A DNA stretch of 64,000 nt from Acidicapsa acidisoli (GTDB lineage: Bacteria > Acidobacteriota > Terriglobia > Terriglobales > Acidobacteriaceae): positions 62,001-126,000 of the forward strand of contig NZ_JAGSYI010000003.1 of assembly GCF_025685625.1 (NCBI RefSeq), read 5' to 3'. The stretch's first letter is position 1. Every line of letters starts with the position of its first letter. A model generated the notes under the pieces. It was not told where the DNA came from and searched no databases. It was given only the letters and a program-made list of their open reading frames with translations. Both the position numbers and the translations under genes were made by a program. Of this stretch, positions 1 through 64,000 are shown in pieces.

Positions 1-1
1 A

Positions 2-622
2 CTCCAGCAAACCTACGCAATAGAAGGGCAGTTCTACCTGAGAGGTTGTAGTGACAATAAAGATCCGCATGAAACGCCGCACCCCGTCTTTGCATCGTTT
101 GGAATTGGGGCTGGCTATATGAACCAGAGGCTCTATTCGACTGCCAACAAGGTCGAGTTTGCCGTCTTGCCCGTCTCTGGGCAGTTTTCATATTTGCTTG
201 GTGAAGCACCCGGAAAACCCCCGAAGCTGATTTTCTATGCTCTGGCAGGGTTCGTGCCGACGCTGAACGACATGCACGGGTACCAGATCAGCGGTATCGC
301 AGGGCTATCGATTCCAACCCGGTATCCGTGGCTGACGTTCTCACTCAGCGACAGCGATCTTTACATGAACAACGCCCCAACAAAGTTCAAACGGAACTAC
401 CAGAACGGCACGGTTTCAGCAGTTCTAACTTTCCCTGCGAATCCACCGAAGACGCCGAATCCGACAGTGAAGCCCAACGATAAGGGAGCTTGCTATGGCG
501 GTGACAAGCTTGCGAGACTCTATTGTTTTGATCGGGTCACGGTTGATGATTGCCAGGCTCCGAACATCTTCCGCCGGGCGCAGCGATGCTCCTCGTCCGG
601 CATTGTTCCGGCGGTTGAGTAG
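2..622 (+). CDS. 3' part of a secreted or outer-membrane-like protein (cut by window edge)
   Basis: The frame is open from the first bases, so the gene begins upstream of the window; the first internal ATG is at 119. About 206 residues are visible. The middle is rich in alternating aromatic and polar residues, as in beta-barrel or beta-sandwich proteins, and loosely recalls the C-terminal half of DUF481-type outer-membrane proteins (inference). After about residue 160 the composition turns Cys/Arg-rich and the protein ends without the terminal aromatic expected of a classical barrel. A short open frame (494..673) overlaps this tail, so a frameshift near 480-500 is possible. Function unknown. 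Confidence 0.5.
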   Translation, partial: LQQTYAIEGQFYLRGCSDNKDPHETPHPVFASFGIGAGYMNQRLYSTANKVEFAVLPVSGQFSYLLGEAPGKPPKLIFYALAGFVPTLNDMHGYQISGIAGLSIPTRYPWLTFSLSDSDLYMNNAPTKFKRNYQNGTVSAVLTFPANPPKTPNPTVKPNDKGACYGGDKLARLYCFDRVTVDDCQAPNIFRRAQRCSSSGIVPAVE

Positions 623-670
623 CCGTTCGGATCACAGCGCATTTCTTACGTTGGCTGCTAAAATCAGCGC

Positions 671-1342
671 GTGAAATATTACATCTACATCTCGGACGCC
701 AAGGTGGACATGCTGTTCCCGCAGGTTCCCCACGACATCAAGAAGAAGGTCGCGCTCGAATTCAAAATGGACCTGAAGCTGCTTTCGGCGTCCAGAAAGA
801 CCGAAACCGAGAGCGAGGACAATCGGATAGCGCGGCTTGAAACGGTTGTGGACTTCATTCGGGAATATGGCGACATCGGCACGGCTGATCGGCCGGGCGA
901 ATACATTGAGGACACGCTTTCAATGCGCTGGGGCTATTACGGTTTTCAACGCGATGATAATCCGGTCGTATATTTCGGCGGCGAAACTGAACGCACTATT
1001 CTCGGATTAGGCGGATCAACAAAACATCTCATAGGCAATGCCGGAACATCTTCTGCTCATTCGCATTCAGCCACGCCATTTTTGTTGGATTTTCTTTCTA
1101 AGGAGCTCGGCCTACATAGCGAGAACCCAGACTTAGAATGGGCTCGCCAGCACGGCCAAGATTTCAGTCCCATAACTGCGGTCGAACTGGCTACGACCCA
1201 GATGAGAGGACCAGAACAAAGAATCGACTTTGTTGCGAAGAGGCTAGCCTATGGGCCAGTGGAGAGATTCAACGACAACCCCTTACTAAAGGATAAACAC
1301 GTCCTCCTGGCAACGCCTCTCTATGTCGCAATGGCCGATTGA
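671..1342 (+). CDS. DUF7019-like protein
   Basis: A 223-residue protein with a GTG start. It opens with MKYYIYISDAKVDML and carries the conserved stretches VYFGGET, LGLGGSTKHLIG and HSHSATP that I associate with the DUF7019 family, whose function is unknown. There is no signal peptide or membrane segment. Its 3' end overlaps the end of a convergent HTH fragment by about 20 bp. It sits at the left edge of the phage-like genes and could be host DNA or prophage cargo. Confidence 0.7.
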   Translation: MKYYIYISDAKVDMLFPQVPHDIKKKVALEFKMDLKLLSASRKTETESEDNRIARLETVVDFIREYGDIGTADRPGEYIEDTLSMRWGYYGFQRDDNPVVYFGGETERTILGLGGSTKHLIGNAGTSSAHSHSATPFLLDFLSKELGLHSENPDLEWARQHGQDFSPITAVELATTQMRGPEQRIDFVAKRLAYGPVERFNDNPLLKDKHVLLATPLYVAMAD

Positions 1343-1482
1343 GCCAACTCCCTTGCCACATCCCTCAGTGCTCGCTTCAAATACGGCGGCGGTCTGCACA
1401 CCCCCGCCTCCCACCGCTGTATCGTTGTTTCGTCAACCTCAGGCTTTTGTCCCGAGGTGAGCGTTTCTCCTACCTTGTTCAC
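1321..1482 (-). CDS. fragmentary XRE-like HTH protein
   Basis: About 53 residues from a possible GTG start. The C-terminal half (DETTIQRWEAG, then PPPYLKRAL) resembles the end of the neighbouring HTH protein at 1885..2115, which carries PRPYLKRALGDLAAEL. The first helices are missing: the upstream frame overlaps the zinc-finger gene for over 40 bp in another frame. It is either a short overlapping gene or a frameshifted remnant of an HTH regulator. Confidence 0.35.
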   Translation of the reverse strand: MNKVGETLTSGQKPEVDETTIQRWEAGVCRPPPYLKRALRDVARELAQSAIAT

Positions 1483-1888
1483 GGCTTTGTGAGTGTCGAG
1501 TGGCAATTCGCTTGAGCGCTTCTTTGAGGAGCCGCTTATCACGGTGATAATGTGTTCTCGCCCTACCAATTAGTGGCGACCCCATCGATAAGATCGCCAT
1601 CGCAAGAATATGGCTAGGGTATTTCGCTTTGTTGGATCTGTGCCACTCTGAATGGTGTTTCGCACATAACCAGCGGACTGTGCTCGGTTTCGCATAATCA
1701 TCATGGTGCGCTTGTGCCTGAGGATTCCCGCAACGCTGACAAGCCGCCCGTCGAATTTGCCCCGACTTGACAGCAACCAGTACTTGGCGATTTGCCGAAC
1801 CCCGGATTCTGCAGCGGGCCTGATGCAATGAGAGCATGTGCCTTTCAAGAAGGGTTCTAATTTCAGTGAATGTGGATGCCGGAATCAT
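1439..1888 (-). CDS. phage zinc-finger protein (CxxC...HH...CxxHH)
   Basis: A protein of 149 residues. Residues about 50-83 carry CQRCG, an AHHDDY box and LCAKHHSEWH, the ligand pattern of a small phage zinc-binding protein distantly related to HNH/ZNF folds. The last 60 residues have no recognisable pattern, and usual relatives end soon after the zinc box, so the tail may be a read-through caused by a frameshift. The start codon overlaps the stop of the HTH gene at 1885 (ATGA), which fits a co-transcribed phage operon. Likely nucleic-acid binding; substrate unknown. Confidence 0.65.
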   Translation of the reverse strand: MIPASTFTEIRTLLERHMLSLHQARCRIRGSANRQVLVAVKSGQIRRAACQRCGNPQAQAHHDDYAKPSTVRWLCAKHHSEWHRSNKAKYPSHILAMAILSMGSPLIGRARTHYHRDKRLLKEALKRIATRHSQSREQGRRNAHLGTKA

Positions 1889-2115
1889 TGCGAATCGGGA
1901 AACGGAGGTTTGTTCAACTCAGCAGCCAGATCCCCAAGGGCCCGCTTCAAATAGGGGCGAGGCGCATAGATACCCTGTTCGATTTCCTCTATGTCTCGCA
2001 CCGTGGATGGCAGCAATTCCGCCAGTTGGCGCTGGCTGAGTCCAAAGCGCGCCCGGAATCCCTGGAGGTATTGGGGCCAATGCTGGATGCGGCCTCGGTT
2101 TGGATGGTTGGTCAT
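1885..2115 (-). CDS. small XRE-type HTH protein
   Basis: A 76-residue protein with a recognisable helix-turn-helix: LQGFRARFGLSQRQLAELL, then IEEIEQG, then PRPYLKRALGDL. It is linked by ATGA overlaps to the zinc-ribbon gene before it and the zinc-finger gene after it. It is probably a phage-encoded DNA-binding regulator; its target is unknown. Confidence 0.7.
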   Translation of the reverse strand: MTNHPNRGRIQHWPQYLQGFRARFGLSQRQLAELLPSTVRDIEEIEQGIYAPRPYLKRALGDLAAELNKPPFPDSQ

Positions 2116-2318
2116 GCATACCTTCGCATGTCGCTACCAAGAACGTCAGAAGCCGTAAGAATGGCTTCTTCCGTGGAAGCTGCAAAATGTACGCCGCAAT
2201 CGCATGAGTGTGAGGCCCCTGAATGCCAATCTTCGCGCCCGTATTTGTCAGCATAGATATTGAGAGCTTTTCCGCACCACGCGCAAAACCGAGGAATGAA
2301 GCTGTAAACGGCCTTCAT
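2112..2318 (-). CDS. small zinc-ribbon phage protein
   Basis: A 68-residue protein with CAWCG near residue 12 and a second Cys pair, CDC, near residue 39, compatible with one zinc site. The start overlaps the stop of the previous gene and its stop overlaps the next start. No enzymatic motif; role unknown. Confidence 0.6.
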   Translation of the reverse strand: MKAVYSFIPRFCAWCGKALNIYADKYGREDWHSGASHSCDCGVHFAASTEEAILTASDVLGSDMRRYA

Positions 2319-2653
2319 GCTGCACCTCCTTTCGCTCTCGCGATCAAAGAGTCGTACTGTTTTACCCTATCCGCAAGGGCTGCGACATCATTAGAGTTTT
2401 TGCGCACCTCTCCAGCGAGCATCTTTCTGGCGTGTTCAAGGCACCCACGCAAATGTTCTACAGCAGAAAGCAATTCATAGTGGGAATTACAGGCTGCGAC
2501 AATGAAGTCGGCGTTTGCTACCGTATTTCCAAAGATAGCGTCTGCCATGATGACCACATTGCCCCCGCCATCGGGGTATGGGCCGTTTTGTACCCTATAC
2601 CCTTCAGACGCTATAGCCCTCCAAGGAAGTGGTGTATGTTGTGATTTCGTCAT
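2315..2653 (-). CDS. conserved phage early protein
   Basis: About 112 residues. I chose the ATG at 2653 because GGAG lies six to seven bases upstream and the protein then starts MTKSQHTPLPWR. The TPLPWR opening and the ANADFIVAACNSHYELL block are recurrent in small phage early proteins of unknown function. The C-terminal half is helical. Confidence 0.75.
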   Translation of the reverse strand: MTKSQHTPLPWRAIASEGYRVQNGPYPDGGGNVVIMADAIFGNTVANADFIVAACNSHYELLSAVEHLRGCLEHARKMLAGEVRKNSNDVAALADRVKQYDSLIARAKGGAA

Positions 2654-2713
2654 GATTTTCTCCGCCCATGAATCCACCGAGGCGCGCGGGAAGCTGGATG
2701 CTTCGTAATGAGG

Positions 2714-2935
2714 CTATATACCGGTCCAAATTCCTTCGGTTACGCAGTTTTCGATATATTTCCGCTGCTCATCTGCCCACCGGTCCACCATTGCTAGGAG
2801 TTCGTCCGCGGCCGATACCATCACCTGATCTATATCCCCGAACCTGTACCCGATCGCCATTGCAGGTTTCTGTATGGCAAGAACGATAGCCCGGATATTT
2901 CTCTCTGTCTGGGCTTTAATTTGCTTAGGAGTCAT
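2714..2935 (-). CDS. small helical phage protein
   Basis: A 73-residue, predominantly helical, hydrophilic protein. The start is supported by GAGGG five bases upstream and by ATGA overlap with the stop of the interrupted gene at 2932..3168. No recognisable domain. Confidence 0.6.
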   Translation of the reverse strand: MTPKQIKAQTERNIRAIVLAIQKPAMAIGYRFGDIDQVMVSAADELLAMVDRWADEQRKYIENCVTEGIWTGI

Positions 2936-3168
2936 GATGCCCTCACTTCATCGATGCATTCATCGTCTTTCCAAATTTCGACGATGACGATGGCGCTGCT
3001 TGATTCGACCGTCCGTCTGTAGGCTTCGGTCATCCAGTATTTAGCAACGCGTTTTGCCTCCCTTAGAGTGTCCACACCTAGTTCGTCATCACATCCTCGA
3101 TCCCGTTCAAGCTGTTCCTATGAGCTATAGCCGCGCAATTGATATTTAGGTATATCTGATTTGTGCAT
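2932..3168 (-). pseudogene. small phage gene interrupted by one in-frame amber codon
   Basis: Reading from the ATG at 3168 gives MHKSDIPKYQLRGYSS, then a TAG at 3118..3120. The frame then stays open for 60 further codons, including TLREAKRVAKYWMTEAYRR, and ends in a TGA that overlaps the next gene's ATG. KYQLRGYSS followed by TLREAK..A..W.T resembles one continuous family of small phage proteins, so the two halves belong together. It is either a single nonsense mutation or an amber read-through gene. Other phage genes here (33310, 33520) end in TAG, which argues against a general amber reassignment. Confidence 0.6.
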
Positions 3169-3255
3169 GATGGTTCTCTACGCGTGCCCCTGATGCCCGA
3201 GGCGCGGCTGCTTCTGATTGAAGCCTGTGAACTATATCCCGCTTAACGGGACAGT

Positions 3256-3289
3256 CAAGAAGAAAATGGGGTGACCGAGGCCACCCCAT
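3256..3289 (-). terminator. rho-independent terminator behind the methyltransferase
   Basis: Perfect 8-bp arms ATGGGGTG/CACCCCAT (3266-3273 and 3282-3289) with an 8-nt loop. On the minus strand they are followed by TTTTCTTCTT. It starts six bases after the stop of the methyltransferase gene. Confidence 0.75.
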
Positions 3290-3294
3290 CGGGA

Positions 3295-3954
3295 TTATTC
3301 CTGCTCGTAGCTGGGGCGCGGGCGTTCCCATTGCGACAAACGCTTGTTCGCAATTGCGTGATATTCGGCTGAAAGCTCCACACCTACCCATTTCCGGCCG
3401 AGACGCTGCGCGGCTTCAAGCGTCGACCCAGAGCCCGCAAACGGGTCGAGCACGATGCCACCGGGCGGACAGAACCGTCCGATTAGGGGTTCAAGTGCCT
3501 CAATGGGCTTCTGGGTAGGATGCAGCCGGTTACCGGTATATTTCCACGGCAGCACATCAGCTATGGTTCCGTCGCGCTGCCACGGATTGCCCTTAACAAG
3601 GAGGTGTGCAGTCTCATGCTCGCTGCGCAGATAACCCGTCGATGACGAATATCCTTTCGGGAACGTGATGTGGCCTACAGTGCGAAAACCTGCGTTGCGA
3701 TATGCGGCAAGGAATCTGTCGGCTGCTGGCCATCCGTAGAAGGACACCGCGAAGCAATCAGGCTTAAGCACGCGGTACATCTCGACGAAAGCTGGCTTCA
3801 ACCATGCGTCGTTGTCGTCATTGGGCACCGTGCGGCTGTCACGCGATTGGTATCGCACAAGGTATGGCGGGTCCGTGAGGATGAAGTCGATGCTCTCGGC
3901 GCGAAGATGCGGAAGGAACTTGGTGCAATCGGCGTTATAGATGGTGTTGTACAT
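3295..3954 (-). CDS. DNA methyltransferase (DPPY type, N6-adenine or N4-cytosine)
   Basis: A 219-residue S-adenosylmethionine-dependent DNA methyltransferase. The catalytic motif IV DPPY is at residues 28-31 and the SAM-binding motif I FAGSG at about 172-176. This order, catalytic motif first, is that of beta-group enzymes. The target-recognition region between them is short. It is flanked by its own terminator and by that of the DUF736 gene, so it may be transcribed alone. No cognate restriction gene is adjacent, so it is probably a solitary phage methylase that protects the element. Base and site specificity cannot be read from the sequence. Confidence 0.9.
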   Translation of the reverse strand: MYNTIYNADCTKFLPHLRAESIDFILTDPPYLVRYQSRDSRTVPNDDNDAWLKPAFVEMYRVLKPDCFAVSFYGWPAADRFLAAYRNAGFRTVGHITFPKGYSSSTGYLRSEHETAHLLVKGNPWQRDGTIADVLPWKYTGNRLHPTQKPIEALEPLIGRFCPPGGIVLDPFAGSGSTLEAAQRLGRKWVGVELSAEYHAIANKRLSQWERPRPSYEQE

Positions 3955-3976
3955 ATACTGCTCATGAAGCTGGAAT

Positions 3977-4005
3977 GAAAAAGGGGCGACCCTTGCGGGC
4001 CGCCC
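3977..4005 (-). terminator. rho-independent terminator behind DUF736
   Basis: Near-perfect stem GGGCGACCC (3984-3992) and GGGCCGCCC (3997-4005) with loop TTGC. On the minus strand it is followed by a run of five T. It lies just after the DUF736 stop. Confidence 0.8.
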
Positions 4006-4014
4006 GGATTTGAT

Positions 4015-4332
4015 TTAGTCCTTTTTCGCAGCGCGTGGCCGCTCGAAGGTGAGCGTGTAACCGTGCTCGACGCCGCTCTTGTAGAGGTTGTAGTAGCCGG
4101 ACGAAAAGCTGGGGTCTTCAAAACTGACCGAAAGGTATTTGCCCTTCTTGCCCTGGCGTTCCCAAGCGGCGCCGATCTTGAGATCGCCGGAGAAGATTTC
4201 GAAGGCCGGGGCATTTTCGTTGGTGCGGTTAAGTATCCGGTGGAATTCCGCTGTGGCTCTGACTGCGAGCGTTTCAATTTTGCCTGTGAAGCCGCTGTCC
4301 GTCTTGGTGAAAAATCCGATGTTATAGGCCAT
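4015..4332 (-). CDS. DUF736 family protein
   Basis: A 105-residue protein. The opening IGFFTKTDSGFTGKIETL, the ENAPAFEIFSGDLKIGAAW segment and YLSVSFEDPSF match the DUF736 family, common on plasmids, conjugative elements and some phages and of unknown function. The gene has its own terminator. Confidence 0.85.
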   Translation of the reverse strand: MAYNIGFFTKTDSGFTGKIETLAVRATAEFHRILNRTNENAPAFEIFSGDLKIGAAWERQGKKGKYLSVSFEDPSFSSGYYNLYKSGVEHGYTLTFERPRAAKKD

Positions 4333-4643
4333 AAACTTTCTCCTTCTGATTTCGGAGGTCGCACTGCGCGTCCTCGCTTACGGCGCACGTTGGGCGCGCG
4401 GAATAGCGATCAAGTCATAGGATTTTGGAGCGAAGCGGGCGCGAGGAGGCCGGAGGCCGGGGAAAATCCGTGAATTGACTTGGGAGTGACGCGCGCATAG
4501 TCGCCGTGGAGAAAGCGAGATCGCAGTGGGATTCAAATGTGCAGGGGGAGGTTGGTTGAACAGCGGATCAAACAAGCCGAAACACGGTGGGGGGTGAAAT
4601 CCAAGGCTGAAAATGCTTTAGGATACGGAATTGGAGAAAAAGC
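4333..4643 (+). promoter_or_regulatory. intergenic leader before the HEPN-like gene, with a motif shared by two other cargo genes
   Basis: There is no convincing gene in this 311-bp divergent region. It carries CGAAACACGG followed by TGGGGGG at 4578-4594, and GCTTTAGGAT at 4615-4624. The first motif recurs at 6905 and 8095 and the second at 8111, each time just upstream of another plus-strand cargo gene. GGAG lies eight bases before the GTG at 4644. It presumably holds the promoters of both flanking genes; the exact elements are not certain. Confidence 0.45.
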
Positions 4644-5903
4644 GTGGAACAAGGTATGAGCGAATGGTTCGTAAACACAACGAGAACGGCGCAAAACAAG
4701 TTTAGCTTCCGGACCGCGAATCTCTATGAAGACGCAATCCGGAGTACGAGGGACTTAGTAGCTCAATACTCTAACGAAGGAATAGCCCATGCAGGCAGAT
4801 ACACGCAGAAGGTCGCGGATATCGTCCTCGAAAGATTTCAGGCCATCGAGGGCATTCTGAGAGAGATTTACATCGATCCATTTGCAGATCATTCCTTCAA
4901 TGAAAGTGAGAGGAAAGAGCTCAGCCTCATCGTAACCGCAGCTTATGAGCGCGAGCTGGACCGAGCCATTGGGATGGCCGATAACCTCTGCTCATCGTTT
5001 GTCGGAGCAAATCCCGAGCGGTACGCCTCAGCTATAGCAGCGCTGAGGTATACGGCGACCGTATCCAGGGCAAGATTAGATGAAGCAGCCATGTCGGTAG
5101 GCCGGTTTGAGGCAGCTTTGCCATCGAAGCAATCAACCGCACCGGTTAACACGCAACCGGATGACGTCGATGCTACTGCAATGATCGATGCACTGATTGA
5201 CGAAGGTCGAGTGTTCTTTCAGAAAATCACGGATCTCCTTGAGCGTGTCGGTGCGCAACGAAAACCTCAAGAGCAAGTAACGGTCGCTGAGCTTAAAGCA
5301 TGGTATACGGGTATGACCGAGCTCTTTGAGCTTAGGTTCGGCGCCGAGTCTCCCGAATATAAGGTTTGGGCAGCCGGGCTGGAACAGATCCGCTTGTTCG
5401 GATTTGAGAATGTTGGACGGTTCAACCCACCGGGAGGCCATTGGGAATTACACAACCTCGGCGAAGCACTCGGGCTGCTCACCAAAATACGGCTTCTACA
5501 GTTCCGTAAACGCAAAACTGATTCAACGTCAGAGGAGCTAAGCGGACTGCATCCCAAAATAGCGAAGCGTTGCAGAGCGTTATTTTCGGCACGAGAGTAC
5601 GATTCTGCCGTGCTCGCCGCGTTCACTGCTGTCGAGGAACAGGTGCGTGCGCGATCTAAGGCTCCAGCAACAGACGTGGGAGTCAACCTCATTGCGTCTG
5701 CAATGAACCCTAAATCTCCAGCGTTGAAGTTTTCTGACATTCCTGCTGAACAGGAAGGTTATATGGCCCTTTTTCGTGGATCGATAGGCGCTATTAAGAA
5801 TCCGCTGAGTCACCGCACGGTGGGCCACTCTGATCCCGTCAGGGTGACTGAGCTCCTGGGTCTCGCAAGCTTTCTCATGAAGCTGATCGATGACTTGCCT
5901 TAG
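4644..5903 (+). CDS. TIGR02391 (Ymh) protein with HEPN-like C-terminal domain
   Basis: A 419-residue protein started at GTG (GGAG eight bases upstream); an in-frame ATG follows four codons later. The N-terminal 300 residues are helical and unassigned. The C-terminal 120 residues, from LHPKIAKRC through VLAAFTAVEEQVR to IKNPLSHR and DPVRVTELL, match TIGR02391. IKNPLSHR resembles the Rx4-6H RNase motif of HEPN domains, with Lys where Arg is common. Plus-strand cargo inside the minus-strand phage operon. An RNase or abortive-infection role is plausible by analogy with HEPN effectors, not shown. Confidence 0.7.
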   Translation: MEQGMSEWFVNTTRTAQNKFSFRTANLYEDAIRSTRDLVAQYSNEGIAHAGRYTQKVADIVLERFQAIEGILREIYIDPFADHSFNESERKELSLIVTAAYERELDRAIGMADNLCSSFVGANPERYASAIAALRYTATVSRARLDEAAMSVGRFEAALPSKQSTAPVNTQPDDVDATAMIDALIDEGRVFFQKITDLLERVGAQRKPQEQVTVAELKAWYTGMTELFELRFGAESPEYKVWAAGLEQIRLFGFENVGRFNPPGGHWELHNLGEALGLLTKIRLLQFRKRKTDSTSEELSGLHPKIAKRCRALFSAREYDSAVLAAFTAVEEQVRARSKAPATDVGVNLIASAMNPKSPALKFSDIPAEQEGYMALFRGSIGAIKNPLSHRTVGHSDPVRVTELLGLASFLMKLIDDLP

Positions 5904-5915
5904 ATCACGGCAGTT

Positions 5916-6857
5916 CTACCTAAAAATGTTGTAGGCGTGATATTCAAGGTTGTCGATTTGAGGATGGTACGCAGAGTTCAATGGTAGCCGGAGCGGAGAT
6001 CCATGGAGCCGGTAGTATTCCTTCCCGTTATCAAACTCCTCGCGAATCCGAGGGCTCACGAGGATCTTTCGGTCGGCAGGGTCGATGGTGATGTAGCCTT
6101 CATCGAACAGCCGATGGATGTCGCTTCGCATCAGGATGCCGTTCGACACCTCATGCCGCTGCAGAACTGAGTAGGGCTTTATGTGGGCCGCATCAAGGAC
6201 CGGTAGCGTCCGTTCTCCGGTGAGCGCGCACCTGCGCTCGTAGGCATCCGTGACGACGATTCGGACAGATCCCTGACCCAGTCTCGGCAGCACAATCTGC
6301 GGTTTACCGAAGCCGTGGGATTCAATCGCGGCAACGGTGGCTGTCTCGTCCTGCAGCTGTGCAGCGGGCTGAAGCTTCAACCGCTGCTCCACTTCAACCC
6401 AAAGTTCGCGGCCTGTACCGGCTTCGGCTTCGTAGCCCTTACCCTGCACCGTGTTCAGCTTAAAGTCTGCGGGCGACGGTATCCACTGCTCTTTGGGCCA
6501 GAAAAATGGCTCCGCCAGCATTATGCAGCCAATATTCGGGTTCTCAGTCGGTCCCATAGGCTCCGAGCGGTACTTGGCGATTCGTTGCCTCATCTCTGGC
6601 AGAGACCGAACGCCGTTAGATTCCCGGAAAGCATCCCACGCGAGATTGATGGGCAGTTGCAGGAACTTTGTGAAGAAACCACCGCCGACGATGAAATTAT
6701 CCGGCGCATGCAGCTTGAACAGCAGAAGCTCGCCGGGGTCTAACGCTTTGAAAGTGGCAGTGGGAGAAGGGCGCCAGAAATTAACCTCGTCCACGTTGGT
6801 GCGGGAGGCGTGAAGGTGGAACCAGTCTTTGTCTGTAACCCCAACGAAGATTCGCAT
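5916..6857 (-). CDS. HNH endonuclease, restriction-type
   Basis: A protein of 313 residues if started at the ATG that gives MRIFVGVTDKDW; an upstream GTG at 6941 would add 28 poorly conserved residues and overlap the divergent gene. The N-terminal part (VNFWRP, DPGELLLFKLH, IVGGGFF) looks like a PUA/EVE-like base-sensing domain (inference). The C-terminal half has the HNH_2 pattern: YERRCALTGER, LDAAHIKPYS, then SNGILMRSDIHRLFD. Such proteins are annotated as putative restriction endonucleases, possibly specific for modified DNA. It is convergent with the HEPN-like gene (12-bp gap). Confidence 0.75.
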   Translation of the reverse strand: MRIFVGVTDKDWFHLHASRTNVDEVNFWRPSPTATFKALDPGELLLFKLHAPDNFIVGGGFFTKFLQLPINLAWDAFRESNGVRSLPEMRQRIAKYRSEPMGPTENPNIGCIMLAEPFFWPKEQWIPSPADFKLNTVQGKGYEAEAGTGRELWVEVEQRLKLQPAAQLQDETATVAAIESHGFGKPQIVLPRLGQGSVRIVVTDAYERRCALTGERTLPVLDAAHIKPYSVLQRHEVSNGILMRSDIHRLFDEGYITIDPADRKILVSPRIREEFDNGKEYYRLHGSPLRLPLNSAYHPQIDNLEYHAYNIFR

Positions 6858-6904
6858 AGCAGTTGCTGGGAGAAGTTTACAAGAGAAGAGACTTGGCTCG
6901 GCGG

Positions 6905-6919
6905 CGAAACACGGCGGGG
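6905..6919 (+). promoter_or_regulatory. shared cargo-leader motif, second copy
   Basis: CGAAACACGG followed by CGGGG, 29 bases before the ATG at 6934. TATTAT follows immediately and could be a -10 element. The same 10-mer lies before the cargo genes at 4644 and 8127. Confidence 0.4.
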
Positions 6920-6933
6920 TATTATTGGTGGCA

Positions 6934-8075
6934 TGACTCACTCAGCGCCGAAGAAAGGTGGGATCGTCGATTCTGGCCTTTTGCCACAGTCTCCTTGGAA
7001 ACAACCGCGCCTCCGCACTTTCACGGCTGCATTCGTTGTTGTTCTGGTTTGCTGGATTTACGCGGTGCCCGGCTTGGTCGCGTACCGCGAGAATGTTCTG
7101 GGTACTGCGGGCGTGGCGCTGCGCTTGGCTGAGCCTGAGAAGGGTCAATGGGATGCCTATCAAAACTCCCATAAGCAGCTGGCGGATAGGATCGACTCAA
7201 TCAATGCGCAGATTGTTGACAAGGCCACTCCATCGGCCGCCATACCGGGCCTCATCACTCTGAAGAATGAACTGTCAGCTGAGCTTCATGCGAAGCCGCC
7301 GCTGAGCCTCTTTGGCATGGAGGGTGACTGGTTAAACGAAATCTGGTTCATTTCGTACTTGAGTCTCGGTCTACTAATTGCACTTTGGGCGTACCCTCTT
7401 ACAAATCTGCGATGGAAGAATGTCCTCGGCTGGACGGTATTGGTGTACTGTTGCGCTGGCACATTGACCTACGTCAGAAATTTTGTTCTAAACCGGCCCG
7501 GTCTGGGCAGAACTACGTATTATTGGGTGAATTGGGAGATCAGTAAGACGTCATACGTGCTGCAGGATCTTCGCCAGCTGGGAATGTACTTCCTCATTTG
7601 CACATTCTGGCAGTTGGCGGCCCGAAGGTTGGAAATCGTCGACGCAGGGATTCACTCGAACCACGACAAGCCCAAAGACTCTATAGACGCGGCTCTGGAA
7701 GCCCTCAAAGTATTTCGAGAGGCGCTATCCCTGTGGCAAGTGTCTACGCTTCTCATACTCCTGATCTTTGTTCCTAGGAACGTGATGTATTGGAATCTCA
7801 TCGCGTCTCAAAAAGACGCGCGTTATCTGCCGTCAGTGCTGCTCGTAGACATACTCTGGATCGTCACCTGGTTCGCTGCGGGACGCCCGTTGCTACTCGC
7901 GACGAGAAATTGGAATGCTCGCAAGCTGGGTTTGATTGCGACCTGGGCAGGAGAAGCGGCCCCACTGAACGCGCTGCTTGCTGAAGCAAGCAACTCCAGT
8001 GACTGGCAGGTGATGATCGCCGGTCTGACCGCCGTAGGATCTGTCCTTTTCCCAATCATAAAAGCGCTGCTGTAA
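6934..8075 (+). CDS. multi-pass membrane protein, about seven TM segments
   Basis: A 380-residue protein from the ATG at 6934 (MTHSAPKKGG); a longer open frame begins at 6810 but overlaps the divergent HNH gene. Hydrophobic segments lie near residues 30-52, 135-155, 165-185, 215-235, 270-292, 300-322 and 355-378. A soluble loop of about 80 residues between TM1 and TM2 is charged and probably helical. No enzymatic motif. A 2H-phosphoesterase-like gene follows 52 bp downstream on the same strand, so the two may form an operon. Confidence 0.7.
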
Positions 8076-8094
8076 GCCTAGCTATCCGAAGGGT

Positions 8095-8120
8095 CGAAAC
8101 ACGGGGGGGGGCTTTAGGAT
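8095..8120 (+). promoter_or_regulatory. shared cargo-leader motif, third copy, with a nine-G tract
   Basis: CGAAACACGG leads into an uninterrupted run of nine G (8103-8111), then GCTTTAGGAT. It ends seven bases before the ATG at 8127. Both parts also occur before the gene at 4644. A G9 tract this close to a start could vary in length by slippage. Confidence 0.45.
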
Positions 8121-8126
8121 TGTTGA

Positions 8127-8735
8127 ATGCACCCACATAAGCCCAGTGTCAGGCCCATGCCTAACTTCGAAGTGTGGGCGCAGTTGTTTCTTTGCGACGT
8201 CGACAGCGCTAAGGTCTGGGATATTCTGACGACAAAGTGCGGTATTAAGCGAAAGTCGCTGGTCCCGAGAATGCATATCACGATTTATCATGCGCGCCGG
8301 CCGATGTCGGGCGTGATAACCGAGACGGAAGCGGTAAGCGTCGTCGTCCCAACAGCAGAGACTCGCTTTATGGTGATGGCGCCTGGCGGTGAAAATCCTC
8401 GGCCAGAATTAGAGCCAGCCAAGCGCAAGGTGGGAATACGTGTGCAACGGAGCAATGCCGCTAGAGAAACTATCCAGGAACTACGGAATCGGCTCCTACT
8501 CCACGAGACTTCGGCTGTACTAGGCGGGCGTCGACCTAGCACCCATAGTTCGAATGCCTTCGGAGCCCGTCATTTTCAGCCCCACATGGCGCTCTTGCGA
8601 GCTGGCAGTGGCGTCGATCGGGACCTTACCAAGCTAGGGGTTATATTCAGGCGTGAAATTGATACCCTTAGCTTCGACAGGTTCGCAGTTGAGATTTTTC
8701 GGCGGGACGCGCAGGGCAACCGGATGGCACTTTAG
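8127..8735 (+). CDS. 2H-phosphoesterase-like protein
   Basis: A 202-residue protein. It shows HITIYH near residue 50 and QPHMALL near residue 152, spaced like the two HxT/S motifs of the 2H superfamily (2'-5' RNA ligase, cyclic phosphodiesterases, AKAP7-like enzymes). The first motif is intact (His-Ile-Thr); the second is His-Met-Ala, so activity may be altered. The upstream neighbour is a multi-pass membrane protein. Hydrolysis of 2'-5' or cyclic nucleotides would be a natural guess in a defence or counter-defence setting, but nothing here proves it. Confidence 0.6.
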   Translation: MHPHKPSVRPMPNFEVWAQLFLCDVDSAKVWDILTTKCGIKRKSLVPRMHITIYHARRPMSGVITETEAVSVVVPTAETRFMVMAPGGENPRPELEPAKRKVGIRVQRSNAARETIQELRNRLLLHETSAVLGGRRPSTHSSNAFGARHFQPHMALLRAGSGVDRDLTKLGVIFRREIDTLSFDRFAVEIFRRDAQGNRMAL

Positions 8736-8892
8736 CACTTGAGGCATTGCACTCGCTCTGTTACGGTCACCGCAATGCATGAATACCGAAGAAAGAACTC
8801 ATTTGAGACAACGATGCGCAACGCTATGGATGCCATCGGCGCGGAATCTGTGAGGGGCTCCGGCTTTGAAGATGAAACTGCGGATGCAGACT

Positions 8893-9852
8893 TCAGCGCA
8901 GAGCTGCAAGTTGCGGAGCCAGCTCCTCTGCCAGGCGGTCGACGTGACTCGTAGCCAAGACCTCCTGTAGCTTGCCTCGCTGGAGCAACAGATCACATGC
9001 TTTCGAGGCAGCGCTCGCCGCGCGAAAAATCTCATTCTTATCGCTTTTCAACGATTTAATCCACGACTGCACGTAGGCGGCATGTTGCGACGGGTCGTGC
9101 GGAATGCCTGTCTCCACTCCGAGCATCATGCTGCCGATTTCGGCTACCAGCTCTTCGCGCGGATAGTTTTCGTCGTCGGCATTCATGCCTTTGGATTTCA
9201 TCAATGTTTCGCGGTTAAGGCGTTTCTCTCCGCCTGTCCAGTGAATTAGTTCATGGCATGCAGTGCCGTAGAAGCCTGGTGCGTCCTTGAAGATTTCACG
9301 CGGCGGAAGCTGGATGTGGTCAGTGTCCTTGCGGTAGTAGGCGCGGCCGCCACCATATCGAATCTCTGCGCCGGCATCCTTGAGGATTTTCTCTCCAGCC
9401 TCGCACGCCTCCCACTCCTGGCGCTCTTTCTTGGGCAACTGCGGTATGCCGTCAATCTGCTGGGCGTTGAACACGGTGTAGACGCGATGAATCAGTCGAC
9501 CTTGTCTCTCGTCGTCTGCAGCTTTCGGATCTTTGCTTCCAGCCTTCGCTTCCCAGAATTCAATCTTGCTCCCTCGCTCGCCTTTGCGTACTTGCCAGCC
9601 TTCTTCGGCAGCCTGTTTGTATGTCATCCAGCGAGGGTCGGAGAACCCGTGCTGCATCTCTGAAATCATCAATGCCAGTACGTTTCCACCGCGGTAGGGC
9701 TTTTGTGTTGTCGGGTTGAATGGCATCCCTCCGCCGGCAACATCTTCCCAAGGCTTTTGCCATGGTGCCGCTCCGTGTTCCAAGAGCTTAATAATGTCGG
9801 CAGTGACTTCTGCACGGAAATCACGCGGTGGCGGCTTATCGTTCGGGTTCAT
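8893..9852 (-). CDS. ardC: ArdC-like antirestriction protein with zincin domain
   Basis: A 319-residue protein started at the ATG preceded by GGAGGAGAAAT, an excellent ribosome-binding site; the 85 extra upstream codons are not conserved-looking. Residues 10-130 form the ArdC N-terminal ssDNA-binding domain (DIIKLLEHGAAPWQKPW, PYRGGN). Residues about 190-300 form a zinc metallopeptidase-like domain with HELIH at 200-204 and a downstream EELVAE that can give the third ligand. ArdC proteins of plasmids and phages protect incoming DNA from restriction. It fits with the three methyltransferases of this element. Confidence 0.9.
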   Translation of the reverse strand: MNPNDKPPPRDFRAEVTADIIKLLEHGAAPWQKPWEDVAGGGMPFNPTTQKPYRGGNVLALMISEMQHGFSDPRWMTYKQAAEEGWQVRKGERGSKIEFWEAKAGSKDPKAADDERQGRLIHRVYTVFNAQQIDGIPQLPKKERQEWEACEAGEKILKDAGAEIRYGGGRAYYRKDTDHIQLPPREIFKDAPGFYGTACHELIHWTGGEKRLNRETLMKSKGMNADDENYPREELVAEIGSMMLGVETGIPHDPSQHAAYVQSWIKSLKSDKNEIFRAASAASKACDLLLQRGKLQEVLATSHVDRLAEELAPQLAALR

Positions 9853-10154
9853 ATTTCTCCTCCAGAGTTTGGAAACCATAGGTTGAATCTGCACGGCTGT
9901 AAAGACCTTGCTTCGGCATCCACGGTGCCCGGTCAGTGAGTGCGTCATAGCTTTTGTTTCGCGATGGAAAGCGCAAAGCGCGCCGGAAAATGCGTGTATT
10001 GACGCAAACGAGCGGCGGGCGCACATTGGCCGAATAGCAGGAGGCAGCGAGGGTGATTTTCGCACCGAAAGGAGGTACGGCGGCCGGCACAAGCGGAGAG
10101 AGGGCACGCGGGTGAGAATGATTTATCATTCACTCGTCTCCGGAAAGGATCGCG
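9853..10154. promoter_or_regulatory. divergent intergenic region with perfect palindrome before the TIR operon
   Basis: There is no gene in these 302 bp between ardC and the TIR gene. The perfect inverted repeat GAATGAT-TT-ATCATTC lies at 10116-10131, 24 bases before the TIR start, close enough to act as an operator or to cover the ribosome-binding site. AAAGGA lies about seven bases before the ATG at 10155. Confidence 0.5.
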
Positions 10155-11765
10155 ATGAAGCAGACGGACGAAGAGTTCGCTCGCGGCGTAGATTACCTGC
10201 GAAACATCATCGAAAGTGGAAAGACGCTAAAGATGCCGGACCCGCGGCGTCTGATGACGGGTACCACCTATCTCATCGAAGTCACAGGATTCACGAAGAA
10301 CTGGAATATGGGTCTGACCAGGGACCAGATTTGCGACATACCGGGAACGAAAGAGTACCGGGAGTCAGCTCTCGCACTGGCGCAGGTGTTGAACAGCCGC
10401 TTCATGAATGTAGATCCCAACCTTTATGTGACCAAGTCTGGCCGGTTACTTGAGGTGGACTGGGAGTGGCCGCTAAGTCCGATGGTTAACGAGGCCGGAA
10501 ACGCTTATATTTCTGCGAGCGCGCTTTGGGTCCATCTGAAGGATAGGCTGACAGGCGAACTCGCCCGATGCGCGGTCAAAATCACCGCCGCGCAACTAAT
10601 GCCCGGATCTGGCTCCAACCCATTCAGCAGGCTATCGCTCATTGTCAATTCAATCAGATCTGCGGTGGACTCAAAGGCTGTCAGCTTTCATCCCACGCGT
10701 GAATTGTTGGGTAGCAAAGGCGACATTGTTGAATTTGGTTACTCGGCTACGCGGCATGACGATCTGGCTATTCATGATTTCCTGTCCAAAAAGGTTTGGC
10801 TTCTCGGCTTCAAAGCGGGACGCAAGGATACACAAGCATGGGTTTCTGATCCGTGGGACGCAGCTTATTTGGGCTGCACCACGGGTGAATTCCATCAGGC
10901 AGCTGCTGTGCTCGATGCACAGGAGAGGATCGTCCTGCATGAATCCGGAGAATTTGCCAAAGCCGGTAAGGTCCTATTGGCCAACAATGGCCCATTACAA
11001 GCCGCTACGCCAACTCCCCAATCAAAAGCGACTAATGAAGAGTACGATGTCTTCGTCTCGCATGCTACGGAAGATAAGTCTTATGTGGAGCCTTTGGCAC
11101 GCGGCCTTGAGGCCGCAGGAATCAAAGTCTGGTTCGATAAGATTTCGTTGGAGTGGGGCGACGATTTACGCAGCGCAATCGATAGAGGATTGAAGGCCTG
11201 CCGGTATGGCATTGTCGTGTTTTCTAAAGCATTTCTGGCAAAGAAGAAATGGACTGAATATGAGCTGACATCGTTATTTGAGCGGGAAAGCGTTGGTAGA
11301 AAAGTCATTCTGCCCATCTGGCACAACATCACGCGGGACGATCTCGTTGAATACAGTCCGGGGTTCGCCGGTCGATTCGCTATAAATTCGTTGACCGACA
11401 GCAATGCCGATATTGTGAACAATCTGCTGAGACTGCTTGGAAGAGAGCCAAAGATTGCCGATATCCCACAAGTTGCGGCCCTGTCAGAGATGGGGTTTCT
11501 ACCTGGGAAACCCAAGTTCAACGCTGTCGCCTACGCGCGATATGAGACCACCGGAGTTGACGCCAAGCGGGCCGACGTTCACATCCGTCCGTCAGCCACG
11601 AGAGAAGGCTGGTTTACCTATGAGGATTCCTTTGGTGAGGTCCAACATGCGACGCAAGATGACATCGCGACCCGGTTTGTGCTCTTTGACCGCAGACTGA
11701 TTCGAGAGGGCTATATTCGCATGAATTACGCGAATCTCGCTGCGAGCCGCGCATTTGATCTTTGA
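10155..11765 (+). CDS. TIR-domain protein with large unknown N-terminal region (TIR-1)
   Basis: A 536-residue protein. Residues 1-290 match nothing I recognise. Residues about 296-430 are a TIR domain: EYDVFVSHATEDKSYV, then the AAGIKVWFD strand, and KKWTEYEL, in which W366-x3-E370 is the usual place of the NADase catalytic glutamate. About 100 further residues follow. Bacterial TIR domains often cleave or cyclise NAD+ on infection. The start has AAAGGA upstream. It is followed at 52 bp by a second TIR gene, which suggests one transcript. Sensor function for the N-terminal region is inference. Confidence 0.8.
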   Translation: MKQTDEEFARGVDYLRNIIESGKTLKMPDPRRLMTGTTYLIEVTGFTKNWNMGLTRDQICDIPGTKEYRESALALAQVLNSRFMNVDPNLYVTKSGRLLEVDWEWPLSPMVNEAGNAYISASALWVHLKDRLTGELARCAVKITAAQLMPGSGSNPFSRLSLIVNSIRSAVDSKAVSFHPTRELLGSKGDIVEFGYSATRHDDLAIHDFLSKKVWLLGFKAGRKDTQAWVSDPWDAAYLGCTTGEFHQAAAVLDAQERIVLHESGEFAKAGKVLLANNGPLQAATPTPQSKATNEEYDVFVSHATEDKSYVEPLARGLEAAGIKVWFDKISLEWGDDLRSAIDRGLKACRYGIVVFSKAFLAKKKWTEYELTSLFERESVGRKVILPIWHNITRDDLVEYSPGFAGRFAINSLTDSNADIVNNLLRLLGREPKIADIPQVAALSEMGFLPGKPKFNAVAYARYETTGVDAKRADVHIRPSATREGWFTYEDSFGEVQHATQDDIATRFVLFDRRLIREGYIRMNYANLAASRAFDL

Positions 11766-11816
11766 CATTAAGGCCATGCCCTCCGCCCCAGATGGACTGA
11801 ACTTTCGGGAGAGTGA

Positions 11817-12845
11817 ATGAAGAGTATTCGAATATTTGTAGCGTCGCCTGGAGACGTCACGGAAGAGCGAGAAATCCTGTCGAATATCGTGATTCCTGAG
11901 TTACGGCGAATTTTCAGTAACCAGCAGATGTTCGACAGCCAGCAATCTATAGACCTTGAAGTGGTGCGATGGGAGACGCATGCGTGGCCTGCGGTCGGGG
12001 CCGACGCTCAGGATGTAATCAACAAAGAAATCGGCGCATACGACATTTTCGTGGGGGTGATGTGGAAGAGGTTTGGCACCCCAACGAAGCGGGCTGGGTC
12101 TGGAACAGGAGAGGAATTTGATCGTGCCTATGAATATTTCAAGTCATATGGGAAGCCTTACATCATGTTTTATTTCAAGACGAGTCCCTTCTACACCACG
12201 AATGCGAAAGAGCTGGCCCAGTTCCAGCGGGTTTCTCGCTTCAAGCAGAAGCTGGAAAAATTAGGCTTACTGTTCTGGGAGTATGGGTCTTCTATCGACT
12301 TTGAAAGATTCGTAAGAGAACACCTGATCCGACAGATAGCACAAATTATCCCCGCAGCGGCCGCCGTCGCGGATTCGAAACAAGGGAGGGGGAAAGCAGC
12401 CGCGACGGATACGGAATCATCCAGACGAAAAGCTTCTCCCCAAATTTTCATCTCTCACGCCAGAGGTGATGTCGAGAAAGTCAAACTAATTTCCGATTCG
12501 CTGAGAGAGGCAGGATTTCGGCCATGGCTGGATAGTGAGCAGATACTGCCTGGTCAAAGATGGGCGACTGAGATTTATAGCGCAATTGAGAAGTCAGATT
12601 TCTTCCTCATTTTCCTATCAAAGGAGTCACTCAACGTTAACGGTCGCGCCTATGCAGAGAACGAGCTTAGGATTTTGGAGTCAGTTCTACAATCCAAGGA
12701 CAAAGCTGTAGTCATCCCGGTCAGGCTAGATGATGTAGACCCTCCGATGCCCCTGAGGGGCTATAGATGGATTGACTACTTCGCTAAAGATGGTCCCGAG
12801 GAGTTAATACAGGCACTTCGAAACTGGGAGCAACGGGAACAATAA
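11817..12845 (+). CDS. DUF4062-TIR fusion protein (TIR-2)
   Basis: A 342-residue protein; GGGAGAG precedes the ATG. Residues 1-115 are a DUF4062 domain: IRIFVASPGDVTEEREIL, then YDIFVGVMWKRFG and GTGEEFDRAY. In other defence proteins this domain sits in front of NACHT/STAND modules. Residues about 208-340 are a TIR domain (IFISHARGDVEKV, AGFRPWLDSEQI, FLIFLSKES); E281 or E283 are candidates for the catalytic glutamate, since the usual Trp is absent. The third gene in this direction is the convergent integrase, so the TIR pair is probably a two-gene unit. Confidence 0.85.
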   Translation: MKSIRIFVASPGDVTEEREILSNIVIPELRRIFSNQQMFDSQQSIDLEVVRWETHAWPAVGADAQDVINKEIGAYDIFVGVMWKRFGTPTKRAGSGTGEEFDRAYEYFKSYGKPYIMFYFKTSPFYTTNAKELAQFQRVSRFKQKLEKLGLLFWEYGSSIDFERFVREHLIRQIAQIIPAAAAVADSKQGRGKAAATDTESSRRKASPQIFISHARGDVEKVKLISDSLREAGFRPWLDSEQILPGQRWATEIYSAIEKSDFFLIFLSKESLNVNGRAYAENELRILESVLQSKDKAVVIPVRLDDVDPPMPLRGYRWIDYFAKDGPEELIQALRNWEQREQ

Positions 12846-12867
12846 ATGCGAGTGAACGCAACGCGTG

Positions 12868-13854
12868 TCAGATCGCAATCCTCTCCACCTCCGCACGCGA
12901 TACCTCGTCATCCCGGTGGTCGTATATCTGCGTAGTGACTGGCGATGCGTGCCCAGCCAGCCTTTGGGCAACCTCAAGGTATCCGCCGTTCTTGAGATAC
13001 GTGGTAATGCCGCCGGCGCGAAAGCTGTGGTTTCCGATCTTGGTCGTGATGCCGACTGCTCTCCTCCGCCGGGCAATCATGTGGTACGCGTCTCCCTGCA
13101 ACATGGGACGGCGCTCAAGATGAACAGACCAGCGCGGCGACGTGCGAAATAGCGGTCCCTTCGGGTCGTCTGCGAGCCCAGCGCCATGGATGTAGGCGTC
13201 CATATATTGAGCGAGCACGTGGTTCACTGGTACGACGTGCTCCTTCCCGCCTTTCTCCTGTAGCCTCGCAAACGCATCGCGCCCGGCGGTGAAATAGTCC
13301 TCCACGCGCATGCTCAGCGCTGCGCTGATGCGGCTCACGGTATTGAACAGCATGGCGATGAGCGCGCGGTCCCGCAGTCCGATGAGCGTGTCGGTCTCAA
13401 TGCTGCCGAGGATCAGCCGCACTTCTTCTGGGCTCACCGGGATTGTCTTGCCTCTGCGGACGGAGTGTTTCGGCCCGCGGACGACTTGGGCAGGGTTGGT
13501 CTCGATCTGCTGCCCCACCACCATCCAGTCAAATAGCACGCGCAGCGCGGCCAGGTGCAGCTTCACCGTTGGCTTGGAGTGCGTCTGCAGCATTTGCTCG
13601 ATGTAGGTGGCGACATTGATGGGCCGGACGGTCCGGAGATCCGTGATGGTCCACGCCGAGCACCATTCTGAAAACCGCAGGGCTGCGTGTAGATATGCCC
13701 GCCGCGTGTGACGGTTGCGGATGTTGCTGGTGAAGAAATCCCAGAAGCGTTCCTCCGCTCGGGGCGATGGCGAGAAGAGTGCGGGCGTTTTCCACTTCGC
13801 TTCTTGGAATCGTTCCAAAGACCCAGTGGTGGGAATAATTCCGCAATCCGTCAT
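12868..13854 (-). CDS. int: tyrosine recombinase / phage integrase
   Basis: A 328-residue protein with an N-terminal SAM-like core-binding domain (about 30-115) and a complete catalytic domain: R175 (NTVSRIS), K201/K204 (EKGGKE), H276 and R279 (HSFR), H302 (AGHAS) and Y311 (IYD). It is presumably the integrase of the prophage. No attachment site is evident next to it, and phage genes lie on both sides, so the element may be larger than a simple int-bounded unit. Confidence 0.9.
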   Translation of the reverse strand: MTDCGIIPTTGSLERFQEAKWKTPALFSPSPRAEERFWDFFTSNIRNRHTRRAYLHAALRFSEWCSAWTITDLRTVRPINVATYIEQMLQTHSKPTVKLHLAALRVLFDWMVVGQQIETNPAQVVRGPKHSVRRGKTIPVSPEEVRLILGSIETDTLIGLRDRALIAMLFNTVSRISAALSMRVEDYFTAGRDAFARLQEKGGKEHVVPVNHVLAQYMDAYIHGAGLADDPKGPLFRTSPRWSVHLERRPMLQGDAYHMIARRRRAVGITTKIGNHSFRAGGITTYLKNGGYLEVAQRLAGHASPVTTQIYDHRDDEVSRAEVERIAI

Positions 13855-13992
13855 CGCACTACCTTCGATTGATAAAACCTGTTATCAGCGGCAAGCATAG
13901 GGTGAATCGTCTGCGAGAGGAAGACTTGAAAATACAAATCTCGCCCGTATAGTGTCTGGCCCAGCAAAAAAAGCTGCTCTTAACGTCGGGTT

Positions 13993-14433
13993 CTAATCGT
14001 CTCTCCCGGTGAAATCGCTCCATGACCTCGAAGGACGAGGCGGGATGATGTTCTTCATATGTTGCGCAAGCGTGGAACAGCCATTGAGCAATGCGAAACA
14101 CAGATTCATGGTCGGGGCGGTTTCGATGATCTGGTCTACGGGGTCGCCTTCAATAAATTGGCAAATGAACGATTCGCCGGAGAAGAGTATCTCAAGCTTG
14201 ACGTTGTTGAGTTGGCACCAGTGAGTCACCACCATCATGACTTGATCCAGCGACCTATAGTCCAGGTCCCGACAATCCGAGAACATCTCAGGTCCGGTGT
14301 TGTATCCATCCGGCCTGACGCTTAGGCCGAAGGTTTCCGATCCAAGGAATGAGTCCGGCTGCAGCAAGCAGTTGCGTGCGAAAGCGAGAGCTGCTTCGCC
14401 GAATTCGTCCCCACCGAAGACACTGTAGGCCAT
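13993..14433 (-). CDS. hypothetical protein upstream of the integrase
   Basis: A 146-residue protein from the ATG preceded by GGAGG at the correct distance (MAYSVFGGDEFGEAALAF). Acidic, no membrane segment, two Cys-containing central strands. I do not recognise the family. It lies between the integrase and the divergent secreted-protein gene. Confidence 0.6.
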   Translation of the reverse strand: MAYSVFGGDEFGEAALAFARNCLLQPDSFLGSETFGLSVRPDGYNTGPEMFSDCRDLDYRSLDQVMMVVTHWCQLNNVKLEILFSGESFICQFIEGDPVDQIIETAPTMNLCFALLNGCSTLAQHMKNIIPPRPSRSWSDFTGRDD

Positions 14434-14620
14434 ACGAACCTCCTGCGAAGCAAATTCTAACCCCAATCTGGGCGGGAACGCTCCAACGCGGAAGGTCGTG
14501 GAAGCCGCATAAGCCGTATAAGGAAAAAATCCGAGATTTTCGGTGTTTTATGCGTTGGACTGTATTGCGATCCACCAAACATCGATCAACAATTGATCAG
14601 CTCTTCAGGAGGTGGTCTCG

Positions 14621-16633
14621 ATGCGCAAACGCATGGGTCTCCTTTTCGCACTTGCCGTTGTCGGCCTTGCGTACCCCACGACGCGCCCAGCGGGCGCGCA
14701 GATTGTGGTCAAGGACATAGCGTCTGTTCCGGTAACTATTTCGATTTCCGAGTCGCCAGATCCGAACCCGGCTCAAATTACGAACCACGGAACATTGACA
14801 TGGAATGGCCAGAATTACGATGCCAGGTTCGATGGTGTAGTCAGCGCCTTCGCAAAAGACAAGAAAGGAACTGCAACCGTTGCGACAATCACATTCGAGC
14901 GCGACCAGCAAAATGGCGTGACCATGGAGCGAAAAGATACCGCTGGAACTTTAGGCGTGACTGCGACCTATACGGGCAAGATTGCCGCCGGCAATACAAT
15001 TTCCGGCATTGTAGTGTGGTCCAATAACGGCACGCCTTTTGCATCGGGAAAGTGGGAAGGCACCGTAACGATGCCCTCGAAACCTGCGCCGCAACCGGTC
15101 CCTCAAATAACGCAACCAACTCAGACAGGTAGCCCAGTTCCAGCGCCTCCGACAGTCGCGGCAGGATCGGGAGCAGTGGCGGGACCGACCAGCCAAAGAA
15201 CTGCACCAACCCAAGACTCGCTCCCTCCGGCAAAGCCGAATTACGTCCCCTCTGACTATCAGGTCGACGAAAATGCCAAGGTCAGCGCCGCACCTCCTCT
15301 TGGGGCGCCGATGGAAATTCAGCTGTGCGACAGAGAAACGGACACGCATACAGATTGTGTGGTTCTGAAATGGGCCGGAACGCAGTACGACGGGAGGTGG
15401 GACTCGGGATTTTTCTCGAATTTCTACGTGAAGGCATATGACAAGAAGCGCGTCTTGTTGATTCGCAAGGGAGAACCAGCTTTGATGGGCGCGATTTATG
15501 TGTACGACGGAGGCATGAACCAAGCAGGCATCGTTAACGGAACCGCCACAAGCATCCAAGCTGGCACACAATCATCACAATGGAAGTTCATCGCAGCGGC
15601 AGTCCCGCCGCCGCCAACTGCCGCGGAAGCGGCTGCTGAAAAGAAATACGCCACCAAGATTCTCGACAAAATGGCTGGCGAGCGGGATGCACTGTTTGCC
15701 CAGCTCAAAACGCTGCCTGCCCCAGCTTCAACCTCATCTTGCGATCCGGCGAAGCCGAGTTCGACCGATTTGAACGAAACCCGCCGTCTTGTGCAGGCGG
15801 CGCACAAAGCCTCAGATGATGCTACGGCTGCCTGCTGGGCTTATGTGGGGGCCGTAAAAGGAGACGCGGCCTCGCAAAAATTTTATGCCTACCTACTCAG
15901 CAGGCTCGGTGAGGGGAAGGCAGACTTGCGTCAGGCATACCTTTGGTCGAAGCTCGTCGCGGAAGACGGCGGCCAATCAGCGCAAAAAGACCTCTTCCAG
16001 ATGTATAGGGATGGCAAAGGAACGCCGACAGATTCTCTGAAGAGCAATTACTGGACCGTGATTGCCACAATCGATGCGAAAACCCCTGCGAATCAGACGA
16101 AAAGCGTGTACTGCGATGTGGAAAATCCCGGCCATTTAAACGCGGGCGACGTCAACTCAGCATGGTGGGAGAGTGCTGAAAGAGGCGACCTGCGCAACAT
16201 GATGTGCTGGGAAGTGATCGGGGCCGAGGTTGGTGATCCTGATTTGCAGGCTTTGGTGGGAATCGAGCTCATGGAAGGGATAGGCTTCAGCGTTGATGAA
16301 GTGGGAGCGTTTCAGCTCTTCTCGTCAAGCGCTGCGACTGGCGAAACGGCAGCCGAATACTACCTGTCGCGTTGCTATATGTTCCCGTCGGGCACGCAAC
16401 GGGACATGAAGAAATACCGCTATTGGTACGACAAGTCACAAGAAACGCCAATTGGGTGGTCCATTAACAAGGATTACACCGATAGAACATATAAGCGTAT
16501 GTGGTCGGCCGCACTCAACTTCCTGACTTCTGGCCCTACAGATGAGACGAACTACAAAGAAGAAGAAAGGAAGAGCATCGCTGCCGGGATTCGGCACGGG
16601 GAATTGATACGGAACCACTATCGAAGCTTCTAG
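14621..16633 (+). CDS. secreted protein with two beta domains and Sel1-like repeats
   Basis: About 670 residues from the ATG after AGGAGGTGG. Residues 1-25 are a signal peptide (two Arg, a hydrophobic stretch, then PAGAQ). Two related beta-rich segments follow, near residues 55-150 and 225-310, each with a WNG/WAGxQYDGRxD signature, separated by a Pro/Thr-rich linker. The C-terminal half has Sel1-type helical repeats (AYLLSRLGEGKADLRQAYLWSKLVAEDG; AFQLFSSSAATGETAAEYYLSRCY) with conserved Cys. Exported to periplasm or surface, probably for protein binding. Plus-strand cargo in the phage backbone. Confidence 0.7.
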   Translation: MRKRMGLLFALAVVGLAYPTTRPAGAQIVVKDIASVPVTISISESPDPNPAQITNHGTLTWNGQNYDARFDGVVSAFAKDKKGTATVATITFERDQQNGVTMERKDTAGTLGVTATYTGKIAAGNTISGIVVWSNNGTPFASGKWEGTVTMPSKPAPQPVPQITQPTQTGSPVPAPPTVAAGSGAVAGPTSQRTAPTQDSLPPAKPNYVPSDYQVDENAKVSAAPPLGAPMEIQLCDRETDTHTDCVVLKWAGTQYDGRWDSGFFSNFYVKAYDKKRVLLIRKGEPALMGAIYVYDGGMNQAGIVNGTATSIQAGTQSSQWKFIAAAVPPPPTAAEAAAEKKYATKILDKMAGERDALFAQLKTLPAPASTSSCDPAKPSSTDLNETRRLVQAAHKASDDATAACWAYVGAVKGDAASQKFYAYLLSRLGEGKADLRQAYLWSKLVAEDGGQSAQKDLFQMYRDGKGTPTDSLKSNYWTVIATIDAKTPANQTKSVYCDVENPGHLNAGDVNSAWWESAERGDLRNMMCWEVIGAEVGDPDLQALVGIELMEGIGFSVDEVGAFQLFSSSAATGETAAEYYLSRCYMFPSGTQRDMKKYRYWYDKSQETPIGWSINKDYTDRTYKRMWSAALNFLTSGPTDETNYKEEERKSIAAGIRHGELIRNHYRSF

Positions 16634-16647
16634 GCTATTTGCCAGCA

Positions 16648-17007
16648 TCAATAGTCGGTGTCGCCGTACAAGCGCGCCGCTGCCACGCACGCATCGAAGA
16701 TCGCATCGTAAAGGTCATCACTTTCAGCCTGAGCATGATCATAGCGCGCGGCAGACTTTGAGATGTCCTGCAGGCCGATCATGACGCGCCACTTGAACAG
16801 GCTCGTGGTGCCGCGGTTGATTTGAATGAAGAAGCGCTTGCCGAGGAATCCATCCAGACTGCTTCCCACAAGGGCTGGAACGAATGTCCGTTCGATATTT
16901 CGTTGATCAATGATGACGTGGGGGTGGTAAACCGTGACGACAGAAAGTGGATCGTCCCACTTCAAGCATTCCTTGGCGAATGCGATGGCTTTGTTGATGT
17001 CCGTCAT
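16648..17007 (-). CDS. conserved phage hypothetical protein
   Basis: A 119-residue protein. Its start overlaps the stop of the upstream gene by ATGA and it ends 15 bp from the convergent Sel1-type gene. Mixed alpha/beta, no recognised domain. It is the last gene of the run that begins with the cytosine-5 methyltransferase. Confidence 0.6.
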   Translation of the reverse strand: MTDINKAIAFAKECLKWDDPLSVVTVYHPHVIIDQRNIERTFVPALVGSSLDGFLGKRFFIQINRGTTSLFKWRVMIGLQDISKSAARYDHAQAESDDLYDAIFDACVAAARLYGDTDY

Positions 17008-17642
17008 TGCGCATGCTCCGCCGCCGACTTCTGTGCGCGTCGCTCCATCTCTCGGTCCACATAGGTCTGCTCGATACGATACGGCTTACCCTTATGCTCA
17101 CGCTTCATCTGGCCTCGAATGGCTCCCCGTGCGAAATCATCAGGTGTTACGCCAGCTTCAGGCGGCGCGAATATTCCGATGAAGCTCCGGTAGCCTGTCT
17201 CACTCAGGAACGGCTTGTCGTAGTCCACTGCGTGCGCTGAAAAGGCGAGCCAGAACATTGCGTGTGAGCCGACAGCGAACATGCCATCCTGCTCAATACG
17301 GACCTTCATGCCGTCCACGTCGATGGAGTAGTTGCCTGACTGGCCCCACATCGGGACGATGCCTTCTGGTGCGGCCGTTGCACGCTCTAATTGGGAAGGA
17401 ATCGAGTCCGGTCCGCCCTTAATGCCGAAGTCATTACCGTTAAGCTTATACGCCAGATCATCGGCTTCCGCTCGGACTGCCATCGCGGCGTCTTTATCGC
17501 CTGCCATCATCGCGGCATGGTGTTTTTCAATGAGTTTGCGATAGTACGGAGTGGCCTCTTCCATCGTCGATGGGATATGGGCTGTGCGCTCGGCTTCGAG
17601 CATTTCATCGAAGCCGAAGCCAAGCTGCTGGGGATGGCTCAA
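17004..17642 (-). CDS. conserved phage hypothetical protein
   Basis: A 212-residue protein. The N-terminal half is helical (EEATPYYRKLIEKHHAAM); the centre has a compact beta region (MWGQSGNYSIDVDGMKVRIEQDGMF can be read as strands) and the C-terminus is basic. ATGA overlaps link it on both sides. It travels with phage methyltransferase clusters; function unknown. Confidence 0.65.
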   Translation of the reverse strand: MSHPQQLGFGFDEMLEAERTAHIPSTMEEATPYYRKLIEKHHAAMMAGDKDAAMAVRAEADDLAYKLNGNDFGIKGGPDSIPSQLERATAAPEGIVPMWGQSGNYSIDVDGMKVRIEQDGMFAVGSHAMFWLAFSAHAVDYDKPFLSETGYRSFIGIFAPPEAGVTPDDFARGAIRGQMKREHKGKPYRIEQTYVDREMERRAQKSAAEHAQ

Positions 17643-17995
17643 AACAACCTCCCCTGCTTGTCGTTGGGATCGCTGATGCCATATACACGGCGAGCGAATG
17701 ATACTGTGTCATGACCCTGAAGTATGGGAGGGTTGCTGCGGCTTCCGAGACAACGATCTGCCCAAATCCTCAGGCCACTGGCTTGGTAGGTGACGCCTAC
17801 CGGATCTCCCCCATGACTTCCAAAATCTCCAAGCTCGTAGGCAATCGCCTCTTCTAGTTGTTTATCGGTCAGGCCTTTGGCGATTCGCTCGGTCCACCGC
17901 TTTTCGGCTCCTTCCATGGAGTTAGTAGCCTTTTGGAAAGCCCAAAGCTTTTCGTCGCCGGTCAGCGGCAGTTGTATGTCCGATGGCTCATTCAT
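17639..17995 (-). CDS. conserved phage hypothetical protein
   Basis: A 118-residue protein. The block YELGDFGSHGGDPVGVTYQ and GLRIWADRC is distinctive, and small phage proteins next to methyltransferases show similar blocks. ATGA overlaps on both sides. Function unknown. Confidence 0.65.
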   Translation of the reverse strand: MNEPSDIQLPLTGDEKLWAFQKATNSMEGAEKRWTERIAKGLTDKQLEEAIAYELGDFGSHGGDPVGVTYQASGLRIWADRCLGSRSNPPILQGHDTVSFARRVYGISDPNDKQGRLF

Positions 17996-19374
17996 GTCGC
18001 GCTCATGTGAAACATATCGGGTTGTTTCTGAGCGTCCTGAATACGTCTGTGCGCGATTTCAAAGTATTCCCCCTCGCGCTCAATGCCGAAGAAACGAAAT
18101 CCCTCCAATATCGCAGCTTTCCCCGTACTACCAGATCCCATAAATGGGTCAAGGATTATGCCGTTGCGGGGCGTTACGAGGCGACACAGATAGCGCATCA
18201 AGTCTGTGGGCTTGACGGTGGGATGATGGTTGGCGCGTAGCGTTAAACCGCGATTCCGCGGATTATCGCCGCCAGGATTTCCCTCTTTGCGGGATTCGTC
18301 TTGTTTTTTACCCGCAAGGCCATCCAGCCCTTCGTCACGGTCCTCTTTGCTGGCCTTCGCACAGTAGTAGAAACGAGCCGCACTTCCTGAATCACCACGC
18401 GGAGTTGTGGCTGGGCGGCCATTGAAAGAACTGTATACGTTGTTCGTTTTACTGCTCGGCTCACGGCCTGTGACGGGTGCCTGCTGTCCTGTTGCCTGGG
18501 GGAATGAAGCCAATACCTCGCCGCTGCCATCGTGTATTACGTTTGCGGGCCAGCGGCCGCGCTCGTCTCCGCCTCTCACACCGGGAATCATGGCAAAGTC
18601 GGTGCCACCAGAGCCTGAGTATCGTCTATTTGCGCTCGCTTCGTTCTCGCGGGTGCGAGTGGGGTAGGGCTTTCCATCACGGATATGGGAAAAGAGACCG
18701 CCGGCCCCAGCGGCGAGAACCTCTTCTGTCGAAATTCTTGAAGCATCAATATTCAGAGCACCTGTTCCGTGCCTAAGCATATTGTCGGCAACAGTACCTT
18801 TCAGTGGCTTTCTGGCAACAACGATGGGTTCGTGCGCCGGTTTGAGGGCGGTACCCCAACCTTCGTAATTCCCATCGAGGTTGTGGGATTTGGGGAACCC
18901 AGAGCCGAATAGCCACATTATCTGATCTCTAATCTCAAAGCCCGCATCCTCGATGCCAGTTGTCATGCGATGGTAAGTGCGTGGGGACGCGAATGAGAGG
19001 AGATGCCCACCTGGCCTGAGAATTCGGAAAGCTTCTAAAGCCCATGCTTGCGTCCAGATCTGGAAGGCCGTATTGCCAGAAGGCGAAGTGTCGTAGGTTC
19101 CGGCCGCGAACGCCAGTCCATCGTGGCGCTTATAACTGTCCGCACGAACGGTATTCTTGCGCATTTTGACGGACACAGTGTTCTCGATGTCCGACCCGTC
19201 CCACGCCTTTCCCATGAATCGAATTCCATAGGGAGGGTCCGTGACGATTGAGTCGATCGATTCAGCATCGAGAGTTGCCATAACCTCGATACAATCGCCA
19301 AGCCACAAAGTGCTACCGTGAATTTGAACCTTCGATGACGGCGGCGGATTTGCTTTGTCCTGGAGGCTGGTCAT
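17992..19374 (-). CDS. site-specific DNA methyltransferase (DPPY type), large
   Basis: A 460-residue protein. The catalytic DPPY is at 46-49 and the SAM-binding FMGSG at about 411-415, so this is again a beta-group enzyme, with a long target-recognition insert of over 300 residues. The C-terminal GFRFFGIERE segment is the usual strand after motif I. It modifies adenine N6 or cytosine N4. In the same overlapping gene string as the cytosine-5 methyltransferase; no restriction partner. Confidence 0.9.
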   Translation of the reverse strand: MTSLQDKANPPPSSKVQIHGSTLWLGDCIEVMATLDAESIDSIVTDPPYGIRFMGKAWDGSDIENTVSVKMRKNTVRADSYKRHDGLAFAAGTYDTSPSGNTAFQIWTQAWALEAFRILRPGGHLLSFASPRTYHRMTTGIEDAGFEIRDQIMWLFGSGFPKSHNLDGNYEGWGTALKPAHEPIVVARKPLKGTVADNMLRHGTGALNIDASRISTEEVLAAGAGGLFSHIRDGKPYPTRTRENEASANRRYSGSGGTDFAMIPGVRGGDERGRWPANVIHDGSGEVLASFPQATGQQAPVTGREPSSKTNNVYSSFNGRPATTPRGDSGSAARFYYCAKASKEDRDEGLDGLAGKKQDESRKEGNPGGDNPRNRGLTLRANHHPTVKPTDLMRYLCRLVTPRNGIILDPFMGSGSTGKAAILEGFRFFGIEREGEYFEIAHRRIQDAQKQPDMFHMSAT

Positions 19375-19589
19375 GATCGGCCCCTCTCGGAGTAAGGAAT
19401 GCCATCGTTGATTCGCTTCATCATTCCTCGGCGGAACTGATCCATGATTTCAGCGCCGGTAGTCGGCCACCATGTTGTTAAACCAGTAGTGAATGTGCGC
19501 TCAGGATTCTCCTTGGCGGCTCGGATGGCCTTGATATAAGCCGATAATGGAACCCGCTTGTCGATAGCGGGAAGGTGAATGGTTCTCAT
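19371..19589 (-). CDS. small phage protein between two methyltransferases
   Basis: A 72-residue protein (MRTIHLPAIDKRVPLSAYIKAI opening; a WWPTTGAEIMDQF centre). ATGA overlap with both neighbouring methyltransferase genes shows that it is translated with them. Similar short proteins accompany phage methyltransferases; role unknown. Confidence 0.65.
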   Translation of the reverse strand: MRTIHLPAIDKRVPLSAYIKAIRAAKENPERTFTTGLTTWWPTTGAEIMDQFRRGMMKRINDGIPYSERGRS

Positions 19590-21349
19590 GCTGCCTTCTC
19601 CGATTGCAAGAGGGTCCGATGTACATGATCAAGCCGGTCAAATATCCATTTCACACACGGGACTGCCATACTGTTCCCGATGGCTTTGTATCTGGGCCCA
19701 TCTGCAGCCAGTTGACGTGCATCCATTTCAGTCAGGCCCGTTACCCGTAGACGAAGGTATTCGAACCATTCTCGGAAATCCTTCGCCTTATTCTTTCCGT
19801 GCGGAACGAGGGTATAGTTGTCCGGCATGCCCTGGAGCCGTTCGCACTCGATAGGAGTAAGCCTGCGAACGGCAGAGGGCACCAGAACATGCGGTTTGTC
19901 GCCGCCACCTTGGGAAGCGCGGATAGCAGGCATGACATCGCCAGATAATTCTGCTGTAGCTCCGCCATCACGACCGCGTAATGACATTGCAATGGCATGT
20001 GAATGATGAGCCTGCAATGTGAAGGCTGGGTCACCTTCTTTTCCTAGACCGACACCTTCACGCGAACTATTGCTTGTTCCTTCGTCACGCAAGGCCATCT
20101 GGGTATTAATTGGAAAACAGGAAACGGCTATACCGTGCTGCTTGCCCGATTGGAGAGTGAACATCGGATCTTCGGGGTCGCCAACTCCCATACCCGCACG
20201 GGGATCAGTCGTGGAGACGCCAGTGCGTGAACCGGGCTCAAGAATGGGATAGCAGACCGCAACCTGCCCTCCGCCGTTCGCATGGCTGGCATCATGATTC
20301 ATGCTGCGTAAGGTGGGCGAGAGATCATTCGTGACGTCACGGCCATCATCTTTACAGGAGAAGGCCACTGGCACTAACGGCGTACCGCGCCCCGTGCCGT
20401 CTTCGCTCGCATCGAACCCTTCACCGCGAAGGCTGTGTGCAATTAAGTAGGTACTGGCCGTGTCAACATCAGTGCCTGGCGGTCGATGACCACCAGTAGT
20501 ATTGCCTCCCGCCCGCATCGTTTCTGCCAGATTGGCACAGACAAGCCTTCCTGGATTGATCCCAGCGCCACCGCTGCGGCCAGCAGCAGCTTCTAAAGTT
20601 CCTGCGATGAGATGCCCTGCTTGGGCTTGGTTATCATCCGCGCTGCATGTTCCAACGCCTGCTGCAGTAAGGGCGGCAACGTTCGCCTGCGCTTTGCGGC
20701 TCGGCGGAGAATCCCCGCGCATGCTATCGGGCTCAAGTAATACCGCTGCGGCAGGACGCCAGTCTCCACGATATCCGATAACGAACAAACGGCGGCGTCT
20801 TTGGGCCACTCCGAAATATTGGCCGTCAAGTATCCGCCAGGCGATGCCCCATCTGTCTGTACGGCCTTCGGCGATTCCAGCGTTCTTCCATCCGGCGGCG
20901 GGAGGTCGGTATTCAATCCCGGTAATGGCACTGATGAATGCTGCGAAGTCTTCGCCTTTGGCGCTTGAGAGAAGACCTGGGACGTTCTCAAATGCCAGCC
21001 AGAGGGCATGAAGGCGTGTAGCCAAGGCCCCATATTCAAGCGCGAGGTTGCCGCGCGGATCATCCAGTCCGAGGCGTTTTCCGGCGACTGAGAAGGATTG
21101 GCAGGGTGTTCCCCCGACAAGAAGGTCAACTGTTCCATATGTATCTTTCTGAATTGTGGTGAAGTCGGAATGTAGGGGGATCGATGCGTAGTGGTGCTGT
21201 AATACAGCGCGGGGGAATTTATCTATTTCGCTAAAGAAGGCGATTTTCCATCCAAGATGTTTTGCAGCGAGTGTAGGAGCAGAGATCCCGGAACAAACAC
21301 AGCCGTAGGTTATGGGCGGCGGCCTTGATTGATCGTTGAAATTCAGCAT
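19586..21349 (-). CDS. DNA (cytosine-5-)-methyltransferase
   Basis: A 587-residue protein from the ATG at 21349, where AAAGGA is well placed; an ATG two codons earlier (21355) is too close to it. It has motif I (GCVCSGISAPTLA), motif IV PCQS near 82-85, motif VI ENV near 121-123, motif VIII QRRRRLFVIGY, and a C-terminal YKAIGNSMAVPC, which is motif X. The target-recognition region is unusually long, about 270 residues, suggesting broad or several target sites as in phage multi-specific enzymes (inference). Confidence 0.92.
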   Translation of the reverse strand: MLNFNDQSRPPPITYGCVCSGISAPTLAAKHLGWKIAFFSEIDKFPRAVLQHHYASIPLHSDFTTIQKDTYGTVDLLVGGTPCQSFSVAGKRLGLDDPRGNLALEYGALATRLHALWLAFENVPGLLSSAKGEDFAAFISAITGIEYRPPAAGWKNAGIAEGRTDRWGIAWRILDGQYFGVAQRRRRLFVIGYRGDWRPAAAVLLEPDSMRGDSPPSRKAQANVAALTAAGVGTCSADDNQAQAGHLIAGTLEAAAGRSGGAGINPGRLVCANLAETMRAGGNTTGGHRPPGTDVDTASTYLIAHSLRGEGFDASEDGTGRGTPLVPVAFSCKDDGRDVTNDLSPTLRSMNHDASHANGGGQVAVCYPILEPGSRTGVSTTDPRAGMGVGDPEDPMFTLQSGKQHGIAVSCFPINTQMALRDEGTSNSSREGVGLGKEGDPAFTLQAHHSHAIAMSLRGRDGGATAELSGDVMPAIRASQGGGDKPHVLVPSAVRRLTPIECERLQGMPDNYTLVPHGKNKAKDFREWFEYLRLRVTGLTEMDARQLAADGPRYKAIGNSMAVPCVKWIFDRLDHVHRTLLQSEKAA

Positions 21350-21404
21350 CGTCATGTCCTTTCAGATTGGTGTTGACGCTGCCGTAAGAGCGTAGGCACG
21401 CGCG

Positions 21405-21449
21405 CTGTCAAAGGGCTTCTCGGTCCCTTGGTGCGGAAACCTTTGACAG
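21405..21449. repeat. 10-bp inverted repeat in the divergent promoter region
   Basis: CTGTCAAAGG (21405-21414) and CCTTTGACAG (21440-21449) are perfect inverted copies 25 bases apart. An alternative inner pairing, AAGGG with CCCTT, competes with the outer stem. It lies between the cytosine-5 methyltransferase and the divergent basic-protein gene, so it could be an operator or an RNA switch. Confidence 0.45.
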
Positions 21450-21578
21450 AAGGAGCGCGGGACGAAGCTAGGCAGGAAAGGCAACACAGGAAGGACCAAC
21501 AAAAGAAATACCCACTGACTGCGAAATGACCCTACAATTCGTAACGGCGTATTAACACAAACATTGAGGGGGCTGAGA

Positions 21579-21926
21579 ATGGCAGACGAAACGATAGTCG
21601 AAAAGGCAGGATTTGCGGTTGGGGTAGGATTCGCGGCTGCGGAAGATGCGGCCGGCGTTATCAAGTCGGCAATTGATTCAGCGGTAACTGCAGTGACCGG
21701 TGCTTTGAAGAAGACGCCTGCCAAGAAAGCTGTGAAGAAAGCAGAGAAGAAAACCGCGACAAAGAAGGCTGCAAAGAAAGCTCCCGCGAAAAAAGCCGCT
21801 CCGAAGAAGGCTGCCAAGAAATCCGCCGCCAAGAAGGCTCCGGCTAAGAAAGCAGCGAAGAAGGCAGTTAAGGCCGCTTCAGTTAAAAAGGCTGCGGTGA
21901 AAAAGATAAAGAAGCCCAGCAGGTAG
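21579..21926 (+). CDS. lysine/alanine-rich histone-H1-like protein
   Basis: A 115-residue protein from the ATG with GAGGGGG upstream. Residues 1-45 form a short acidic-to-neutral helix; the rest is a tail of KKA, PAKKA and KKAAKK repeats, as in bacterial histone-H1-like or AlgP-type nucleoid proteins. It would bind DNA non-specifically. Plus-strand cargo opposite a long antisense open frame, which is a shadow. Confidence 0.75.
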   Translation: MADETIVEKAGFAVGVGFAAAEDAAGVIKSAIDSAVTAVTGALKKTPAKKAVKKAEKKTATKKAAKKAPAKKAAPKKAAKKSAAKKAPAKKAAKKAVKAASVKKAAVKKIKKPSR

Positions 21927-22018
21927 GTCGGTCGATTACAGCGATGAGCGGAAGCGAGACACACACGGGCTGCGCTCTTGTTCGTGCGTCCAACAACTGA
22001 GGGGCTATCGGCTATGCT

Positions 22019-22507
22019 ATGAACGATATGGACCCCATTAGCCAAGGTGTTGCGAGCAATGCAATTTGGGCCGGAATCGTGCAGGTATGGCGAATTGCAT
22101 TTGGCCCTCGTATCGAAATTACTTACCCACGGCCCCAGGAAGTTCTTGCTGAGCCTAGGCCGCTTGGCAAGAGTTTTACCTACCCTGTCCGAGGAACATT
22201 GAGGCGCTTGCCGAAAGGGCACGAGATCTGGGTATTGGCTCAGAGCGAAAGAACGGGGCAGGTTTGGCCGCAAGGCTTTTCTTCTGTGCAATACAACCGT
22301 GATTCTGGCACGTGGACGGGAAGGATTCATGCGAGCCAGGGCGACACGATACGGATCATAGCCGTAGTCGCTCCTCCTTCGTCTCAGGACTTTTTCCGAT
22401 ATTTCCAAAAAGTGGGAGACAAGACAAGCCTGTACGAGCCCCTGCTTCGAATTCCTCCCGAATGTATAAATTCGGATTCGGTCCAGGCACGAATTCCGAA
22501 AGTCTAA
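22019..22507 (+). CDS. hypothetical protein with Ig-like beta region
   Basis: A 162-residue protein. After a short helical start, residues 35-150 look like a beta sandwich: ITYPRPQEVL, YPVRGTLRRLPKGHEIWVL, a WPQG loop, GTWTGRIH and TIRIIAVV. No signal peptide, so it is probably cytoplasmic. It follows the lysine-rich gene on the same strand. I do not know its function. Confidence 0.6.
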   Translation: MNDMDPISQGVASNAIWAGIVQVWRIAFGPRIEITYPRPQEVLAEPRPLGKSFTYPVRGTLRRLPKGHEIWVLAQSERTGQVWPQGFSSVQYNRDSGTWTGRIHASQGDTIRIIAVVAPPSSQDFFRYFQKVGDKTSLYEPLLRIPPECINSDSVQARIPKV

Positions 22508-22524
22508 AGAAGAAAACCGTTCTG

Positions 22525-23103
22525 TCACAGCTTCCATACGACGGGCTTTAATGTTTCTTTGAGGTACAACGGATGCCAAGGCGTTCCCTCCATGGACAGC
22601 CGTAATGTGTGCGGTGTGACGCCAGCCCGCTCTATTAGCAGCTTTGCCAGTGCTGGTCCTCGCGTGCGCAAGGGCGCATGCTTAGGCTTGCCGTAAGCAA
22701 ACACCACAACGGCCGCAGATTGTGCCATCTCAATCAGGTGTTTGTCGTTGTCCGGGCCTATCGGATCGGATATCTCCAGCAGTCGCTTCTGGTCAGTCGC
22801 TCGATAAGCGAACGTATTGCCCACGTAGATCCCGCCATATCCCCATGCCCGAGCAAAACGCCCGCATTTTGCGACCGTGGGGTCATCGATCAGAGGATCG
22901 GCTGTGCTGGGGTTCATCATGACGAACATGACGTGCGGCTTGCTGTCATCCCACGTCCTCTTGAGACGGTAACGATAGCAGTCCTTAGGGCCACCAAAGA
23001 CCGCAGTGCTTTTTACGCCCTGCGCCACTGCTAGACGGACCTTACCGCCGGGATCATGTTTAGGTTTCATGGTGGGTTCTGGAAATAATTCTACTTGCTG
23101 CAT
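22525..23103 (-). CDS. DUF1643 protein
   Basis: A 192-residue protein. The block YRYRLKRTW, VMFVMMNPSTAD, DDPTVAKCGRFARAWGYGG and VGNTFAYRATD is the DUF1643 signature, common in phages and mobile elements and of unknown function. The start overlaps the end of the preceding gene by 13 bp. Confidence 0.85.
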   Translation of the reverse strand: MQQVELFPEPTMKPKHDPGGKVRLAVAQGVKSTAVFGGPKDCYRYRLKRTWDDSKPHVMFVMMNPSTADPLIDDPTVAKCGRFARAWGYGGIYVGNTFAYRATDQKRLLEISDPIGPDNDKHLIEMAQSAAVVVFAYGKPKHAPLRTRGPALAKLLIERAGVTPHTLRLSMEGTPWHPLYLKETLKPVVWKL

Positions 23104-23321
23104 GCGAGCGCCTGTAATTTGTCGCGCAGTGCATCCGTCTCCAGCGTGGATTCCGTCAACATACGCGCAGTATCAGCAGCGCCGCCTTGGTAGGCTTCAA
23201 ACGCCTTCTGAGTGTCGCAGTCGGCATATTGGCGAAGTGGGCAGGGAGACACGGTGGGGGCTGTGTTGTAGCCTTCGCGGGCTGCCCAGAGTTCGAATGC
23301 GGATGCGGCGAGGGCGATCAT
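23091..23321 (-). CDS. small phage protein
   Basis: A 76-residue protein started at the ATG that overlaps the upstream stop (ATGA); a longer frame to 23357 exists. It opens MIALAASAFELWAAREGYNTAP, and the FELWAAREGY box recurs in small phage proteins. Cys-containing centre, helical C-terminus. Confidence 0.6.
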   Translation of the reverse strand: MIALAASAFELWAAREGYNTAPTVSPCPLRQYADCDTQKAFEAYQGGAADTARMLTESTLETDALRDKLQALACSK

Positions 23322-23629
23322 TTGCGTCGGCCATCTTTGGTTTGTGGTAGCAGACAACTGCCGAGTAAAGCCTGTTCAATCGCCTCGCGCATTGTCTTTC
23401 GAGGCTCTAAGGGATTTCGCGGCCACCATCCGTCATAGCAGTAGCCTCCGCCTGGTGCGGTTACGACGATGTAGAATCGGTCGTCATTCTCACGTTCAAT
23501 GCAGATGTAATGCTTTTTATAGAAGCCGTGAAGATCATTGGCAGAGCGGTCTAATATTTTCCCGAGACGTATCCTTAGATTGCTTTTCTTGCTCGAACGG
23601 TCCCGAGCGGGTATATCGGCTTCAGCCAT
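23318..23629 (-). CDS. conserved phage hypothetical protein
   Basis: A 103-residue protein. The block FYIVVTAPGGGYCYDGWWP is distinctive and is followed by TMREAIEQALLGS, a pattern seen in phage early-region proteins. ATGA coupling to the next gene. Function unknown. Confidence 0.6.
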   Translation of the reverse strand: MAEADIPARDRSSKKSNLRIRLGKILDRSANDLHGFYKKHYICIERENDDRFYIVVTAPGGGYCYDGWWPRNPLEPRKTMREAIEQALLGSCLLPQTKDGRRK

Positions 23630-23817
23630 GACGTGTTTCTTTCAGCGAGACGTTGTGGTCAGGATCGGCACCGCATCTTTGCACTTTGCGGTGTCGGTCC
23701 GCCATTTATGGCATAATACGTCCGTTACCGCAAGCATCCTGCGAAAGTGTTGAATTCTCCGGACAATGCATCCGTGCGCTCACCGGGAAGGTATCAATCC
23801 AGCAGCACCCCATAACA

Positions 23818-24684
23818 ATGCGCATTTTCCTCGTCACAATCACGGCCGGAGAAAAAGCTCACGAACTTGCCCGCAAGCTCATTCTCGAATGCGGAGCCGA
23901 GGATTATGCATCTGCGGAAGAATTCTGGCCGGATGGCGTCCAGGACCCTTATCGTGCCGTGTTGGAAGCGGACGCGATCATATGGCTCTACAAACCACAC
24001 ACTAGGGGTTACAGATTTTCAAGGACTGACTTTAATCCTCTCTACGGTGATGGGATATTCCTAACTGCCCTGAACAATGAGAAAGTAGTTCTCTATTACG
24101 AGTTTGCTTCGAAAGTCCAGCAGACATCACCCGCGATAATGAGAAAGGTCGCTCGCAGAAAGTATGGGGTTCCATCGCTCAAAAGCTTCGCCGATCTCCT
24201 GAGGAAAGATCTAAGTGACCTTATGGCAGGGAAGATTAAGTATACCGAGGCACCTCTCAAGGTGTTTCTATGCCATTCAAAACAAGACAAAGACTCCGTT
24301 CGAAAAACAAGGCTCCAACTCCTTGAACGGGGCATACAACCGTGGTTTGACGAGGAAGACCTGATTGGCGGCGTTGATTGGGAACTTGAAATCAGGCGCG
24401 CAGTCAAGTCGAGCCACGCAATTTTGGTGTTCCTTTCCAATAAATGGCTTAGAACCGCTGGCTTTGCTCATAAAGAGATTAAACTGGCGCTAGATGTCGC
24501 CGATCATCAGCCTGAAGGCAGCATTTTCATCATTCCGTTGCGGCTCGACGAATGCGAAGTACCGGACCGACTTCGGACATGGCAGTGGATCGATATTTTC
24601 ACGGATGATGGCTTTGAAAAACTGGTGAAGGCTCTGCGACGGCGCGCGGATGAGCTTGGCATCGTTGCTCGCGGGTTCGATTAG
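23818..24684 (+). CDS. TIR-domain protein with N-terminal Rossmann-like domain (TIR-3)
   Basis: A 288-residue protein from the ATG at 23818; the open frame starts earlier but only from here is the sequence protein-like. Residues 1-125 start MRIFLVTITAGEKA and look like an alpha/beta flavodoxin or DUF4062-like fold (inference). Residues about 147-275 are TIR: LKVFLCHSKQDKDSV, RGIQPWFDEEDL, AILVFLSNKW and FAHKEIKLA, with E220 as candidate catalytic residue. No strong ribosome-binding site is visible. Plus-strand cargo between minus-strand phage genes, 188 bp before a lysine-rich gene. Confidence 0.8.
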   Translation: MRIFLVTITAGEKAHELARKLILECGAEDYASAEEFWPDGVQDPYRAVLEADAIIWLYKPHTRGYRFSRTDFNPLYGDGIFLTALNNEKVVLYYEFASKVQQTSPAIMRKVARRKYGVPSLKSFADLLRKDLSDLMAGKIKYTEAPLKVFLCHSKQDKDSVRKTRLQLLERGIQPWFDEEDLIGGVDWELEIRRAVKSSHAILVFLSNKWLRTAGFAHKEIKLALDVADHQPEGSIFIIPLRLDECEVPDRLRTWQWIDIFTDDGFEKLVKALRRRADELGIVARGFD

Positions 24685-24871
24685 TCCTACCTGTCACTGG
24701 GCATGTTGGGCACCCCCTTCGATGTGGTTCAATACCGCAGCAGCAGCCTGAATTAGATCCACCTTATGGGGCGTATTTACGTCATGGCGTTTGCCTTTTA
24801 TACATTTCCATGCCCTTTCTGCAATATAGAATTCCGATCTGCAAGAATATCTGCGTTATGAGGGATACGAA

Positions 24872-25228
24872 ATGACAAAGGAAGCACGCAAAAAAGAAAA
24901 AGCCGTCAAGAAGCTCGAAAAGGCCGTTCGCAAAGCCGTGGACAAGGGCGTGAGCCAGTCCGTGGTTGAAAGCACCGTCGATGCGGCGATCACCAAAGCC
25001 GCCAAAGCGCCAGCGAAATCGGCCCCTCTGGAGGAGACAGATCCCGATGCAGCAGTACCCGCGGTTGAGGCGAGCCCAAAGGTCAGAAAAATACCGGGAA
25101 CCCACAAAACCGGAGACGTAACTCTGAAGCGGGGAGTTGTGGATCTGTCGGAAAAGCTGTCTCTGAAAAAGTTGCCCGGCAAGAAGAAGCCGCCTACGCT
25201 GACGCTGAAGCGGGGGAAGGATTCTTAA
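24872..25228 (+). CDS. lysine-rich small basic protein
   Basis: A 118-residue protein; GAGGGA precedes the ATG. Its N-terminus is a highly charged amphipathic helix (KKEKAVKKLEKAVRKAVDKG). The C-terminal 45 residues are basic with two TLKRG boxes. It is the second lysine-rich gene within 3.5 kb, on the other side of TIR-3. Probably nucleic-acid binding. It is convergent with TIR-4, 20 bp away. Confidence 0.6.
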   Translation: MTKEARKKEKAVKKLEKAVRKAVDKGVSQSVVESTVDAAITKAAKAPAKSAPLEETDPDAAVPAVEASPKVRKIPGTHKTGDVTLKRGVVDLSEKLSLKKLPGKKKPPTLTLKRGKDS

Positions 25229-25247
25229 CCGGTAGGCAGCGCAATTG

Positions 25248-26429
25248 TTATTCCGCGAGCCGTAGCTGTCCGGAAACTTCAATTTTGTAAGGTTCGACGT
25301 TTGAATATCTGCGGTGCCGGTAGCCTCTAAATTTGACGTGGAGTAACTCGCCGGACAGGGCAAGCTTCAGATAGTCGATATGCTCGATGGCCGAGCTCAG
25401 CTTGAGGCCGACAACCGCCGATATCCATGCAGATTCGAGAAACGGCTGCGGCGAGCTTCCAAGCTGCCGGAACAAATCGGGAAAGAGAGATTTTTCGACG
25501 GCCATGATCGGGTTCGTTCCCTGGATGAGATTCTCCTGCATCAGATTGTTTAGAAATCCAATGTGGTTGCCGCCCTGATCGTTTCGCTGCGGCAGAAATT
25601 CATTCAAGAGCAGCCGGCGAACGCGCATTTCAGCGAACTGCTCGGCGGTCGTGCCGGAAGTTCCCATTTCCATGTCGTTTCTGAAGTCCGATCTCTTCGC
25701 GCGGAATTGCAACTTCCAAAGTGCTTCTCCTCGAACCGTGCTGCGGACCGCTGACTCAAGTTCCACTTCCGCAACGTCGAGTCCATAGGCGACGAGCATT
25801 CCCCGCTTCTGCCCCCTCATTTTTGTGAGGACGGCGTCTGTCTCTTTGTCCTCGGGCTCAATCGAAAGCTCAATTTGATCGCTCCAGGTGCTCTCCGCGA
25901 CCAGAGGGAAAATTGTGACGTTGAGTTCCTTGGAGAGGATGAGCGCGCGGGGTGAAGAGTCGCAGGAGAACGGTCCCTGTGCAGCCGCGGTCGGACTGGG
26001 TATCCGATGGGGCACCGTTGCCTTTCCAAGTTTTTCTAGGGCCGCAGCGCAGATCCCTGCGGCGCCTTCGGAGCGGAAATCCAGAAATCCAGTGGTTGGC
26101 AATACACCAGCTACTTCGGTGTCGTCGAAGCGAACGGGCAGAATGTACTCTGCCCCCTTCTCGGCAAATGCCCTGGCTTGGGCGGCCTTCAGCTCGTGGC
26201 TTGTCCAGGCCTTTTCTGCGTATTCTTTCGAGATGAAGACCATGCAGTACCGCGCCTTTTTCTGGTAAACGGCCGACAAGTGCTGGTACAGGTCCTTACC
26301 CCAAAGCTCCGCCTTTGAATACTTGTCGTAGAAAACCTTGGCCCCGGCCGCAATCAGACAGTCGGCAATCTGCTCGACCTCAGCACGCTGCTCGCCTGCG
26401 AATGAAAGTGTGATGTCATACTCGAACAT
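25248..26429 (-). CDS. TIR-domain protein behind HNH nuclease gene (TIR-4)
   Basis: A 393-residue protein from the ATG giving MFEYDITLSFAGE; a TTG at 26492 would add 21 residues and overlap the HNH gene. Residues 1-130 are a TIR_2-type domain with SFAGEQR, KVFYDKYSKAELWGKDL, CMVFISKEY and W75-x3-E79 (AWTSHEL), the catalytic glutamate position. The C-terminal 260 residues, beta-rich then helical, are unassigned. Start and HNH stop are about 45 bp apart on the same strand, so the two genes are likely one operon. Confidence 0.8.
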   Translation of the reverse strand: MFEYDITLSFAGEQRAEVEQIADCLIAAGAKVFYDKYSKAELWGKDLYQHLSAVYQKKARYCMVFISKEYAEKAWTSHELKAAQARAFAEKGAEYILPVRFDDTEVAGVLPTTGFLDFRSEGAAGICAAALEKLGKATVPHRIPSPTAAAQGPFSCDSSPRALILSKELNVTIFPLVAESTWSDQIELSIEPEDKETDAVLTKMRGQKRGMLVAYGLDVAEVELESAVRSTVRGEALWKLQFRAKRSDFRNDMEMGTSGTTAEQFAEMRVRRLLLNEFLPQRNDQGGNHIGFLNNLMQENLIQGTNPIMAVEKSLFPDLFRQLGSSPQPFLESAWISAVVGLKLSSAIEHIDYLKLALSGELLHVKFRGYRHRRYSNVEPYKIEVSGQLRLAE

Positions 26430-26472
26430 CCTTCCATTATCGAGCCTGCTGGCCGATCCTTGGTCTGAATGA

Positions 26473-27333
26473 CTAGCGTCGAAGCCATACAACCGACTCA
26501 GAGGGAAATTCCTTCTCGACTGTCACGGTCGGAATACCCTCGGCCGAAATATCACAGCGAAAATTGATGGGCTTGAATTCCCAACGATGGTGCGTGGGGC
26601 CGCTTCGCGTATGAAGATTGGGGTAATCTTTGACATTAATGCCGTCGACATCTCTGTTTTCGCCGGGTTGCCAGAGTTTTGTGACCATCAGTTCTTCAGC
26701 CGCGTGTATGACGTGGTCATTCCCGCCGCGAAAGGTGATCCATTCCTGCTGGGAGGGAAGTTGCGGCAACCCCGTTCCGTAATTGCCATTGATCCCGAAT
26801 TGGTCCAATCCTAAGCCCGAGCTACGATTGAATCGGATACCAGGAAATTTGGCAAGCACAGTGCCGACGTTCTTCAGGCCAAGGAAAAAGCGGCGGACGG
26901 GGACCTGAGTATAAACATCCGGGCCGATCTTATCGATTTCCAGATACAGTTGCAGCTCAGGCTTTCCTACAAGCGTGGAAGTCCCAGCGGTTCTTCCGAG
27001 GGAATAGCGGGCATGGTCCTCTGCGGTCAACTTCCATGCTCGCAGAAGCGATTCAGTGAATCTCGTCATATCGCTGTCGATAAGCTTGCCACAGTTTTGG
27101 CATAGCCAGATGCCGTTATCGATGCTGCTGCGCATGGCGGGCGTGAGAGCCGCATCAAATCGCGGGCCTCCCAGAGATGCTCCGGTGATATGAGCCGCTA
27201 CTCCAAGATTGACGGTGCCCTCGGGATCATCCTGCGGTCCAGATGTAAGAGCGCGGCACTCAGGGTTGGAGCAGAGGTGGCCTACCCTGGCCGCTAGGTT
27301 GCGTTTTATTTCTGCGGTGAAATCGTCTCGCAT
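26473..27333 (-). CDS. HNH nuclease paired with TIR-4
   Basis: A 286-residue protein. Residues 1-110 hold an HNH domain of the kind fused to SAVED in CBASS Cap5 proteins: C21 and C26 (CSNPEC), H48 (AAHITGA), GGPRFD, N73 (DNGIWLC), C78 and C81. In place of SAVED, residues 120-286 form an unassigned beta-rich domain. It overlaps the preceding phage gene by 74 bp and lies directly before TIR-4. It probably degrades DNA on activation; whether the TIR product or another signal activates it is unknown. Confidence 0.8.
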   Translation of the reverse strand: MRDDFTAEIKRNLAARVGHLCSNPECRALTSGPQDDPEGTVNLGVAAHITGASLGGPRFDAALTPAMRSSIDNGIWLCQNCGKLIDSDMTRFTESLLRAWKLTAEDHARYSLGRTAGTSTLVGKPELQLYLEIDKIGPDVYTQVPVRRFFLGLKNVGTVLAKFPGIRFNRSSGLGLDQFGINGNYGTGLPQLPSQQEWITFRGGNDHVIHAAEELMVTKLWQPGENRDVDGINVKDYPNLHTRSGPTHHRWEFKPINFRCDISAEGIPTVTVEKEFPSESVVWLRR

Positions 27334-27766
27334 CTTTTACAGACATCATAACCGCTGGCCCCTTTGTCCGGTGTTCTATCCATTTGCGCTGCGGAAACCA
27401 GTGGCGTTCGTGGTCATCAAACGTTGACCCCACTTCTCTGCAACGCCAGTTCCACGCGCGCATGATGTCGTTCATGCCGCCCATGGGTTCCACAACTACA
27501 GGGCGTAGGCCAGCCTTGAGAATGCCGTTAATCATACGCGAGAATGCCCCGTTGCATGGCTCCTTGGCGTAGATCGCCACAATTCTTACTTCGCGGCCTT
27601 TCTGCGTTATAACAATGTCATCGGGCCAGTCTCCGGACGGCAGCCAAGGGACGCTCCCAGGCGTCACCGCGACATAGCCTTTTCGGGCTTCGCCTTCACA
27701 TAGGCAGGCATACGCGCCTTTATCCATCGCGTGCTCGACAGCCGCAATAAGTTCACCGATGGTCAT
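27260..27766 (-). CDS. conserved phage hypothetical protein
   Basis: A 168-residue alpha/beta protein. Features include CLCEGEARKGYVAV, then GLRPVVVEPMGGMNDIMRAWNWR and a VGSTFDDHERHWFP box. The latter resembles small acyltransferase-like phage proteins, but I see no proof. Its 3' end overlaps the HNH gene by 74 bp, an unusually long overlap that may mark where the HNH-TIR cargo was inserted. Confidence 0.6.
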   Translation of the reverse strand: MTIGELIAAVEHAMDKGAYACLCEGEARKGYVAVTPGSVPWLPSGDWPDDIVITQKGREVRIVAIYAKEPCNGAFSRMINGILKAGLRPVVVEPMGGMNDIMRAWNWRCREVGSTFDDHERHWFPQRKWIEHRTKGPAVMMSVKDARRFHRRNKTQPSGQGRPPLLQP

Positions 27767-27769
27767 GAG

Positions 27770-27952
27770 CTATGTATCCCTCGGAGAGTGTTGTTTGCCC
27801 AAGACTTGCAGGATGTAGTTAGCGACCTTCTCCGCATCCTCAGTGTCCAAATAAAGGCTTTCCTCGCCCCAGTTGTATTCAATATCGAAAGTGCCATTGG
27901 TTTTGCGACCTATGCGTAATCCGACACTTAAATCTGTCATTTTGTAAGCCAT
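27770..27952 (-). CDS. small hypothetical phage protein
   Basis: A 60-residue acidic protein (GRKTNGTFDIEYNWGEESLYLDTEDAEKV could be cut into a beta hairpin and a helix). Four bases separate its stop from the next start. No recognised family. Confidence 0.5.
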   Translation of the reverse strand: MAYKMTDLSVGLRIGRKTNGTFDIEYNWGEESLYLDTEDAEKVANYILQVLGKQHSPRDT

Positions 27953-27976
27953 ATCAATTACCGGTCATTTACTCCG

Positions 27977-28279
27977 TTACACCCTCAACTCCTGCTGTGT
28001 TGCTTCGCTCCTCCGGCGCACAGATGCCCGCAGCTGTGATTCCTGTTCTCGCTTCCACGCTCTGCGCCGCGCGAGAATAGCCTTAACCTCTGAATGCAGC
28101 AGGATCTTGCCCGTTTCTAGGTAGTGGTCAACGGCAAACTCCGCCGCCGCTTGAGATTGATATCTTTCAGCGCCCATGGGCCGATACTCCGGCTTCACCT
28201 TTGCCTTGCGGCTTAGGCTCCAGAAGCGAACCTCGTTGCCGGGTAGTAGGGTGACGGAGAATTGCGGCTTTGCCGTCAT
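27977..28279 (-). CDS. small basic phage protein
   Basis: A 100-residue protein with a beta-rich N-terminus (FSVTLLPGNEVRFWSLSR) and an Arg/Gln-rich helical C-terminus. Its ATG overlaps the stop of the gene at 28276. Function unknown. Confidence 0.55.
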   Translation of the reverse strand: MTAKPQFSVTLLPGNEVRFWSLSRKAKVKPEYRPMGAERYQSQAAAEFAVDHYLETGKILLHSEVKAILARRRAWKREQESQLRASVRRRSEATQQELRV

Positions 28280-28503
28280 GGTGTCCTCCTGAAATTCGCA
28301 GGGTGGCGCTGATCCTTATGTGCCTGCAGCCTGTCGTCGGCATCGTGGCACTGGTAAACGCGCTCAACGCCATATCTGCGGCGCAGGTCTTCCCAATCGG
28401 CGTCATTGCCGTGGTAGATGGTCCACATGAGATCACCGATGAATTTGCCCTTCTGATGGGCATGGAAATCGTTGTTTATCTCGATGGCGGTGCGGATGCT
28501 CAT
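28276..28503 (-). CDS. small phage protein
   Basis: A 75-residue protein with WTIYHGNDADWEDLRRRYG in the centre, linked by ATGA overlaps to the zinc-ribbon microprotein before it and to the basic protein after it. No known domain. Confidence 0.55.
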   Translation of the reverse strand: MSIRTAIEINNDFHAHQKGKFIGDLMWTIYHGNDADWEDLRRRYGVERVYQCHDADDRLQAHKDQRHPANFRRTP

Positions 28504-28610
28504 GCTCGCGCTGCTTTCTTCTCAGATAGGAAGCCACAGCGACGGCATTTCTTCCGGCCGCCCTTGCCCTTCCTGATATTCGTCCGCCCGCATTTTCTAC
28601 ATGTCGCCAT
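28500..28610 (-). CDS. 36-residue zinc-ribbon microprotein
   Basis: ATG at 28610 with GGAAG six bases upstream; the TGA stop overlaps the next gene's ATG. The product has CRKCG near residue 4 and CRRCG near residue 22, a four-Cys zinc ribbon with a Lys/Arg-rich loop between. It resembles minimal nucleic-acid-binding ribbons. Short enough to be missed by usual gene-length cut-offs. Confidence 0.75.
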   Translation of the reverse strand: MATCRKCGRTNIRKGKGGRKKCRRCGFLSEKKAARA

Positions 28611-28790
28611 AATTTCTTCCTATAATTCCCCTGCAATCAGGGAATGACCTACGCCCTCAAGCTTCACGGTCATCCCCTAAGAGCAGTCGTCCGGCCGGGC
28701 CGGGCGTCTCGATTCGCTTCTATCAGCGAATCGAGGGTGTCCACATCTGTGAAGTCAAGGGCACCAGAGCCGGGACACCAATCCGATTCA

Positions 28791-30044
28791 TTAAGCGGCA
28801 GATGCTGCGTTTTCCGCCGTTTTAGCTGTGATTGGTTTGCCGAATAGACCTCGCTTCTCAGTAGTAGCTGCAGCGCTCTCTGCTGGAGCCGCCGGCGTCT
28901 TCTCAGGCTCCTTCGGAGGATTGTTCTGAGCTGCAGCCGCCTTATCTGCGGGCTTGAAGTCCGGAATGCTGTCGTCGATACCCTGATTCGAGTACCGCGA
29001 CGGCTTGCCCTCCAGTTCGCGATGCATGGTGTCGTAACCCTGCCGCACGGCTTCGGCGGACAAGACCTCCTCCAACTCCTTCCACGTGGCGTTGAAGTGG
29101 TCCTTGATGAGTTTGATCTTGCGCTGTTTGTCGATGGCCGCTTGTCCGGGTACGTGCATGACAAGCAGGTTCTGGATCTCTTCGAGCACGATTTCTTTTT
29201 GGAGCTTCTCCTTCTGCCAATCGGGCTTGCCCGTCTGCTGGTCGAAAAGTTTGGCGCTGTTGCGCGATGCGTCGACGCCGACATGCTGACCGCCAATGTT
29301 GAGGAGCTCAATATGCGGCAGGAAGACCTTGAAGCCGGGGTTGATGAATTCGCGGCCATCGAGGATGGTGGAGCGGTCCTTCACCACATAACCCTTGCGT
29401 ATGGTGAGTTTTTTCTTCCGTTCCAATGACTTCTCGGCGATCATCTCGACCAGAAGTGACGGCTCGTAGCCCATCTCGCTTTCAGCTTTCATCTTGGTGC
29501 CGGTAGAGATCAGCTCTTTCTTGCCGCCGTCCTCTTTCTCCTGGTACTCATATGTGTTGCCGGCGCGGCCGCACAGGATGATGTGGGCCTTGCTGTTGAG
29601 ATAAGACTCCGTGAACTGTGCCCACATCGGCTTAATGGCACCGTAATCCTGAAACTCCAAGCGATTGTCTTTGCGCTTGCGCTGGCGGGCAAAGGTGAGG
29701 CAAAGCTCAATCCAGAAGTGGGTGATGCTGTCGACGATTAGAATTGCTTGTTCCTTCTCGGCATCCGCAACCGCCTGCTTCAAATCGGAGAATGAGCGCG
29801 TGCAGATCGAAATGAATTCGACGCCGGCCTGGTCGAACCAAGGCTTTGCCCATGTCGATCCCGTCTCGGTGTCGAGAAAGAAAACAGGAGGCAGCGCGCC
29901 GCCCTTTTCTTTCACGTATTCGGCGAGTCCGATTGCAACCTTGGAGCCGGTGTAGGTCTTGCCCGTACCGGCGTTGCCATAAATACCCATCTTCAGGTAG
30001 GCCTGGTTGGGTTTCAGGGGTGAGTTTCTATCAAAAAGTGACAT
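28791..30044 (-). CDS. phage RecA-like ATPase (AAA, Sak4-like)
   Basis: A 417-residue protein. The Walker A GNAGTGKT is at residues 23-30; a Walker B-like AILIVDSITHFW follows near residue 105, then a FARQRKR and HIILCGRAG segment typical of phage single-strand-annealing or recombination ATPases of the Sak4/AAA_24 group. The last 80 residues are Pro/Ala-rich and probably disordered. It lies 12 bp after the SF1 helicase gene, so the two likely act together in replication or recombination. Confidence 0.8.
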   Translation of the reverse strand: MSLFDRNSPLKPNQAYLKMGIYGNAGTGKTYTGSKVAIGLAEYVKEKGGALPPVFFLDTETGSTWAKPWFDQAGVEFISICTRSFSDLKQAVADAEKEQAILIVDSITHFWIELCLTFARQRKRKDNRLEFQDYGAIKPMWAQFTESYLNSKAHIILCGRAGNTYEYQEKEDGGKKELISTGTKMKAESEMGYEPSLLVEMIAEKSLERKKKLTIRKGYVVKDRSTILDGREFINPGFKVFLPHIELLNIGGQHVGVDASRNSAKLFDQQTGKPDWQKEKLQKEIVLEEIQNLLVMHVPGQAAIDKQRKIKLIKDHFNATWKELEEVLSAEAVRQGYDTMHRELEGKPSRYSNQGIDDSIPDFKPADKAAAAQNNPPKEPEKTPAAPAESAAATTEKRGLFGKPITAKTAENAASAA

Positions 30045-30055
30045 AGTGGACGCTC

Positions 30056-31198
30056 CTATTGACGCGTTAAAAGGGTGAGCCCGTTTTCGGCACGGGTTAA
30101 GGCCGTGTACAACCAGTGATTGCGGTGCTCCCGGAAGGAGCCGCTATCGTCGATAATGGTGACGTGATCCCAACTCGACCCCTGCGCTTTATGGCAGGTG
30201 ATGGCATATCCCCAGTCGAACTCGTCAAATCGCATTCCCGGAACTTCAAGGCGCTTGGCTTCGCCAAACATGAAGTGGTTATCGAAATGAAAAGGATCGA
30301 TGGTGATGCTGGTCTTGGGATCATGTACGTCATCCAACTTGACATCCACTTCCCACGCGCCGTGCGCGCCTTTGTAATCTGATTTCAGGTCGTTAAGAGT
30401 ACCCATCGCGCCATTGAAGAGGCCTTCGCGACGGTTGTTCTTGCAGCAGATAAGGCGCTCGCCAACATTAGGTCGGCGCCCTTCATGCCCACGTAACGTG
30501 CGGATGCGCTGCGTATAGGTCCAACGGACGCGATTAAGGCCGCATATCAGCTGCGTATCCTCGCGATACACCAACGACTGTGTCTCCTTGGTCAGCGGCA
30601 GGACCTTGACGCGACCAATTTCGTAATGACTCGGCAAACGTTCGCCTTGGCGGGCAAGTGTTGCAAGATGGAGTATCGGGCTATCCAGATTCTGCCGATG
30701 AATCTCGCGGAGAAAGACATCGGGTTGACGGTTGGTAAAAGCACCCTGTCCCCTTACTGGCGGCAGCTGACCGGGGTCACCCATGATGAGGATCTTCTTT
30801 CCGAAAGAGCGCAGATCCTTGGCCATATCCTCCCCGACCATGCTGCACTCGTCGAGCACGATCAATTCGGCCTTTGCGGCGTCACTCTCTTCGGAAAGGG
30901 AGAACGAAAGCGCGCCTGTCTTTTCATCCACCGTGGGCGAATAGATCAGGCTATGTATCGTCTGCGCCTTCTCGACGCCTTTGCGGCGGAGAACAGATGC
31001 TGCTTTTCCGGTATACGCGGCCGTGCGGACTTTCGTGATGCCATATTTGTCCTTGAGCTCATCGATAGCTATGTTTGCAATCGTGGATTTGCCCACGCCT
31101 GCGTAGCCAGCAAGGTAGAACTCCTGGTGCTTCGTGCCGTACCACTTGACGATGGCCTTTATCGCTGCGCACTGTTCGGCTGACGGAGATATTTTCAT
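30056..31198 (-). CDS. SF1 (RecD/Dda-like) DNA helicase
   Basis: A 380-residue protein. Motif I GYAGVGKST is at 31-39, motif Ia-like AAYTGKAA follows, then motif II LDECSM near 114, motif III GDPGQLPPV, and a C-terminal UvrD-like ending with AITCHKAQGSSWDHV and LYTALTRA. This is the compact Dda/RecD2 layout of phage 5'-3' helicases. ATGA overlap with the preceding gene. Confidence 0.9.
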   Translation of the reverse strand: MKISPSAEQCAAIKAIVKWYGTKHQEFYLAGYAGVGKSTIANIAIDELKDKYGITKVRTAAYTGKAASVLRRKGVEKAQTIHSLIYSPTVDEKTGALSFSLSEESDAAKAELIVLDECSMVGEDMAKDLRSFGKKILIMGDPGQLPPVRGQGAFTNRQPDVFLREIHRQNLDSPILHLATLARQGERLPSHYEIGRVKVLPLTKETQSLVYREDTQLICGLNRVRWTYTQRIRTLRGHEGRRPNVGERLICCKNNRREGLFNGAMGTLNDLKSDYKGAHGAWEVDVKLDDVHDPKTSITIDPFHFDNHFMFGEAKRLEVPGMRFDEFDWGYAITCHKAQGSSWDHVTIIDDSGSFREHRNHWLYTALTRAENGLTLLTRQ

Positions 31199-31512
31199 GG
31201 CGCAGGCCTCCCCATGACGCCGACCAGGTGCACCAGTCCCTTCCGCATGCCCTGCCTCTCTTTCAGCAGCGAAACACGAGTCTCCGCCGCGCTCAGCGCA
31301 TCAATATCGCCACGCGTGGGCGTGTAGGCGTCTGCTGTCATCTCCAGCTCGTAGAGGGCATTCTCCAACGCCCTGTAGCCTGCAGAGGCCCGCTGACGCG
31401 CGTCCATGAACGTGCCGAGGTAGACCACCCTCTCGCGGGCAGCGAGCTCACGGCGCGCCTCTTTCAGGCATGCGTCGAAGCCGGTCCAGAAGTTGTCGGG
31501 GTCCTTGCTCAT
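31195..31512 (-). CDS. small helical phage protein
   Basis: A 105-residue protein from the ATG that overlaps the upstream stop (MSKDPDNFWTGFDACL). Heavily helical; may form a coiled coil around ALENALYELEM. Couples to the helicase gene by ATGA. Function unknown. Confidence 0.6.
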   Translation of the reverse strand: MSKDPDNFWTGFDACLKEARRELAARERVVYLGTFMDARQRASAGYRALENALYELEMTADAYTPTRGDIDALSAAETRVSLLKERQGMRKGLVHLVGVMGRPAP

Positions 31513-31763
31513 CTCGCCATCGCCTCCCTGCAAATCTTCAGAGGCATGCCCTCTACCCGGAAAAGTGATTCCGCCGCGGCGCTTATGTACGCCTTCGTGC
31601 CGATGAACTGCAGGCCGATCCCCTCGATGCCGTCCTTGCCGAGATCTTCCTTGATGGCGATGCGGTCAATCTCATTGAAATCGGCGTTGGCCATGAGCTG
31701 CTTGCCCTGGGGCTTCCAGTCAAATCCGGCCAAGAGCCGCAATGCGTTGTCTTCTGCCGTCAT
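31509..31763 (-). CDS. small phage protein
   Basis: An 84-residue acidic alpha/beta protein with NADFNEIDRIAIKEDLG in the middle, in the overlapping early-gene string. No recognised domain. Confidence 0.55.
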   Translation of the reverse strand: MTAEDNALRLLAGFDWKPQGKQLMANADFNEIDRIAIKEDLGKDGIEGIGLQFIGTKAYISAAAESLFRVEGMPLKICREAMAR

Positions 31764-31969
31764 TGGAATACTGAATGAAAAAGTGGATCGAGAAGGCGGG
31801 TAGAGAGGGGTCCCACAACGACAAGTCCCCAGTAGAAGCCGTCGCGGAACTCATCTTCACCAAAGAACTTCCTCGTGAGCCAGAGCAATACCGGCATGAA
31901 CAGGCACATGATCAGCGCAGTGATGCAGGCTGATAGTGCCGCCGAGGGATGGTCGACGGGAACTCTCAT
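31760..31969 (-). CDS. small membrane protein
   Basis: A 69-residue protein with two hydrophobic stretches (about residues 10-32 and 45-60) around a charged FGEDEFRDG loop. ATGA overlaps on both sides. Role unknown. Confidence 0.55.
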   Translation of the reverse strand: MRVPVDHPSAALSACITALIMCLFMPVLLWLTRKFFGEDEFRDGFYWGLVVVGPLSTRLLDPLFHSVFQ

Positions 31970-32325
31970 GCTGGCTCTCCCTGATAAGCACGTTTGCGAG
32001 CGTAATCGACAAGGTGACGTCGCTCCGCCGGGTCAGCGATGCGTGCGACATAGCGGGCGGCGAGGTAGGCGTCGTGCTGTGCTTCAGAAGGTTCGGTCGC
32101 GGAAGTACCAGCACGCTCATATATCTCGCTCACGGTGACACCGAAGAGTTGGGCAAGTTGCGCAATTTGAAAGGCGGAAAAGGCGTTGGTGCCACACTCA
32201 CTTTTCTGGATCTGCTGGTAGCTGACGGAAATGGCCTCGGCCAGGAACAGCTGTGTATAGCCATGCTGCTTGCGGAGGGATTTTATCTCTGCACTGATGG
32301 CCTTATTGAATTCTGCTGGCGTCAT
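31966..32325 (-). CDS. XRE-family regulator in the early operon
   Basis: A 119-residue protein. Residues 8-68 are an XRE helix-turn-helix (IKSLRKQHGYTQLFLAEAI, then YQQIQKSECG, then LAQLFGVTVSEIYE). The C-terminal 45 residues form a helical tail. Co-translated with neighbours. It may modulate early transcription. Confidence 0.85.
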   Translation of the reverse strand: MTPAEFNKAISAEIKSLRKQHGYTQLFLAEAISVSYQQIQKSECGTNAFSAFQIAQLAQLFGVTVSEIYERAGTSATEPSEAQHDAYLAARYVARIADPAERRHLVDYARKRAYQGEPA

Positions 32326-32522
32326 GAGCGCTCACTCCTTGGGTCATATGCTTGTTTAAGCTCAAACTTCACGTAGAAGGCGAAGCCAGCGATATACGGC
32401 ACCGCAGCCCACCACGGAGATATGCCGAGTCGGTTGCAGGCCTCGACAGCGCCGTAGAATGCAGCCAGCAAGGCTGCCATAGCGGCGTTTACCACGACCA
32501 TGTATTTGATGAAGGGGATCAT
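32322..32522 (-). CDS. small membrane protein
   Basis: A 66-residue protein from the ATG that overlaps the upstream stop. It has a hydrophobic N-terminal helix (YMVVVNAAMAALLAAFYGA) and a second one (WWAAVPYIAGFAFYV) before a short charged end. No family recognised. Confidence 0.55.
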   Translation of the reverse strand: MIPFIKYMVVVNAAMAALLAAFYGAVEACNRLGISPWWAAVPYIAGFAFYVKFELKQAYDPRSERS

Positions 32523-32674
32523 TGGGCACCTCCATGAGCCAACAGATTCATTGCAAGAGCTTCTCCGCCGATGAAGCAAAGCGCGAACAACGCTGCGGCA
32601 ACGGCACAGAAACCGAGCACGAAGATGCACCATGCGGGGCTGAAGCGGACGAGGCTTACGGTTAGGGTGTTCAT
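32519..32674 (-). CDS. small membrane protein
   Basis: A 51-residue protein with one long hydrophobic segment (WCIFVLGFCAVAAALFALCF). The start is supported by GGAGGGG seven bases upstream and a TGATG junction with the gene before. Confidence 0.55.
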   Translation of the reverse strand: MNTLTVSLVRFSPAWCIFVLGFCAVAAALFALCFIGGEALAMNLLAHGGAQ

Positions 32675-32805
32675 CAGATTCCCCTCCATGCGACATAGGT
32701 GCCGATGATGATGACCGGAAGAATGAAGGCGCAGGCGGCGCCGATGACGGACATCCACAGACTCTCAGGTTCGCGGCCCAAGGCCTGATTCATAAGTTTC
32801 TTCAT
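32674..32805 (-). CDS. 43-residue membrane microprotein
   Basis: ATG at 32805 preceded by GGAGGG at seven bases and overlapping the previous stop; the TGA overlaps the next ATG. The peptide is charged at the start (MKKLMNQALGREPESLW) and then has one transmembrane helix (MSVIGAACAFILPVIIIGTY). Confidence 0.65.
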   Translation of the reverse strand: MKKLMNQALGREPESLWMSVIGAACAFILPVIIIGTYVAWRGI

Positions 32806-33317
32806 TGCGCTACCCTCCAGTTGACGCGGTTGATGTAGTAAAGCGGTTCGTAATCAGCCATAGCGGACGCGGGCCGGACGTTCGGGTAGCGGTTGTCGAG
32901 GATGAACGCGCGGCCGCCGTGGCTCACAAGAAGGATGGCGTGGAAGCGACCATCTTTGCGGATACGGACCCCGACGAACTGCATGTCGGCATCGGCAACA
33001 CCGAGGGTGTAGAGGGCTGAGTATTTGGCCACCACGTAGTCGCGGCATTCCCCACCAAGTTGCGAGAATTGCACGGGAGTTTGCCAGATGGCCTCGTGGT
33101 AGTTCGCTTCGTCGTTGGCATACGGAATTCTGTTGATTTCGCGGTTGATTTCATCCAGCTTGGCCTCGAAGTGAGCGATGGGAAGGCTGTGTGTGCGGAT
33201 GGGGTAGGCATTCAAGAGTTGCGTCGCGTAAGTCCAGCCTGTGAGCTGCACGTCCATATCAAATGCGGGGCACGATAGCGGCATGATGACGATGAGGATG
33301 GGAAGGAGCCTACGCAT
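32802..33317 (-). CDS. exported transglutaminase-like cysteine proteinase
   Basis: A 171-residue protein from the ATG with GGGAGAG upstream. It begins with a signal peptide (MRRLLPILIVIMPLSCPAF). The mature part has GGECRDYV (Cys), FHAILLV (His) and FILDNRYP (Asp), the triad of bacterial transglutaminase-like cysteine proteinases (BTLCP, former DUF920). An exported enzyme of this kind in a phage early operon is uncommon; it could modify the cell surface or exclude other phages (inference). Confidence 0.75.
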   Translation of the reverse strand: MRRLLPILIVIMPLSCPAFDMDVQLTGWTYATQLLNAYPIRTHSLPIAHFEAKLDEINREINRIPYANDEANYHEAIWQTPVQFSQLGGECRDYVVAKYSALYTLGVADADMQFVGVRIRKDGRFHAILLVSHGGRAFILDNRYPNVRPASAMADYEPLYYINRVNWRVAQ

Positions 33318-33519
33318 GATGGCTCTCCCGTATGGCGTCAACTTCGTCACAGAACGCACGGTAATCGACGCGGCTTTGCTCAGCCTTCACACGCGCCTCT
33401 ATGGCCCTTACTATGTCACCCTCCATGGAACAGCTGGCCATGATGTTCTGCTTGATGGCTGCGACATCAGGGCCGATGCTGCCGATGGATTGCTGTAAGA
33501 GGGCGATCAGGTCTTGCAT
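33310..33519 (-). CDS. small helical phage protein
   Basis: A 69-residue protein, mostly one long helix (MQDLIALLQQSIGSIGPD, then IVRAIEARVKAEQSRV). It ends with TAG just behind the next start. No recognised family. Confidence 0.55.
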   Translation of the reverse strand: MQDLIALLQQSIGSIGPDVAAIKQNIMASCSMEGDIVRAIEARVKAEQSRVDYRAFCDEVDAIRESHHA

Positions 33520-33747
33520 CTACCGACCCTCCCGCTTGGAAACCGCAGCGTACAGGACCTCTTTCGTGTATTCGCTGCTGACTGGACGCCATGAGCCAGC
33601 GGTGTCGTTGAAGTATTCAGCGGTCACTTTCGCGTAGATGGTCTGGCGGTTCTCATCGACGTTGAAGCGGTATTTGCGTCCCTTGACATTGTGGTCTGAG
33701 ACGATCTCATGCTGCCAGGAAGCGGGTTTGATTTTTGATTTGGCCAT
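33520..33747 (-). CDS. small beta-rich phage protein
   Basis: A 75-residue basic protein with a repeated strand pattern (KYRFNVDENRQTIYAKV). Ends with TAG directly against the next start codon. Function unknown. Confidence 0.55.
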   Translation of the reverse strand: MAKSKIKPASWQHEIVSDHNVKGRKYRFNVDENRQTIYAKVTAEYFNDTAGSWRPVSSEYTKEVLYAAVSKREGR

Positions 33748-33749
33748 GA

Positions 33750-34064
33750 CTATGCGCCCTCCCGCTCAAGGCGTTCCGCTTTCATCTCGTCGATCTGGCG
33801 GTCCACGGCAGCGTCGAAATCTCTCTGCTCGTGCCAAGCCTTGCTGAATTCGCTTGACAGGTCGATCTGGCCGACATCGGTTAGCGTGAATTCATAGGTG
33901 CCAACCGTTTCCTCGGCATCCTCGACCGCTGCCTGACGAGACATGATGACCTCGCCTTCAGACCAGAACTTGTTGCCGGTGGAGAAGACATTGATGAATT
34001 TCGTGGGGGTGGGCTTGGAGGGGGGCTGCATGTGGTGCTCATCTGTAGGTTGATGAGGCACCAT
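33750..34064 (-). CDS. first gene of the leftward early operon
   Basis: About 104 residues if started at the ATG at 34064; ATG at 34031 and TTG at 34091 are alternatives and none has an ideal ribosome-binding site. The middle holds TKFINVFSTGNKFWSEGE; the C-terminus is acidic and helical. Directly upstream are an inverted repeat and an operator-like motif, as expected for the first gene under repressor control. Confidence 0.55.
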   Translation of the reverse strand: MVPHQPTDEHHMQPPSKPTPTKFINVFSTGNKFWSEGEVIMSRQAAVEDAEETVGTYEFTLTDVGQIDLSSEFSKAWHEQRDFDAAVDRQIDEMKAERLEREGA

Positions 34065-34065
34065 A

Positions 34066-34083
34066 GGGAGGAAAAACCCTCCC
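34066..34083. repeat. 6-bp inverted repeat at the early-operon start
   Basis: GGGAGG and CCTCCC separated by six bases, immediately before the ATG at 34064. A hairpin here would occlude the only Shine-Dalgarno-like sequence, so it could set translation of the first early gene. Confidence 0.4.
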
Positions 34084-34096
34084 GTCAACAAAAAAG

Positions 34097-34113
34097 TGGA
34101 GGATTTTTACTCT
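34097..34113. promoter_or_regulatory. candidate repressor operator, early-operon copy
   Basis: TGGAGGATTTTTACTCT matches the sequence at 36136-36152 at 15 of 17 positions. It lies between the leftward early operon and the divergent TIR-5 gene. Confidence 0.5.
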
Positions 34114-34211
34114 TTTGCTCCGCCCTCGGTACCAGGCTCGTTATTCTCGTCAGGTAAAATGGTTGCCTACTGCACTCATGACTGTGTTCGTGACGAGGAG
34201 GAGCACTTAAC

Positions 34212-35408
34212 ATGCCGGTTGCAGTCAAGAAGCAGCGGGGAATCTTTATAAGTCATAGTCACGCCGATAAACGCTTTGCCCGCCGGATTGGCGCAGATTT
34301 GAAGGAGGCTGGGTTCCGCGTTTGGATAGATGAAGCAGAAATTATGCTCGGCGACTCCCTCTTGGAAAAAATCAGTGAAGGAATCGATCGGATGGACTAC
34401 GTCGCAGCTATCATCTCGCCTGATAGCGTCAAGTCACGATGGGTGAAATATGAATTGCGGAAAGCGATGACTCAGGAGATTGAGAACAGGAAAGTCAAAG
34501 TCCTGCCGCTCGTGATTGGAAACTGCAAGCTGCCCTCCTTTCTCGCAGATAAGGCTTACGCGGATTTCCGAGACCCCAAGGCCTATAAAAACGGCCTACA
34601 ACAGGTAATTCGTCGTCTTTCGGTGAGACCGAGTCGGAAAAAAGTAGAAGACACATTCGCGGCCATGCCGGTACCAAGTGCGCCGGTACAAGTTCCGTCG
34701 ATATCAGTTACACCAGTATCAGCCGCGCCACAAGTGGTGGAGAAACGTCCAACCATCGATCTTCGAACTTTCGAATATAAGAAGGAGGCAACGGACATTG
34801 GCGTAGGGCCGGACGAGCTGATGAGCCTTCCCAAAAATGCTTTGTTCCTTCTGTTAATCCGATGTTGGCAGCGGTTAGATGAACTGTTGATGCCAAGTTG
34901 GTTTGACGGAAACTATATGCATGACACTATGAACCCCATGAGGATCGAGATTCGTCCAGGCTTCGATGAAATACTGAACGCTCCGAAGACCTACCGGCGC
35001 AAAGCCATTCTTGATCGGGCAATACAGATAATGAGCAATGGGTTATCAGTCGTTACCCGTCTGCCCCATCGCGTGCGCTGTCCTTCAATCCTCATAGACT
35101 GCCTCGGAACAATGATCGCGGTCATCGAGTACGGTAGAGGTGAGGAGGATGCAGCATATAAGGCCTTTTATGGAACTTTTCGCCTTTATGCCGTGCTAAA
35201 CGAATATGACAATTCGATCGTGCGATCAGAACTGCTGAAAGACTTCCAAGACCTAAGAAAGGAAGCACTCGAACACAAATGGGCAGATGATACCCCCATT
35301 GATCGAAATAAGCTCTGGCATGGGTTATGGCGGGCAGGGCTGCCGAAACTATTCCGTAGCGATCTATTCCAAAAGGTGAGCTTTCTCACAAGCTTTCATA
35401 AATTCTGA
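34212..35408 (+). CDS. TIR-domain protein in the phage immunity region (TIR-5)
   Basis: A 398-residue protein; GAGGAGG lies about ten bases before the ATG. Residues 8-130 are TIR: GIFISHSHADKRFARRIG, FRVWIDEAEIMLGDSL, VAAIISPDSV and W77-x3-E81. A Pro/Val/Ser linker (about 150-180) leads to a helical C-terminal domain of 200 residues that I do not recognise. It stands between the candidate operator of the early operon and the convergent repressor gene, the classic place for a superinfection-exclusion gene. Its product could act against competing phages. Confidence 0.8.
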   Translation: MPVAVKKQRGIFISHSHADKRFARRIGADLKEAGFRVWIDEAEIMLGDSLLEKISEGIDRMDYVAAIISPDSVKSRWVKYELRKAMTQEIENRKVKVLPLVIGNCKLPSFLADKAYADFRDPKAYKNGLQQVIRRLSVRPSRKKVEDTFAAMPVPSAPVQVPSISVTPVSAAPQVVEKRPTIDLRTFEYKKEATDIGVGPDELMSLPKNALFLLLIRCWQRLDELLMPSWFDGNYMHDTMNPMRIEIRPGFDEILNAPKTYRRKAILDRAIQIMSNGLSVVTRLPHRVRCPSILIDCLGTMIAVIEYGRGEEDAAYKAFYGTFRLYAVLNEYDNSIVRSELLKDFQDLRKEALEHKWADDTPIDRNKLWHGLWRAGLPKLFRSDLFQKVSFLTSFHKF

Positions 35409-35429
35409 TTAGGTCCGTTGAAGTGAAAT

Positions 35430-36113
35430 TCAGACAATCTTCACGAAAACGATGCGGGCGGCCCATTCGATATTGGCATCTTCAATGTCGCTGGCGTTGT
35501 AGCTGGTAAGCGTATACAGGCCGAGCGAGCGGCCCTTCTTGAGCGTCTTCAATAATGCTCTACCATCGCGCAATTTCACTACACACGGTTTGCCGTAGAA
35601 GTCCGCCAGAGAGTCGATTGGAGAAATTGGTCTCGTCTTGAGCTGCGCCAGCTGCTGATCCTCCGGTGCCACAATATCCCTGCGGGAGCTGTAATAGACG
35701 ATCCACCCATTCTGAAACACCGGGTACATGGAATCTCCGCGAATGCGTAGTGGGACGACGCTTGCGGGGTCCAGGCCTGGCGGACACTCCACTTCCTCAA
35801 GGCCGGCCCCCTTTGCATGGTCATCGATAGGAAAAACTTCGCCGCCGGCTCCGACGTAGCCCAGCACCTGCATCATTGGCATATAGTTCTCCCCCAGATA
35901 GGCCACGACCTTCTGCAGGTTGTCGCCCTTCAGCATCTGGGTACGTCCCCACTTGAAGTCCTTCAAACTGTCGTAGGTGACCGCCGTCTGCCTAGCGAAC
36001 TCGCGTAGGCTCCATCCCTTGTCTTCCATGCAGCGCGCTATTGCGCCGAGTAAAGTGCCTCGCGTGTGAATCATGCAGGAAGGAGTTATCCTTCCCGGCA
36101 CCGAGTTTGTCAT
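35430..36113 (-). CDS. CI/LexA-like phage repressor (XRE + S24)
   Basis: About 227 residues from the ATG at 36113; ATG at 36074 is a good alternative giving 214. The N-terminal helix-turn-helix is MEDKGWSLREFARQTAVTYD. The C-terminal S24 domain has the Ser nucleophile in RGDSMYPVF and the Lys in ALLKTLKKG, and a cleavage-like VLGYVGAGGEV region between. It is likely the lysogeny repressor, inactivated by RecA-stimulated self-cleavage. An 18-bp palindrome and a 17-bp operator candidate flank its start. Confidence 0.85.
   Translation of the reverse strand: MTNSVPGRITPSCMIHTRGTLLGAIARCMEDKGWSLREFARQTAVTYDSLKDFKWGRTQMLKGDNLQKVVAYLGENYMPMMQVLGYVGAGGEVFPIDDHAKGAGLEEVECPPGLDPASVVPLRIRGDSMYPVFQNGWIVYYSSRRDIVAPEDQQLAQLKTRPISPIDSLADFYGKPCVVKLRDGRALLKTLKKGRSLGLYTLTSYNASDIEDANIEWAARIVFVKIV
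36078..36095. repeat. palindrome at the repressor 5' end
   Basis: GGAAGGA-GTTA-TCCTTCC, perfect 7-bp arms. Depending on the true start it lies just before, or within the first codons of, the repressor gene; autoregulation is possible. Confidence 0.45.
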
Positions 36114-36135
36114 GAAGTAATATTCCACTTGCGAT

Positions 36136-36152
36136 TGGAGGGCTTTTACTCT
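36136..36152. promoter_or_regulatory. candidate repressor operator, repressor-side copy
   Basis: TGGAGGGCTTTTACTCT in the space between the repressor and the divergent Cro-like gene. It matches the copy at 34097-34113 with two adjacent differences and in the same orientation. Confidence 0.5.
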
Positions 36153-36177
36153 ATGTCTGAGCAAAGAAGGAGTGCTC

Positions 36178-36432
36178 ATGGATCTGACCAACGTTGATTT
36201 GAAGGGTGAATTGCTTCGAGCCGCTAAGGCTTATTGTAAGCGCAAAAGAATTACATTGGGCTCGCTCGGTAAGAAAATGGTCAATGACCGTAAGTTCTTC
36301 GTGGAGATGGATAAGGAAGACCGAGGCTGCACGCTTGATACCTTCCAGCGTCTCATTCGTGAATTATCGAGTGATGTAGTCATTTCAATTCCTAAGAAAC
36401 AGTTAAGCATTGGATCACGTATTAACACGTGA
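36178..36432 (+). CDS. small Cro-like HTH protein
   Basis: An 84-residue basic protein from the ATG with AAGGAG five bases upstream; a GTG two codons earlier is less well placed. The centre (LRAAKAYCKRKRITLGSLGKK, then FFVEMDKEDRGCTLDTFQRLI) reads as a helix-turn-helix. Divergent from the repressor across the operator, it occupies the position of Cro. Confidence 0.65.
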   Translation: MDLTNVDLKGELLRAAKAYCKRKRITLGSLGKKMVNDRKFFVEMDKEDRGCTLDTFQRLIRELSSDVVISIPKKQLSIGSRINT

Positions 36433-36502
36433 GTAAGAAAGCTACAGTGACAGTTTTATGACAGTTCAGAATTATTCCAACAAAGGACGGGCCTTGATGA
36501 CC

Positions 36503-36715
36503 CTACCTCCCCACAAGTTCCCTCAGCCGCCCCGCCAGATAAACCGGCACGAACGCAATTGCGCAGACAATCACGATCAGCGGCAATATGAAGCTGAAGG
36601 CAACTTCTGCCCCGCCTATGGGGTCTCTGCGCCGCTTGGCAGAGTAGAGCGTCGCCGCGGCCGCCAACAGCCACACCATTGCGATAATGCTACAGGGAAC
36701 CATCAAGCCATTCAT
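36503..36715 (-). CDS. small membrane protein
   Basis: A 70-residue protein with two strong hydrophobic segments (VPCSIIAMVWLLAAAATLY and FILPLIVIVCAIAFVPVYL) separated by KRRRDP. Its start lies inside the end of the preceding small gene. A holin-like or anchor role is possible but unproven. Confidence 0.55.
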   Translation of the reverse strand: MNGLMVPCSIIAMVWLLAAAATLYSAKRRRDPIGGAEVAFSFILPLIVIVCAIAFVPVYLAGRLRELVGR

Positions 36716-36854
36716 AAAGCTGCCGGTCTTCCGGCCTTGGATTCGCCGGGCGCAGATATGCTTCATATCCCCGCGTCAGAACATGCAGGCAAAGCACGAA
36801 CAAGGTGTTCAGCAGCAGCCACACTCCCGCAACCGATAAAAGAATATTCCCCAT
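36690..36854 (-). CDS. 54-residue membrane microprotein
   Basis: The ATG at 36854 opens a peptide with one hydrophobic helix (ILLSVAGVWLLLNTLFVLCL) and a charged tail with PANPRPEDRQLYEWL; stop TAG. It overlaps the start of the next membrane-protein gene by 26 bp, so the two are probably coexpressed. Confidence 0.5.
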   Translation of the reverse strand: MGNILLSVAGVWLLLNTLFVLCLHVLTRGYEAYLRPANPRPEDRQLYEWLDGSL

Positions 36855-36933
36855 ATTGTTCTAACCCTGTCGATGGTGGCGCACAGCCTATCCCCGCTTC
36901 GCAACACCGTCAAGAGCCACGGAGGGTAGCCGC

Positions 36934-37056
36934 ATGACTCTGGCCTCGCCACAACTTCCCCATGCCGAGCCTCTTGCGCCTCGCCGCGCTGGCACTGTCG
37001 CCGCCGACCAGCTTAGGCCCATCGTTGAAACCATTTGCCGCCAGGTAGCCACATGA
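36934..37056 (+). CDS. 40-residue phage peptide
   Basis: The ATG is preceded by GGAGGG at seven bases; the TGA overlaps the ATG of the following gene (ATGA). The peptide is helical and neutral. Supported by its strong ribosome-binding site and translational coupling. Confidence 0.55.
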   Translation: MTLASPQLPHAEPLAPRRAGTVAADQLRPIVETICRQVAT

Positions 37057-37316
37057 CACATCCGCACGCAAATACCGTCACCATCCGCGTCAAAGACGAA
37101 GCGTTCACATTGACGGATAAGCAACTTGAACAGGCGGTTGACCGAGTACAACGCCGGCACGATTCATGTGCGCAGCCAGCATCCCCTCGATCAGTGCTTG
37201 AGGCGAGGAATCATCGAATCGCACCATTACGACAGCGGCAAGCGCATCTGCACCATACGAGATTGTGCGTTCTCCCGCTCGCATGGCCGCATCTACAACG
37301 ACATCGGCGGAGATGA
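37053..37316 (+). CDS. 5' part of a frameshifted phage gene
   Basis: From the ATG coupled to the gene before, the first 30 residues are protein-like (NTVTIRVKDEAFTLTDKQLEQA). Past about 37140 the frame reads as Arg/His-rich noise because the real coding frame is that of the next entry. I take this as the first part of one gene broken by a +1 shift near 37110-37140. Confidence 0.4.
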   Translation: MTHPHANTVTIRVKDEAFTLTDKQLEQAVDRVQRRHDSCAQPASPRSVLEARNHRIAPLRQRQAHLHHTRLCVLPLAWPHLQRHRRR

Positions 37317-37581
37317 CAGCGGCATCGACGCCATGACGCTCTACACCGTCACCTACCGGCTTATGAAGCGCACTGGCCCGGTAACGCGGATAGCGCCGCC
37401 GTGGCACTGGGTAGAACTCGTGTGTTTTACGCAGCCAGACATTGATGGGACGTATTTCGAGGAAGTGGATTACCGGGCGATTTATGCGTTCGGGCCGAAC
37501 ATTCAGGCGGCGTTTGAGACTCTGGATAAGGCGTTGGGCGAGGCGAGGGACGAGATCAAGGCGCGATTGACAAAGCCCTGA
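37126..37581 (+). CDS. conserved phage hypothetical protein (main part of frameshifted gene)
   Basis: About 148-151 residues with only TTG starts (37126, 37138) and no ribosome-binding site, which fits a 3' part cut from its own start. The segment YNAGTIHVRSQHPLDQCLRRGII with a later GKRICTIRDCAF resembles phage proteins found beside lysogeny regions. The C-terminal half has WHWVELVCF and a helical end. Function unknown. Confidence 0.6.
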   Translation: MNRRLTEYNAGTIHVRSQHPLDQCLRRGIIESHHYDSGKRICTIRDCAFSRSHGRIYNDIGGDDSGIDAMTLYTVTYRLMKRTGPVTRIAPPWHWVELVCFTQPDIDGTYFEEVDYRAIYAFGPNIQAAFETLDKALGEARDEIKARLTKP

Positions 37582-37636
37582 TCTGATAAGGCGTCAGTCG
37601 GTTACAATTCCACGTATTAAGATTGGGGTATAATCG

Positions 37637-38911
37637 ATGGAATCCCTGCAGACTGCTAGAGAGAACTTTATTGAATCTCTCCGCCCAGCTTTTCTCGATA
37701 TAGAAGAGACCGTGCATCGTGACCGGCTCGACATTCTCATGGAAACAACCTTAGCCGAAATACTGGTGGAGCAATACAAGGATTGGGTGCCCGCGCCGAG
37801 ATCCTCTCATCAGTCGGTGCATGTTTTTGCACCCTCTCTCCTCAGTATGCGTGCTGGGCCATCGGCGTCCATGCGAACAAGTGAAGTAGAAACACCACAT
37901 GAAGTGATTGACCGGTGGATTAGCGGAATTCTTCACCTGTCGCTATATGTTGACAGGGTGTGGGTCGCAGATCCAGTCGAGATTCTAGCTTGGCAAGCAC
38001 TTACTGCGGAAATGCAATTCACTCTGACAATACATAGGCCAATCATCGCAAATAAGATACAGCTGCTTCATGCACTGAAGGCATTCGAAGAACTCAAGCC
38101 GCTAATGGATGCAAAAATTGTCTGCTTATATCCAGCAATGACTTGCTATCAAGGGCGTACTGCGGCTGAGCTGTTTGGTGAGGTCAGAAGTTTCACACGG
38201 ACCGAGATGGATAATGCATGGCCGGAACTTTATATTGCAGAAGGGCTTTCATATGCCCGGATATTCGATGCTTCGTACACGGCATTATTTGGCGACGAAT
38301 ATACAGCGCTTACACATGCAGCGAGCAAACTCGATAGTGCTCTAGGCCTGGTTGATAGAAAGGTTCTTGCGACATTACCGCAAATCAAACTTCCGTCATT
38401 TCGATTTCTCGATGCGGCAAATCTGATGTCGGTGCGGTCCAATGAAGCTTCATTTAATGACTTCAGAAAATTCATGCGCGAGATAACAGCAAAGCTTGCT
38501 GGCGGACTTGAAGATCCGGCGTTTTTCGACGAGGTAAGGACATTTGAGAAAGACGAGTTGCAACCAGCTCTTGAGAATCTCAGGAAAGATTTGTTGGGAA
38601 CCAACATCCTGAAAGAACGCCTCACCGATGTGGGCATGGACTTTTCCGCAGGGGCATTTGCCGGAATCTCGGTAACGGGAAATGTCTTGGCGGGAATATT
38701 GGCAGGAACCGCAAGCGCTTTAACAAAAGCTCTTGTCAAAACCATAGTGAAATCAGTCCCGGTAAGATCTGCCTCTTCGGTGGTGTTCAAGTTTGAAACC
38801 GGAAAAACCGTCTTTCCGGGGCTTAAGGGATCAACTTCAGCGTGGATCACGGTTATGAGTCATAGTCTTTGGGATAAGATAGATGAACGGCAAACCGATT
38901 GGAGGCTTTGA
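37637..38911 (+). CDS. unknown 424-residue protein, possibly membrane-inserting
   Basis: Largely helical. The N-terminal 330 residues are soluble-looking; residues about 335-375 (FSAGAFAGISVTGNVLAGIL, then AGTASALTKALV) are Gly/Ala-rich and hydrophobic like a pore-forming hairpin. I do not recognise the family. It stands alone on the plus strand and ends before a clear terminator, typical of a cargo gene. An effector that disrupts the membrane is conceivable (inference). Confidence 0.6.
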   Translation: MESLQTARENFIESLRPAFLDIEETVHRDRLDILMETTLAEILVEQYKDWVPAPRSSHQSVHVFAPSLLSMRAGPSASMRTSEVETPHEVIDRWISGILHLSLYVDRVWVADPVEILAWQALTAEMQFTLTIHRPIIANKIQLLHALKAFEELKPLMDAKIVCLYPAMTCYQGRTAAELFGEVRSFTRTEMDNAWPELYIAEGLSYARIFDASYTALFGDEYTALTHAASKLDSALGLVDRKVLATLPQIKLPSFRFLDAANLMSVRSNEASFNDFRKFMREITAKLAGGLEDPAFFDEVRTFEKDELQPALENLRKDLLGTNILKERLTDVGMDFSAGAFAGISVTGNVLAGILAGTASALTKALVKTIVKSVPVRSASSVVFKFETGKTVFPGLKGSTSAWITVMSHSLWDKIDERQTDWRL

Positions 38912-39045
38912 ACTCGACACGAGTCGCTGCCTACTCTGTTAAGGGGTATATTAGTCACCCAAAGATTCTTCTTGAAATCTTATGAAATGCGTTTATAGTG
39001 ATTTTGCTGACACGCCATAGTCGCGTCTTCAGCAATCCCGTTCTT

Positions 39046-39068
39046 CCCGCCCTCATCGGCGGGTTTTT
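39046..39068 (+). terminator. rho-independent terminator
   Basis: Stem CCCGCC/GGCGGG (39046-39051, 39058-39063) with loop CTCATC and a run of five T. It ends transcription of the 37637 gene. Confidence 0.8.
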
Positions 39069-39152
39069 ATTGCCCGAACGGCAGAGGGCGATAAGCTCCT
39101 AAGATGGCATTCATAAAGTCAGAAGTATCCAACCAGACCTATGGCCATTGGA

Positions 39153-39959
39153 TTAAGGGGAAACGCTTCTATCGTTGATCGGATCAGTTGGGACTGGTAG
39201 TGATGTCAATGCCTCGTGCTGCGCTGGCGCGCCAAAAGTGCGAGCCTCCCGAAGTCCCGAAAGGACTTCACGCTCTGAAATCTGAAGCGTGCCGTAGGCA
39301 TATTCGCGCAAACCCATCAACACGAAGGCAAGTTCGGCGCATAGGAATATACCAAGGTATTCGATTTGGAGCCACCCGGCACCCGGAATTGATTGGTCGG
39401 CGCCCCACGTCCCCAACAGATCCTGTCGTCCCTGCTTTCGCGGCGAAGGTTCTGCCTGTGAGCTGGTTCCGGCACTCTTGGATACAGAGATTTGAATCTG
39501 ATCGAGAGCGCCATCCAGTTTTTGGGAGTAGCTGAGATAGCAATCCGCACTCAACAGGATTAAGGCCAGGGGCGCGCAGGTGATCATCATGCCGACCCCT
39601 TGGTGGCTGAGTATACGGGACAATGTCTCATACCAGTCCGGTTTGTAATCCCCTGAGCCTATTGCACGGGAAAGCGAACCGGTCATTGCAGGTACAAAGA
39701 TTCCACGCGCATAAAATACCCAGGCAACGAGAAGAAATCCGAACAGGCCACAGAACGTAGCAAGGCTGGTCTTCTGAGACTCGAAAACGGGTATGGCCTT
39801 TGCCAGAGTGAGAATCGGAGCGAGTGCCGCGGTAATGAGCGGCATGACGCCCATGTATCCCTTGAAGAAGGAAGCAAATTTTTTAGCCGGTTTTCCTGCA
39901 GTTCGTTGCCCATATCTCAACCTCAGATGTTTGAGAGAATCATCCTCTAATCCCTCCAT
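39153..39959 (-). CDS. hypothetical membrane protein
   Basis: A 268-residue protein from the ATG at 39959. Basic N-terminus, then hydrophobic segments near residues 36-58, 66-88, 120-142 and 205-225; a Ser/Pro/Gln-rich loop between the third and fourth. No motif recognised. It is on the opposite strand to the packaging genes and may be another cargo gene. Confidence 0.55.
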   Translation of the reverse strand: MEGLEDDSLKHLRLRYGQRTAGKPAKKFASFFKGYMGVMPLITAALAPILTLAKAIPVFESQKTSLATFCGLFGFLLVAWVFYARGIFVPAMTGSLSRAIGSGDYKPDWYETLSRILSHQGVGMMITCAPLALILLSADCYLSYSQKLDGALDQIQISVSKSAGTSSQAEPSPRKQGRQDLLGTWGADQSIPGAGWLQIEYLGIFLCAELAFVLMGLREYAYGTLQISEREVLSGLREARTFGAPAQHEALTSLPVPTDPINDRSVSP

Positions 39960-39977
39960 AAAAGCCAAGGGAAATCA

Positions 39978-40502
39978 GTGATTAAGTGGACTGTCGAGAC
40001 CCGCAAGCTTTCGGAACTGAAGGCCTATGAGAAGAACCCGCGCCGGATTACCGAAAAGGGCCTGAACGACCTGATAAAGAGCCTTGAGCTATTCGGCCTG
40101 GCTGAGCCCATCGTCATTAACCGCGATGACACCATCATCGGCGGACACGCGCGGGTGCAGGGTCTCAAGAGAATCCATAAGGGCAAGGCCCTGAAGATAG
40201 ATGTTTATGTGCCCGACCGCCTTCTTGATGAAAAGGAAGTTGCCGAACTCTGCATCCGGCTAAATAAGAACGTGGCCGGAGTGTTCGACTTCGACATGCT
40301 CGCCAATGAATTCGACCCTCGTGACCTCGTGGCGTTCGGGTTCAGTGAGGACGAGCTTGGTCTAGGTGGTCCGGATGCCGTAGACGACTCTGGTGCACCC
40401 GATGAGTCAGATGAGAGCGAATCAGACGATGGCCGCATCATCAAATGCCCCAAATGCAAACACGAATTCAGCGTGCTCGAAAAGAAGAAGAAAAAGAAAT
40501 GA
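39978..40502 (+). CDS. ParB/Srx-like nuclease-domain protein
   Basis: A 174-residue protein from GTG (AAGGGA six bases upstream). Residues 5-95 are the ParB N-terminal-type domain: LSELKAYEKNPRRI, LIKSLELFGLAEPIVIN and IIGGHARVQGLK. An acidic Asp/Ser linker leads to CPKCKHEF and a run of six lysines. Phage ParB-like proteins of this kind usually precede the terminase and often pair with methyltransferases. First gene of the packaging block. Confidence 0.85.
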   Translation: MIKWTVETRKLSELKAYEKNPRRITEKGLNDLIKSLELFGLAEPIVINRDDTIIGGHARVQGLKRIHKGKALKIDVYVPDRLLDEKEVAELCIRLNKNVAGVFDFDMLANEFDPRDLVAFGFSEDELGLGGPDAVDDSGAPDESDESESDDGRIIKCPKCKHEFSVLEKKKKKK

Positions 40503-40560
40503 ACAGGCGTTTAACTCATAACTACGCCTCGTCAGGCGTTTAGCTAAAAAGTACATCGGT

Positions 40561-40947
40561 ATGCCAAGGGGTAAGAATTTACGGCCTGAAGCCGCGAACG
40601 GTCATCGTTTCGGCGATGCCGGTGGAGCTGATCCGCGCAAGGCCACGAAGATGGGGCCGCCAAAGTGGTCTATCCGTAAAGCACTGGCGCATATGGCAGC
40701 GCAGAACATCGATATCAACGACCGAAACGCGCTGAAATCCTTGCTTGGCGATAATCCGACGTTAGCCCAAGTGATTGCTGCGGCCGCTTTGATGAAGGCT
40801 TCAAAGGGTGACATGACTGCGGTCGCCTATGCCACTGAAAATATCGACGGCAAAATGCCGCAAGAGACACAACTGACCGGCAAGGATGGTGCCGCTTTGC
40901 AACAGCCGGTGATTTACCTGCCGGCAAATGACCGCGCCAGTAATTAG
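40561..40947 (+). CDS. terminase small subunit-like protein (DUF5681-like)
   Basis: A 128-residue protein with a Gly/Lys-rich opening (RFGDAGGADPRKATKMGPPK) followed by a helical region with NPTLAQVIAAAALMKASKGDM. DUF5681-like proteins sit before large terminases and are presumed DNA-recognition subunits. It overlaps the large-subunit gene by 20 bp. Confidence 0.7.
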   Translation: MPRGKNLRPEAANGHRFGDAGGADPRKATKMGPPKWSIRKALAHMAAQNIDINDRNALKSLLGDNPTLAQVIAAAALMKASKGDMTAVAYATENIDGKMPQETQLTGKDGAALQQPVIYLPANDRASN

Positions 40948-42490
40948 GCCACAGGAAGGCCCTCAGGAGAAATTCCTCGCAACCCCAGCGGACATTGCCA
41001 TATACGGTGGTGCGGCGGGCGGCGGGAAATCTTACGGCTTACTGCTTGAGCCCTTGCGGCATATAGCGAATCAGAAGTTCGGCGCGGTCATCTTCCGCCG
41101 GCAAATGACGGACGTGCTGAAAGAAGGCGGCCTCTGGGATGTGTCTGGTGAGCTTTACGGCTCGCTTGGTGCGAAGTCGAATCAACAGCAGCACAATTAC
41201 ACGTTCGCTTCCGGTGCGCGCATCGGATTCGGACACCTCGAGCACGAGAAGACCAAATACGACTGGCAAGGGGCGCAGATCGCGCTCCTTCTGTTCGATG
41301 AGCTGACGCATTTCACGAAGACACAGTTCTTCTACATGCTCAGCCGCAACCGTTCCACGAGCGGTGTGAAACCGTATGTGCGAGCGACGACGAATCCCGA
41401 TGCAGACAGCTGGGTGGCAGAGTTCATCGCTTGGTGGATTGACCAGAACACCGGTTTGCCCATACCAGAGCGCAGTGGTGTTTCGCGATATTTCGTGCGC
41501 CGCGGTGAAGACTTTCTCTGGGCGGACACAGCGCAGCAGCTCGTCGACGAACATCCTGACGTGAGCCTCGCAGAGGTGAAGTCAGTTACATTCATTGCAT
41601 CCAGCATCTACGACAACAAGATCTTGCTGGAGAAAGACCCCGGATACCTCGGGAACCTGAAGGCACAAAACCTCGTTGACCGCGAGCGCCTGCTTGGCGG
41701 CAATTGGAAGATCAGACCGAGTGCGGGACTTTATTTCCAGCGCAGCTATTTCGAGATCATCGATGCCGCACCCGCAGGCTTGCCTGCCGTGCGAAGCTGG
41801 GACCTTGCCGCCACGGAGAAAAAAGAGGGCGAAAAGAAAAAGCAAGATCCTGACTGGACGGTTGGCCTGAAGTTGTCGCGCGACATTAAAGGCACCTTCT
41901 TCGTCGAGCATGTCGAGCGCTTTCAGGCGAGCCCGCGAAAGGTCGAGACTTCCATCGTCAATCTTGCTGCGGGCGACGGCAAGGATGTCAGAATTCGCAT
42001 TCCGCAAGATCCTGGCCAGGCGGGCAAGTCGCAATCCACCTATCTGGTCAGTCAGCTCGCTGGATTCATAGTCACCGCCGAGCGTGAGACCGGCGATAAA
42101 GTGACACGAGCCGGTCCGGCATCTTCACAGGCGGAGGCGGGGAACATCAAGATCGTGCGCGGGCCGTGGAATGAGGCCTTCCTGAGTGAGTTGGAGAACT
42201 TCCCGCCGTCGAAGGGCCATGATGATCAGGTCGACGCGCTATCGGGCGCAATAAACGCAATCCTGCAACCAATACCGGGCGCAGGCTGGCTCGCACACAT
42301 GGAATCTCAGGCCGCTGAAACGAAGCCCGCAGCGCAATCAATTACCGTGCGCGTGAAGTCACCCCAGCCCTTCGCCCAGATACAGGTCCAGAGCGGCAGG
42401 AACTACACCACGGATGCCGAAGGCTTCGTGGATATGAGAGAGGAAGATGTCCCGTCGGCCCTTGCCGCGCGCTGGACGAAAGTGAATTAA
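40928..42490 (+). CDS. terL: phage terminase large subunit
   Basis: A 520-residue protein. The ATPase part has Walker A GGAAGGGKS at 27-35 and Walker B ALLLFDELTHF near 120. The nuclease part begins with VRSWDLAAT near 288 and ends with GHDDQVDALSGA near 433, the RNase-H-fold metal sites. An additional 60-residue beta-rich tail (VKSPQPFAQIQV ... GFVDMREED) follows. Complete by length and motifs, so the packaging motor looks intact. Confidence 0.93.
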   Translation: MTAPVIRPQEGPQEKFLATPADIAIYGGAAGGGKSYGLLLEPLRHIANQKFGAVIFRRQMTDVLKEGGLWDVSGELYGSLGAKSNQQQHNYTFASGARIGFGHLEHEKTKYDWQGAQIALLLFDELTHFTKTQFFYMLSRNRSTSGVKPYVRATTNPDADSWVAEFIAWWIDQNTGLPIPERSGVSRYFVRRGEDFLWADTAQQLVDEHPDVSLAEVKSVTFIASSIYDNKILLEKDPGYLGNLKAQNLVDRERLLGGNWKIRPSAGLYFQRSYFEIIDAAPAGLPAVRSWDLAATEKKEGEKKKQDPDWTVGLKLSRDIKGTFFVEHVERFQASPRKVETSIVNLAAGDGKDVRIRIPQDPGQAGKSQSTYLVSQLAGFIVTAERETGDKVTRAGPASSQAEAGNIKIVRGPWNEAFLSELENFPPSKGHDDQVDALSGAINAILQPIPGAGWLAHMESQAAETKPAAQSITVRVKSPQPFAQIQVQSGRNYTTDAEGFVDMREEDVPSALAARWTKVN

Positions 42491-42511
42491 CCCTACATTT
42501 CAGGAGTTCTT

Positions 42512-43240
42512 ATGACCGCAACGACCACGCTCATAGCGCCCAGCCCGAATTACACCCAGCAGTGCCAGAGCGGCAATACCTACACCGCCGTCAATGGCAT
42601 CATCAGCGGCGTAGCCGTGGGCACCGATGTAACGGATCTGCTCAAAGGTGGTTGTGTGCTAATACCGTCGCCTGAGAACGCTCCGGTCTTACCGATGGTT
42701 AAGGGGCAGGTGTACTCTCCACAGGGCGCGACCCTTGCATCTGTGCTGACTGTGTTGGGCACGCTCTATGCATACCCGATCTATATACCGAATCCGATCA
42801 CCATTAAATCACTTGGCATCGGTGTAGGAACCGGGCAGACTGGCGGAGCTGCGCACGTTGGTATTTATGCTGACAATGGTGGCCAGCCGGGCGCACTCGT
42901 CTATGACTCAGGGGCGATTGCTGGTCTGACGAGTACAACGACGGTCGTCGATACCATTTCCAGCAGTAATCCCACACTCACCCCCGGCTGGTATTGGGTT
43001 GCTACGATCTTCACTGCATCAAGCACGATGCCTTCCGTTGACGGCATCAGCGCTACGTATACGGGGCTTGCGAGCATGATCGGCTATGATACGCACGCGC
43101 ATGCGCTTGCGACTTCCGGTGAGGCAGCAACCGGCATTTCTGTTACCGGGCAGACCTACGGTGCGCTTCCTGCGACTTTCCCGTCGGGATCGACGCTGAC
43201 ACTCAATGCCACAACGCCTGCGGTGTCGATCGGACTCTGA
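42512..43240 (+). CDS. phage structural protein, beta-rich
   Basis: A 242-residue Thr/Ser/Gly-rich protein; AGGAG precedes the start. Residues 18-52 (SGNTYTAVNGIISGV, DVTDLLKGGC) recur in the next gene. The rest resembles tail-fibre or decoration domains (IKSLGIGVGTGQTGG, TPGWYWVATIF). It lies between terminase and portal, probably on the virion surface. Confidence 0.65.
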   Translation: MTATTTLIAPSPNYTQQCQSGNTYTAVNGIISGVAVGTDVTDLLKGGCVLIPSPENAPVLPMVKGQVYSPQGATLASVLTVLGTLYAYPIYIPNPITIKSLGIGVGTGQTGGAAHVGIYADNGGQPGALVYDSGAIAGLTSTTTVVDTISSSNPTLTPGWYWVATIFTASSTMPSVDGISATYTGLASMIGYDTHAHALATSGEAATGISVTGQTYGALPATFPSGSTLTLNATTPAVSIGL

Positions 43241-43293
43241 GCCGATTGCTATCCCGGCGATAAAATCAACCGCCTCTTCTTCAGGAGTCTTGA

Positions 43294-44240
43294 ATGGCGA
43301 AAACCTTCAGCGTCATCGCGCAAAGTGCGTTCCAGACCTTTGCGGCGCGTTCAGGCGCTACCTACACAGCCGATGCATACGGCACAATCAGCGGAGTTCC
43401 GTTTCCGGATGTCTCCGACCTGATTGTCGCCGGATGCAACATCGTAGGCACGCTTGACCAGCTCAACAACCTGAGCGCTACGACCGATCCGACGGTGAGC
43501 AACGACAACACGCAGGACTATTCCGTCGGTTCCCTATGGCTAAATACGAGCAACAGCAGGGCATGGCGGGCATTAAGCGTGGCCACTGGCGCGGCAGTAT
43601 GGATTCTCGAAGGCGTGGTTCCGGGCGTGGGCATCGAGCCATCGAACATGATTACGCAGTTCGGCTCCGCGACCGGAGCCCTGTCTACGTTTACCGAAGA
43701 GGGCAACCTGTACCGCGCGGAAAGCCTCGCAGGCATTGGCAATGCAGCTGATACCACAGATGACGTTTTGTTTTCGGGATTGCCATTCCTGCCAGCGCCT
43801 TTGACATTGCCGGTCGTGGTCTCAATATCACGGCATTCGGTCAGACGGGCTCGACAACCAACAACAAGCGAGTCAAAATCTTCTTCGGCTGTACCTTTAC
43901 CGGCGGCACGCTCGTGAACGGAATTCAAACGGGCGGCACCGCATCCGGCGGCTCTGTGGTTGCAGATACCGGCGCGTGGGTGAATGGGACCACGGCCAAC
44001 AACAACGTCGGGTGGAACCTTTTCGCTCAGATATTCAAGGTCGGAGCTGCGGGAAGCAATACGCAAATCGCGCAGGGACAGTCCATTCTGGGGTCCATGC
44101 ATGGCGGCGCCACGAGTGTCATCAAGCCGACAGCGACGGAAAGCGGCGTCATCAATATTGCCGTCACGGGCTCCTCATACACGACGGGGGCGGCAAGCGA
44201 TGTGCTCTGCAACTCGTTCAGCGTCAACGCGATGAACTGA
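43294..44240 (+). pseudogene. phage structural protein split by a -1 frameshift
   Basis: The first frame (43294..43917) is coding up to TTDDVLFSG near 43778; then the proper continuation lies one base back: IPASAFDIAGRGLNITAFG, STTNNKRVKIFFGCTF, running into the open frame annotated from 43914 to 44240. Rejoined, it is a 315-residue protein of a known type in which DDVL, SFD(I/V)AGRG and NNKR motifs are continuous. The N-terminus repeats the SG-TYTAD-GxISGV-DVSDL module of the upstream gene. No canonical slippery sequence is present, so I favour a disabling mutation. Confidence 0.7.
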
Positions 44241-44263
44241 GATAAAAAGCAAAAGGTTAAGCC

Positions 44264-45859
44264 ATGCCGGAAGGGGGAAAGGTAACGCCTATATCCTCCA
44301 GCATCATCGCGCGCGTGACGCAGGCGGCGCGGTACGTCATTACCGGCAACGCTGATGGATGGTTCCCTGCAGGGCAGCCTCTGAAGCCCCAGGCCCCGCC
44401 CGAGGTCAAAGGCCGGCAGTTCGACTATTCGACCTACGTCAATACCACGTATACGCCGCGCGCCAGCGAGCCGGTATCCTTCGCGGATCTTCGTGGCCTT
44501 GCCGACAACTGCGACATCCTCAGCGCCGCCATCGAGACCCGTAAGGATCAGATGGAAGCGCTGGACTGGAACATCCGCATCGCGCCGGATGATACGAACA
44601 AGCGAAAGAGCGCTACGGCGGAACAGCAGAAGCGTATCGACGCGATAACGGAATTCTTCCAGTACCCGGATAAAGTCAATACCTTCGAGCAGTGGCAACG
44701 CCAGCTCCTCGATGACATGTTCATCATCGATGCGCCGTGCCTTTACAAACGACGTGACCGTAAGGGACGCCTGTTTGGACTAGAGCTGATTGACGGAAGC
44801 ACAATTAAAATCCTGCTTGACGACTCTGGTCGCCGGCCGCTCCCCCCTGATCCTGCATATCAGCAAATCATCAAGGGAATACCGGCTACGAACTATACGA
44901 GTGACGAGCTTCTGTACCTGGTGCACAATCCCCGCACCCACAAAGTGTACGGGCGCAGTCACGTGGAGCAGGTGCTGATCACCGTCAATACGCTGATACG
45001 ACGCGCGCTGCACCAGCTTGAATATTACCGCGAGGGCAGCCAGCCTGACGCCTTTTTAGGGCTGCCGAAAGAATGGACCACGGATCAGATCCGTGATTTC
45101 CAGAAGAATTTCGATGCGATGATGGCCGGCAACCTGGCAATGCGCCGTCGGTTGCGCTTCATGCCCGGCGAGTTCAAGTACCAGGAGACGAAGCCGCCTC
45201 AGCTGAAAGACGAATACGACGAGTGGCTGGCGCGAATCGTCTGCTACGTCTTCTCGCTGCCGCCTACGCCTTTCATCAAGCAGATGAATCGCGCTACGGC
45301 GGAATCCTCGCACGATGCCGCGCTTGAAGAAGGCCTCGCCCCGCTGCAGAAGTGGATGCGCAAGAACATGAACCGCATCATTGCGGTGGACTTCGATTCA
45401 CCCGACCTTGAATTCGCATGGGTCGATGACCGTGAGCAGGACCCGTTACAGGCGGCTCAGATACGCGAAGGTGATACAGCGAAAGGCATCATCTCGATTG
45501 ATGAGGCCCGCCAGTCCATCGGTCTTGATCCGCTGGGAGGCGCATTCGCTGTCCCGATGGCACTCACGGCTACAGGTTATGTGGCTGTGAAGTCTCCAGA
45601 GGAACAGCAGGCGGATAACGATGCCCAGCAGCAGGCGACACAATCCCTGGCTGAAGCGCATGCCAAGCAGGGCGCTAACAATGGCCAGAATGACAATAAA
45701 CACGGCGGTGGTGATGAAGGCGGGGCTCAGGATAAAACGCCTCCGAAGGGCGAGAAAGCCAAGCCTGAAGCAGGCAAGGTATTCAAAGGCTTAAAAAAAA
45801 AGCCAAATCCGTATCTCCTCACGACAGGCCACAGGCACGAGCATCGCGAGCGGGCATAA
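44264..45859 (+). CDS. phage portal protein
   Basis: A 531-residue protein. Portal hallmarks are DILSAAIETRKDQMEALDW, the central DDMFIIDAPCLYKRR, DELLYLVHNPRTHKVYGRS and a CYVFSLPPTPFIKQMNRATAE segment with a late EEGLAPLQKW helix. The end is Gln/Asn/Gly-rich and stops soon after an A9 tract at 45793-45801. At that tract a -1 shift would extend the protein to 46074. No head-maturation, capsid or connector gene follows. Confidence 0.88.
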   Translation: MPEGGKVTPISSSIIARVTQAARYVITGNADGWFPAGQPLKPQAPPEVKGRQFDYSTYVNTTYTPRASEPVSFADLRGLADNCDILSAAIETRKDQMEALDWNIRIAPDDTNKRKSATAEQQKRIDAITEFFQYPDKVNTFEQWQRQLLDDMFIIDAPCLYKRRDRKGRLFGLELIDGSTIKILLDDSGRRPLPPDPAYQQIIKGIPATNYTSDELLYLVHNPRTHKVYGRSHVEQVLITVNTLIRRALHQLEYYREGSQPDAFLGLPKEWTTDQIRDFQKNFDAMMAGNLAMRRRLRFMPGEFKYQETKPPQLKDEYDEWLARIVCYVFSLPPTPFIKQMNRATAESSHDAALEEGLAPLQKWMRKNMNRIIAVDFDSPDLEFAWVDDREQDPLQAAQIREGDTAKGIISIDEARQSIGLDPLGGAFAVPMALTATGYVAVKSPEEQQADNDAQQQATQSLAEAHAKQGANNGQNDNKHGGGDEGGAQDKTPPKGEKAKPEAGKVFKGLKKKPNPYLLTTGHRHEHRERA

Positions 45860-46074
45860 AGAAGCTTGCTGAAGAGGTTTTGGCAAAGACAGGTAGGTCG
45901 GTAGTCACCTATAACCCCTCGGCATCGAATGCGAACTGGCGCGATACGACCAATAGCGCCGATCGCACGTTTGGTGGCGGCGCCAGCGGCGATAAGACCG
46001 TCAACCTGCTGGGGTCCGGCGGTGTTGCGGGAGCGCAAAACTATATCCACTACACAGCGAACGCGAGGATGTGA
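45796..46074 (+). other. slippery A AAA AAG heptamer and -1 extension of the portal
   Basis: The portal frame reads TTA AAA AAA AAG here; A AAA AAG (45796-45802) is a textbook -1 slippery site. In the -1 frame about 90 codons follow without a stop, starting KSVSPHDRPQARASRAG, containing KKLAEEVLAKTGR and ending YIHYTANARM at a TGA that overlaps the next ATG. It may be a programmed or slippage-made extension, an indel in the A tract, or a deletion joint, because the last 50 residues look like a different protein. Confidence 0.5.
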
Positions 46075-46220
46075 TGACTATTGCCACGGTTGAGAACGCC
46101 GGTACGAACTACAAAGTCACATCGTCCACAGGCGAAATCTGGTGGGTGCCAAAGGACCCGCTTAACAAGGACTATGTGAGCGTTGAGGCGTGGATAGCAG
46201 CAGGCGGCGTCGTCAGTTAA
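46074..46220 (+). CDS. 48-residue phage protein
   Basis: ATG in a TGATG junction with the portal extension. The peptide has YKVTSSTGEIWWVPKD and an acidic SVEAWIAAGG end, a type of small protein usual in tail regions. Its coupling supports translation of the -1 extension upstream. Confidence 0.6.
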   Translation: MTIATVENAGTNYKVTSSTGEIWWVPKDPLNKDYVSVEAWIAAGGVVS

Positions 46221-46243
46221 ACCGAAATATCAAAGAGGAAGTA

Positions 46244-46759
46244 ATGGCATCGGAAAACGGCGACCTGAAGGAATCGGGCTGGAGGATCAATAAGCGGATC
46301 GACATCGCCACTGTCGGCATGCTTTTCCTTCAGACCCTGGCCGTGGTTGTCTGGGGCGTCCACCTGGAGGATCGCGTCGGCGTCCTTGAGCGCACCAGCG
46401 TCACCACCGAACAATTCGGGCGCGTCGACGAGAAGATGAATTCGCTCAAGGACGATACCCCTGACATACGGAACGCCCTCATCGATCCGGATTTCTATGA
46501 GCACGTCCAGAACGATGACCTAGAGGGACGAGTTTTCATCTCCCGGGATACCGAAGCGGTGGACACAAAACGCGGATACTTTATGGGCTACGATGTTGAC
46601 CAGAATCAGGGCTGGAGAGTGCTTGAGGTGCTGAATATCTTTAGCAGCGAACGAGAGCCAGATTTCCGGAAGTTCATTGGGGATTGCTATGAGGCGACAA
46701 TGAACAAGCCGAATCGAGCCTTCCGATCCGTCCTAAGCCGGGAACCTATAGACTTATGA
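46244..46759 (+). CDS. membrane-anchored protein with a domain shared with a host-side gene
   Basis: A 171-residue protein; GAGGAAG precedes the ATG. Residues 1-60 resemble phage lysis-region membrane anchors: a polar start, one TM helix (ATVGMLFLQTLAVVVWGVHL) and a coiled coil (DRVGVLERTSV). Residues 75-171 contain LIDPDFYEHVQNDDLEGRVFIS and NKPNRAFRSVL, closely matched in the protein at 61090..61506. The chimeric structure suggests a fusion created when the element was truncated, or a lysis anchor recruited to a new domain. Confidence 0.6.
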   Translation: MASENGDLKESGWRINKRIDIATVGMLFLQTLAVVVWGVHLEDRVGVLERTSVTTEQFGRVDEKMNSLKDDTPDIRNALIDPDFYEHVQNDDLEGRVFISRDTEAVDTKRGYFMGYDVDQNQGWRVLEVLNIFSSEREPDFRKFIGDCYEATMNKPNRAFRSVLSREPIDL

Positions 46760-46761
46760 GG

Positions 46762-46784
46762 TCTCAGGACGCTCACGTCTGAGA
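46762..46784. terminator. hairpin closing the phage block
   Basis: TCTCAGGACG, CTCA loop, CGTCTGAGA: a stem with one bulge, three bases after the last phage-side stop. No T-run, so termination is only likely. Confidence 0.4.
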
Positions 46785-46799
46785 TATGCCGTTTCCGCC

Positions 46800-47024
46800 T
46801 CACACTTTGCGTCTGCGCATGGTGCTACCCGCAATCGTGACCACCAAGGTTTTGGTATCGATTGGATAGGTTAAGAAAGCGTCGTATTCGACATCAGAGA
46901 GGGAAACTGGCTGCGATCCGGTCTGAAGGATGACCGCAATCGCTTCCCACTCCGACTCCGGGTTTGATCGAATGCGTCTACACACTTCATAGCCGTGCAG
47001 GTCCGGCAGATTGGGATGCGGCAC
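46800..47024 (-). pseudogene. response-regulator receiver-domain fragment
   Basis: 74 codons matching the second half of a REC domain (LPDLHGYEVCRRIRSNP, IAVILQTGSQ, DAFLTYPID). The N-terminal half with the phospho-acceptor Asp is missing, and the conserved Lys before the Pro in the last strand is replaced (TYP). Broken remnant at the junction of phage and host DNA. Confidence 0.65.
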
Positions 47025-47040
47025 GGCTCGACGCCTCCAG

Positions 47041-47270
47041 TCAAAGCTTCAATTCCCGGCTCGCAATTTCGCGCTCACGCGCCCGACCGTCCCGCAGGGC
47101 ATCCACGAGCGTCATCAGTTCATAGAGCTTCGCTTCTTCGAGAGCAGCCAGCGGCCGGTTCTTGTGTAGAGGCGAAAAACTGTAGCCACGGACCGTGCCC
47201 TCGGAAAAGGGAAGTCGACGACTAGGTTGTAAGTCGCACGAAACCGTCTCGATATTTCGTTCTTACTTCT
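47041..47270 (-). pseudogene. remnant open frame behind the HipA-like gene
   Basis: The frame directly continues that of the HipA-like gene after its TAA and stays open to 47041. It contains protein-like sequence (FPFSEGTVRGYSFSPL, then ALEEAKLYELMTLVDAL) but no ATG near its beginning. It looks like the 3' part of an unrelated small regulator gene whose 5' end was lost. Confidence 0.4.
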
Positions 47271-48092
47271 TTATTTCTGTAATCGCCTTTCGCTTCGCAT
47301 CCACTTTGGAAATGGAGCTCGATCTGATCTGCCGAACTGCACAATCAAGTCCCGGATCCTTCCTCTCCGCTTCAATAGCTTCTCCACAAGTGAATCAAGT
47401 TCTGTAGAATCCCCGGAATACCATTCTTTCGGAATCTCCGCTGCGATCTGCCGCACTGCCCAGGGTTCCATTGTTTCTATGTTCGTCAACCATGGCTCAA
47501 AGCTCTCCCAGCCTGTCACTTCCTGATAGACGGTATTGCGGGGATAGACTCCATGCAGCGGACCATCAACTAACGTCCAATCTCCGGCATGAAAGCAATG
47601 TCCGTGATCAATAAACGTGGCATTGTATCGACGCTCCCGAGTCCGTCTTGAAAAGACCGCTTGCCTCCCATCGATATTCCCGGTCCACTTATCAAGTGCA
47701 AGAATCCCGGCAAACTCTGCGAGGTTATTTACCTCCGCGAGTTGCTGGTCCGGCAAGAAGTCCATCACTTTCCCGGGCATCAGGCCACCCACAAAACGTG
47801 AGCCAAACTGCCTTCCTGCCATACAACGTACGCGAGTCAGCCCAAGGTCCATTTCCATTTCCGGCGTTTGCCCGATCAACCACTCCGATACCTCAACAAC
47901 TGCACTCTCCGGTACGGTCAGCCCGACCGCCGCCGCAATGCGGGTAGCCAAGAATTCATTTGCGAGCACCCGGTTATGCTGAGGATTGTTTTGAAACTTC
48001 ACTACCCAAAGTTGTTTATCTGAATCCAGCATAAGGTGACTCTGGGCGCCGCCCCGCATCCGCCGGAATTGCTGAACCGCAACGACCACCAA
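47271..48092 (-). CDS. HipA-like Ser/Thr kinase (short form), catalytic residues present
   Basis: A 273-residue protein with a TTG/GTG start. N-terminal GGAQSHLMLDSDKQLWVVKF is the nucleotide-binding lobe of the short HipA-like family. The catalytic loop LDKWTGNIDGRQAVF keeps D134, N139 and D141, and FIDHGHCF keeps the metal-binding D162. Family members phosphorylate translation or other proteins and are often linked to a DUF3037 partner. Here DUF3037 lies on the other side of 1 kb of non-coding DNA and on the opposite strand. Confidence 0.75.
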   Translation of the reverse strand: MVVVAVQQFRRMRGGAQSHLMLDSDKQLWVVKFQNNPQHNRVLANEFLATRIAAAVGLTVPESAVVEVSEWLIGQTPEMEMDLGLTRVRCMAGRQFGSRFVGGLMPGKVMDFLPDQQLAEVNNLAEFAGILALDKWTGNIDGRQAVFSRRTRERRYNATFIDHGHCFHAGDWTLVDGPLHGVYPRNTVYQEVTGWESFEPWLTNIETMEPWAVRQIAAEIPKEWYSGDSTELDSLVEKLLKRRGRIRDLIVQFGRSDRAPFPKWMRSERRLQK

Positions 48093-49076
48093 CCCTGCTC
48101 CCCAATGAGTCTAATTTGCATTGATACGCGGATTCTACGCGATACGATCACAAGTTCATTAAATGAATCACTGCTTACGTTGAGAGTTACTTAGAGCCAC
48201 CCTTTCAAGTCAAGGTTGGCGGCGAAGACGCGAACTCGATCACGACCTGAGGCGTCAGATCGATTTGAAAGAGTGATCTTCCTCGATTCATTTGACGAAG
48301 AAGCAAAACGAGGGATGGGCAAAAGCGATGTTTTCGCCAAAAGGGCTAACCGCCGGTTGGCCTATTGCTCGGAGGCCAATGCATAGTCCTGAGCACCCCA
48401 GGCAAAGGTCGCTCCACCGAAGGTCAACTTTCCGAATGCCTTCGACAAGATACCATAAGGGGAGAATCGAAGACCAGATTTGGCGCCTAAAGTTCGGCGT
48501 GCCAGATGTCGATAAACACACAAAAACATCCTTGATCATCATCCGATCGGAGTCTGGCTGTAGCATGCCTTGTAGTCGCAATAAACCGATAGGCCCTAGC
48601 GTTCGACAGGCTGCCATATCAGGCTTGAGACAATTCCATTGAGAGGACCCTGATGAAGAATTTTAGCGAGAGTAAGCGGTGCACGCGCACATGTCGTTGA
48701 ACAACAGGTCAGCTCTGGACCACCGGCGAAAGGGTCCCCTGCTGCTAAGACTCGCCTCCAATCTGAACTCACCGAGCCTTGAGAGATCCGCTTGAGATCG
48801 AAAAAATGAAGCACGGAACCGGAAGACACACAACGGACGATTCACGAATTAAGCTATTGAGGGGCGAAGACCGTCGCAGTAAACTCGAATTGTCCTTTGT
48901 GTTGGAGGCCCACCATTCGATAGTCGTACCACGGAAGCAGACTTGTTCCCATCGATTTTCTTTCGACGTGATCGAAGCCCGCGGTACTGGTGAAGACGCT
49001 GTCGATCGTCATTTAGAACCGAGGACCAAGTTCAAACGGTCTGACGCCATCGAGGAAATAGGCTCCAGGAGGGCGC
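48093..49076. other. 984-bp stretch with no convincing gene
   Basis: Several open frames of 60-130 codons exist on both strands but have the composition of chance frames. One perfect palindrome, TTCATT-A-AATGAA, lies at 48155-48167, 60 bases before the HipA-like start, and may be its operator. I see no IS or RNA gene. Confidence 0.5.
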
Positions 49077-49520
49077 GTGAAATCAGTTTTGGAAGGGGTT
49101 ATTGGCGAAATGGAGCGAGAGCAAGGGGTGTTTTTTCTGATCCGATACTTTCCCGACCCAATCCGAGATGAGCCGCTCAACATCGGAGTGATTTTATTGT
49201 CCGTTGACAAAAGTGGCAATCAACTGCCGGTGGTCAGGCTTACGAAGAACTGGGATCGCGTGCTCCGAATTGACCCCGATGCTGATATCGAATTGTTGTC
49301 CCAATTGGAAGAGTTCTGGCAAATGAAGCTATCAGAGACCGGCTCCAGTGCCGGAGCCGCATTGGAGCAGCTGAATGAATCGCTTTCAAATACATTGCGC
49401 CTAGAGCGCAAGAGTTCCTCAACAACTGTGAGCCTGCGAGACGGAAAGGGCTTGCTAACCGACAACTTCGAAGGCGAAATTGACAGACTGATGATGCTTT
49501 ATGTTGAAGAACGGCATTAA
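49077..49520 (+). CDS. DUF3037 protein (HipA-like partner)
   Basis: A 147-residue protein; GTG with AGGAGG five bases upstream. The IRYFPDPIRDEPLNIGVILL segment is the DUF3037 signature. DUF3037 genes are typically next to short HipA-like kinase genes and may be their antitoxin or substrate. The C-terminal half is helical. Confidence 0.75.
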   Translation: MKSVLEGVIGEMEREQGVFFLIRYFPDPIRDEPLNIGVILLSVDKSGNQLPVVRLTKNWDRVLRIDPDADIELLSQLEEFWQMKLSETGSSAGAALEQLNESLSNTLRLERKSSSTTVSLRDGKGLLTDNFEGEIDRLMMLYVEERH

Positions 49521-49723
49521 CGCGCTTTGAACCCCGAAGGGTCTTGTTGGACCGAGATGTCGAGCGTCTAACCATGACAAGTGATTGCGAACGCTCAACC
49601 TGAATATCGGCCTCAAACAGGTTATACCTCTTCTGGAATTGCGCAATTTGCCACAAATTCTAGTCGATTTCGTGTAACACCGGCTGTCGACTTCGGCGGG
49701 CACGGCTCTTGTATTGGGCCATT

Positions 49724-50260
49724 TCATATGTGTATCATCGAGGATTCGTAATCCGGCATCAACTCAGGCCAGTTGTCATGAATTGCCAGGCTGAGGTCCG
49801 CGATGAGTGAGAAGTAATCCTCTGCCGTCCTTCCAAGCATCTCTTCGGAGTCTCCAAGGAAATGCCGCATCGATTGTCGTAGTAATGTGGTCAGTGCGAC
49901 GATCCTGACTCCTGTCGCCTCGGATCGTAGAACATTGATAACAACTCCGCTCGAGGACGGATGAATACAGTTGGACTGAATGTACTCGAGAACATCGACA
50001 AGGACACCTACGTTCCTGTAGATTCCGAGCAGCCCATTCAGTCCCCCCAGACTCAACCAGAGATTCTGCGATCGACACTCAATTCCCTTACTATACAGAC
50101 ATCCGAAAGATAGCCTCGAAAGATGATCATTCCCCAAAATGATCCGCCCCATAATGTGCGGCAAACTTTGGCGACGGGACCTATTGTTGGATCTCCGAAT
50201 CCAAATCGCACCGGCTAATAGGAATAACGCGAGGACTAACTGGATCAGCATCGACATCAT
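49724..50260 (-). CDS. hypothetical membrane-anchored protein
   Basis: A 178-residue protein from the ATG with AGGAGGTACC seven bases upstream. Residues 4-22 form one TM helix (LIQLVLALFLLAGAIWI), followed by a basic stretch and a helical soluble domain. It lies 30 bp behind the 7-TM gene, so the two are likely an operon. Family not recognised. Confidence 0.65.
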   Translation of the reverse strand: MMSMLIQLVLALFLLAGAIWIRRSNNRSRRQSLPHIMGRIILGNDHLSRLSFGCLYSKGIECRSQNLWLSLGGLNGLLGIYRNVGVLVDVLEYIQSNCIHPSSSGVVINVLRSEATGVRIVALTTLLRQSMRHFLGDSEEMLGRTAEDYFSLIADLSLAIHDNWPELMPDYESSMIHI

Positions 50261-50289
50261 TTTGGTACCTCCTCTCGTTCGCCACAAGC

Positions 50290-51018
50290 TCAGTGAGAGA
50301 TAAGTTCGGGGGTATTTTGAATCACGCGTTGCACCTCGCCTCGAAGTAGGCGGACCAGTTGCCAACTTATTACCGCCATCAGAAGGCTCCATGACATGGT
50401 TTGAATACCGTCGGCAACCGTATACCAGGCCGAGACGGCCTTGAATCTTCCGCCGTACTCCTGTGCAACTCGGGCAAGAAGCACGAGCGCATAATTAACA
50501 GACAAACCTACTGTAATTTTCAGGGTGATATGCTTCCAGTTGATTCGAAATATGCTGGAAAACAACAGGATGCTTGACAAACACAGAACCCGGAAAACGT
50601 CGAAGGCGAGATCTACGCGAAACAGAAGTTTCAATTGCTGATCTGCGCGTTGAAATTGAGAATTGAGTGCAAGCATGACTCCAAGTACAACAAATCCCAC
50701 CACAATGAGGTTCAACAGCTTCCCTCTCTGGCGATATGGATCCCCTGGAGCGAGAGCTAATATCCGCAATGAAAGCTCCCGCATCACCGCAAGCTCAAAA
50801 GCATAGTCAAGCACCGCGGCTATGACGTAGACGTGCCACGCCATCTCCTTTGAAGGTGCAAAAACGAACACCAGAGTAGAGGCGATGACATAGGACAAGT
50901 AGCATGTAAACGCAGGTAGATTGAGCCACCTCCGTTTCCACACCAAGCAAATGAGACATAGGCTGGTTGATAGAACACCAGCCCACAGAAGGATGCCATT
51001 GATCAGAGACACATTCAT
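50290..51018 (-). CDS. seven-TM membrane protein
   Basis: A 242-residue protein with about seven evenly spaced hydrophobic helices (for example INGILLWAGVLSTSLCLICL, LLNLIVVGFVVLGVML, LMAVISWQLVRLL) and short loops. This architecture, repeated many times in Acidobacteriota genomes, has no known function. Followed by the membrane-anchored gene at 49724. Confidence 0.7.
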   Translation of the reverse strand: MNVSLINGILLWAGVLSTSLCLICLVWKRRWLNLPAFTCYLSYVIASTLVFVFAPSKEMAWHVYVIAAVLDYAFELAVMRELSLRILALAPGDPYRQRGKLLNLIVVGFVVLGVMLALNSQFQRADQQLKLLFRVDLAFDVFRVLCLSSILLFSSIFRINWKHITLKITVGLSVNYALVLLARVAQEYGGRFKAVSAWYTVADGIQTMSWSLLMAVISWQLVRLLRGEVQRVIQNTPELISH

Positions 51019-51130
51019 AGCAGTTTCTCACATTTCATCTGACGCCATGTCGCCTGTCGCTTAGTTTCGAATTAACGACTTCTTGTCAGTCCTACCTGCA
51101 GGTCGGAGGACGGTCCTTTTGTCGTTTCAA

Positions 51131-51292
51131 CTACTTGCTGATCTTTGGTATCCTGTCCGGCGGGATAGGCATCGTAGGAACGATGGTAGGCTGAGGTTGT
51201 TGCTTTGTTGGCAATCCAGGATGAAGTGATACTGGCGAGATTCCAAGCAACGCGCCGACGATAAACAGATTCATACAGCTGATAACCGACAT
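51131..51292 (-). CDS. 53-residue exported peptide
   Basis: ATG with GGGAGA seven bases upstream. The first 20 residues resemble a signal peptide (MSVISCMNLFIVGALLGISP); the remainder is Pro/Gln-rich (TKQQPQPTIVPTMPIPPDR). Stop TAG. Other frames here are longer but less convincing. Confidence 0.45.
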   Translation of the reverse strand: MSVISCMNLFIVGALLGISPVSLHPGLPTKQQPQPTIVPTMPIPPDRIPKISK

Positions 51293-51440
51293 TTTTATCT
51301 CCCAAGGCACAAGTACAATTTCTTACAGTCATTGCGACTTCAGCGAAACACGTGCACATCATGGTTTGCGTGCACGTTGCATTTGCTGGAGTGTTTGGTA
51401 GCTCAGTGATTCGCGGCCCCGATTTGATTGTTTCTTTCTG

Positions 51441-52340
51441 TTACGGAAGTGAGCTGGCGTTTACTCTCACCTGCATAGGGCGAAATGCCGGCTTGAGGTT
51501 CCAATGCGTTCGCGGCGGCAAAACAGTACGGCTCGTCCACGCAGGAAAGAGATCTGGGATACATTCCCTGGATTGGGCAATGAGTTCCCTCACCCGAGAC
51601 CGCCGGATCAGCAGCGTGTCTACCAGCGAATCCAGGTGGCTTGAGTATCGAACACTCCATCCAAACGGCAGATCCCTGGTCGCTCTCCAGAGGGTATCCG
51701 GACTAATGAGCACAAGCCTGTTCAAGACTGGTTCCAGAGAGTCCCAACCGGTTACGTGGCTGTATACGGCCTTTTGCCCGTAAACTCCATTATCGGGATA
51801 GTCCCGGAAGCACAATTCGTCTCTGCAGAAAGACGCGCTCCGGTTCACAAACCTGACTTCGTACTCCGTATCGCGAGATGCCCGAAAGAATACCGCCTGC
51901 GGAGGTCCGAGATGCGAACACCACTTATCCAATGTCAATAGCCGCGGGAAATCATCTTTGTTACGGAGGGAACGAAGATATACATCGGGCAGCATGTCCC
52001 AAAGATGCTTCCTGTCTGCCTCACCCGCATAGTAAGCCCCGGGATGAAGGCTCGTTCCACGGTTGGAGGAAGAGCGTTTTAGATGCGATAACTCAGGTGT
52101 ATTGTTTATCAGGAAATCGGAGACTTCAACGGTCACCGCCTCGGGAACCGGGAGCCCCAAGATCCTGGCGAGGCGCGAGCCGACGAAGGCGGAGATCAAC
52201 TTCGGCTCTTGTACAGATGTCTGAAACCTGACGACGTAAAGGCTATTGTCCGTGCACAACATCAAATGGGCATCAGAGCGACAGCCCATAGGTCGAATGT
52301 GTTGAATAGCCCGAAGCGGCGAATTTAGCGATGTACTCAT
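51441..52340 (-). CDS. HipA-like protein with degenerate active site
   Basis: A 299-residue protein aligned over its length with the HipA-like kinase at 47271. It keeps D138 in LDKWCSHLGPPQAVF, but the Asn and second Asp of the catalytic loop are His143 and Gly145, and the metal-binding Asp is Asn166 (FVNRS). The nucleotide lobe SDAHLMLCTDNSLYVVRF is conserved. Probably a pseudokinase, or a decaying paralogue. No DUF3037 is adjacent. Confidence 0.7.
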   Translation of the reverse strand: MSTSLNSPLRAIQHIRPMGCRSDAHLMLCTDNSLYVVRFQTSVQEPKLISAFVGSRLARILGLPVPEAVTVEVSDFLINNTPELSHLKRSSSNRGTSLHPGAYYAGEADRKHLWDMLPDVYLRSLRNKDDFPRLLTLDKWCSHLGPPQAVFFRASRDTEYEVRFVNRSASFCRDELCFRDYPDNGVYGQKAVYSHVTGWDSLEPVLNRLVLISPDTLWRATRDLPFGWSVRYSSHLDSLVDTLLIRRSRVRELIAQSRECIPDLFPAWTSRTVLPPRTHWNLKPAFRPMQVRVNASSLP

Positions 52341-52689
52341 ATCCCCCCAAAAGAATCAGCAGTAGAGTCAATTCGTGCTGAGACGCTCGGCTGCTCGTGG
52401 CAGCTTGACGTGTCTTCTCACAAATCCTTGATATGACAACGCACAAGTTTGCGCGATCATCATCCAGTCGCTTATCGAACTACGCAGCCATGGGAGGAAA
52501 TTAAACAGCAAAAGCCGTTCGAAATTTGATGCAACATATTTGTGGTTTTGGTGTCTAGAGGGAGTTTACACGGCCTCGTGCAGATGTCAAATTTCATCAG
52601 TCGCGAAGACAGATAAACATGGATACCTCATCCTGAAGCGGGAATTGCTGCCAGCTGTAGTTCCGCATTCAGGAAAGGCCGCACGAGAC

Positions 52690-52840
52690 CGCCGTTCAGG
52701 TCCGGATCTGCATGCTTCTTCCAGAAATTAGGCTCTGCAGGCTGATCCCATGCTTCGACAAACCTCAACTACTGTCTCACGGGCTCCCCGTCTCTCAGGA
52801 CGCGCAAAATCTCCTCTTCGCTATGACCCTTCCTCGCCAT
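52690..52840 (-). pseudogene. IS3-family orfA relic
   Basis: The start MARKGHSEEEILRVLR is typical of IS3-family transposase OrfA. After 23 codons a TAG follows; VVEVCRSMG and then FWKKH continue in shifted frames, matching the usual VVEVCRKHG and FYxWKKKY. At least two frameshifts and a stop disable it. It lies downstream of the giant gene's 3' end; the rest of 52341-52999 holds nothing else I can support. Confidence 0.65.
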
Positions 52841-52999
52841 CTCCAGGCTCTCCTCGATCTACATAGAACCACTACAGCCTTGAGTCTCTCAACTTCCAAA
52901 TGGCTTAGCTTTTGGGGTTTTGGGTCTTTTCAGTACGCATCAATAGCGGACTCCCTGAAACGACAGACCGCTGCTCTCAGAGAATGTCCTACAGCCAAC

Positions 53000-55900
53000 C
53001 TAAAATAACTGATTAAGCTGCAAAGTTGATGTCGCCCCCAACGGACTGACGACGGAGAACTCATGGATCGATTGAAGGTTAGAAATGTGCCAGCGATGTA
53101 TCGGAGGGTGGATGGCCTCGTCAGTGTGATACAGGTACACATCGTTGCCATTTGAAACAGTTGTGAATCTCCTGATGTTTCCGGCTTGCCCGGTCGGTGG
53201 GTTTCCGACAGGGGTGTTACCGTAAGGGAACTGATTTCCAAACTGTCCAACAAGCAGGCCATCTTCCCAGTAATGGTAAATTTGGTCTCCATATGAGGCG
53301 TACTGGCCGTCATACATCAAGAATATATTTCGCCCCTCAGTTTGTTCGGGGCCAATTCCGTTGTGATCACCATAACTATTCGTACATGGGAAGCCGCCGT
53401 GATTGTCCGGAACTGTCATGCAGACTTCTGGCATTGTCGTCCACGCGTAGTTCTGCAGTCCAGATTTTATCGCTCCAAGATGAGGGTAACGTGTTGTTGA
53501 TGATGAGTTGAATGGCGAGCCAGCCTGATATACAGGGTAGTAGCCACCCGTAGTAGGCTCAACTCCAGTCAAATTCAAACTCCATCCTGAGTTACCAACC
53601 GGTTGATTCGTCGAGTTAATTTCTGCGACAGCCACAGGAGTGAAACTACCCCACTGTGGATTGTCTTGACTGTCGAACCCTATCAAGGGTGCGTTATACA
53701 CGGTGTCGATGATGTTGGGCGCTTGGCCAGACTTCTCCGTGTATCCCAGACTCCCATCGCGAAACAATTGTTTCCACCCCCAATTTAGAAATGACACGGA
53801 AGTCATCCTCATCGGAGATGTGCCGCTGGAGGGCAGTTCGTATACGAGGAGGTCGCCGGAGCGACCGATTTCAACATAAGCCTGTCCATTAGTCAGCTGC
53901 TCCGCAGTTACGATTCCTAACTCCTGTCCGGACGCGCTGAAACCTTCGTAGGTTGATCCACCAGCGCCGTCCGCGCACACACCCCAATTCTTTACCAAAT
54001 TCCAACTGCCGTTTCCACCCAGATTCGGGTCGGGGTCGCCTGGCTGAAGCGGGGTCTCAGGATCATAACTGACGGCGTATTCAAAGAGACGCACAAAGAG
54101 CCTGGTGGGCATCGTCTTCGAAGTCGCCAATGCATAATTTGGAAAATGAAACTGTATCTGATTCACGTACTTGTAGGTGTTAATCCCATTGCTCGCGGAG
54201 GCCAGGGTGAGATGCAAAATACGGGACATATTTCCCCCATCCTGAATCCAAACATCCCCAGTAGTCTCTTCTACTCGAATCCATGATAGGTTGGAAGAAT
54301 TCTGTCCCGTTATGGCTGAATTATCCAACATCAAATGATCGTTTCGAATCGTCGGGTTGCAATCGTTATATCCGCCAAGAACTCCGTAGGTTCCAACCAA
54401 ATGAAAATTAGAGTCAAATTCCTTCATCTGCTGGCTCGTTCCACCGTCCAGAATAAAAACATGATCAGTGGCGGAGTTGGTGGCCAAGGAGACTGGATTC
54501 GAGAGCGACGGGATTGGTTGCGTTACCGTATTGCTCCCTCCAGGATTGCTGACAAGATAGACAGAACCATTGGAAAGGACCCAGAGCCCCTGCGAGTTGA
54601 AGGCCATCTGGGTTGGGTTGGAGATCGATGTAATGACTCCCAAAGATGTTCCCCGGCGCTTGTCAAACAGCCGAATCATATTTGATTGATAAGCCGTCAA
54701 ATCAGACCCCATAAAGGATGTGCCATTCGAGGTGTAGTCGCCATGAGCGACGGCGAGAATGTTTCCATTTTTTTGAACGGCAATTCCCGTCGGAGGTAGT
54801 TGTCCGGCCGGCTCTGAATCGATGTAGCTCAGCGTCGTATTGAACCAAGCTGTGGCGCCTGGAGTTGTTATCCCACAAGAGCTTTCCGGATATAGAGAGC
54901 ACGACGGACCGCTCGTGCTAGCTCCGTTTCCAAAAACAGCCGGAATCGCCGAATTGGGATCCGAGGCAGAGACGTCAAATGCGGTGACATATGACAACAG
55001 CCCTGACCACATGGGTTGTGATGCAAAATATAACCATTGTCCGTCCGTCGCAACGTCGACCAACATTAAATCCGAGTCGAAGTAGGGAGATGTCACGGCC
55101 CCTCCCGGGAGATTCGAGTTGGGTGGATTGACCATCATCGGCCTGTTGGGATCCGTGTCCTCAAAATATCCGAAATTGAACGGACCTTCTGCATATCCAG
55201 TGGAGAACCATCCGGTAGTGCCGACAAACGCCATCCGCAAATTCCCGTTCCAGGCGAACGATTCCCATCGCTCCGGAGTAAGCCAGTTCTCACTGGTCGA
55301 ACCGATCATGCCGTCCCAGTTATAGTTGACGTTATTGGTAAGCAGTTTGACTGTATAAGAGCCGTTAATCGGTACCGGGGCGCCGAGATCCGTAGTTCCA
55401 TCCCATCCACCGGTGTAAGTACCCGGGGCAAAGACGGTGTTTGCCCATAGCGTCTTGACCAAGACCCCGGAGGAGTTGTACACACCAGCACTTGTGTGAG
55501 TTTCTTGGTTGCTGATGGAAAATGAAAAGGTGATCTGGGCCTGGCTTACTTGAAGGTTCAAGTTTTGATTTTCTAAGAGGCCATCACCGGAGGCAGTCAC
55601 GGTGATCGGAGTGGTGCCCAGTGCGGCGGAGGGCGCCGCGGTCAGCGCCAGCGTGCTGGCGCCGCCTGACGAGGAAAGCGTCACCGGATTGCTGCTCCAG
55701 GATGCGGTTACCCCAGCCGGCAAACCCGAGACACTCAGACTCACAGGCCCGTTGAACGAGCCACCTCCCTTGATGCTGAACTCGTCGCTGGCCATGGCGC
55801 CTTGCACCACCTTCATCTGCTGAGACGTCGAAGTGAAACTCAGAGTGGGAGGCGTGAGCTGCACGCTCAACGCTACATTCTGGCTGGCCGAGTAGACCAT

Positions 55901-58900
55901 GCCACTGACCGCATCGGTCACCTGTGCGACCAGATTCAAGGTCGAGGAGCCGACCACCGCAGTGCTGCTCCCCTTCAGGTTCACGGTCCATGCGACGATC
56001 CCCGAGGAGTATATGGTTGGTGCACTAATCGAGAAGGTCACACCCGGGGGCAGTCCGGATACCAGGTTCAGCATCGCCCCGGCTGCGCTGGCCGGACCGT
56101 GCCCTCCATCTTGCGGATTTGAGGTCACGACGATCGAGGCCTGGCCTAGCGTTTGCAGAATCGGAGTTGCAGGCGAGACCGAAATCCGGATGCCCGATGG
56201 GATATTCAAGCTCACAGTCTGGATCTCCGTCAGGCCATCGCCGGAGGCAGTCACCGTGATTGGCGTGGTGCCCTGTGCGGCGGAGGGAGCCGCGGTCAGC
56301 GTCAGCGTGCTGGCGCCGCCACCTGACGACGAAAGCGTGACCGGATTGCTGCTCCAGGATGCGGTTACACCAGCCGGCAGACCCGAGGCGCTCAGACTCA
56401 CCGGCTCGTTGAACGAGCCACCCCTCTGGAAGGTAAACTCGTCACTGGCCGTTGCGCCCTGCACTACCGTCATCTGCTGGCTCGCCGGAGTGAAGCTCAG
56501 CGTGGGAGGCGTGAGCTGTACATTCAACGCCACACTTTGACTGGCCGAGTAGACCACGCCGCTGACCGAATCGGTCACCTGCGCAACCAGATTCAAGGTC
56601 GAGGATCCGGCCACCGCCGCGCTGCTCCCCTTCAGGTTCACGGTCCACGCGACGATCCCCGAAGAGTATATGGTTGGCGCACTGATCGAGGAGGTCACGC
56701 CCGGAGGCAGACCGGCGACCAGGTTCAGCATCGCGCCGGCTGCGCCGGCTGGACCGTGCGCTCCATCCTGCGGATTCGCGGTCACGACTATCGATGCCTC
56801 GCCTGCCGACTGCATGGTAAGAGCCGCTGCCAGGGGAAAAATCTGGATGCCTGATGGTATTCTCAGGTTCACGGTCTGAGTCTCTGTTAGGCCATCGCCG
56901 GAGGCAGTCACCGTGATTGGCGCGGTGCCCAGTGCAGCGGAGGCCGCCGCGGTCAGCGTCAGCGTGCTGGCGCCACCCGACGGGGAAAGCGTCACCGGAT
57001 TGCTGCTCCAAGATGCGGTTACACGAACCGGCAGTCCCGAGACGCTCAGACTCACCGGCCCGTTGAACGAGCCACCTCTCTGGAAGATGAACTCGTCACT
57101 GGCCGTTGCGCCCTGCACTACGGTCATCTGCTGGGAAACCGGAGTGACGCTCAGCATGGGAGGTGTAAGTTGCACGTTCAACGCCACACTCTGGCTTGCC
57201 GAGTAGATCACGCCGCTGACCGCATCGGTCACCTGCGCAACCAGATTCAAGGTCGAGGATCCGGCCACCGCCGCGCTGCTCCCCTTCAGGTTCACGGTCC
57301 ATGCGACAACCCCCGAAGAGGATATGCTCGGCGCACCGATCGAGGAGGTCACACCTGAAGGCAGTCCGGAAACGAGACTAAGTGTCGCACCAGCTGCGCT
57401 GGCCGGACCGTGCGCGCCATCCAGCGGACTCGAGATCACTTTAATTGAGGCCTGTCCTGCTGATTGCATGGTCAGAGATTCGGACGAGGAAACTGTTATC
57501 CGCGGAACATCTGTCACGGCTAGATTCACCTTCTGAGTCTCCGTCAGGCCATCGCCGGAGGCAGTCACGGTGATTGGCGTGTTTCCCAGTGCGGCGGAGG
57601 GAGCCGCGGTCAGCGTCAGCGTGCTGGTGCCGCTCGACGAGGAAAGCGTCACCGGATTGCTGCTCCAGGATGCGGTTACTCTGGCCGGCAGGCCCGAGAC
57701 ACTCAGGCTCACCAGCCCGTTGAACGAGCCACCTCTCTGGAAGATGAACTCGTCACTGGCCGTTGCGCCCTGCACTACGGTCATCTGCTGGGAAACCGGA
57801 GTGAAGCTCAGCATGGGAGGTGTAAGTTGCACGTTCAACGCCACACTCTGGCTTGCCGAGTAGATCACGCCGCTGACCGCATCGGTCACCTGCGCAACCA
57901 GATTCAAGGTCGAGGATCCGGCCACCGCTTCGCTGCTTCCCTTCAGATTCACGGTCCACGCGACGATCCCCGAGGAGTATATGGTCGGCGCACCAATTGA
58001 GGAGGTCACACCCGGGGGCAGTCCGGAGACCAGTTTCAGCATCGCATCGGCTGCGCTGGTCGGACCGTGCGCTCCATCTTGCGGATTTGAGGTCACGACT
58101 ATCGATGCCTGGCCTAGCGTTTGCAGAATCGGAGTTGCAGGCGATACCGAAATCCGGATGCCCGATGGGATATTCAGGCTCATGGTCTGTGTCTCTGTCA
58201 GGCCGTCACCGCAGGCAGTCACAGTGATCGGCGCCGTGCCCAGTACGGCCGAGGCCGCCGCGGTCAGCGTCAGAGTGCTGGCGCCGCCACCTGACGACGA
58301 AAGCGTCACCGGATTGCTGCTCCAGGATGCGCTTACTCCAGCCGGCAGTCCCGAGACACTCAGACTCACCGGCCCGTTGAACGAGCCACCCCTCTGGAAG
58401 GTAAATTCGTCGCTGGCCATTGTGCCCTGCACTACCGTTATCTGCTGAGACGCCGGAGAGAAGCTCAGCGTAGGAGGCGTGAGCTGTACGTTCAACGCCA
58501 CACTCTGGCTCGCCAAGTAGACCACGCCACTGACCGCATCGGTCACCTGCGCAACCAGATTCAATGTCGAAGATCCGGCCACCGTTGAACTGCTTCCCTT
58601 CAGGTTCACGGTCCATGCGACGATCCCCGAGGAGTATATGGTTGGCGCACTGATCGAGGAGGTCACGCCTGAAGGCAGTCCGGCGACCAGGTTCAGCATC
58701 GCACCGGCTGCGCTGGCCGGACCGTGCGCGCCATCTTTCGGATTCGCGGTCACGACTATCGATGCCAGGCCCGCCGACTGCATGGTAAGAGTCGCTGCCA
58801 AGGGATAAATCTGGATGCCTGATGGGACTCTCAGGTTCACGGTCTGAGTCTCCGTCAGGCCGTCGCCGGACGCAGTCACCGTGATTGGCGCCGTGCCCAG

Positions 58901-60184
58901 TACGGCCGAGGCCGCCGCGGTCAGCGTCAGCGTGCTGGCACCGCTCGACGAGGAAAGCGTCACCGGATTGCTGCTCCAGGATGCGGTTACTCTGGCCGGC
59001 AGGCCCGAGACACTCAGGCTCACCGGCCCGTTGAACGAGCCACCTCTCTGGAAGATGAACTCGTCACTGGCCATTGCGCCCTGTACGACCGACATCTGCT
59101 GGCTCGCCGGAGTGACGCTCAGCATGGGAGGTGTAAGCTGCACGTTCAACGCCACACTCTGGCTCGCCGAGTAGACCGCGCCGCTGACTGCATCGGTCAC
59201 CTGTGCGACCAGATTCAAGGTCGAGGATCCGGCCACCGCTGTATTGCTCCCCTTCAGGTTCACTGTCCACGCGACGATCCCCGAAGAGTATATGGTTGGC
59301 GCACTGATCGAGGAGGTTACACCCTGGGGCAGGCCAGAGATCAGGTTTAGCGTCGCACCAGTTGCGCTGGCCGGACCGTGCGCTCCATCCTGCGGATTCG
59401 AGGTTACTTCAATTGAGGCCTGTCCTGCCGATTGCATGGTAAGTGCCTCCGAAGAGAACACTGCTATTCGCGGTGTGTTTGCCACACTGACCTCGACGGT
59501 CTGAGTCTCCGTCAGGCCATCGCCGCAGGCAGTCACAGTGATCGGGGTAGTGCCCAGTGCGGCGGAGGGCGCCGCGGTCAGCGTCAGCGTGCTGGCGCCA
59601 CCGCCTGACGACGAAAGCGTCACCGGATTGCTGCTCCAGGATGCGGTTACCCCAACCGGCAGACCCGAGACGCTCAGACTCACAGGCCCGTTGAACGAGC
59701 CACCCCTCTGGAAGGTGAACTCGTCGCTGGCGATTCCGCCCTGCAATACCGTTATCTGCTGGCTCGCCGGAGAGAAGCTCAGGGAGGGGGATGCAATCGA
59801 GTATTTGGCACTTGCAACGGGGCTAGTTAACGAATCGACGGTGATGGCTACAGCACTGAGCGTCACATTGGAGTTGACCAAGATTGGGCCCGAGTAAACT
59901 GCCGAGACCGCAGTGGGCGGGGTACCGTCGGTGGTGTAGTGGATTCTGGCTCCCTCGGCCGCATAGCGAATAGTTACTTGTTGCGAGTTCCCATAGGTCC
60001 CGCTCGCAGGAGAGAATACCGGTGTTACTGCAGGCGAGAAATGAACGAATCCGCACCCGGTCAAGGCAAATAAAGAACAAGACAAGATCTTCCTACCCCA
60101 GGGATTGAAGAATGCATCTAGGACAGATCCTTTTCCATAACTGTTTTTTCCCGAGACAGACCGCGCGAGATCGAATAGGACCAT
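53000..60184 (-). CDS. giant lipoprotein with Ig-like tandem repeats and propeller-like C-terminus
   Basis: About 2,394 residues from the ATG with GGGAG nine bases upstream. A lipobox LTGC near residue 44 follows a hydrophobic stretch. A chitobiase-C-terminal-like domain (CHB_HEX_C_1: FSPASGTYGNSQQVTI, IHYTTDGTPP) comes next, then a block of alternating Ig-like units, seven of type A (ASDEF...GGSFNGPVSLSVSGLP) and six of type B (NPQDGAHGP...IVAWTVNLKGS). A FlgD-like Ig domain (YNSSGVLVKTLW) leads to an 800-residue C-terminal region that looks like a beta-propeller (GTYGVLGGYNDC, IAVQKNGNILAVAHG). Likely surface exposed: adhesion or polymer binding. Confidence 0.85.
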   Translation of the reverse strand: MVLFDLARSVSGKNSYGKGSVLDAFFNPWGRKILSCSLFALTGCGFVHFSPAVTPVFSPASGTYGNSQQVTIRYAAEGARIHYTTDGTPPTAVSAVYSGPILVNSNVTLSAVAITVDSLTSPVASAKYSIASPSLSFSPASQQITVLQGGIASDEFTFQRGGSFNGPVSLSVSGLPVGVTASWSSNPVTLSSSGGGASTLTLTAAPSAALGTTPITVTACGDGLTETQTVEVSVANTPRIAVFSSEALTMQSAGQASIEVTSNPQDGAHGPASATGATLNLISGLPQGVTSSISAPTIYSSGIVAWTVNLKGSNTAVAGSSTLNLVAQVTDAVSGAVYSASQSVALNVQLTPPMLSVTPASQQMSVVQGAMASDEFIFQRGGSFNGPVSLSVSGLPARVTASWSSNPVTLSSSSGASTLTLTAAASAVLGTAPITVTASGDGLTETQTVNLRVPSGIQIYPLAATLTMQSAGLASIVVTANPKDGAHGPASAAGAMLNLVAGLPSGVTSSISAPTIYSSGIVAWTVNLKGSSSTVAGSSTLNLVAQVTDAVSGVVYLASQSVALNVQLTPPTLSFSPASQQITVVQGTMASDEFTFQRGGSFNGPVSLSVSGLPAGVSASWSSNPVTLSSSGGGASTLTLTAAASAVLGTAPITVTACGDGLTETQTMSLNIPSGIRISVSPATPILQTLGQASIVVTSNPQDGAHGPTSAADAMLKLVSGLPPGVTSSIGAPTIYSSGIVAWTVNLKGSSEAVAGSSTLNLVAQVTDAVSGVIYSASQSVALNVQLTPPMLSFTPVSQQMTVVQGATASDEFIFQRGGSFNGLVSLSVSGLPARVTASWSSNPVTLSSSSGTSTLTLTAAPSAALGNTPITVTASGDGLTETQKVNLAVTDVPRITVSSSESLTMQSAGQASIKVISSPLDGAHGPASAAGATLSLVSGLPSGVTSSIGAPSISSSGVVAWTVNLKGSSAAVAGSSTLNLVAQVTDAVSGVIYSASQSVALNVQLTPPMLSVTPVSQQMTVVQGATASDEFIFQRGGSFNGPVSLSVSGLPVRVTASWSSNPVTLSPSGGASTLTLTAAASAALGTAPITVTASGDGLTETQTVNLRIPSGIQIFPLAAALTMQSAGEASIVVTANPQDGAHGPAGAAGAMLNLVAGLPPGVTSSISAPTIYSSGIVAWTVNLKGSSAAVAGSSTLNLVAQVTDSVSGVVYSASQSVALNVQLTPPTLSFTPASQQMTVVQGATASDEFTFQRGGSFNEPVSLSASGLPAGVTASWSSNPVTLSSSGGGASTLTLTAAPSAAQGTTPITVTASGDGLTEIQTVSLNIPSGIRISVSPATPILQTLGQASIVVTSNPQDGGHGPASAAGAMLNLVSGLPPGVTFSISAPTIYSSGIVAWTVNLKGSSTAVVGSSTLNLVAQVTDAVSGMVYSASQNVALSVQLTPPTLSFTSTSQQMKVVQGAMASDEFSIKGGGSFNGPVSLSVSGLPAGVTASWSSNPVTLSSSGGASTLALTAAPSAALGTTPITVTASGDGLLENQNLNLQVSQAQITFSFSISNQETHTSAGVYNSSGVLVKTLWANTVFAPGTYTGGWDGTTDLGAPVPINGSYTVKLLTNNVNYNWDGMIGSTSENWLTPERWESFAWNGNLRMAFVGTTGWFSTGYAEGPFNFGYFEDTDPNRPMMVNPPNSNLPGGAVTSPYFDSDLMLVDVATDGQWLYFASQPMWSGLLSYVTAFDVSASDPNSAIPAVFGNGASTSGPSCSLYPESSCGITTPGATAWFNTTLSYIDSEPAGQLPPTGIAVQKNGNILAVAHGDYTSNGTSFMGSDLTAYQSNMIRLFDKRRGTSLGVITSISNPTQMAFNSQGLWVLSNGSVYLVSNPGGSNTVTQPIPSLSNPVSLATNSATDHVFILDGGTSQQMKEFDSNFHLVGTYGVLGGYNDCNPTIRNDHLMLDNSAITGQNSSNLSWIRVEETTGDVWIQDGGNMSRILHLTLASASNGINTYKYVNQIQFHFPNYALATSKTMPTRLFVRLFEYAVSYDPETPLQPGDPDPNLGGNGSWNLVKNWGVCADGAGGSTYEGFSASGQELGIVTAEQLTNGQAYVEIGRSGDLLVYELPSSGTSPMRMTSVSFLNWGWKQLFRDGSLGYTEKSGQAPNIIDTVYNAPLIGFDSQDNPQWGSFTPVAVAEINSTNQPVGNSGWSLNLTGVEPTTGGYYPVYQAGSPFNSSSTTRYPHLGAIKSGLQNYAWTTMPEVCMTVPDNHGGFPCTNSYGDHNGIGPEQTEGRNIFLMYDGQYASYGDQIYHYWEDGLLVGQFGNQFPYGNTPVGNPPTGQAGNIRRFTTVSNGNDVYLYHTDEAIHPPIHRWHISNLQSIHEFSVVSPLGATSTLQLNQLF
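55560..59790 (-). repeat. tandem repeat array of about 660-bp units
   Basis: The DNA inside the giant gene is composed of six composite A+B units plus one extra A unit. Neighbouring units are close to identical over long stretches (for example around 57000-57250 and 57660-57900), which shows recent duplication or gene conversion. Alternative frames inside it give arginine-rich phantom proteins. Confidence 0.85.
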
Positions 60185-60217
60185 TCCGATAAACTCCCTG
60201 AGGCCAATGGCGATCAC

Positions 60218-61089
60218 AACACCGGCGACTCTCGACTTATCGGAGATTGGGAGAAATGGTTTAACAGCAGAACTAACACCGGACGGCTCGGTACCCTACG
60301 GCTTGCGCCATAATGATTAACAACATCCAATGCAATCCACAGCGGTAACATCGATTAGAATCGCTTAATACCCTCTAATAACAATTGCAAAGTACATTAA
60401 GGCTATACTCAGTTCATCTTTTTGAAATACAGTGAACCTTCATTGATTGCCGTCCTGACAGGAAATACTTAACTAAATCTACAAACAGCGCCGTCGACTC
60501 CAAACAGTCGCCATTCTGAGATTGATCTGCGATGAAGTCCAGGCTACAGGCCTGATCAGATCCTGTCGTCCGGAACCGTTCTTCACGGTGCCGCACAGCT
60601 TTGCTTCGTATATATAGCCTTTTCTTCAGGGCGAGCCCTTCTTTCTTGTACAGCCGGTACAACAAGTTCTGCCCGCTTGAAGGGCCCGGAACACTTGTGC
60701 AGTCCGAGAGTTAAGAACCGGCTTGTTTTGGTGTCAATCAGATCGCTGTTAACCGCAATCTGACTGACGAACTCTGTTGGCGTACTCTCGACGAGAGCCC
60801 TGTGAGGGCGACTCTCATTGTGCCCCGTTCTATAACACCGTCAGGCCGCACTACGCGCCTGATTACATGCACCGCACCGGAGACTTGGCTGACAAACAAC
60901 CTGGGGTGTGGAGAAGTGGAAACCGCTACACGCTTCCGACAAAGATAACTGCCCTGCACTACCAATCTCCATGGTACAAAAGATCGGCCAGATTAAGAGG
61001 GTTGCACATCGATAATCACCCGACGAGTGAGTCGTAACTTTAAAATCTTTTGAATCGCGGTGCGATGTTCACTACAATATCGAAAAATC
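60218..61089. other. relic-bearing intergenic region
   Basis: Apart from the transposase relic at 60414-60665 I see no intact gene. On the plus strand near 60830-60900 the words FYNTVRPHYAPDYM resemble the end of an IS3-type transposase (YN.VRPH..L.Y), so parts of a second, oppositely oriented copy may be present. Confidence 0.4.
60414..60665 (-). pseudogene. IS3-family orfB relic
   Basis: The 83-codon frame begins LYRLYKKEGLALKKR and continues VRHREERFRTTGSDQACSLDFIAD, matching the YRLYREEGL...W(S/A)MDF(V)AD region of IS3 OrfB, including the first catalytic Asp. The second half of the catalytic domain is missing. It lies just upstream of the giant gene. Confidence 0.65.
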
Positions 61090-61506
61090 ATGGTTAGCGA
61101 TAACGAAGAGCTTTATTCATTCCGCATCTACATCCGACAGGAAATAGCCACCCACGTCGCTACAACTATTTTTCTCTATTGGGACACGCGGTTCAAGGAT
61201 CGCGCTCTCATTGGACCATGGTTTTATGAGCACGCAGCTTACAACGACCTCGAAGGCCGTTTGTGGATAGGTCGCATACTCGATTCTTGCAATGGCCAGT
61301 TTCGCTATGACTGGGCGGTTTTGAGGTCTGAAGAGATTGACCGAGTCATTAAAGATAAAATTCAGACTTTAAGCAACAGTCGAGCGTCCGAGTTACAGGA
61401 CTTCCTCGAACACAGTTGGAAAATGGCAAACGACAACCCAAGCCGAGCTTCAAGAGCGGTTTTCATTTGCCAGACCGAGTTGCAGCCTCCGTTTGTAATC
61501 TCTTGA
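61090..61506 (+). CDS. hypothetical protein sharing a domain with the phage-side gene at 46244
   Basis: A 138-residue protein from the ATG giving MVSDNEELYSFR. Residues about 40-138 contain LIGPWFYEHAAYNDLEGRLWIG and a NDNPSRASRAVF end, matching the C-terminal domain of the protein at 46244..46759 in order and spacing. Here the domain follows a short soluble beta-rich N-terminus without membrane anchor. Function unknown. Confidence 0.6.
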   Translation: MVSDNEELYSFRIYIRQEIATHVATTIFLYWDTRFKDRALIGPWFYEHAAYNDLEGRLWIGRILDSCNGQFRYDWAVLRSEEIDRVIKDKIQTLSNSRASELQDFLEHSWKMANDNPSRASRAVFICQTELQPPFVIS

Positions 61507-61866
61507 GTCACTATTTTCTTGTACACTCTCTGGCGTATGCTTCTTTGCTCGCGCCATAGATAGTTCCCTTCTGATGGACCTGGCGGCCCCTCTTTACCAA
61601 GCGCTTCGCCGGGAGGATCTGTGTAAGCTAGGGGTTTTGTGACTTTACGCATGAACGGCGCGGCAGGCCCCATCTCAAAGCGTCCACCAAAGGAGAAAAG
61701 ACGCCCTACATCCGGCAATGAGAAGCGGGACGCAGGAGAGAAGGTAGCCACTCTCCTGTTGAAGCAGGGCAAGGCAGCTTCGCTGCCGAATGACCCCTTG
61801 CTTGCCCCACTCAGCTTTCAACCTTCTTATTGGCTCCAGAGTTTCGTGCTATTTGCTTGATTTATT

Positions 61867-61911
61867 TGGTGGAGCTGAGCGGGATCGCACCGCTGGCTTC
61901 CCCGTTGCGAA
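61867..61911 (-). tRNA. 3' fragment of tRNA-Ala (attachment-site remnant)
   Basis: On the minus strand the sequence runs from an anticodon loop with CGC, through the variable loop, a T arm with GGTGCGATCCC, to an acceptor end GCTCCACCA. The 5' half of a tRNA is absent: the bases before the loop cannot form the anticodon stem. This is the usual footprint left by an integrative element that used a tRNA-Ala gene as attB. A decayed integrase lies 0.3 kb away. Confidence 0.65.
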
Positions 61912-62132
61912 AACGATGATGAACGTATTTTCAAGAACTTAGCGCAACAAAACGAAGTGTTTTTGAACGGAAAAGAACGGGCCACAATCCTTATTGGACC
62001 CATATTGGACCCACGCTTAATCAGCAACGATCAAAACCCGGCATGACCGACAAAATCGACATTCCTCCGGCCTTCACACTCGTTGCATTTTCGTCAACCG
62101 ATACCCTTCGGCTAACAGAGCAATAAACAACT

Positions 62133-62220
62133 TAGTATCAACGACTTACGCGAATCGGCTGGCAGCCTAAAGTATTGAAAAGAAACGATAGGTAGTTCTT
62201 GTTGAGGAGACATTGTGGGG
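62133..62220 (+). repeat. 88-bp imperfect direct repeat, copy 1
   Basis: Pairs with 62635-62722 without gaps, 66 of 88 bases identical by my hand alignment. It ends in ATTGTGGGG. It precedes the integrase relic. Confidence 0.65.
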
Positions 62221-62597
62221 TGAAAAAGAGCGAGTTCCCTGCCCTTCTTTGCACCGAAGAATTCCCGAATGGTCGCTGTCTACTGATTGAAGCGGTGCTT
62301 GGGCATTCGAGGACTCGGATGGCAGGCGCTTCAGCATACCTACGCACGCTGCTGTACGAGACCGGAGTTCCCGTAGGAGTGCGGCAAAAGCTGATGCGCG
62401 ACGTAAACATGAGGACGACGATGAACGTCTACGGCTCGTCCAGTCTCAGAGCAAGGACAGAGGCAAATAGCCGCGTTGTGCATATGCTGGTGGCAAAAGA
62501 AAAGCTCACCGATTTTGCAGAATTCAAGGGCTTGGAGCAGACAGAACGCTTATTGTGGGGTCGTGATTTCCTAAGTGGTTGCGGGGATAGGGTTTGA
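62199..62597 (+). pseudogene. tyrosine-integrase C-terminal relic
   Basis: The open frame of 132 codons contains LLYETGVPVGVRQKLMRDVNMRTTMNVYG followed by EANSRVVHML when read in parts, the C-terminal signature of phage-type integrases. The catalytic Tyr remains (NVYG); the preceding His position is Asp (LMRDVN) and the Arg box is lost. Non-functional remnant, linked to the tRNA fragment nearby. Confidence 0.7.
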
Positions 62598-62634
62598 ATC
62601 AGCGACATATGGGTTATGAGAGCAACTAACAACG

Positions 62635-62722
62635 TAATATCAACAACTTACGGGGAGCGGTCGGCAACCTAAACCCTTGAAAAGTAATGGTAGGGAATCC
62701 TTATTGTGGGGCTATTGTGGGG
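62635..62722 (+). repeat. 88-bp imperfect direct repeat, copy 2
   Basis: Second copy of the repeat at 62133-62220, 502 bp further on, just after the integrase relic. Conserved words include TATCAAC, ACTTACG, CCTAAA, TTGAAAAG and ATTGTGGGG. Confidence 0.65.
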
Positions 62723-62869
62723 TTGTATTTTCGTTTCCGGGGGCAGCATGATGGCCTTCCGAATCCCTGTGGTCATGCACGCTTTTCACTCGATATGCTG
62801 TTTTCAACATTTGCTGAAAGCATCACATTCGGTGAAAAACCTCAAATAGGCCTGGTCATTCCTGCGCAA

Positions 62870-62903
62870 TAATAATTGTTCCCACGATTGGGAATGATTA
62901 TAA
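62870..62903. promoter_or_regulatory. palindromic operator candidate of the toxin-antitoxin operon
   Basis: TTCCCA-CGAT-TGGGAA forms a perfect 6-bp core, with partly matched AT-rich flanks (ATAAT on both sides). It lies 30 bases before the antitoxin start, the usual place for autoregulation. Confidence 0.55.
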
Positions 62904-62924
62904 TGGAAGGCGAGGTGAAATGCC

Positions 62925-63587
62925 ATGGTGATGACTCTCGAAACGCTCACAACGAACGAAGCGGCTGTGGTCGCGGGGGTCTCCGTCGATGACGTGAACC
63001 GGGCGATTGATCGCAAAATCTTACCCAAGAATCTCTACCGGACAACGGCGGTTCGCACACTCAAGAGAGACGCTTGTCTTTGGATTGCATTCTGGTTCGA
63101 GACCTCCGAGTCCCTTACGCCCACCGCCCGCCAACGGGTCATCGCGGCAGGTTCGCAACGCTGCCCATCTTGGGCAGCATTACGAAACTGCAAGCTGCAG
63201 GAAACGCGAAACATTGAGGTGGGAATTCAAGACATTTGGGAAGAAGTGAACAACCGGTTAGAGGAACTAGAGAGAGCGCAGCAAATGGTGATTGAAGATC
63301 CCGAAATTCTTTCTGGAACACCAGTCATACAAGGAAGCAGAATCCCGGTCTATGACGTTGCCAGTCTCGTAGAAGAAAGGACTCCGATGGACGAACTCAA
63401 AGAGCTCTACCCCAGGTTGTCCGAGGAGCAGTTTCGTCTTGCTTCTGTGTACGCAAAGGCTCGGCCTCTCCGAGGTCGGCCAAAGCGGAAATCGCTGCCT
63501 GACTCGAGTAGGATTTCCGTCTCGAAGAAGAATCTTCGAGAGGCCTCCATAGGAGGACCTAAACGTGCAAAAGTTGCTTCTCGATGA
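62925..63587 (+). CDS. DUF433 antitoxin-like protein
   Basis: A 220-residue protein. The N-terminal MerR/HTH-like segment (TLTTNEAAVVAGVSVDDVNRAI) is followed by a variable region and a DUF433 domain (EILSGTPVIQGSRIPVYDVASLV, then DELKELYPRLSEEQFRLA). DUF433 proteins act as VapB-type antitoxins of PIN-like toxins. The C-terminus is basic. Its end overlaps the toxin gene by 23 bp. Confidence 0.8.
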   Translation: MVMTLETLTTNEAAVVAGVSVDDVNRAIDRKILPKNLYRTTAVRTLKRDACLWIAFWFETSESLTPTARQRVIAAGSQRCPSWAALRNCKLQETRNIEVGIQDIWEEVNNRLEELERAQQMVIEDPEILSGTPVIQGSRIPVYDVASLVEERTPMDELKELYPRLSEEQFRLASVYAKARPLRGRPKRKSLPDSSRISVSKKNLREASIGGPKRAKVASR

Positions 63588-63978
63588 AAACCTTAGTCCA
63601 ACGCTGGTTGATGTTGCCCACGCGATGGGATTCGTGTGCTCGCACATCAACTTTCTTGGTCTGAATTGCGCCAAAGATTGGGAGTTAAAATCTACGATCC
63701 TCGATGGTGATTACACGTTCGTCACGAATAACAGCGTCGACTTCCGTGGCCCCGCGAAAACCCCAGGAAGCCAGGGTGTTTATTCAAGCATCTCCCTCCA
63801 TGCCGGCCTCGTCTGCATCGACGCTACGGGGGGTCTCAATCTGGATAGACAGAAGCGTCTGTTTGTACTCATTCTTTCCGACATCGAAAAGCATGGTGAT
63901 CTGACAAATCAGGTGTTGCAGGTGACGCTTACACCCGATGGAGCAGTGGAACTCAGCCGTTATTCGATGCCGCGCTAG
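63565..63978 (+). CDS. DUF5615 PIN-like toxin
   Basis: A 137-residue protein. MQKLLLDENLSPTLVD, CAKDWELKS and DYTFVTNNSVDF are the acidic motifs of the DUF5615 branch of PIN-like nucleases. AGGAGG precedes the ATG within the antitoxin gene. It presumably cleaves RNA when not neutralised by the upstream DUF433 protein. Confidence 0.82.
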   Translation: MQKLLLDENLSPTLVDVAHAMGFVCSHINFLGLNCAKDWELKSTILDGDYTFVTNNSVDFRGPAKTPGSQGVYSSISLHAGLVCIDATGGLNLDRQKRLFVLILSDIEKHGDLTNQVLQVTLTPDGAVELSRYSMPR

Positions 63979-64000
63979 GGCACGATGGATCCAACGATGA

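What the first reader, a model, noticed from the sequence alone, without database searches (positions are those of the whole stretch)
10155..35408. Five different TIR-domain proteins on one prophage
TIR domains occur at 10155, 11817, 23818, 25248 and 34212, each fused to a different partner: an unknown N-terminus, DUF4062, a Rossmann-like N-terminus, an unknown beta/helical C-terminus, and a helical C-terminus. All keep a candidate catalytic glutamate, four of them at the canonical position after the IxF(I/L)S strand. One or two TIR genes per element would be ordinary; five in 25 kb of one element suggests a dedicated anti-phage locus, or several systems competing for NAD+ as a common resource.
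Basis: partly seen in the sequence, partly recalled or inferred. Interest (0 to 1): 0.85.

Follow-up and report, generated by a model that had tools for sequence, protein, structure and literature searches.

The report
Five TIR genes on mobile DNA
A 25-kb stretch of mobile DNA in a bacterium carries five different TIR immune-type proteins; the tail of one recurs in proteins that sit beside the effector of a known anti-phage alarm system (Thoeris), and next to it here lies a DNA-cutting type of enzyme, which hints at a new version of that alarm.

Summary
In detail: five TIR proteins at 10-35 kb pass Pfam's cut-off and keep the Glu (TIR3's place is settled only by relatives). They are 20-41% identical and lie in at least four transcription units. 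The "prophage" is a phage arm cut off after its portal; TIR1 and TIR2 lie on the other side of the integrase, next to ArdC. I read this as defence cargo gathered piecemeal, not one system. Similar TIR clusters exist elsewhere.

(2) The C-terminus of TIR4 is a rare module, found in 8 loci, on TIR in 5 and on DUF4062 in 3; all 3 of the latter abut a TM-macro ThsA (type II Thoeris effector), none of the 5 TIR forms does. Here TIR4 follows an HNH gene by 43 nt: possibly a Thoeris-like pair with a nuclease effector, but unproven and seen nowhere else (0 of 11 HNH loci). (3) The TIR1 N-half resembles an orphan host protein present in 14 of 14 congeners: a sensor or decoy. Structure predictions failed; no activity was tested.

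The parts
10155..11765 (+). TIR1, 536 aa: N-half (1-285) related to an orphan protein of the host family; TIR about 290-425; C-terminal tail
   Evidence: TIR_2 72.8 bits; PDC-S66 200.9 bits over the TIR part; N-half relatives in 14 of 14 congeners and one in the own genome
11817..12845 (+). TIR2, 342 aa: DUF4062 (about 1-170) + TIR (about 205-335); 51 nt after TIR1, same strand
   Evidence: DUF4062 41.3 bits and TIR_2 98.0 bits; SGTxEE conserved; DUF4062 40-41% identical to module-bearing DUF4062 proteins of Nostoc/Calothrix plasmids
12868..13854 (-). tyrosine integrase
   Evidence: Phage_integrase 5.5e-24; PHROG integrase 1.5e-34
23818..24684 (+). TIR3, 288 aa from ATG 23818: small N-terminal domain without match + TIR (closest to TIR2, 36%)
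   Evidence: TIR_2 87.6 bits
25248..26429 (-). TIR4, 393 aa from ATG 26429: TIR + C-terminal module (about residues 165-393 of this form)
   Evidence: TIR_2 59.3 bits; module alignment A1; relative L027, 74% in its best segment
26473..27333 (-). HNH domain (about 1-118) + C-terminal part without match; upstream partner candidate of TIR4 (43 nt gap)
   Evidence: PADLOC PDC-M68A 74.5 bits, SAVED_HNH N-terminus 49.8 bits; PDB 9om4 HNH endonuclease E 2e-7, 7rwk SAVED protein E 5e-4; junction read
34212..35408 (+). TIR5, 398 aa: N-terminal TIR close to solved TIR NADases (AbTIR among them) + C-terminus without match
   Evidence: TIR_2 108.8 bits; PDB 7uxr 2e-15, AbTIR 8g83 7e-13
28791..31198 (-). 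phage-type early genes: Sak4-like annealing protein and RecD-like helicase, same strand as and upstream of the HNH-TIR4 pair
35430..36191 (-). S24-type repressor, weak match just under the cut-off
   Evidence: Peptidase_S24 22.6 bits vs 23.3
39978..45859 (+). phage packaging block: ParB-like protein, small protein, terminase large subunit, three small proteins, portal; the genes that follow the portal in related phage contigs are absent
   Evidence: comparison with IMG/VR relatives L124 and L125
8893..10107 (-). ArdC-type antirestriction protein (plasmid/ICE type), just before TIR1
   Evidence: ArdcN 2.4e-36, MPTase-PolyVal 6.2e-43

Best explanation
The stretch is a mobile and defence island: a phage arm truncated after the portal, next to plasmid-type genes, that has gathered TIR genes one at a time as accessory cargo. 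Each protein is an NAD+-consuming domain tied to its own sensing or oligomerising part. On infection the sensor would cluster the TIR domains, which would then cleave NAD+ and either starve the cell or make an ADP-ribose signal. Most likely TIR1, TIR3 and TIR5 act alone by NAD+ depletion, TIR2 is a two-domain DUF4062-TIR enzyme possibly co-expressed with TIR1, and TIR4 is a signal maker of Thoeris type. Shown by sequence: domains, candidate Glu, module sharing, gene order, truncation. Inferred: every activity, trigger and partnership, and the piecemeal history.
For: Five TIR domains over the Pfam cut-off, candidate Glu in all, mutual identity of 20-41%, at least four transcription units judged from strand and intervening genes. 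Neighbours are integrase, methyltransferases, Sak4, helicase, terminase, portal and ArdC. The proteins after the portal in L124/L125 have no tblastn match in the window, the 10 kb to its left or the 20 kb to its right. DUF4062 is reported as an NADase that senses the phage portal (PMC13174449; abstract, part 1 of 6 of the text and found passages read). SpbK is a TIR NADase clustered by a phage portal (PMC12847820, passages). The TIR4 module also occurs on DUF4062 beside TM-macro ThsA in 3 of 3 such loci.
Against: No activity or protection was measured. No effector of known Thoeris kind (SIR2-SLOG, macro, caspase) was found among the window genes that I scanned with Pfam, and none of the 5 TIR-module loci shows a macro-domain neighbour in the DNA held, so the Thoeris role of TIR4 rests on the DUF4062 forms alone. 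Structure models of TIR4 and the HNH protein are unusable (mean pLDDT 32 and 33). The PADLOC matches are to TIR, HNH and methyltransferase parts and to candidate (PDC) proteins, without a partner gene of the same system. Some of the genes may be decayed or silent.
Confidence: 0.65

Rival explanations
1. TIR4 and the HNH gene before it are a Thoeris-like pair: the TIR makes an ADP-ribose signal, and the C-terminal part of the HNH protein binds it and switches on DNA cutting.
For: Same strand, 43-nt gap. The TIR4 module is shared with DUF4062 proteins that abut TM-macro ThsA in 3 of 3 loci, against 0 of 12 DUF4062 loci without the module that I scanned with a macro-domain profile (one of the 12, L117, is cut at a contig end). 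Another TIR-module gene (Deinococcus plasmid) converges, 2 nt apart, with a candidate defence protein, PDC-M50A. The HNH domain resembles that of SAVED effectors of CBASS (the name Cap5 is recalled).
Against: The pairing was seen only in the window: 0 of 11 loci with a related HNH domain have a TIR profile match, and 0 of 6 loci with a TIR4-like TIR have an HNH match (a seventh, L054, gave no profile match and was dropped). L027, the closest TIR4 relative, is cut by its contig end on the informative side. The HNH protein's C-terminal part has no relative in plasmids and its structure prediction failed. The last position of its HNH motif is a glycine, so activity is open.
Confidence: 0.22
2. 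TIR4 and HNH are two unrelated cargo genes that landed at the end of the phage early operon.
For: They follow Sak4 and helicase genes on one strand. Proteins with this HNH domain occur with many other lengths and neighbours.
Against: Tight spacing, and the pairing of the module with an effector gene in Nostoc and Calothrix.
Confidence: 0.53
3. The five TIR genes form one integrated system (for example several sensors feeding one effector).
For: Their density: 5 of the genome's 14 TIR_2 matches lie within 25 kb. Thoeris systems with two ThsB genes exist (E. coli CFT073; PMC11204291, passages).
Against: At least four transcription units with unrelated genes between; no shared effector found; no relative with the set: TIR1, TIR3 and TIR5 found no full-length relative in the 41, 199 and 199 genomes searched.
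Confidence: 0.08
4. The TIR1 N-half is a decoy of a host protein that phages attack: damage or binding of the decoy sets off the TIR.
For: It resembles a protein of about 307 aa found in 14 of 14 congeners, 5 of 10 other genomes of the family and 0 of 16 more distant ones, with no Pfam or NCBIfam match.
Against: The identity to that protein is only 19-22% in the multiple alignment. A closer relative (28%) in G084 is a separate ORF overlapping a GGDEF-like ORF by 7 nt (GGDEF recognised by eye), which fits a plain ligand sensor as well. The host protein's role is unknown.
Confidence: 0.2

Closest known systems
Thoeris, type II (TM-macro ThsA + ThsB)
   Same: TIR4's C-terminal module is shared with proteins next to TM-macro ThsA in three cyanobacterial plasmids; TIR with candidate Glu
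   Different: No ThsA of known kind found in the window; the neighbour is an HNH protein; in those plasmids the enzyme domain is DUF4062, not TIR; the other TIR-module loci have no macro neighbour either
Swarozyc (DUF4062 NADase, PMC13174449)
   Same: TIR2 has a DUF4062 domain with the conserved Glu pair
   Different: Its second half is a TIR domain in place of a C-terminal auxiliary domain
Single-gene TIR NADases (AbTIR, SpbK, PADLOC candidate PDC-S66)
   Same: TIR5 matches AbTIR and TIR1 matches PDC-S66 in the TIR part
   Different: Their non-TIR parts have no match in Pfam or NCBIfam, nor in plasmids (TIR1 N-half, TIR5 C-half)
CBASS HNH-SAVED effector (Cap5; name recalled)
   Same: HNH domain of the protein before TIR4
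   Different: No SAVED domain found by Pfam and no CD-NTase among the scanned neighbours; C-terminal part unmatched

Membership tests
Thoeris | ThsB: TIR domain with catalytic Glu | tested here: met
   TIR4: TIR_2 59.3 bits, WTSHEL motif; sequence only
Thoeris | adjacent ThsA effector of known kind (SIR2-SLOG, TM-macro, caspase-like) | tested here: not met
   Pfam on the window genes scanned shows none. A whole-genome search for ThsA_Macro found nothing, but no control rang, so it shows nothing
Thoeris | TIR product activates the effector | not testable with these tools
   needs biochemistry
Swarozyc (DUF4062) | DUF4062 domain with conserved Glu | tested here: met
   41.3 bits; SGTxEE in 6 of 6 aligned rows
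Swarozyc (DUF4062) | C-terminal auxiliary portal-binding domain | tested here: not met
   TIR2 continues into a TIR domain and ends at residue 342; no direct comparison with the KpSwz domain was made
CBASS with HNH-SAVED effector | HNH domain | tested here: met
CBASS with HNH-SAVED effector | SAVED domain and CD-NTase gene | tested here: not met
   no Pfam family in the HNH protein; none among the scanned neighbours
complete prophage | integrase, packaging, capsid and tail genes | tested here: not met
   integrase, terminase and portal found; no head or tail family beyond these in the 20 proteins scanned with PHROGs; proteins after the portal in L124/L125 have no match in the window and its flanks

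The most novel reading that the evidence does not exclude
TIR4's C-terminal module marks a family of alarm-signal makers in which TIR and DUF4062 are interchangeable enzyme domains and the partner effector is swapped: a membrane pore (TM-macro ThsA) in cyanobacteria, an HNH DNA nuclease in the window. That would be a new Thoeris-like type that kills by cutting DNA, and DUF4062 would be a signal-making ThsB as well as a plain NADase.
Probability: 0.2. Interest if true: 0.75.

Novelty: new variant of a known kind. Interest (0 to 1): 0.5.

Why it matters
The module gives a sequence handle on what Thoeris-like proteins sense, and it links DUF4062 to type II Thoeris. The held library has one paper with both words 'Thoeris' and 'DUF4062', and its main text does not contain ThsA; other literature was not searched. 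If the HNH pairing is real, ADP-ribose signals would reach nucleases as cyclic oligonucleotides do in CBASS. The TIR1 N-half gives a testable case of an immune-type protein built on a relative of a host protein.

Tried and rejected
Rejected: one operon or one system (gene order); recent tandem duplication (20-41% identity); tRNA-borne island (no tRNA in the window). Borders: the direct-repeat search (22 nt or more) returned only families inside the 2405-aa gene at 53-60 kb, so no att pair was found.

Led nowhere: viral-contig scans for the TIR4 C-terminus, the module profile, P0006, TIR5, TIR3 and TIR1 gave no confirmed relative. Plasmid searches for the TIR1 N-half, TIR5 C-half, TIR3 N-domain and HNH C-part found nothing. 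In phages, TIR2 found nothing and TIR4 one TIR-only match. The module profile in 396 genomes of the phylum found only the own copy. AlphaFold models were unusable, so no fold search was run. PDB profile searches for the module and for the TIR1 N-half family: none. A paper search for TIR domain, antiphage and 'integrated decoy' listed four papers, by title plant-immunity reviews (listing only). Whether the TIR3 N-domain is a divergent DUF4062 was only judged by eye; BLASTP aligns just the TIR parts of TIR2 and TIR3. Whole-genome searches of the own genome for one post-portal phage protein and for ThsA_Macro found nothing, without a ringing control.

Full report
Observation. The five ORFs are real and each has a TIR_2 domain over Pfam's cut-off. 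The own genome (7.11 Mb, 18 contigs; the window is contig C3, 62001-126000) has 14 TIR_2 matches, 13 over the cut-off, five of them here. In a draw of 297 genomes of the phylum, 95 have a match at E <= 0.001; six genomes, the own one included, show 14, the number at which scoring stopped in that search. Random placement gives five of 14 within 25 kb in 4 of 2,000,000 trials. But TIR clusters exist elsewhere: four in about 12 kb in G059, where a fifth weak profile match lies in the same stretch, and four in about 7 kb in G293; a Calothrix plasmid has four TIR genes in 5.4 kb, one of them with the TIR4 module (L024). So the density is unusual but of a known kind.

Catalytic residues. In TIR1, TIR2, TIR4 and TIR5 the Glu follows an aromatic residue by four (WTEYEL, YAENEL, WTSHEL, WVKYEL). 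TIR3 has FAHKEI. Ungapped against TIR2 its Glu falls two residues early, but relatives L123, L090 and L091 keep a Glu at that aligned place. I take it as five of five, TIR3 with less certainty. TIR2 has in addition a DUF4062 domain with SGTxEE, conserved in 6 of 6 aligned rows. A 2026 preprint (PMC13174449; I read the abstract, part 1 of 6 of the text and found passages) reports that DUF4062 is a TIR-like NADase (Swarozyc) whose Glu is needed and which is triggered by the phage portal. On that report the region holds six domains of the TIR superfamily.

Setting. Genes named from Pfam and PHROGs: ArdC-type antirestriction 8893-10107(-), TIR1 and TIR2 (+), integrase 12868-13854(-), two DNA methyltransferases 17992-19374(-) and 19586-21355(-), DUF1643 22525-23103(-), TIR3 (+), HNH and TIR4 (-), Sak4-like 28791(-), RecD-like helicase 30056(-), TIR5 (+), S24-like repressor 35430(-, just under cut-off), ParB-like 39978, terminase 40928, portal 44264 (+). 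Two IMG/VR contigs hold terminases 81 and 79% identical and share genes with the window from about 37.1 kb to 45.9 kb. Beyond the portal they continue with proteins that have no tblastn match in the window, in the 10 kb left or the 20 kb right of it; one of them was also not found in the whole genome, though without a control. The window's phage arm is thus cut short. The held parts of these two contigs (15.2 of 23.2 kb and 12.6 of 15.7 kb) contain no TIR profile match. The window genes at 37637 and 39153 have no counterpart in them and look like further insertions. To the right lie host-like genes, and to the left beyond the window a relaxase-like ORF (both judged by eye). By strand and intervening genes the TIR genes lie in at least four transcription units; TIR1 and TIR2 are 51 nt apart and may form an operon. 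No att pair was found, so I cannot say where any element begins or ends.

TIR4 and its module. The C-terminal 230 residues match no Pfam, PADLOC, NCBIfam or PDB profile. tblastn in 72,556 plasmid records found four relatives; a second search with the Calothrix protein brought two more; a genome scan brought L027, 74% identical in its best segment. With the window that makes eight loci. Five are TIR-module: window, L027, Calothrix NIES-4101, Spirosoma, Deinococcus. Three are DUF4062-module: Nostoc edaphicum, Nostoc TCL26-01, Calothrix NIES-4105 (DUF4062 over Pfam's cut-off in the last, just under it in the two Nostoc proteins; clear with a profile from related rows). The alignment of six of the eight has 20 invariant columns. 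All three DUF4062-module genes abut a gene with the ThsA_Macro domain (E 7e-55, 1e-56, 8e-58), one on the same strand and two convergent; the one scanned with PADLOC is also a nearly full-length ThsA match (7e-67). A profile from those three macro proteins found nothing in 12 DUF4062 loci without the module (L108-L112, L114-L118, L121, L122), nor in the five TIR-module loci. So in this small sample ThsA goes with the DUF4062-module combination. Three of the four best plasmid matches of the DUF4062 part of TIR2, 40-41%, are these same three proteins. Among the TIR-module loci, the Deinococcus gene is convergent with a PADLOC candidate defence protein, PDC-M50A (5e-31), the NIES-4101 gene with a row of further TIR genes, the Spirosoma gene follows a small protein without match, and the window gene follows HNH. 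L027 is cut at its contig end.

HNH protein. Its first 118 residues match PDC-M68A and the HNH part of SAVED effectors and, weakly, PDB entries 9om4, 7rwk and 8ysq. At the last motif position (CQNCGKLID) it has a glycine, where 9om4 and 7rwk have H and 8ysq also has G; whether this HNH cuts is open. Its C-terminal half matched nothing in plasmids. Of 11 loci with related HNH domains none shows a TIR profile match, and of six with TIR4-like TIRs none shows an HNH (L054 gave no profile match and was left out). The pair is therefore a single case.

TIR1. Its N-half finds one relative on contig C1 of the own genome (1501153-1501746; 27% identity) and relatives in 14 of 14 congeners, 5 of 10 other genomes of the family and 0 of 16 more distant ones. 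The protein of the own genome (307 aa) has no Pfam or NCBIfam family. The closest relative of the N-half (28%, G084) overlaps a GGDEF-like ORF by 7 nt. Congener G399 holds a 155-aa ORF matching the TIR and tail parts, apparently a remnant of a TIR1-like gene. Sensor and decoy are both open.

TIR3 and TIR5. In 199 genomes each, the listed matches lie in the TIR part or little beyond it (TIR5: none past residue 196 of 398). TIR5's TIR is close to AbTIR and other solved TIR proteins.

Mechanism. SpbK (PMC12847820, passages) and Swarozyc show how portal binding clusters TIR-type domains. Type II Thoeris uses TIR products to cluster TM-macro ThsA (PMC11204291, passages). By analogy I expect the non-TIR parts here to be triggers. 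None of this was tested. A paper search for Thoeris, ThsB and 'nuclease effector' found one paper, a CBASS review seen only in the listing. A search for Thoeris, HNH, TIR domain and ThsA listed ten, of which I checked one for HNH and found it only in the reference list; PMC11204291 has no HNH. I cannot say that no HNH Thoeris is in print.

Verdict. Observation confirmed; a single system not supported. The most promising part is the TIR4 module and its neighbours.

Noticed in passing
8127-8735: 202-aa protein with two H-x-T/M-like motifs (HITI, HMAL) that resemble 2H phosphoesterases by eye; no Pfam match. It follows a multi-TM-looking protein (6810-8075) on the same strand.
   Followed up: no
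53000-60217: 2405-aa protein with seven ~657-nt direct repeats and Fn3/chitobiase-type domains.
   Followed up: no
47271-48092 and 51441-52340: Two HipA_2-like kinases; the first also matches PADLOC PDC-M66A.
   Followed up: partly
37637-38911 and 39153-39968: Two genes without counterpart in the related phage contigs L124/L125, where the surrounding genes are shared; probably inserted cargo, no family found for either.
   Followed up: partly
62925-63587: DUF433 gene; a 32% identical relative lies left of the window in L078.
   Followed up: no
L112 2504-5563 and L114 6189-8693: TIR and DUF4062 genes side by side on one strand in a Caulobacter plasmid and in G025, like TIR1 and the DUF4062-TIR gene here.
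   Followed up: partly
L024 3242-8612: Calothrix plasmid with four TIR genes in a row, two of them with two TIR domains each, one carrying the TIR4 module.
   Followed up: partly
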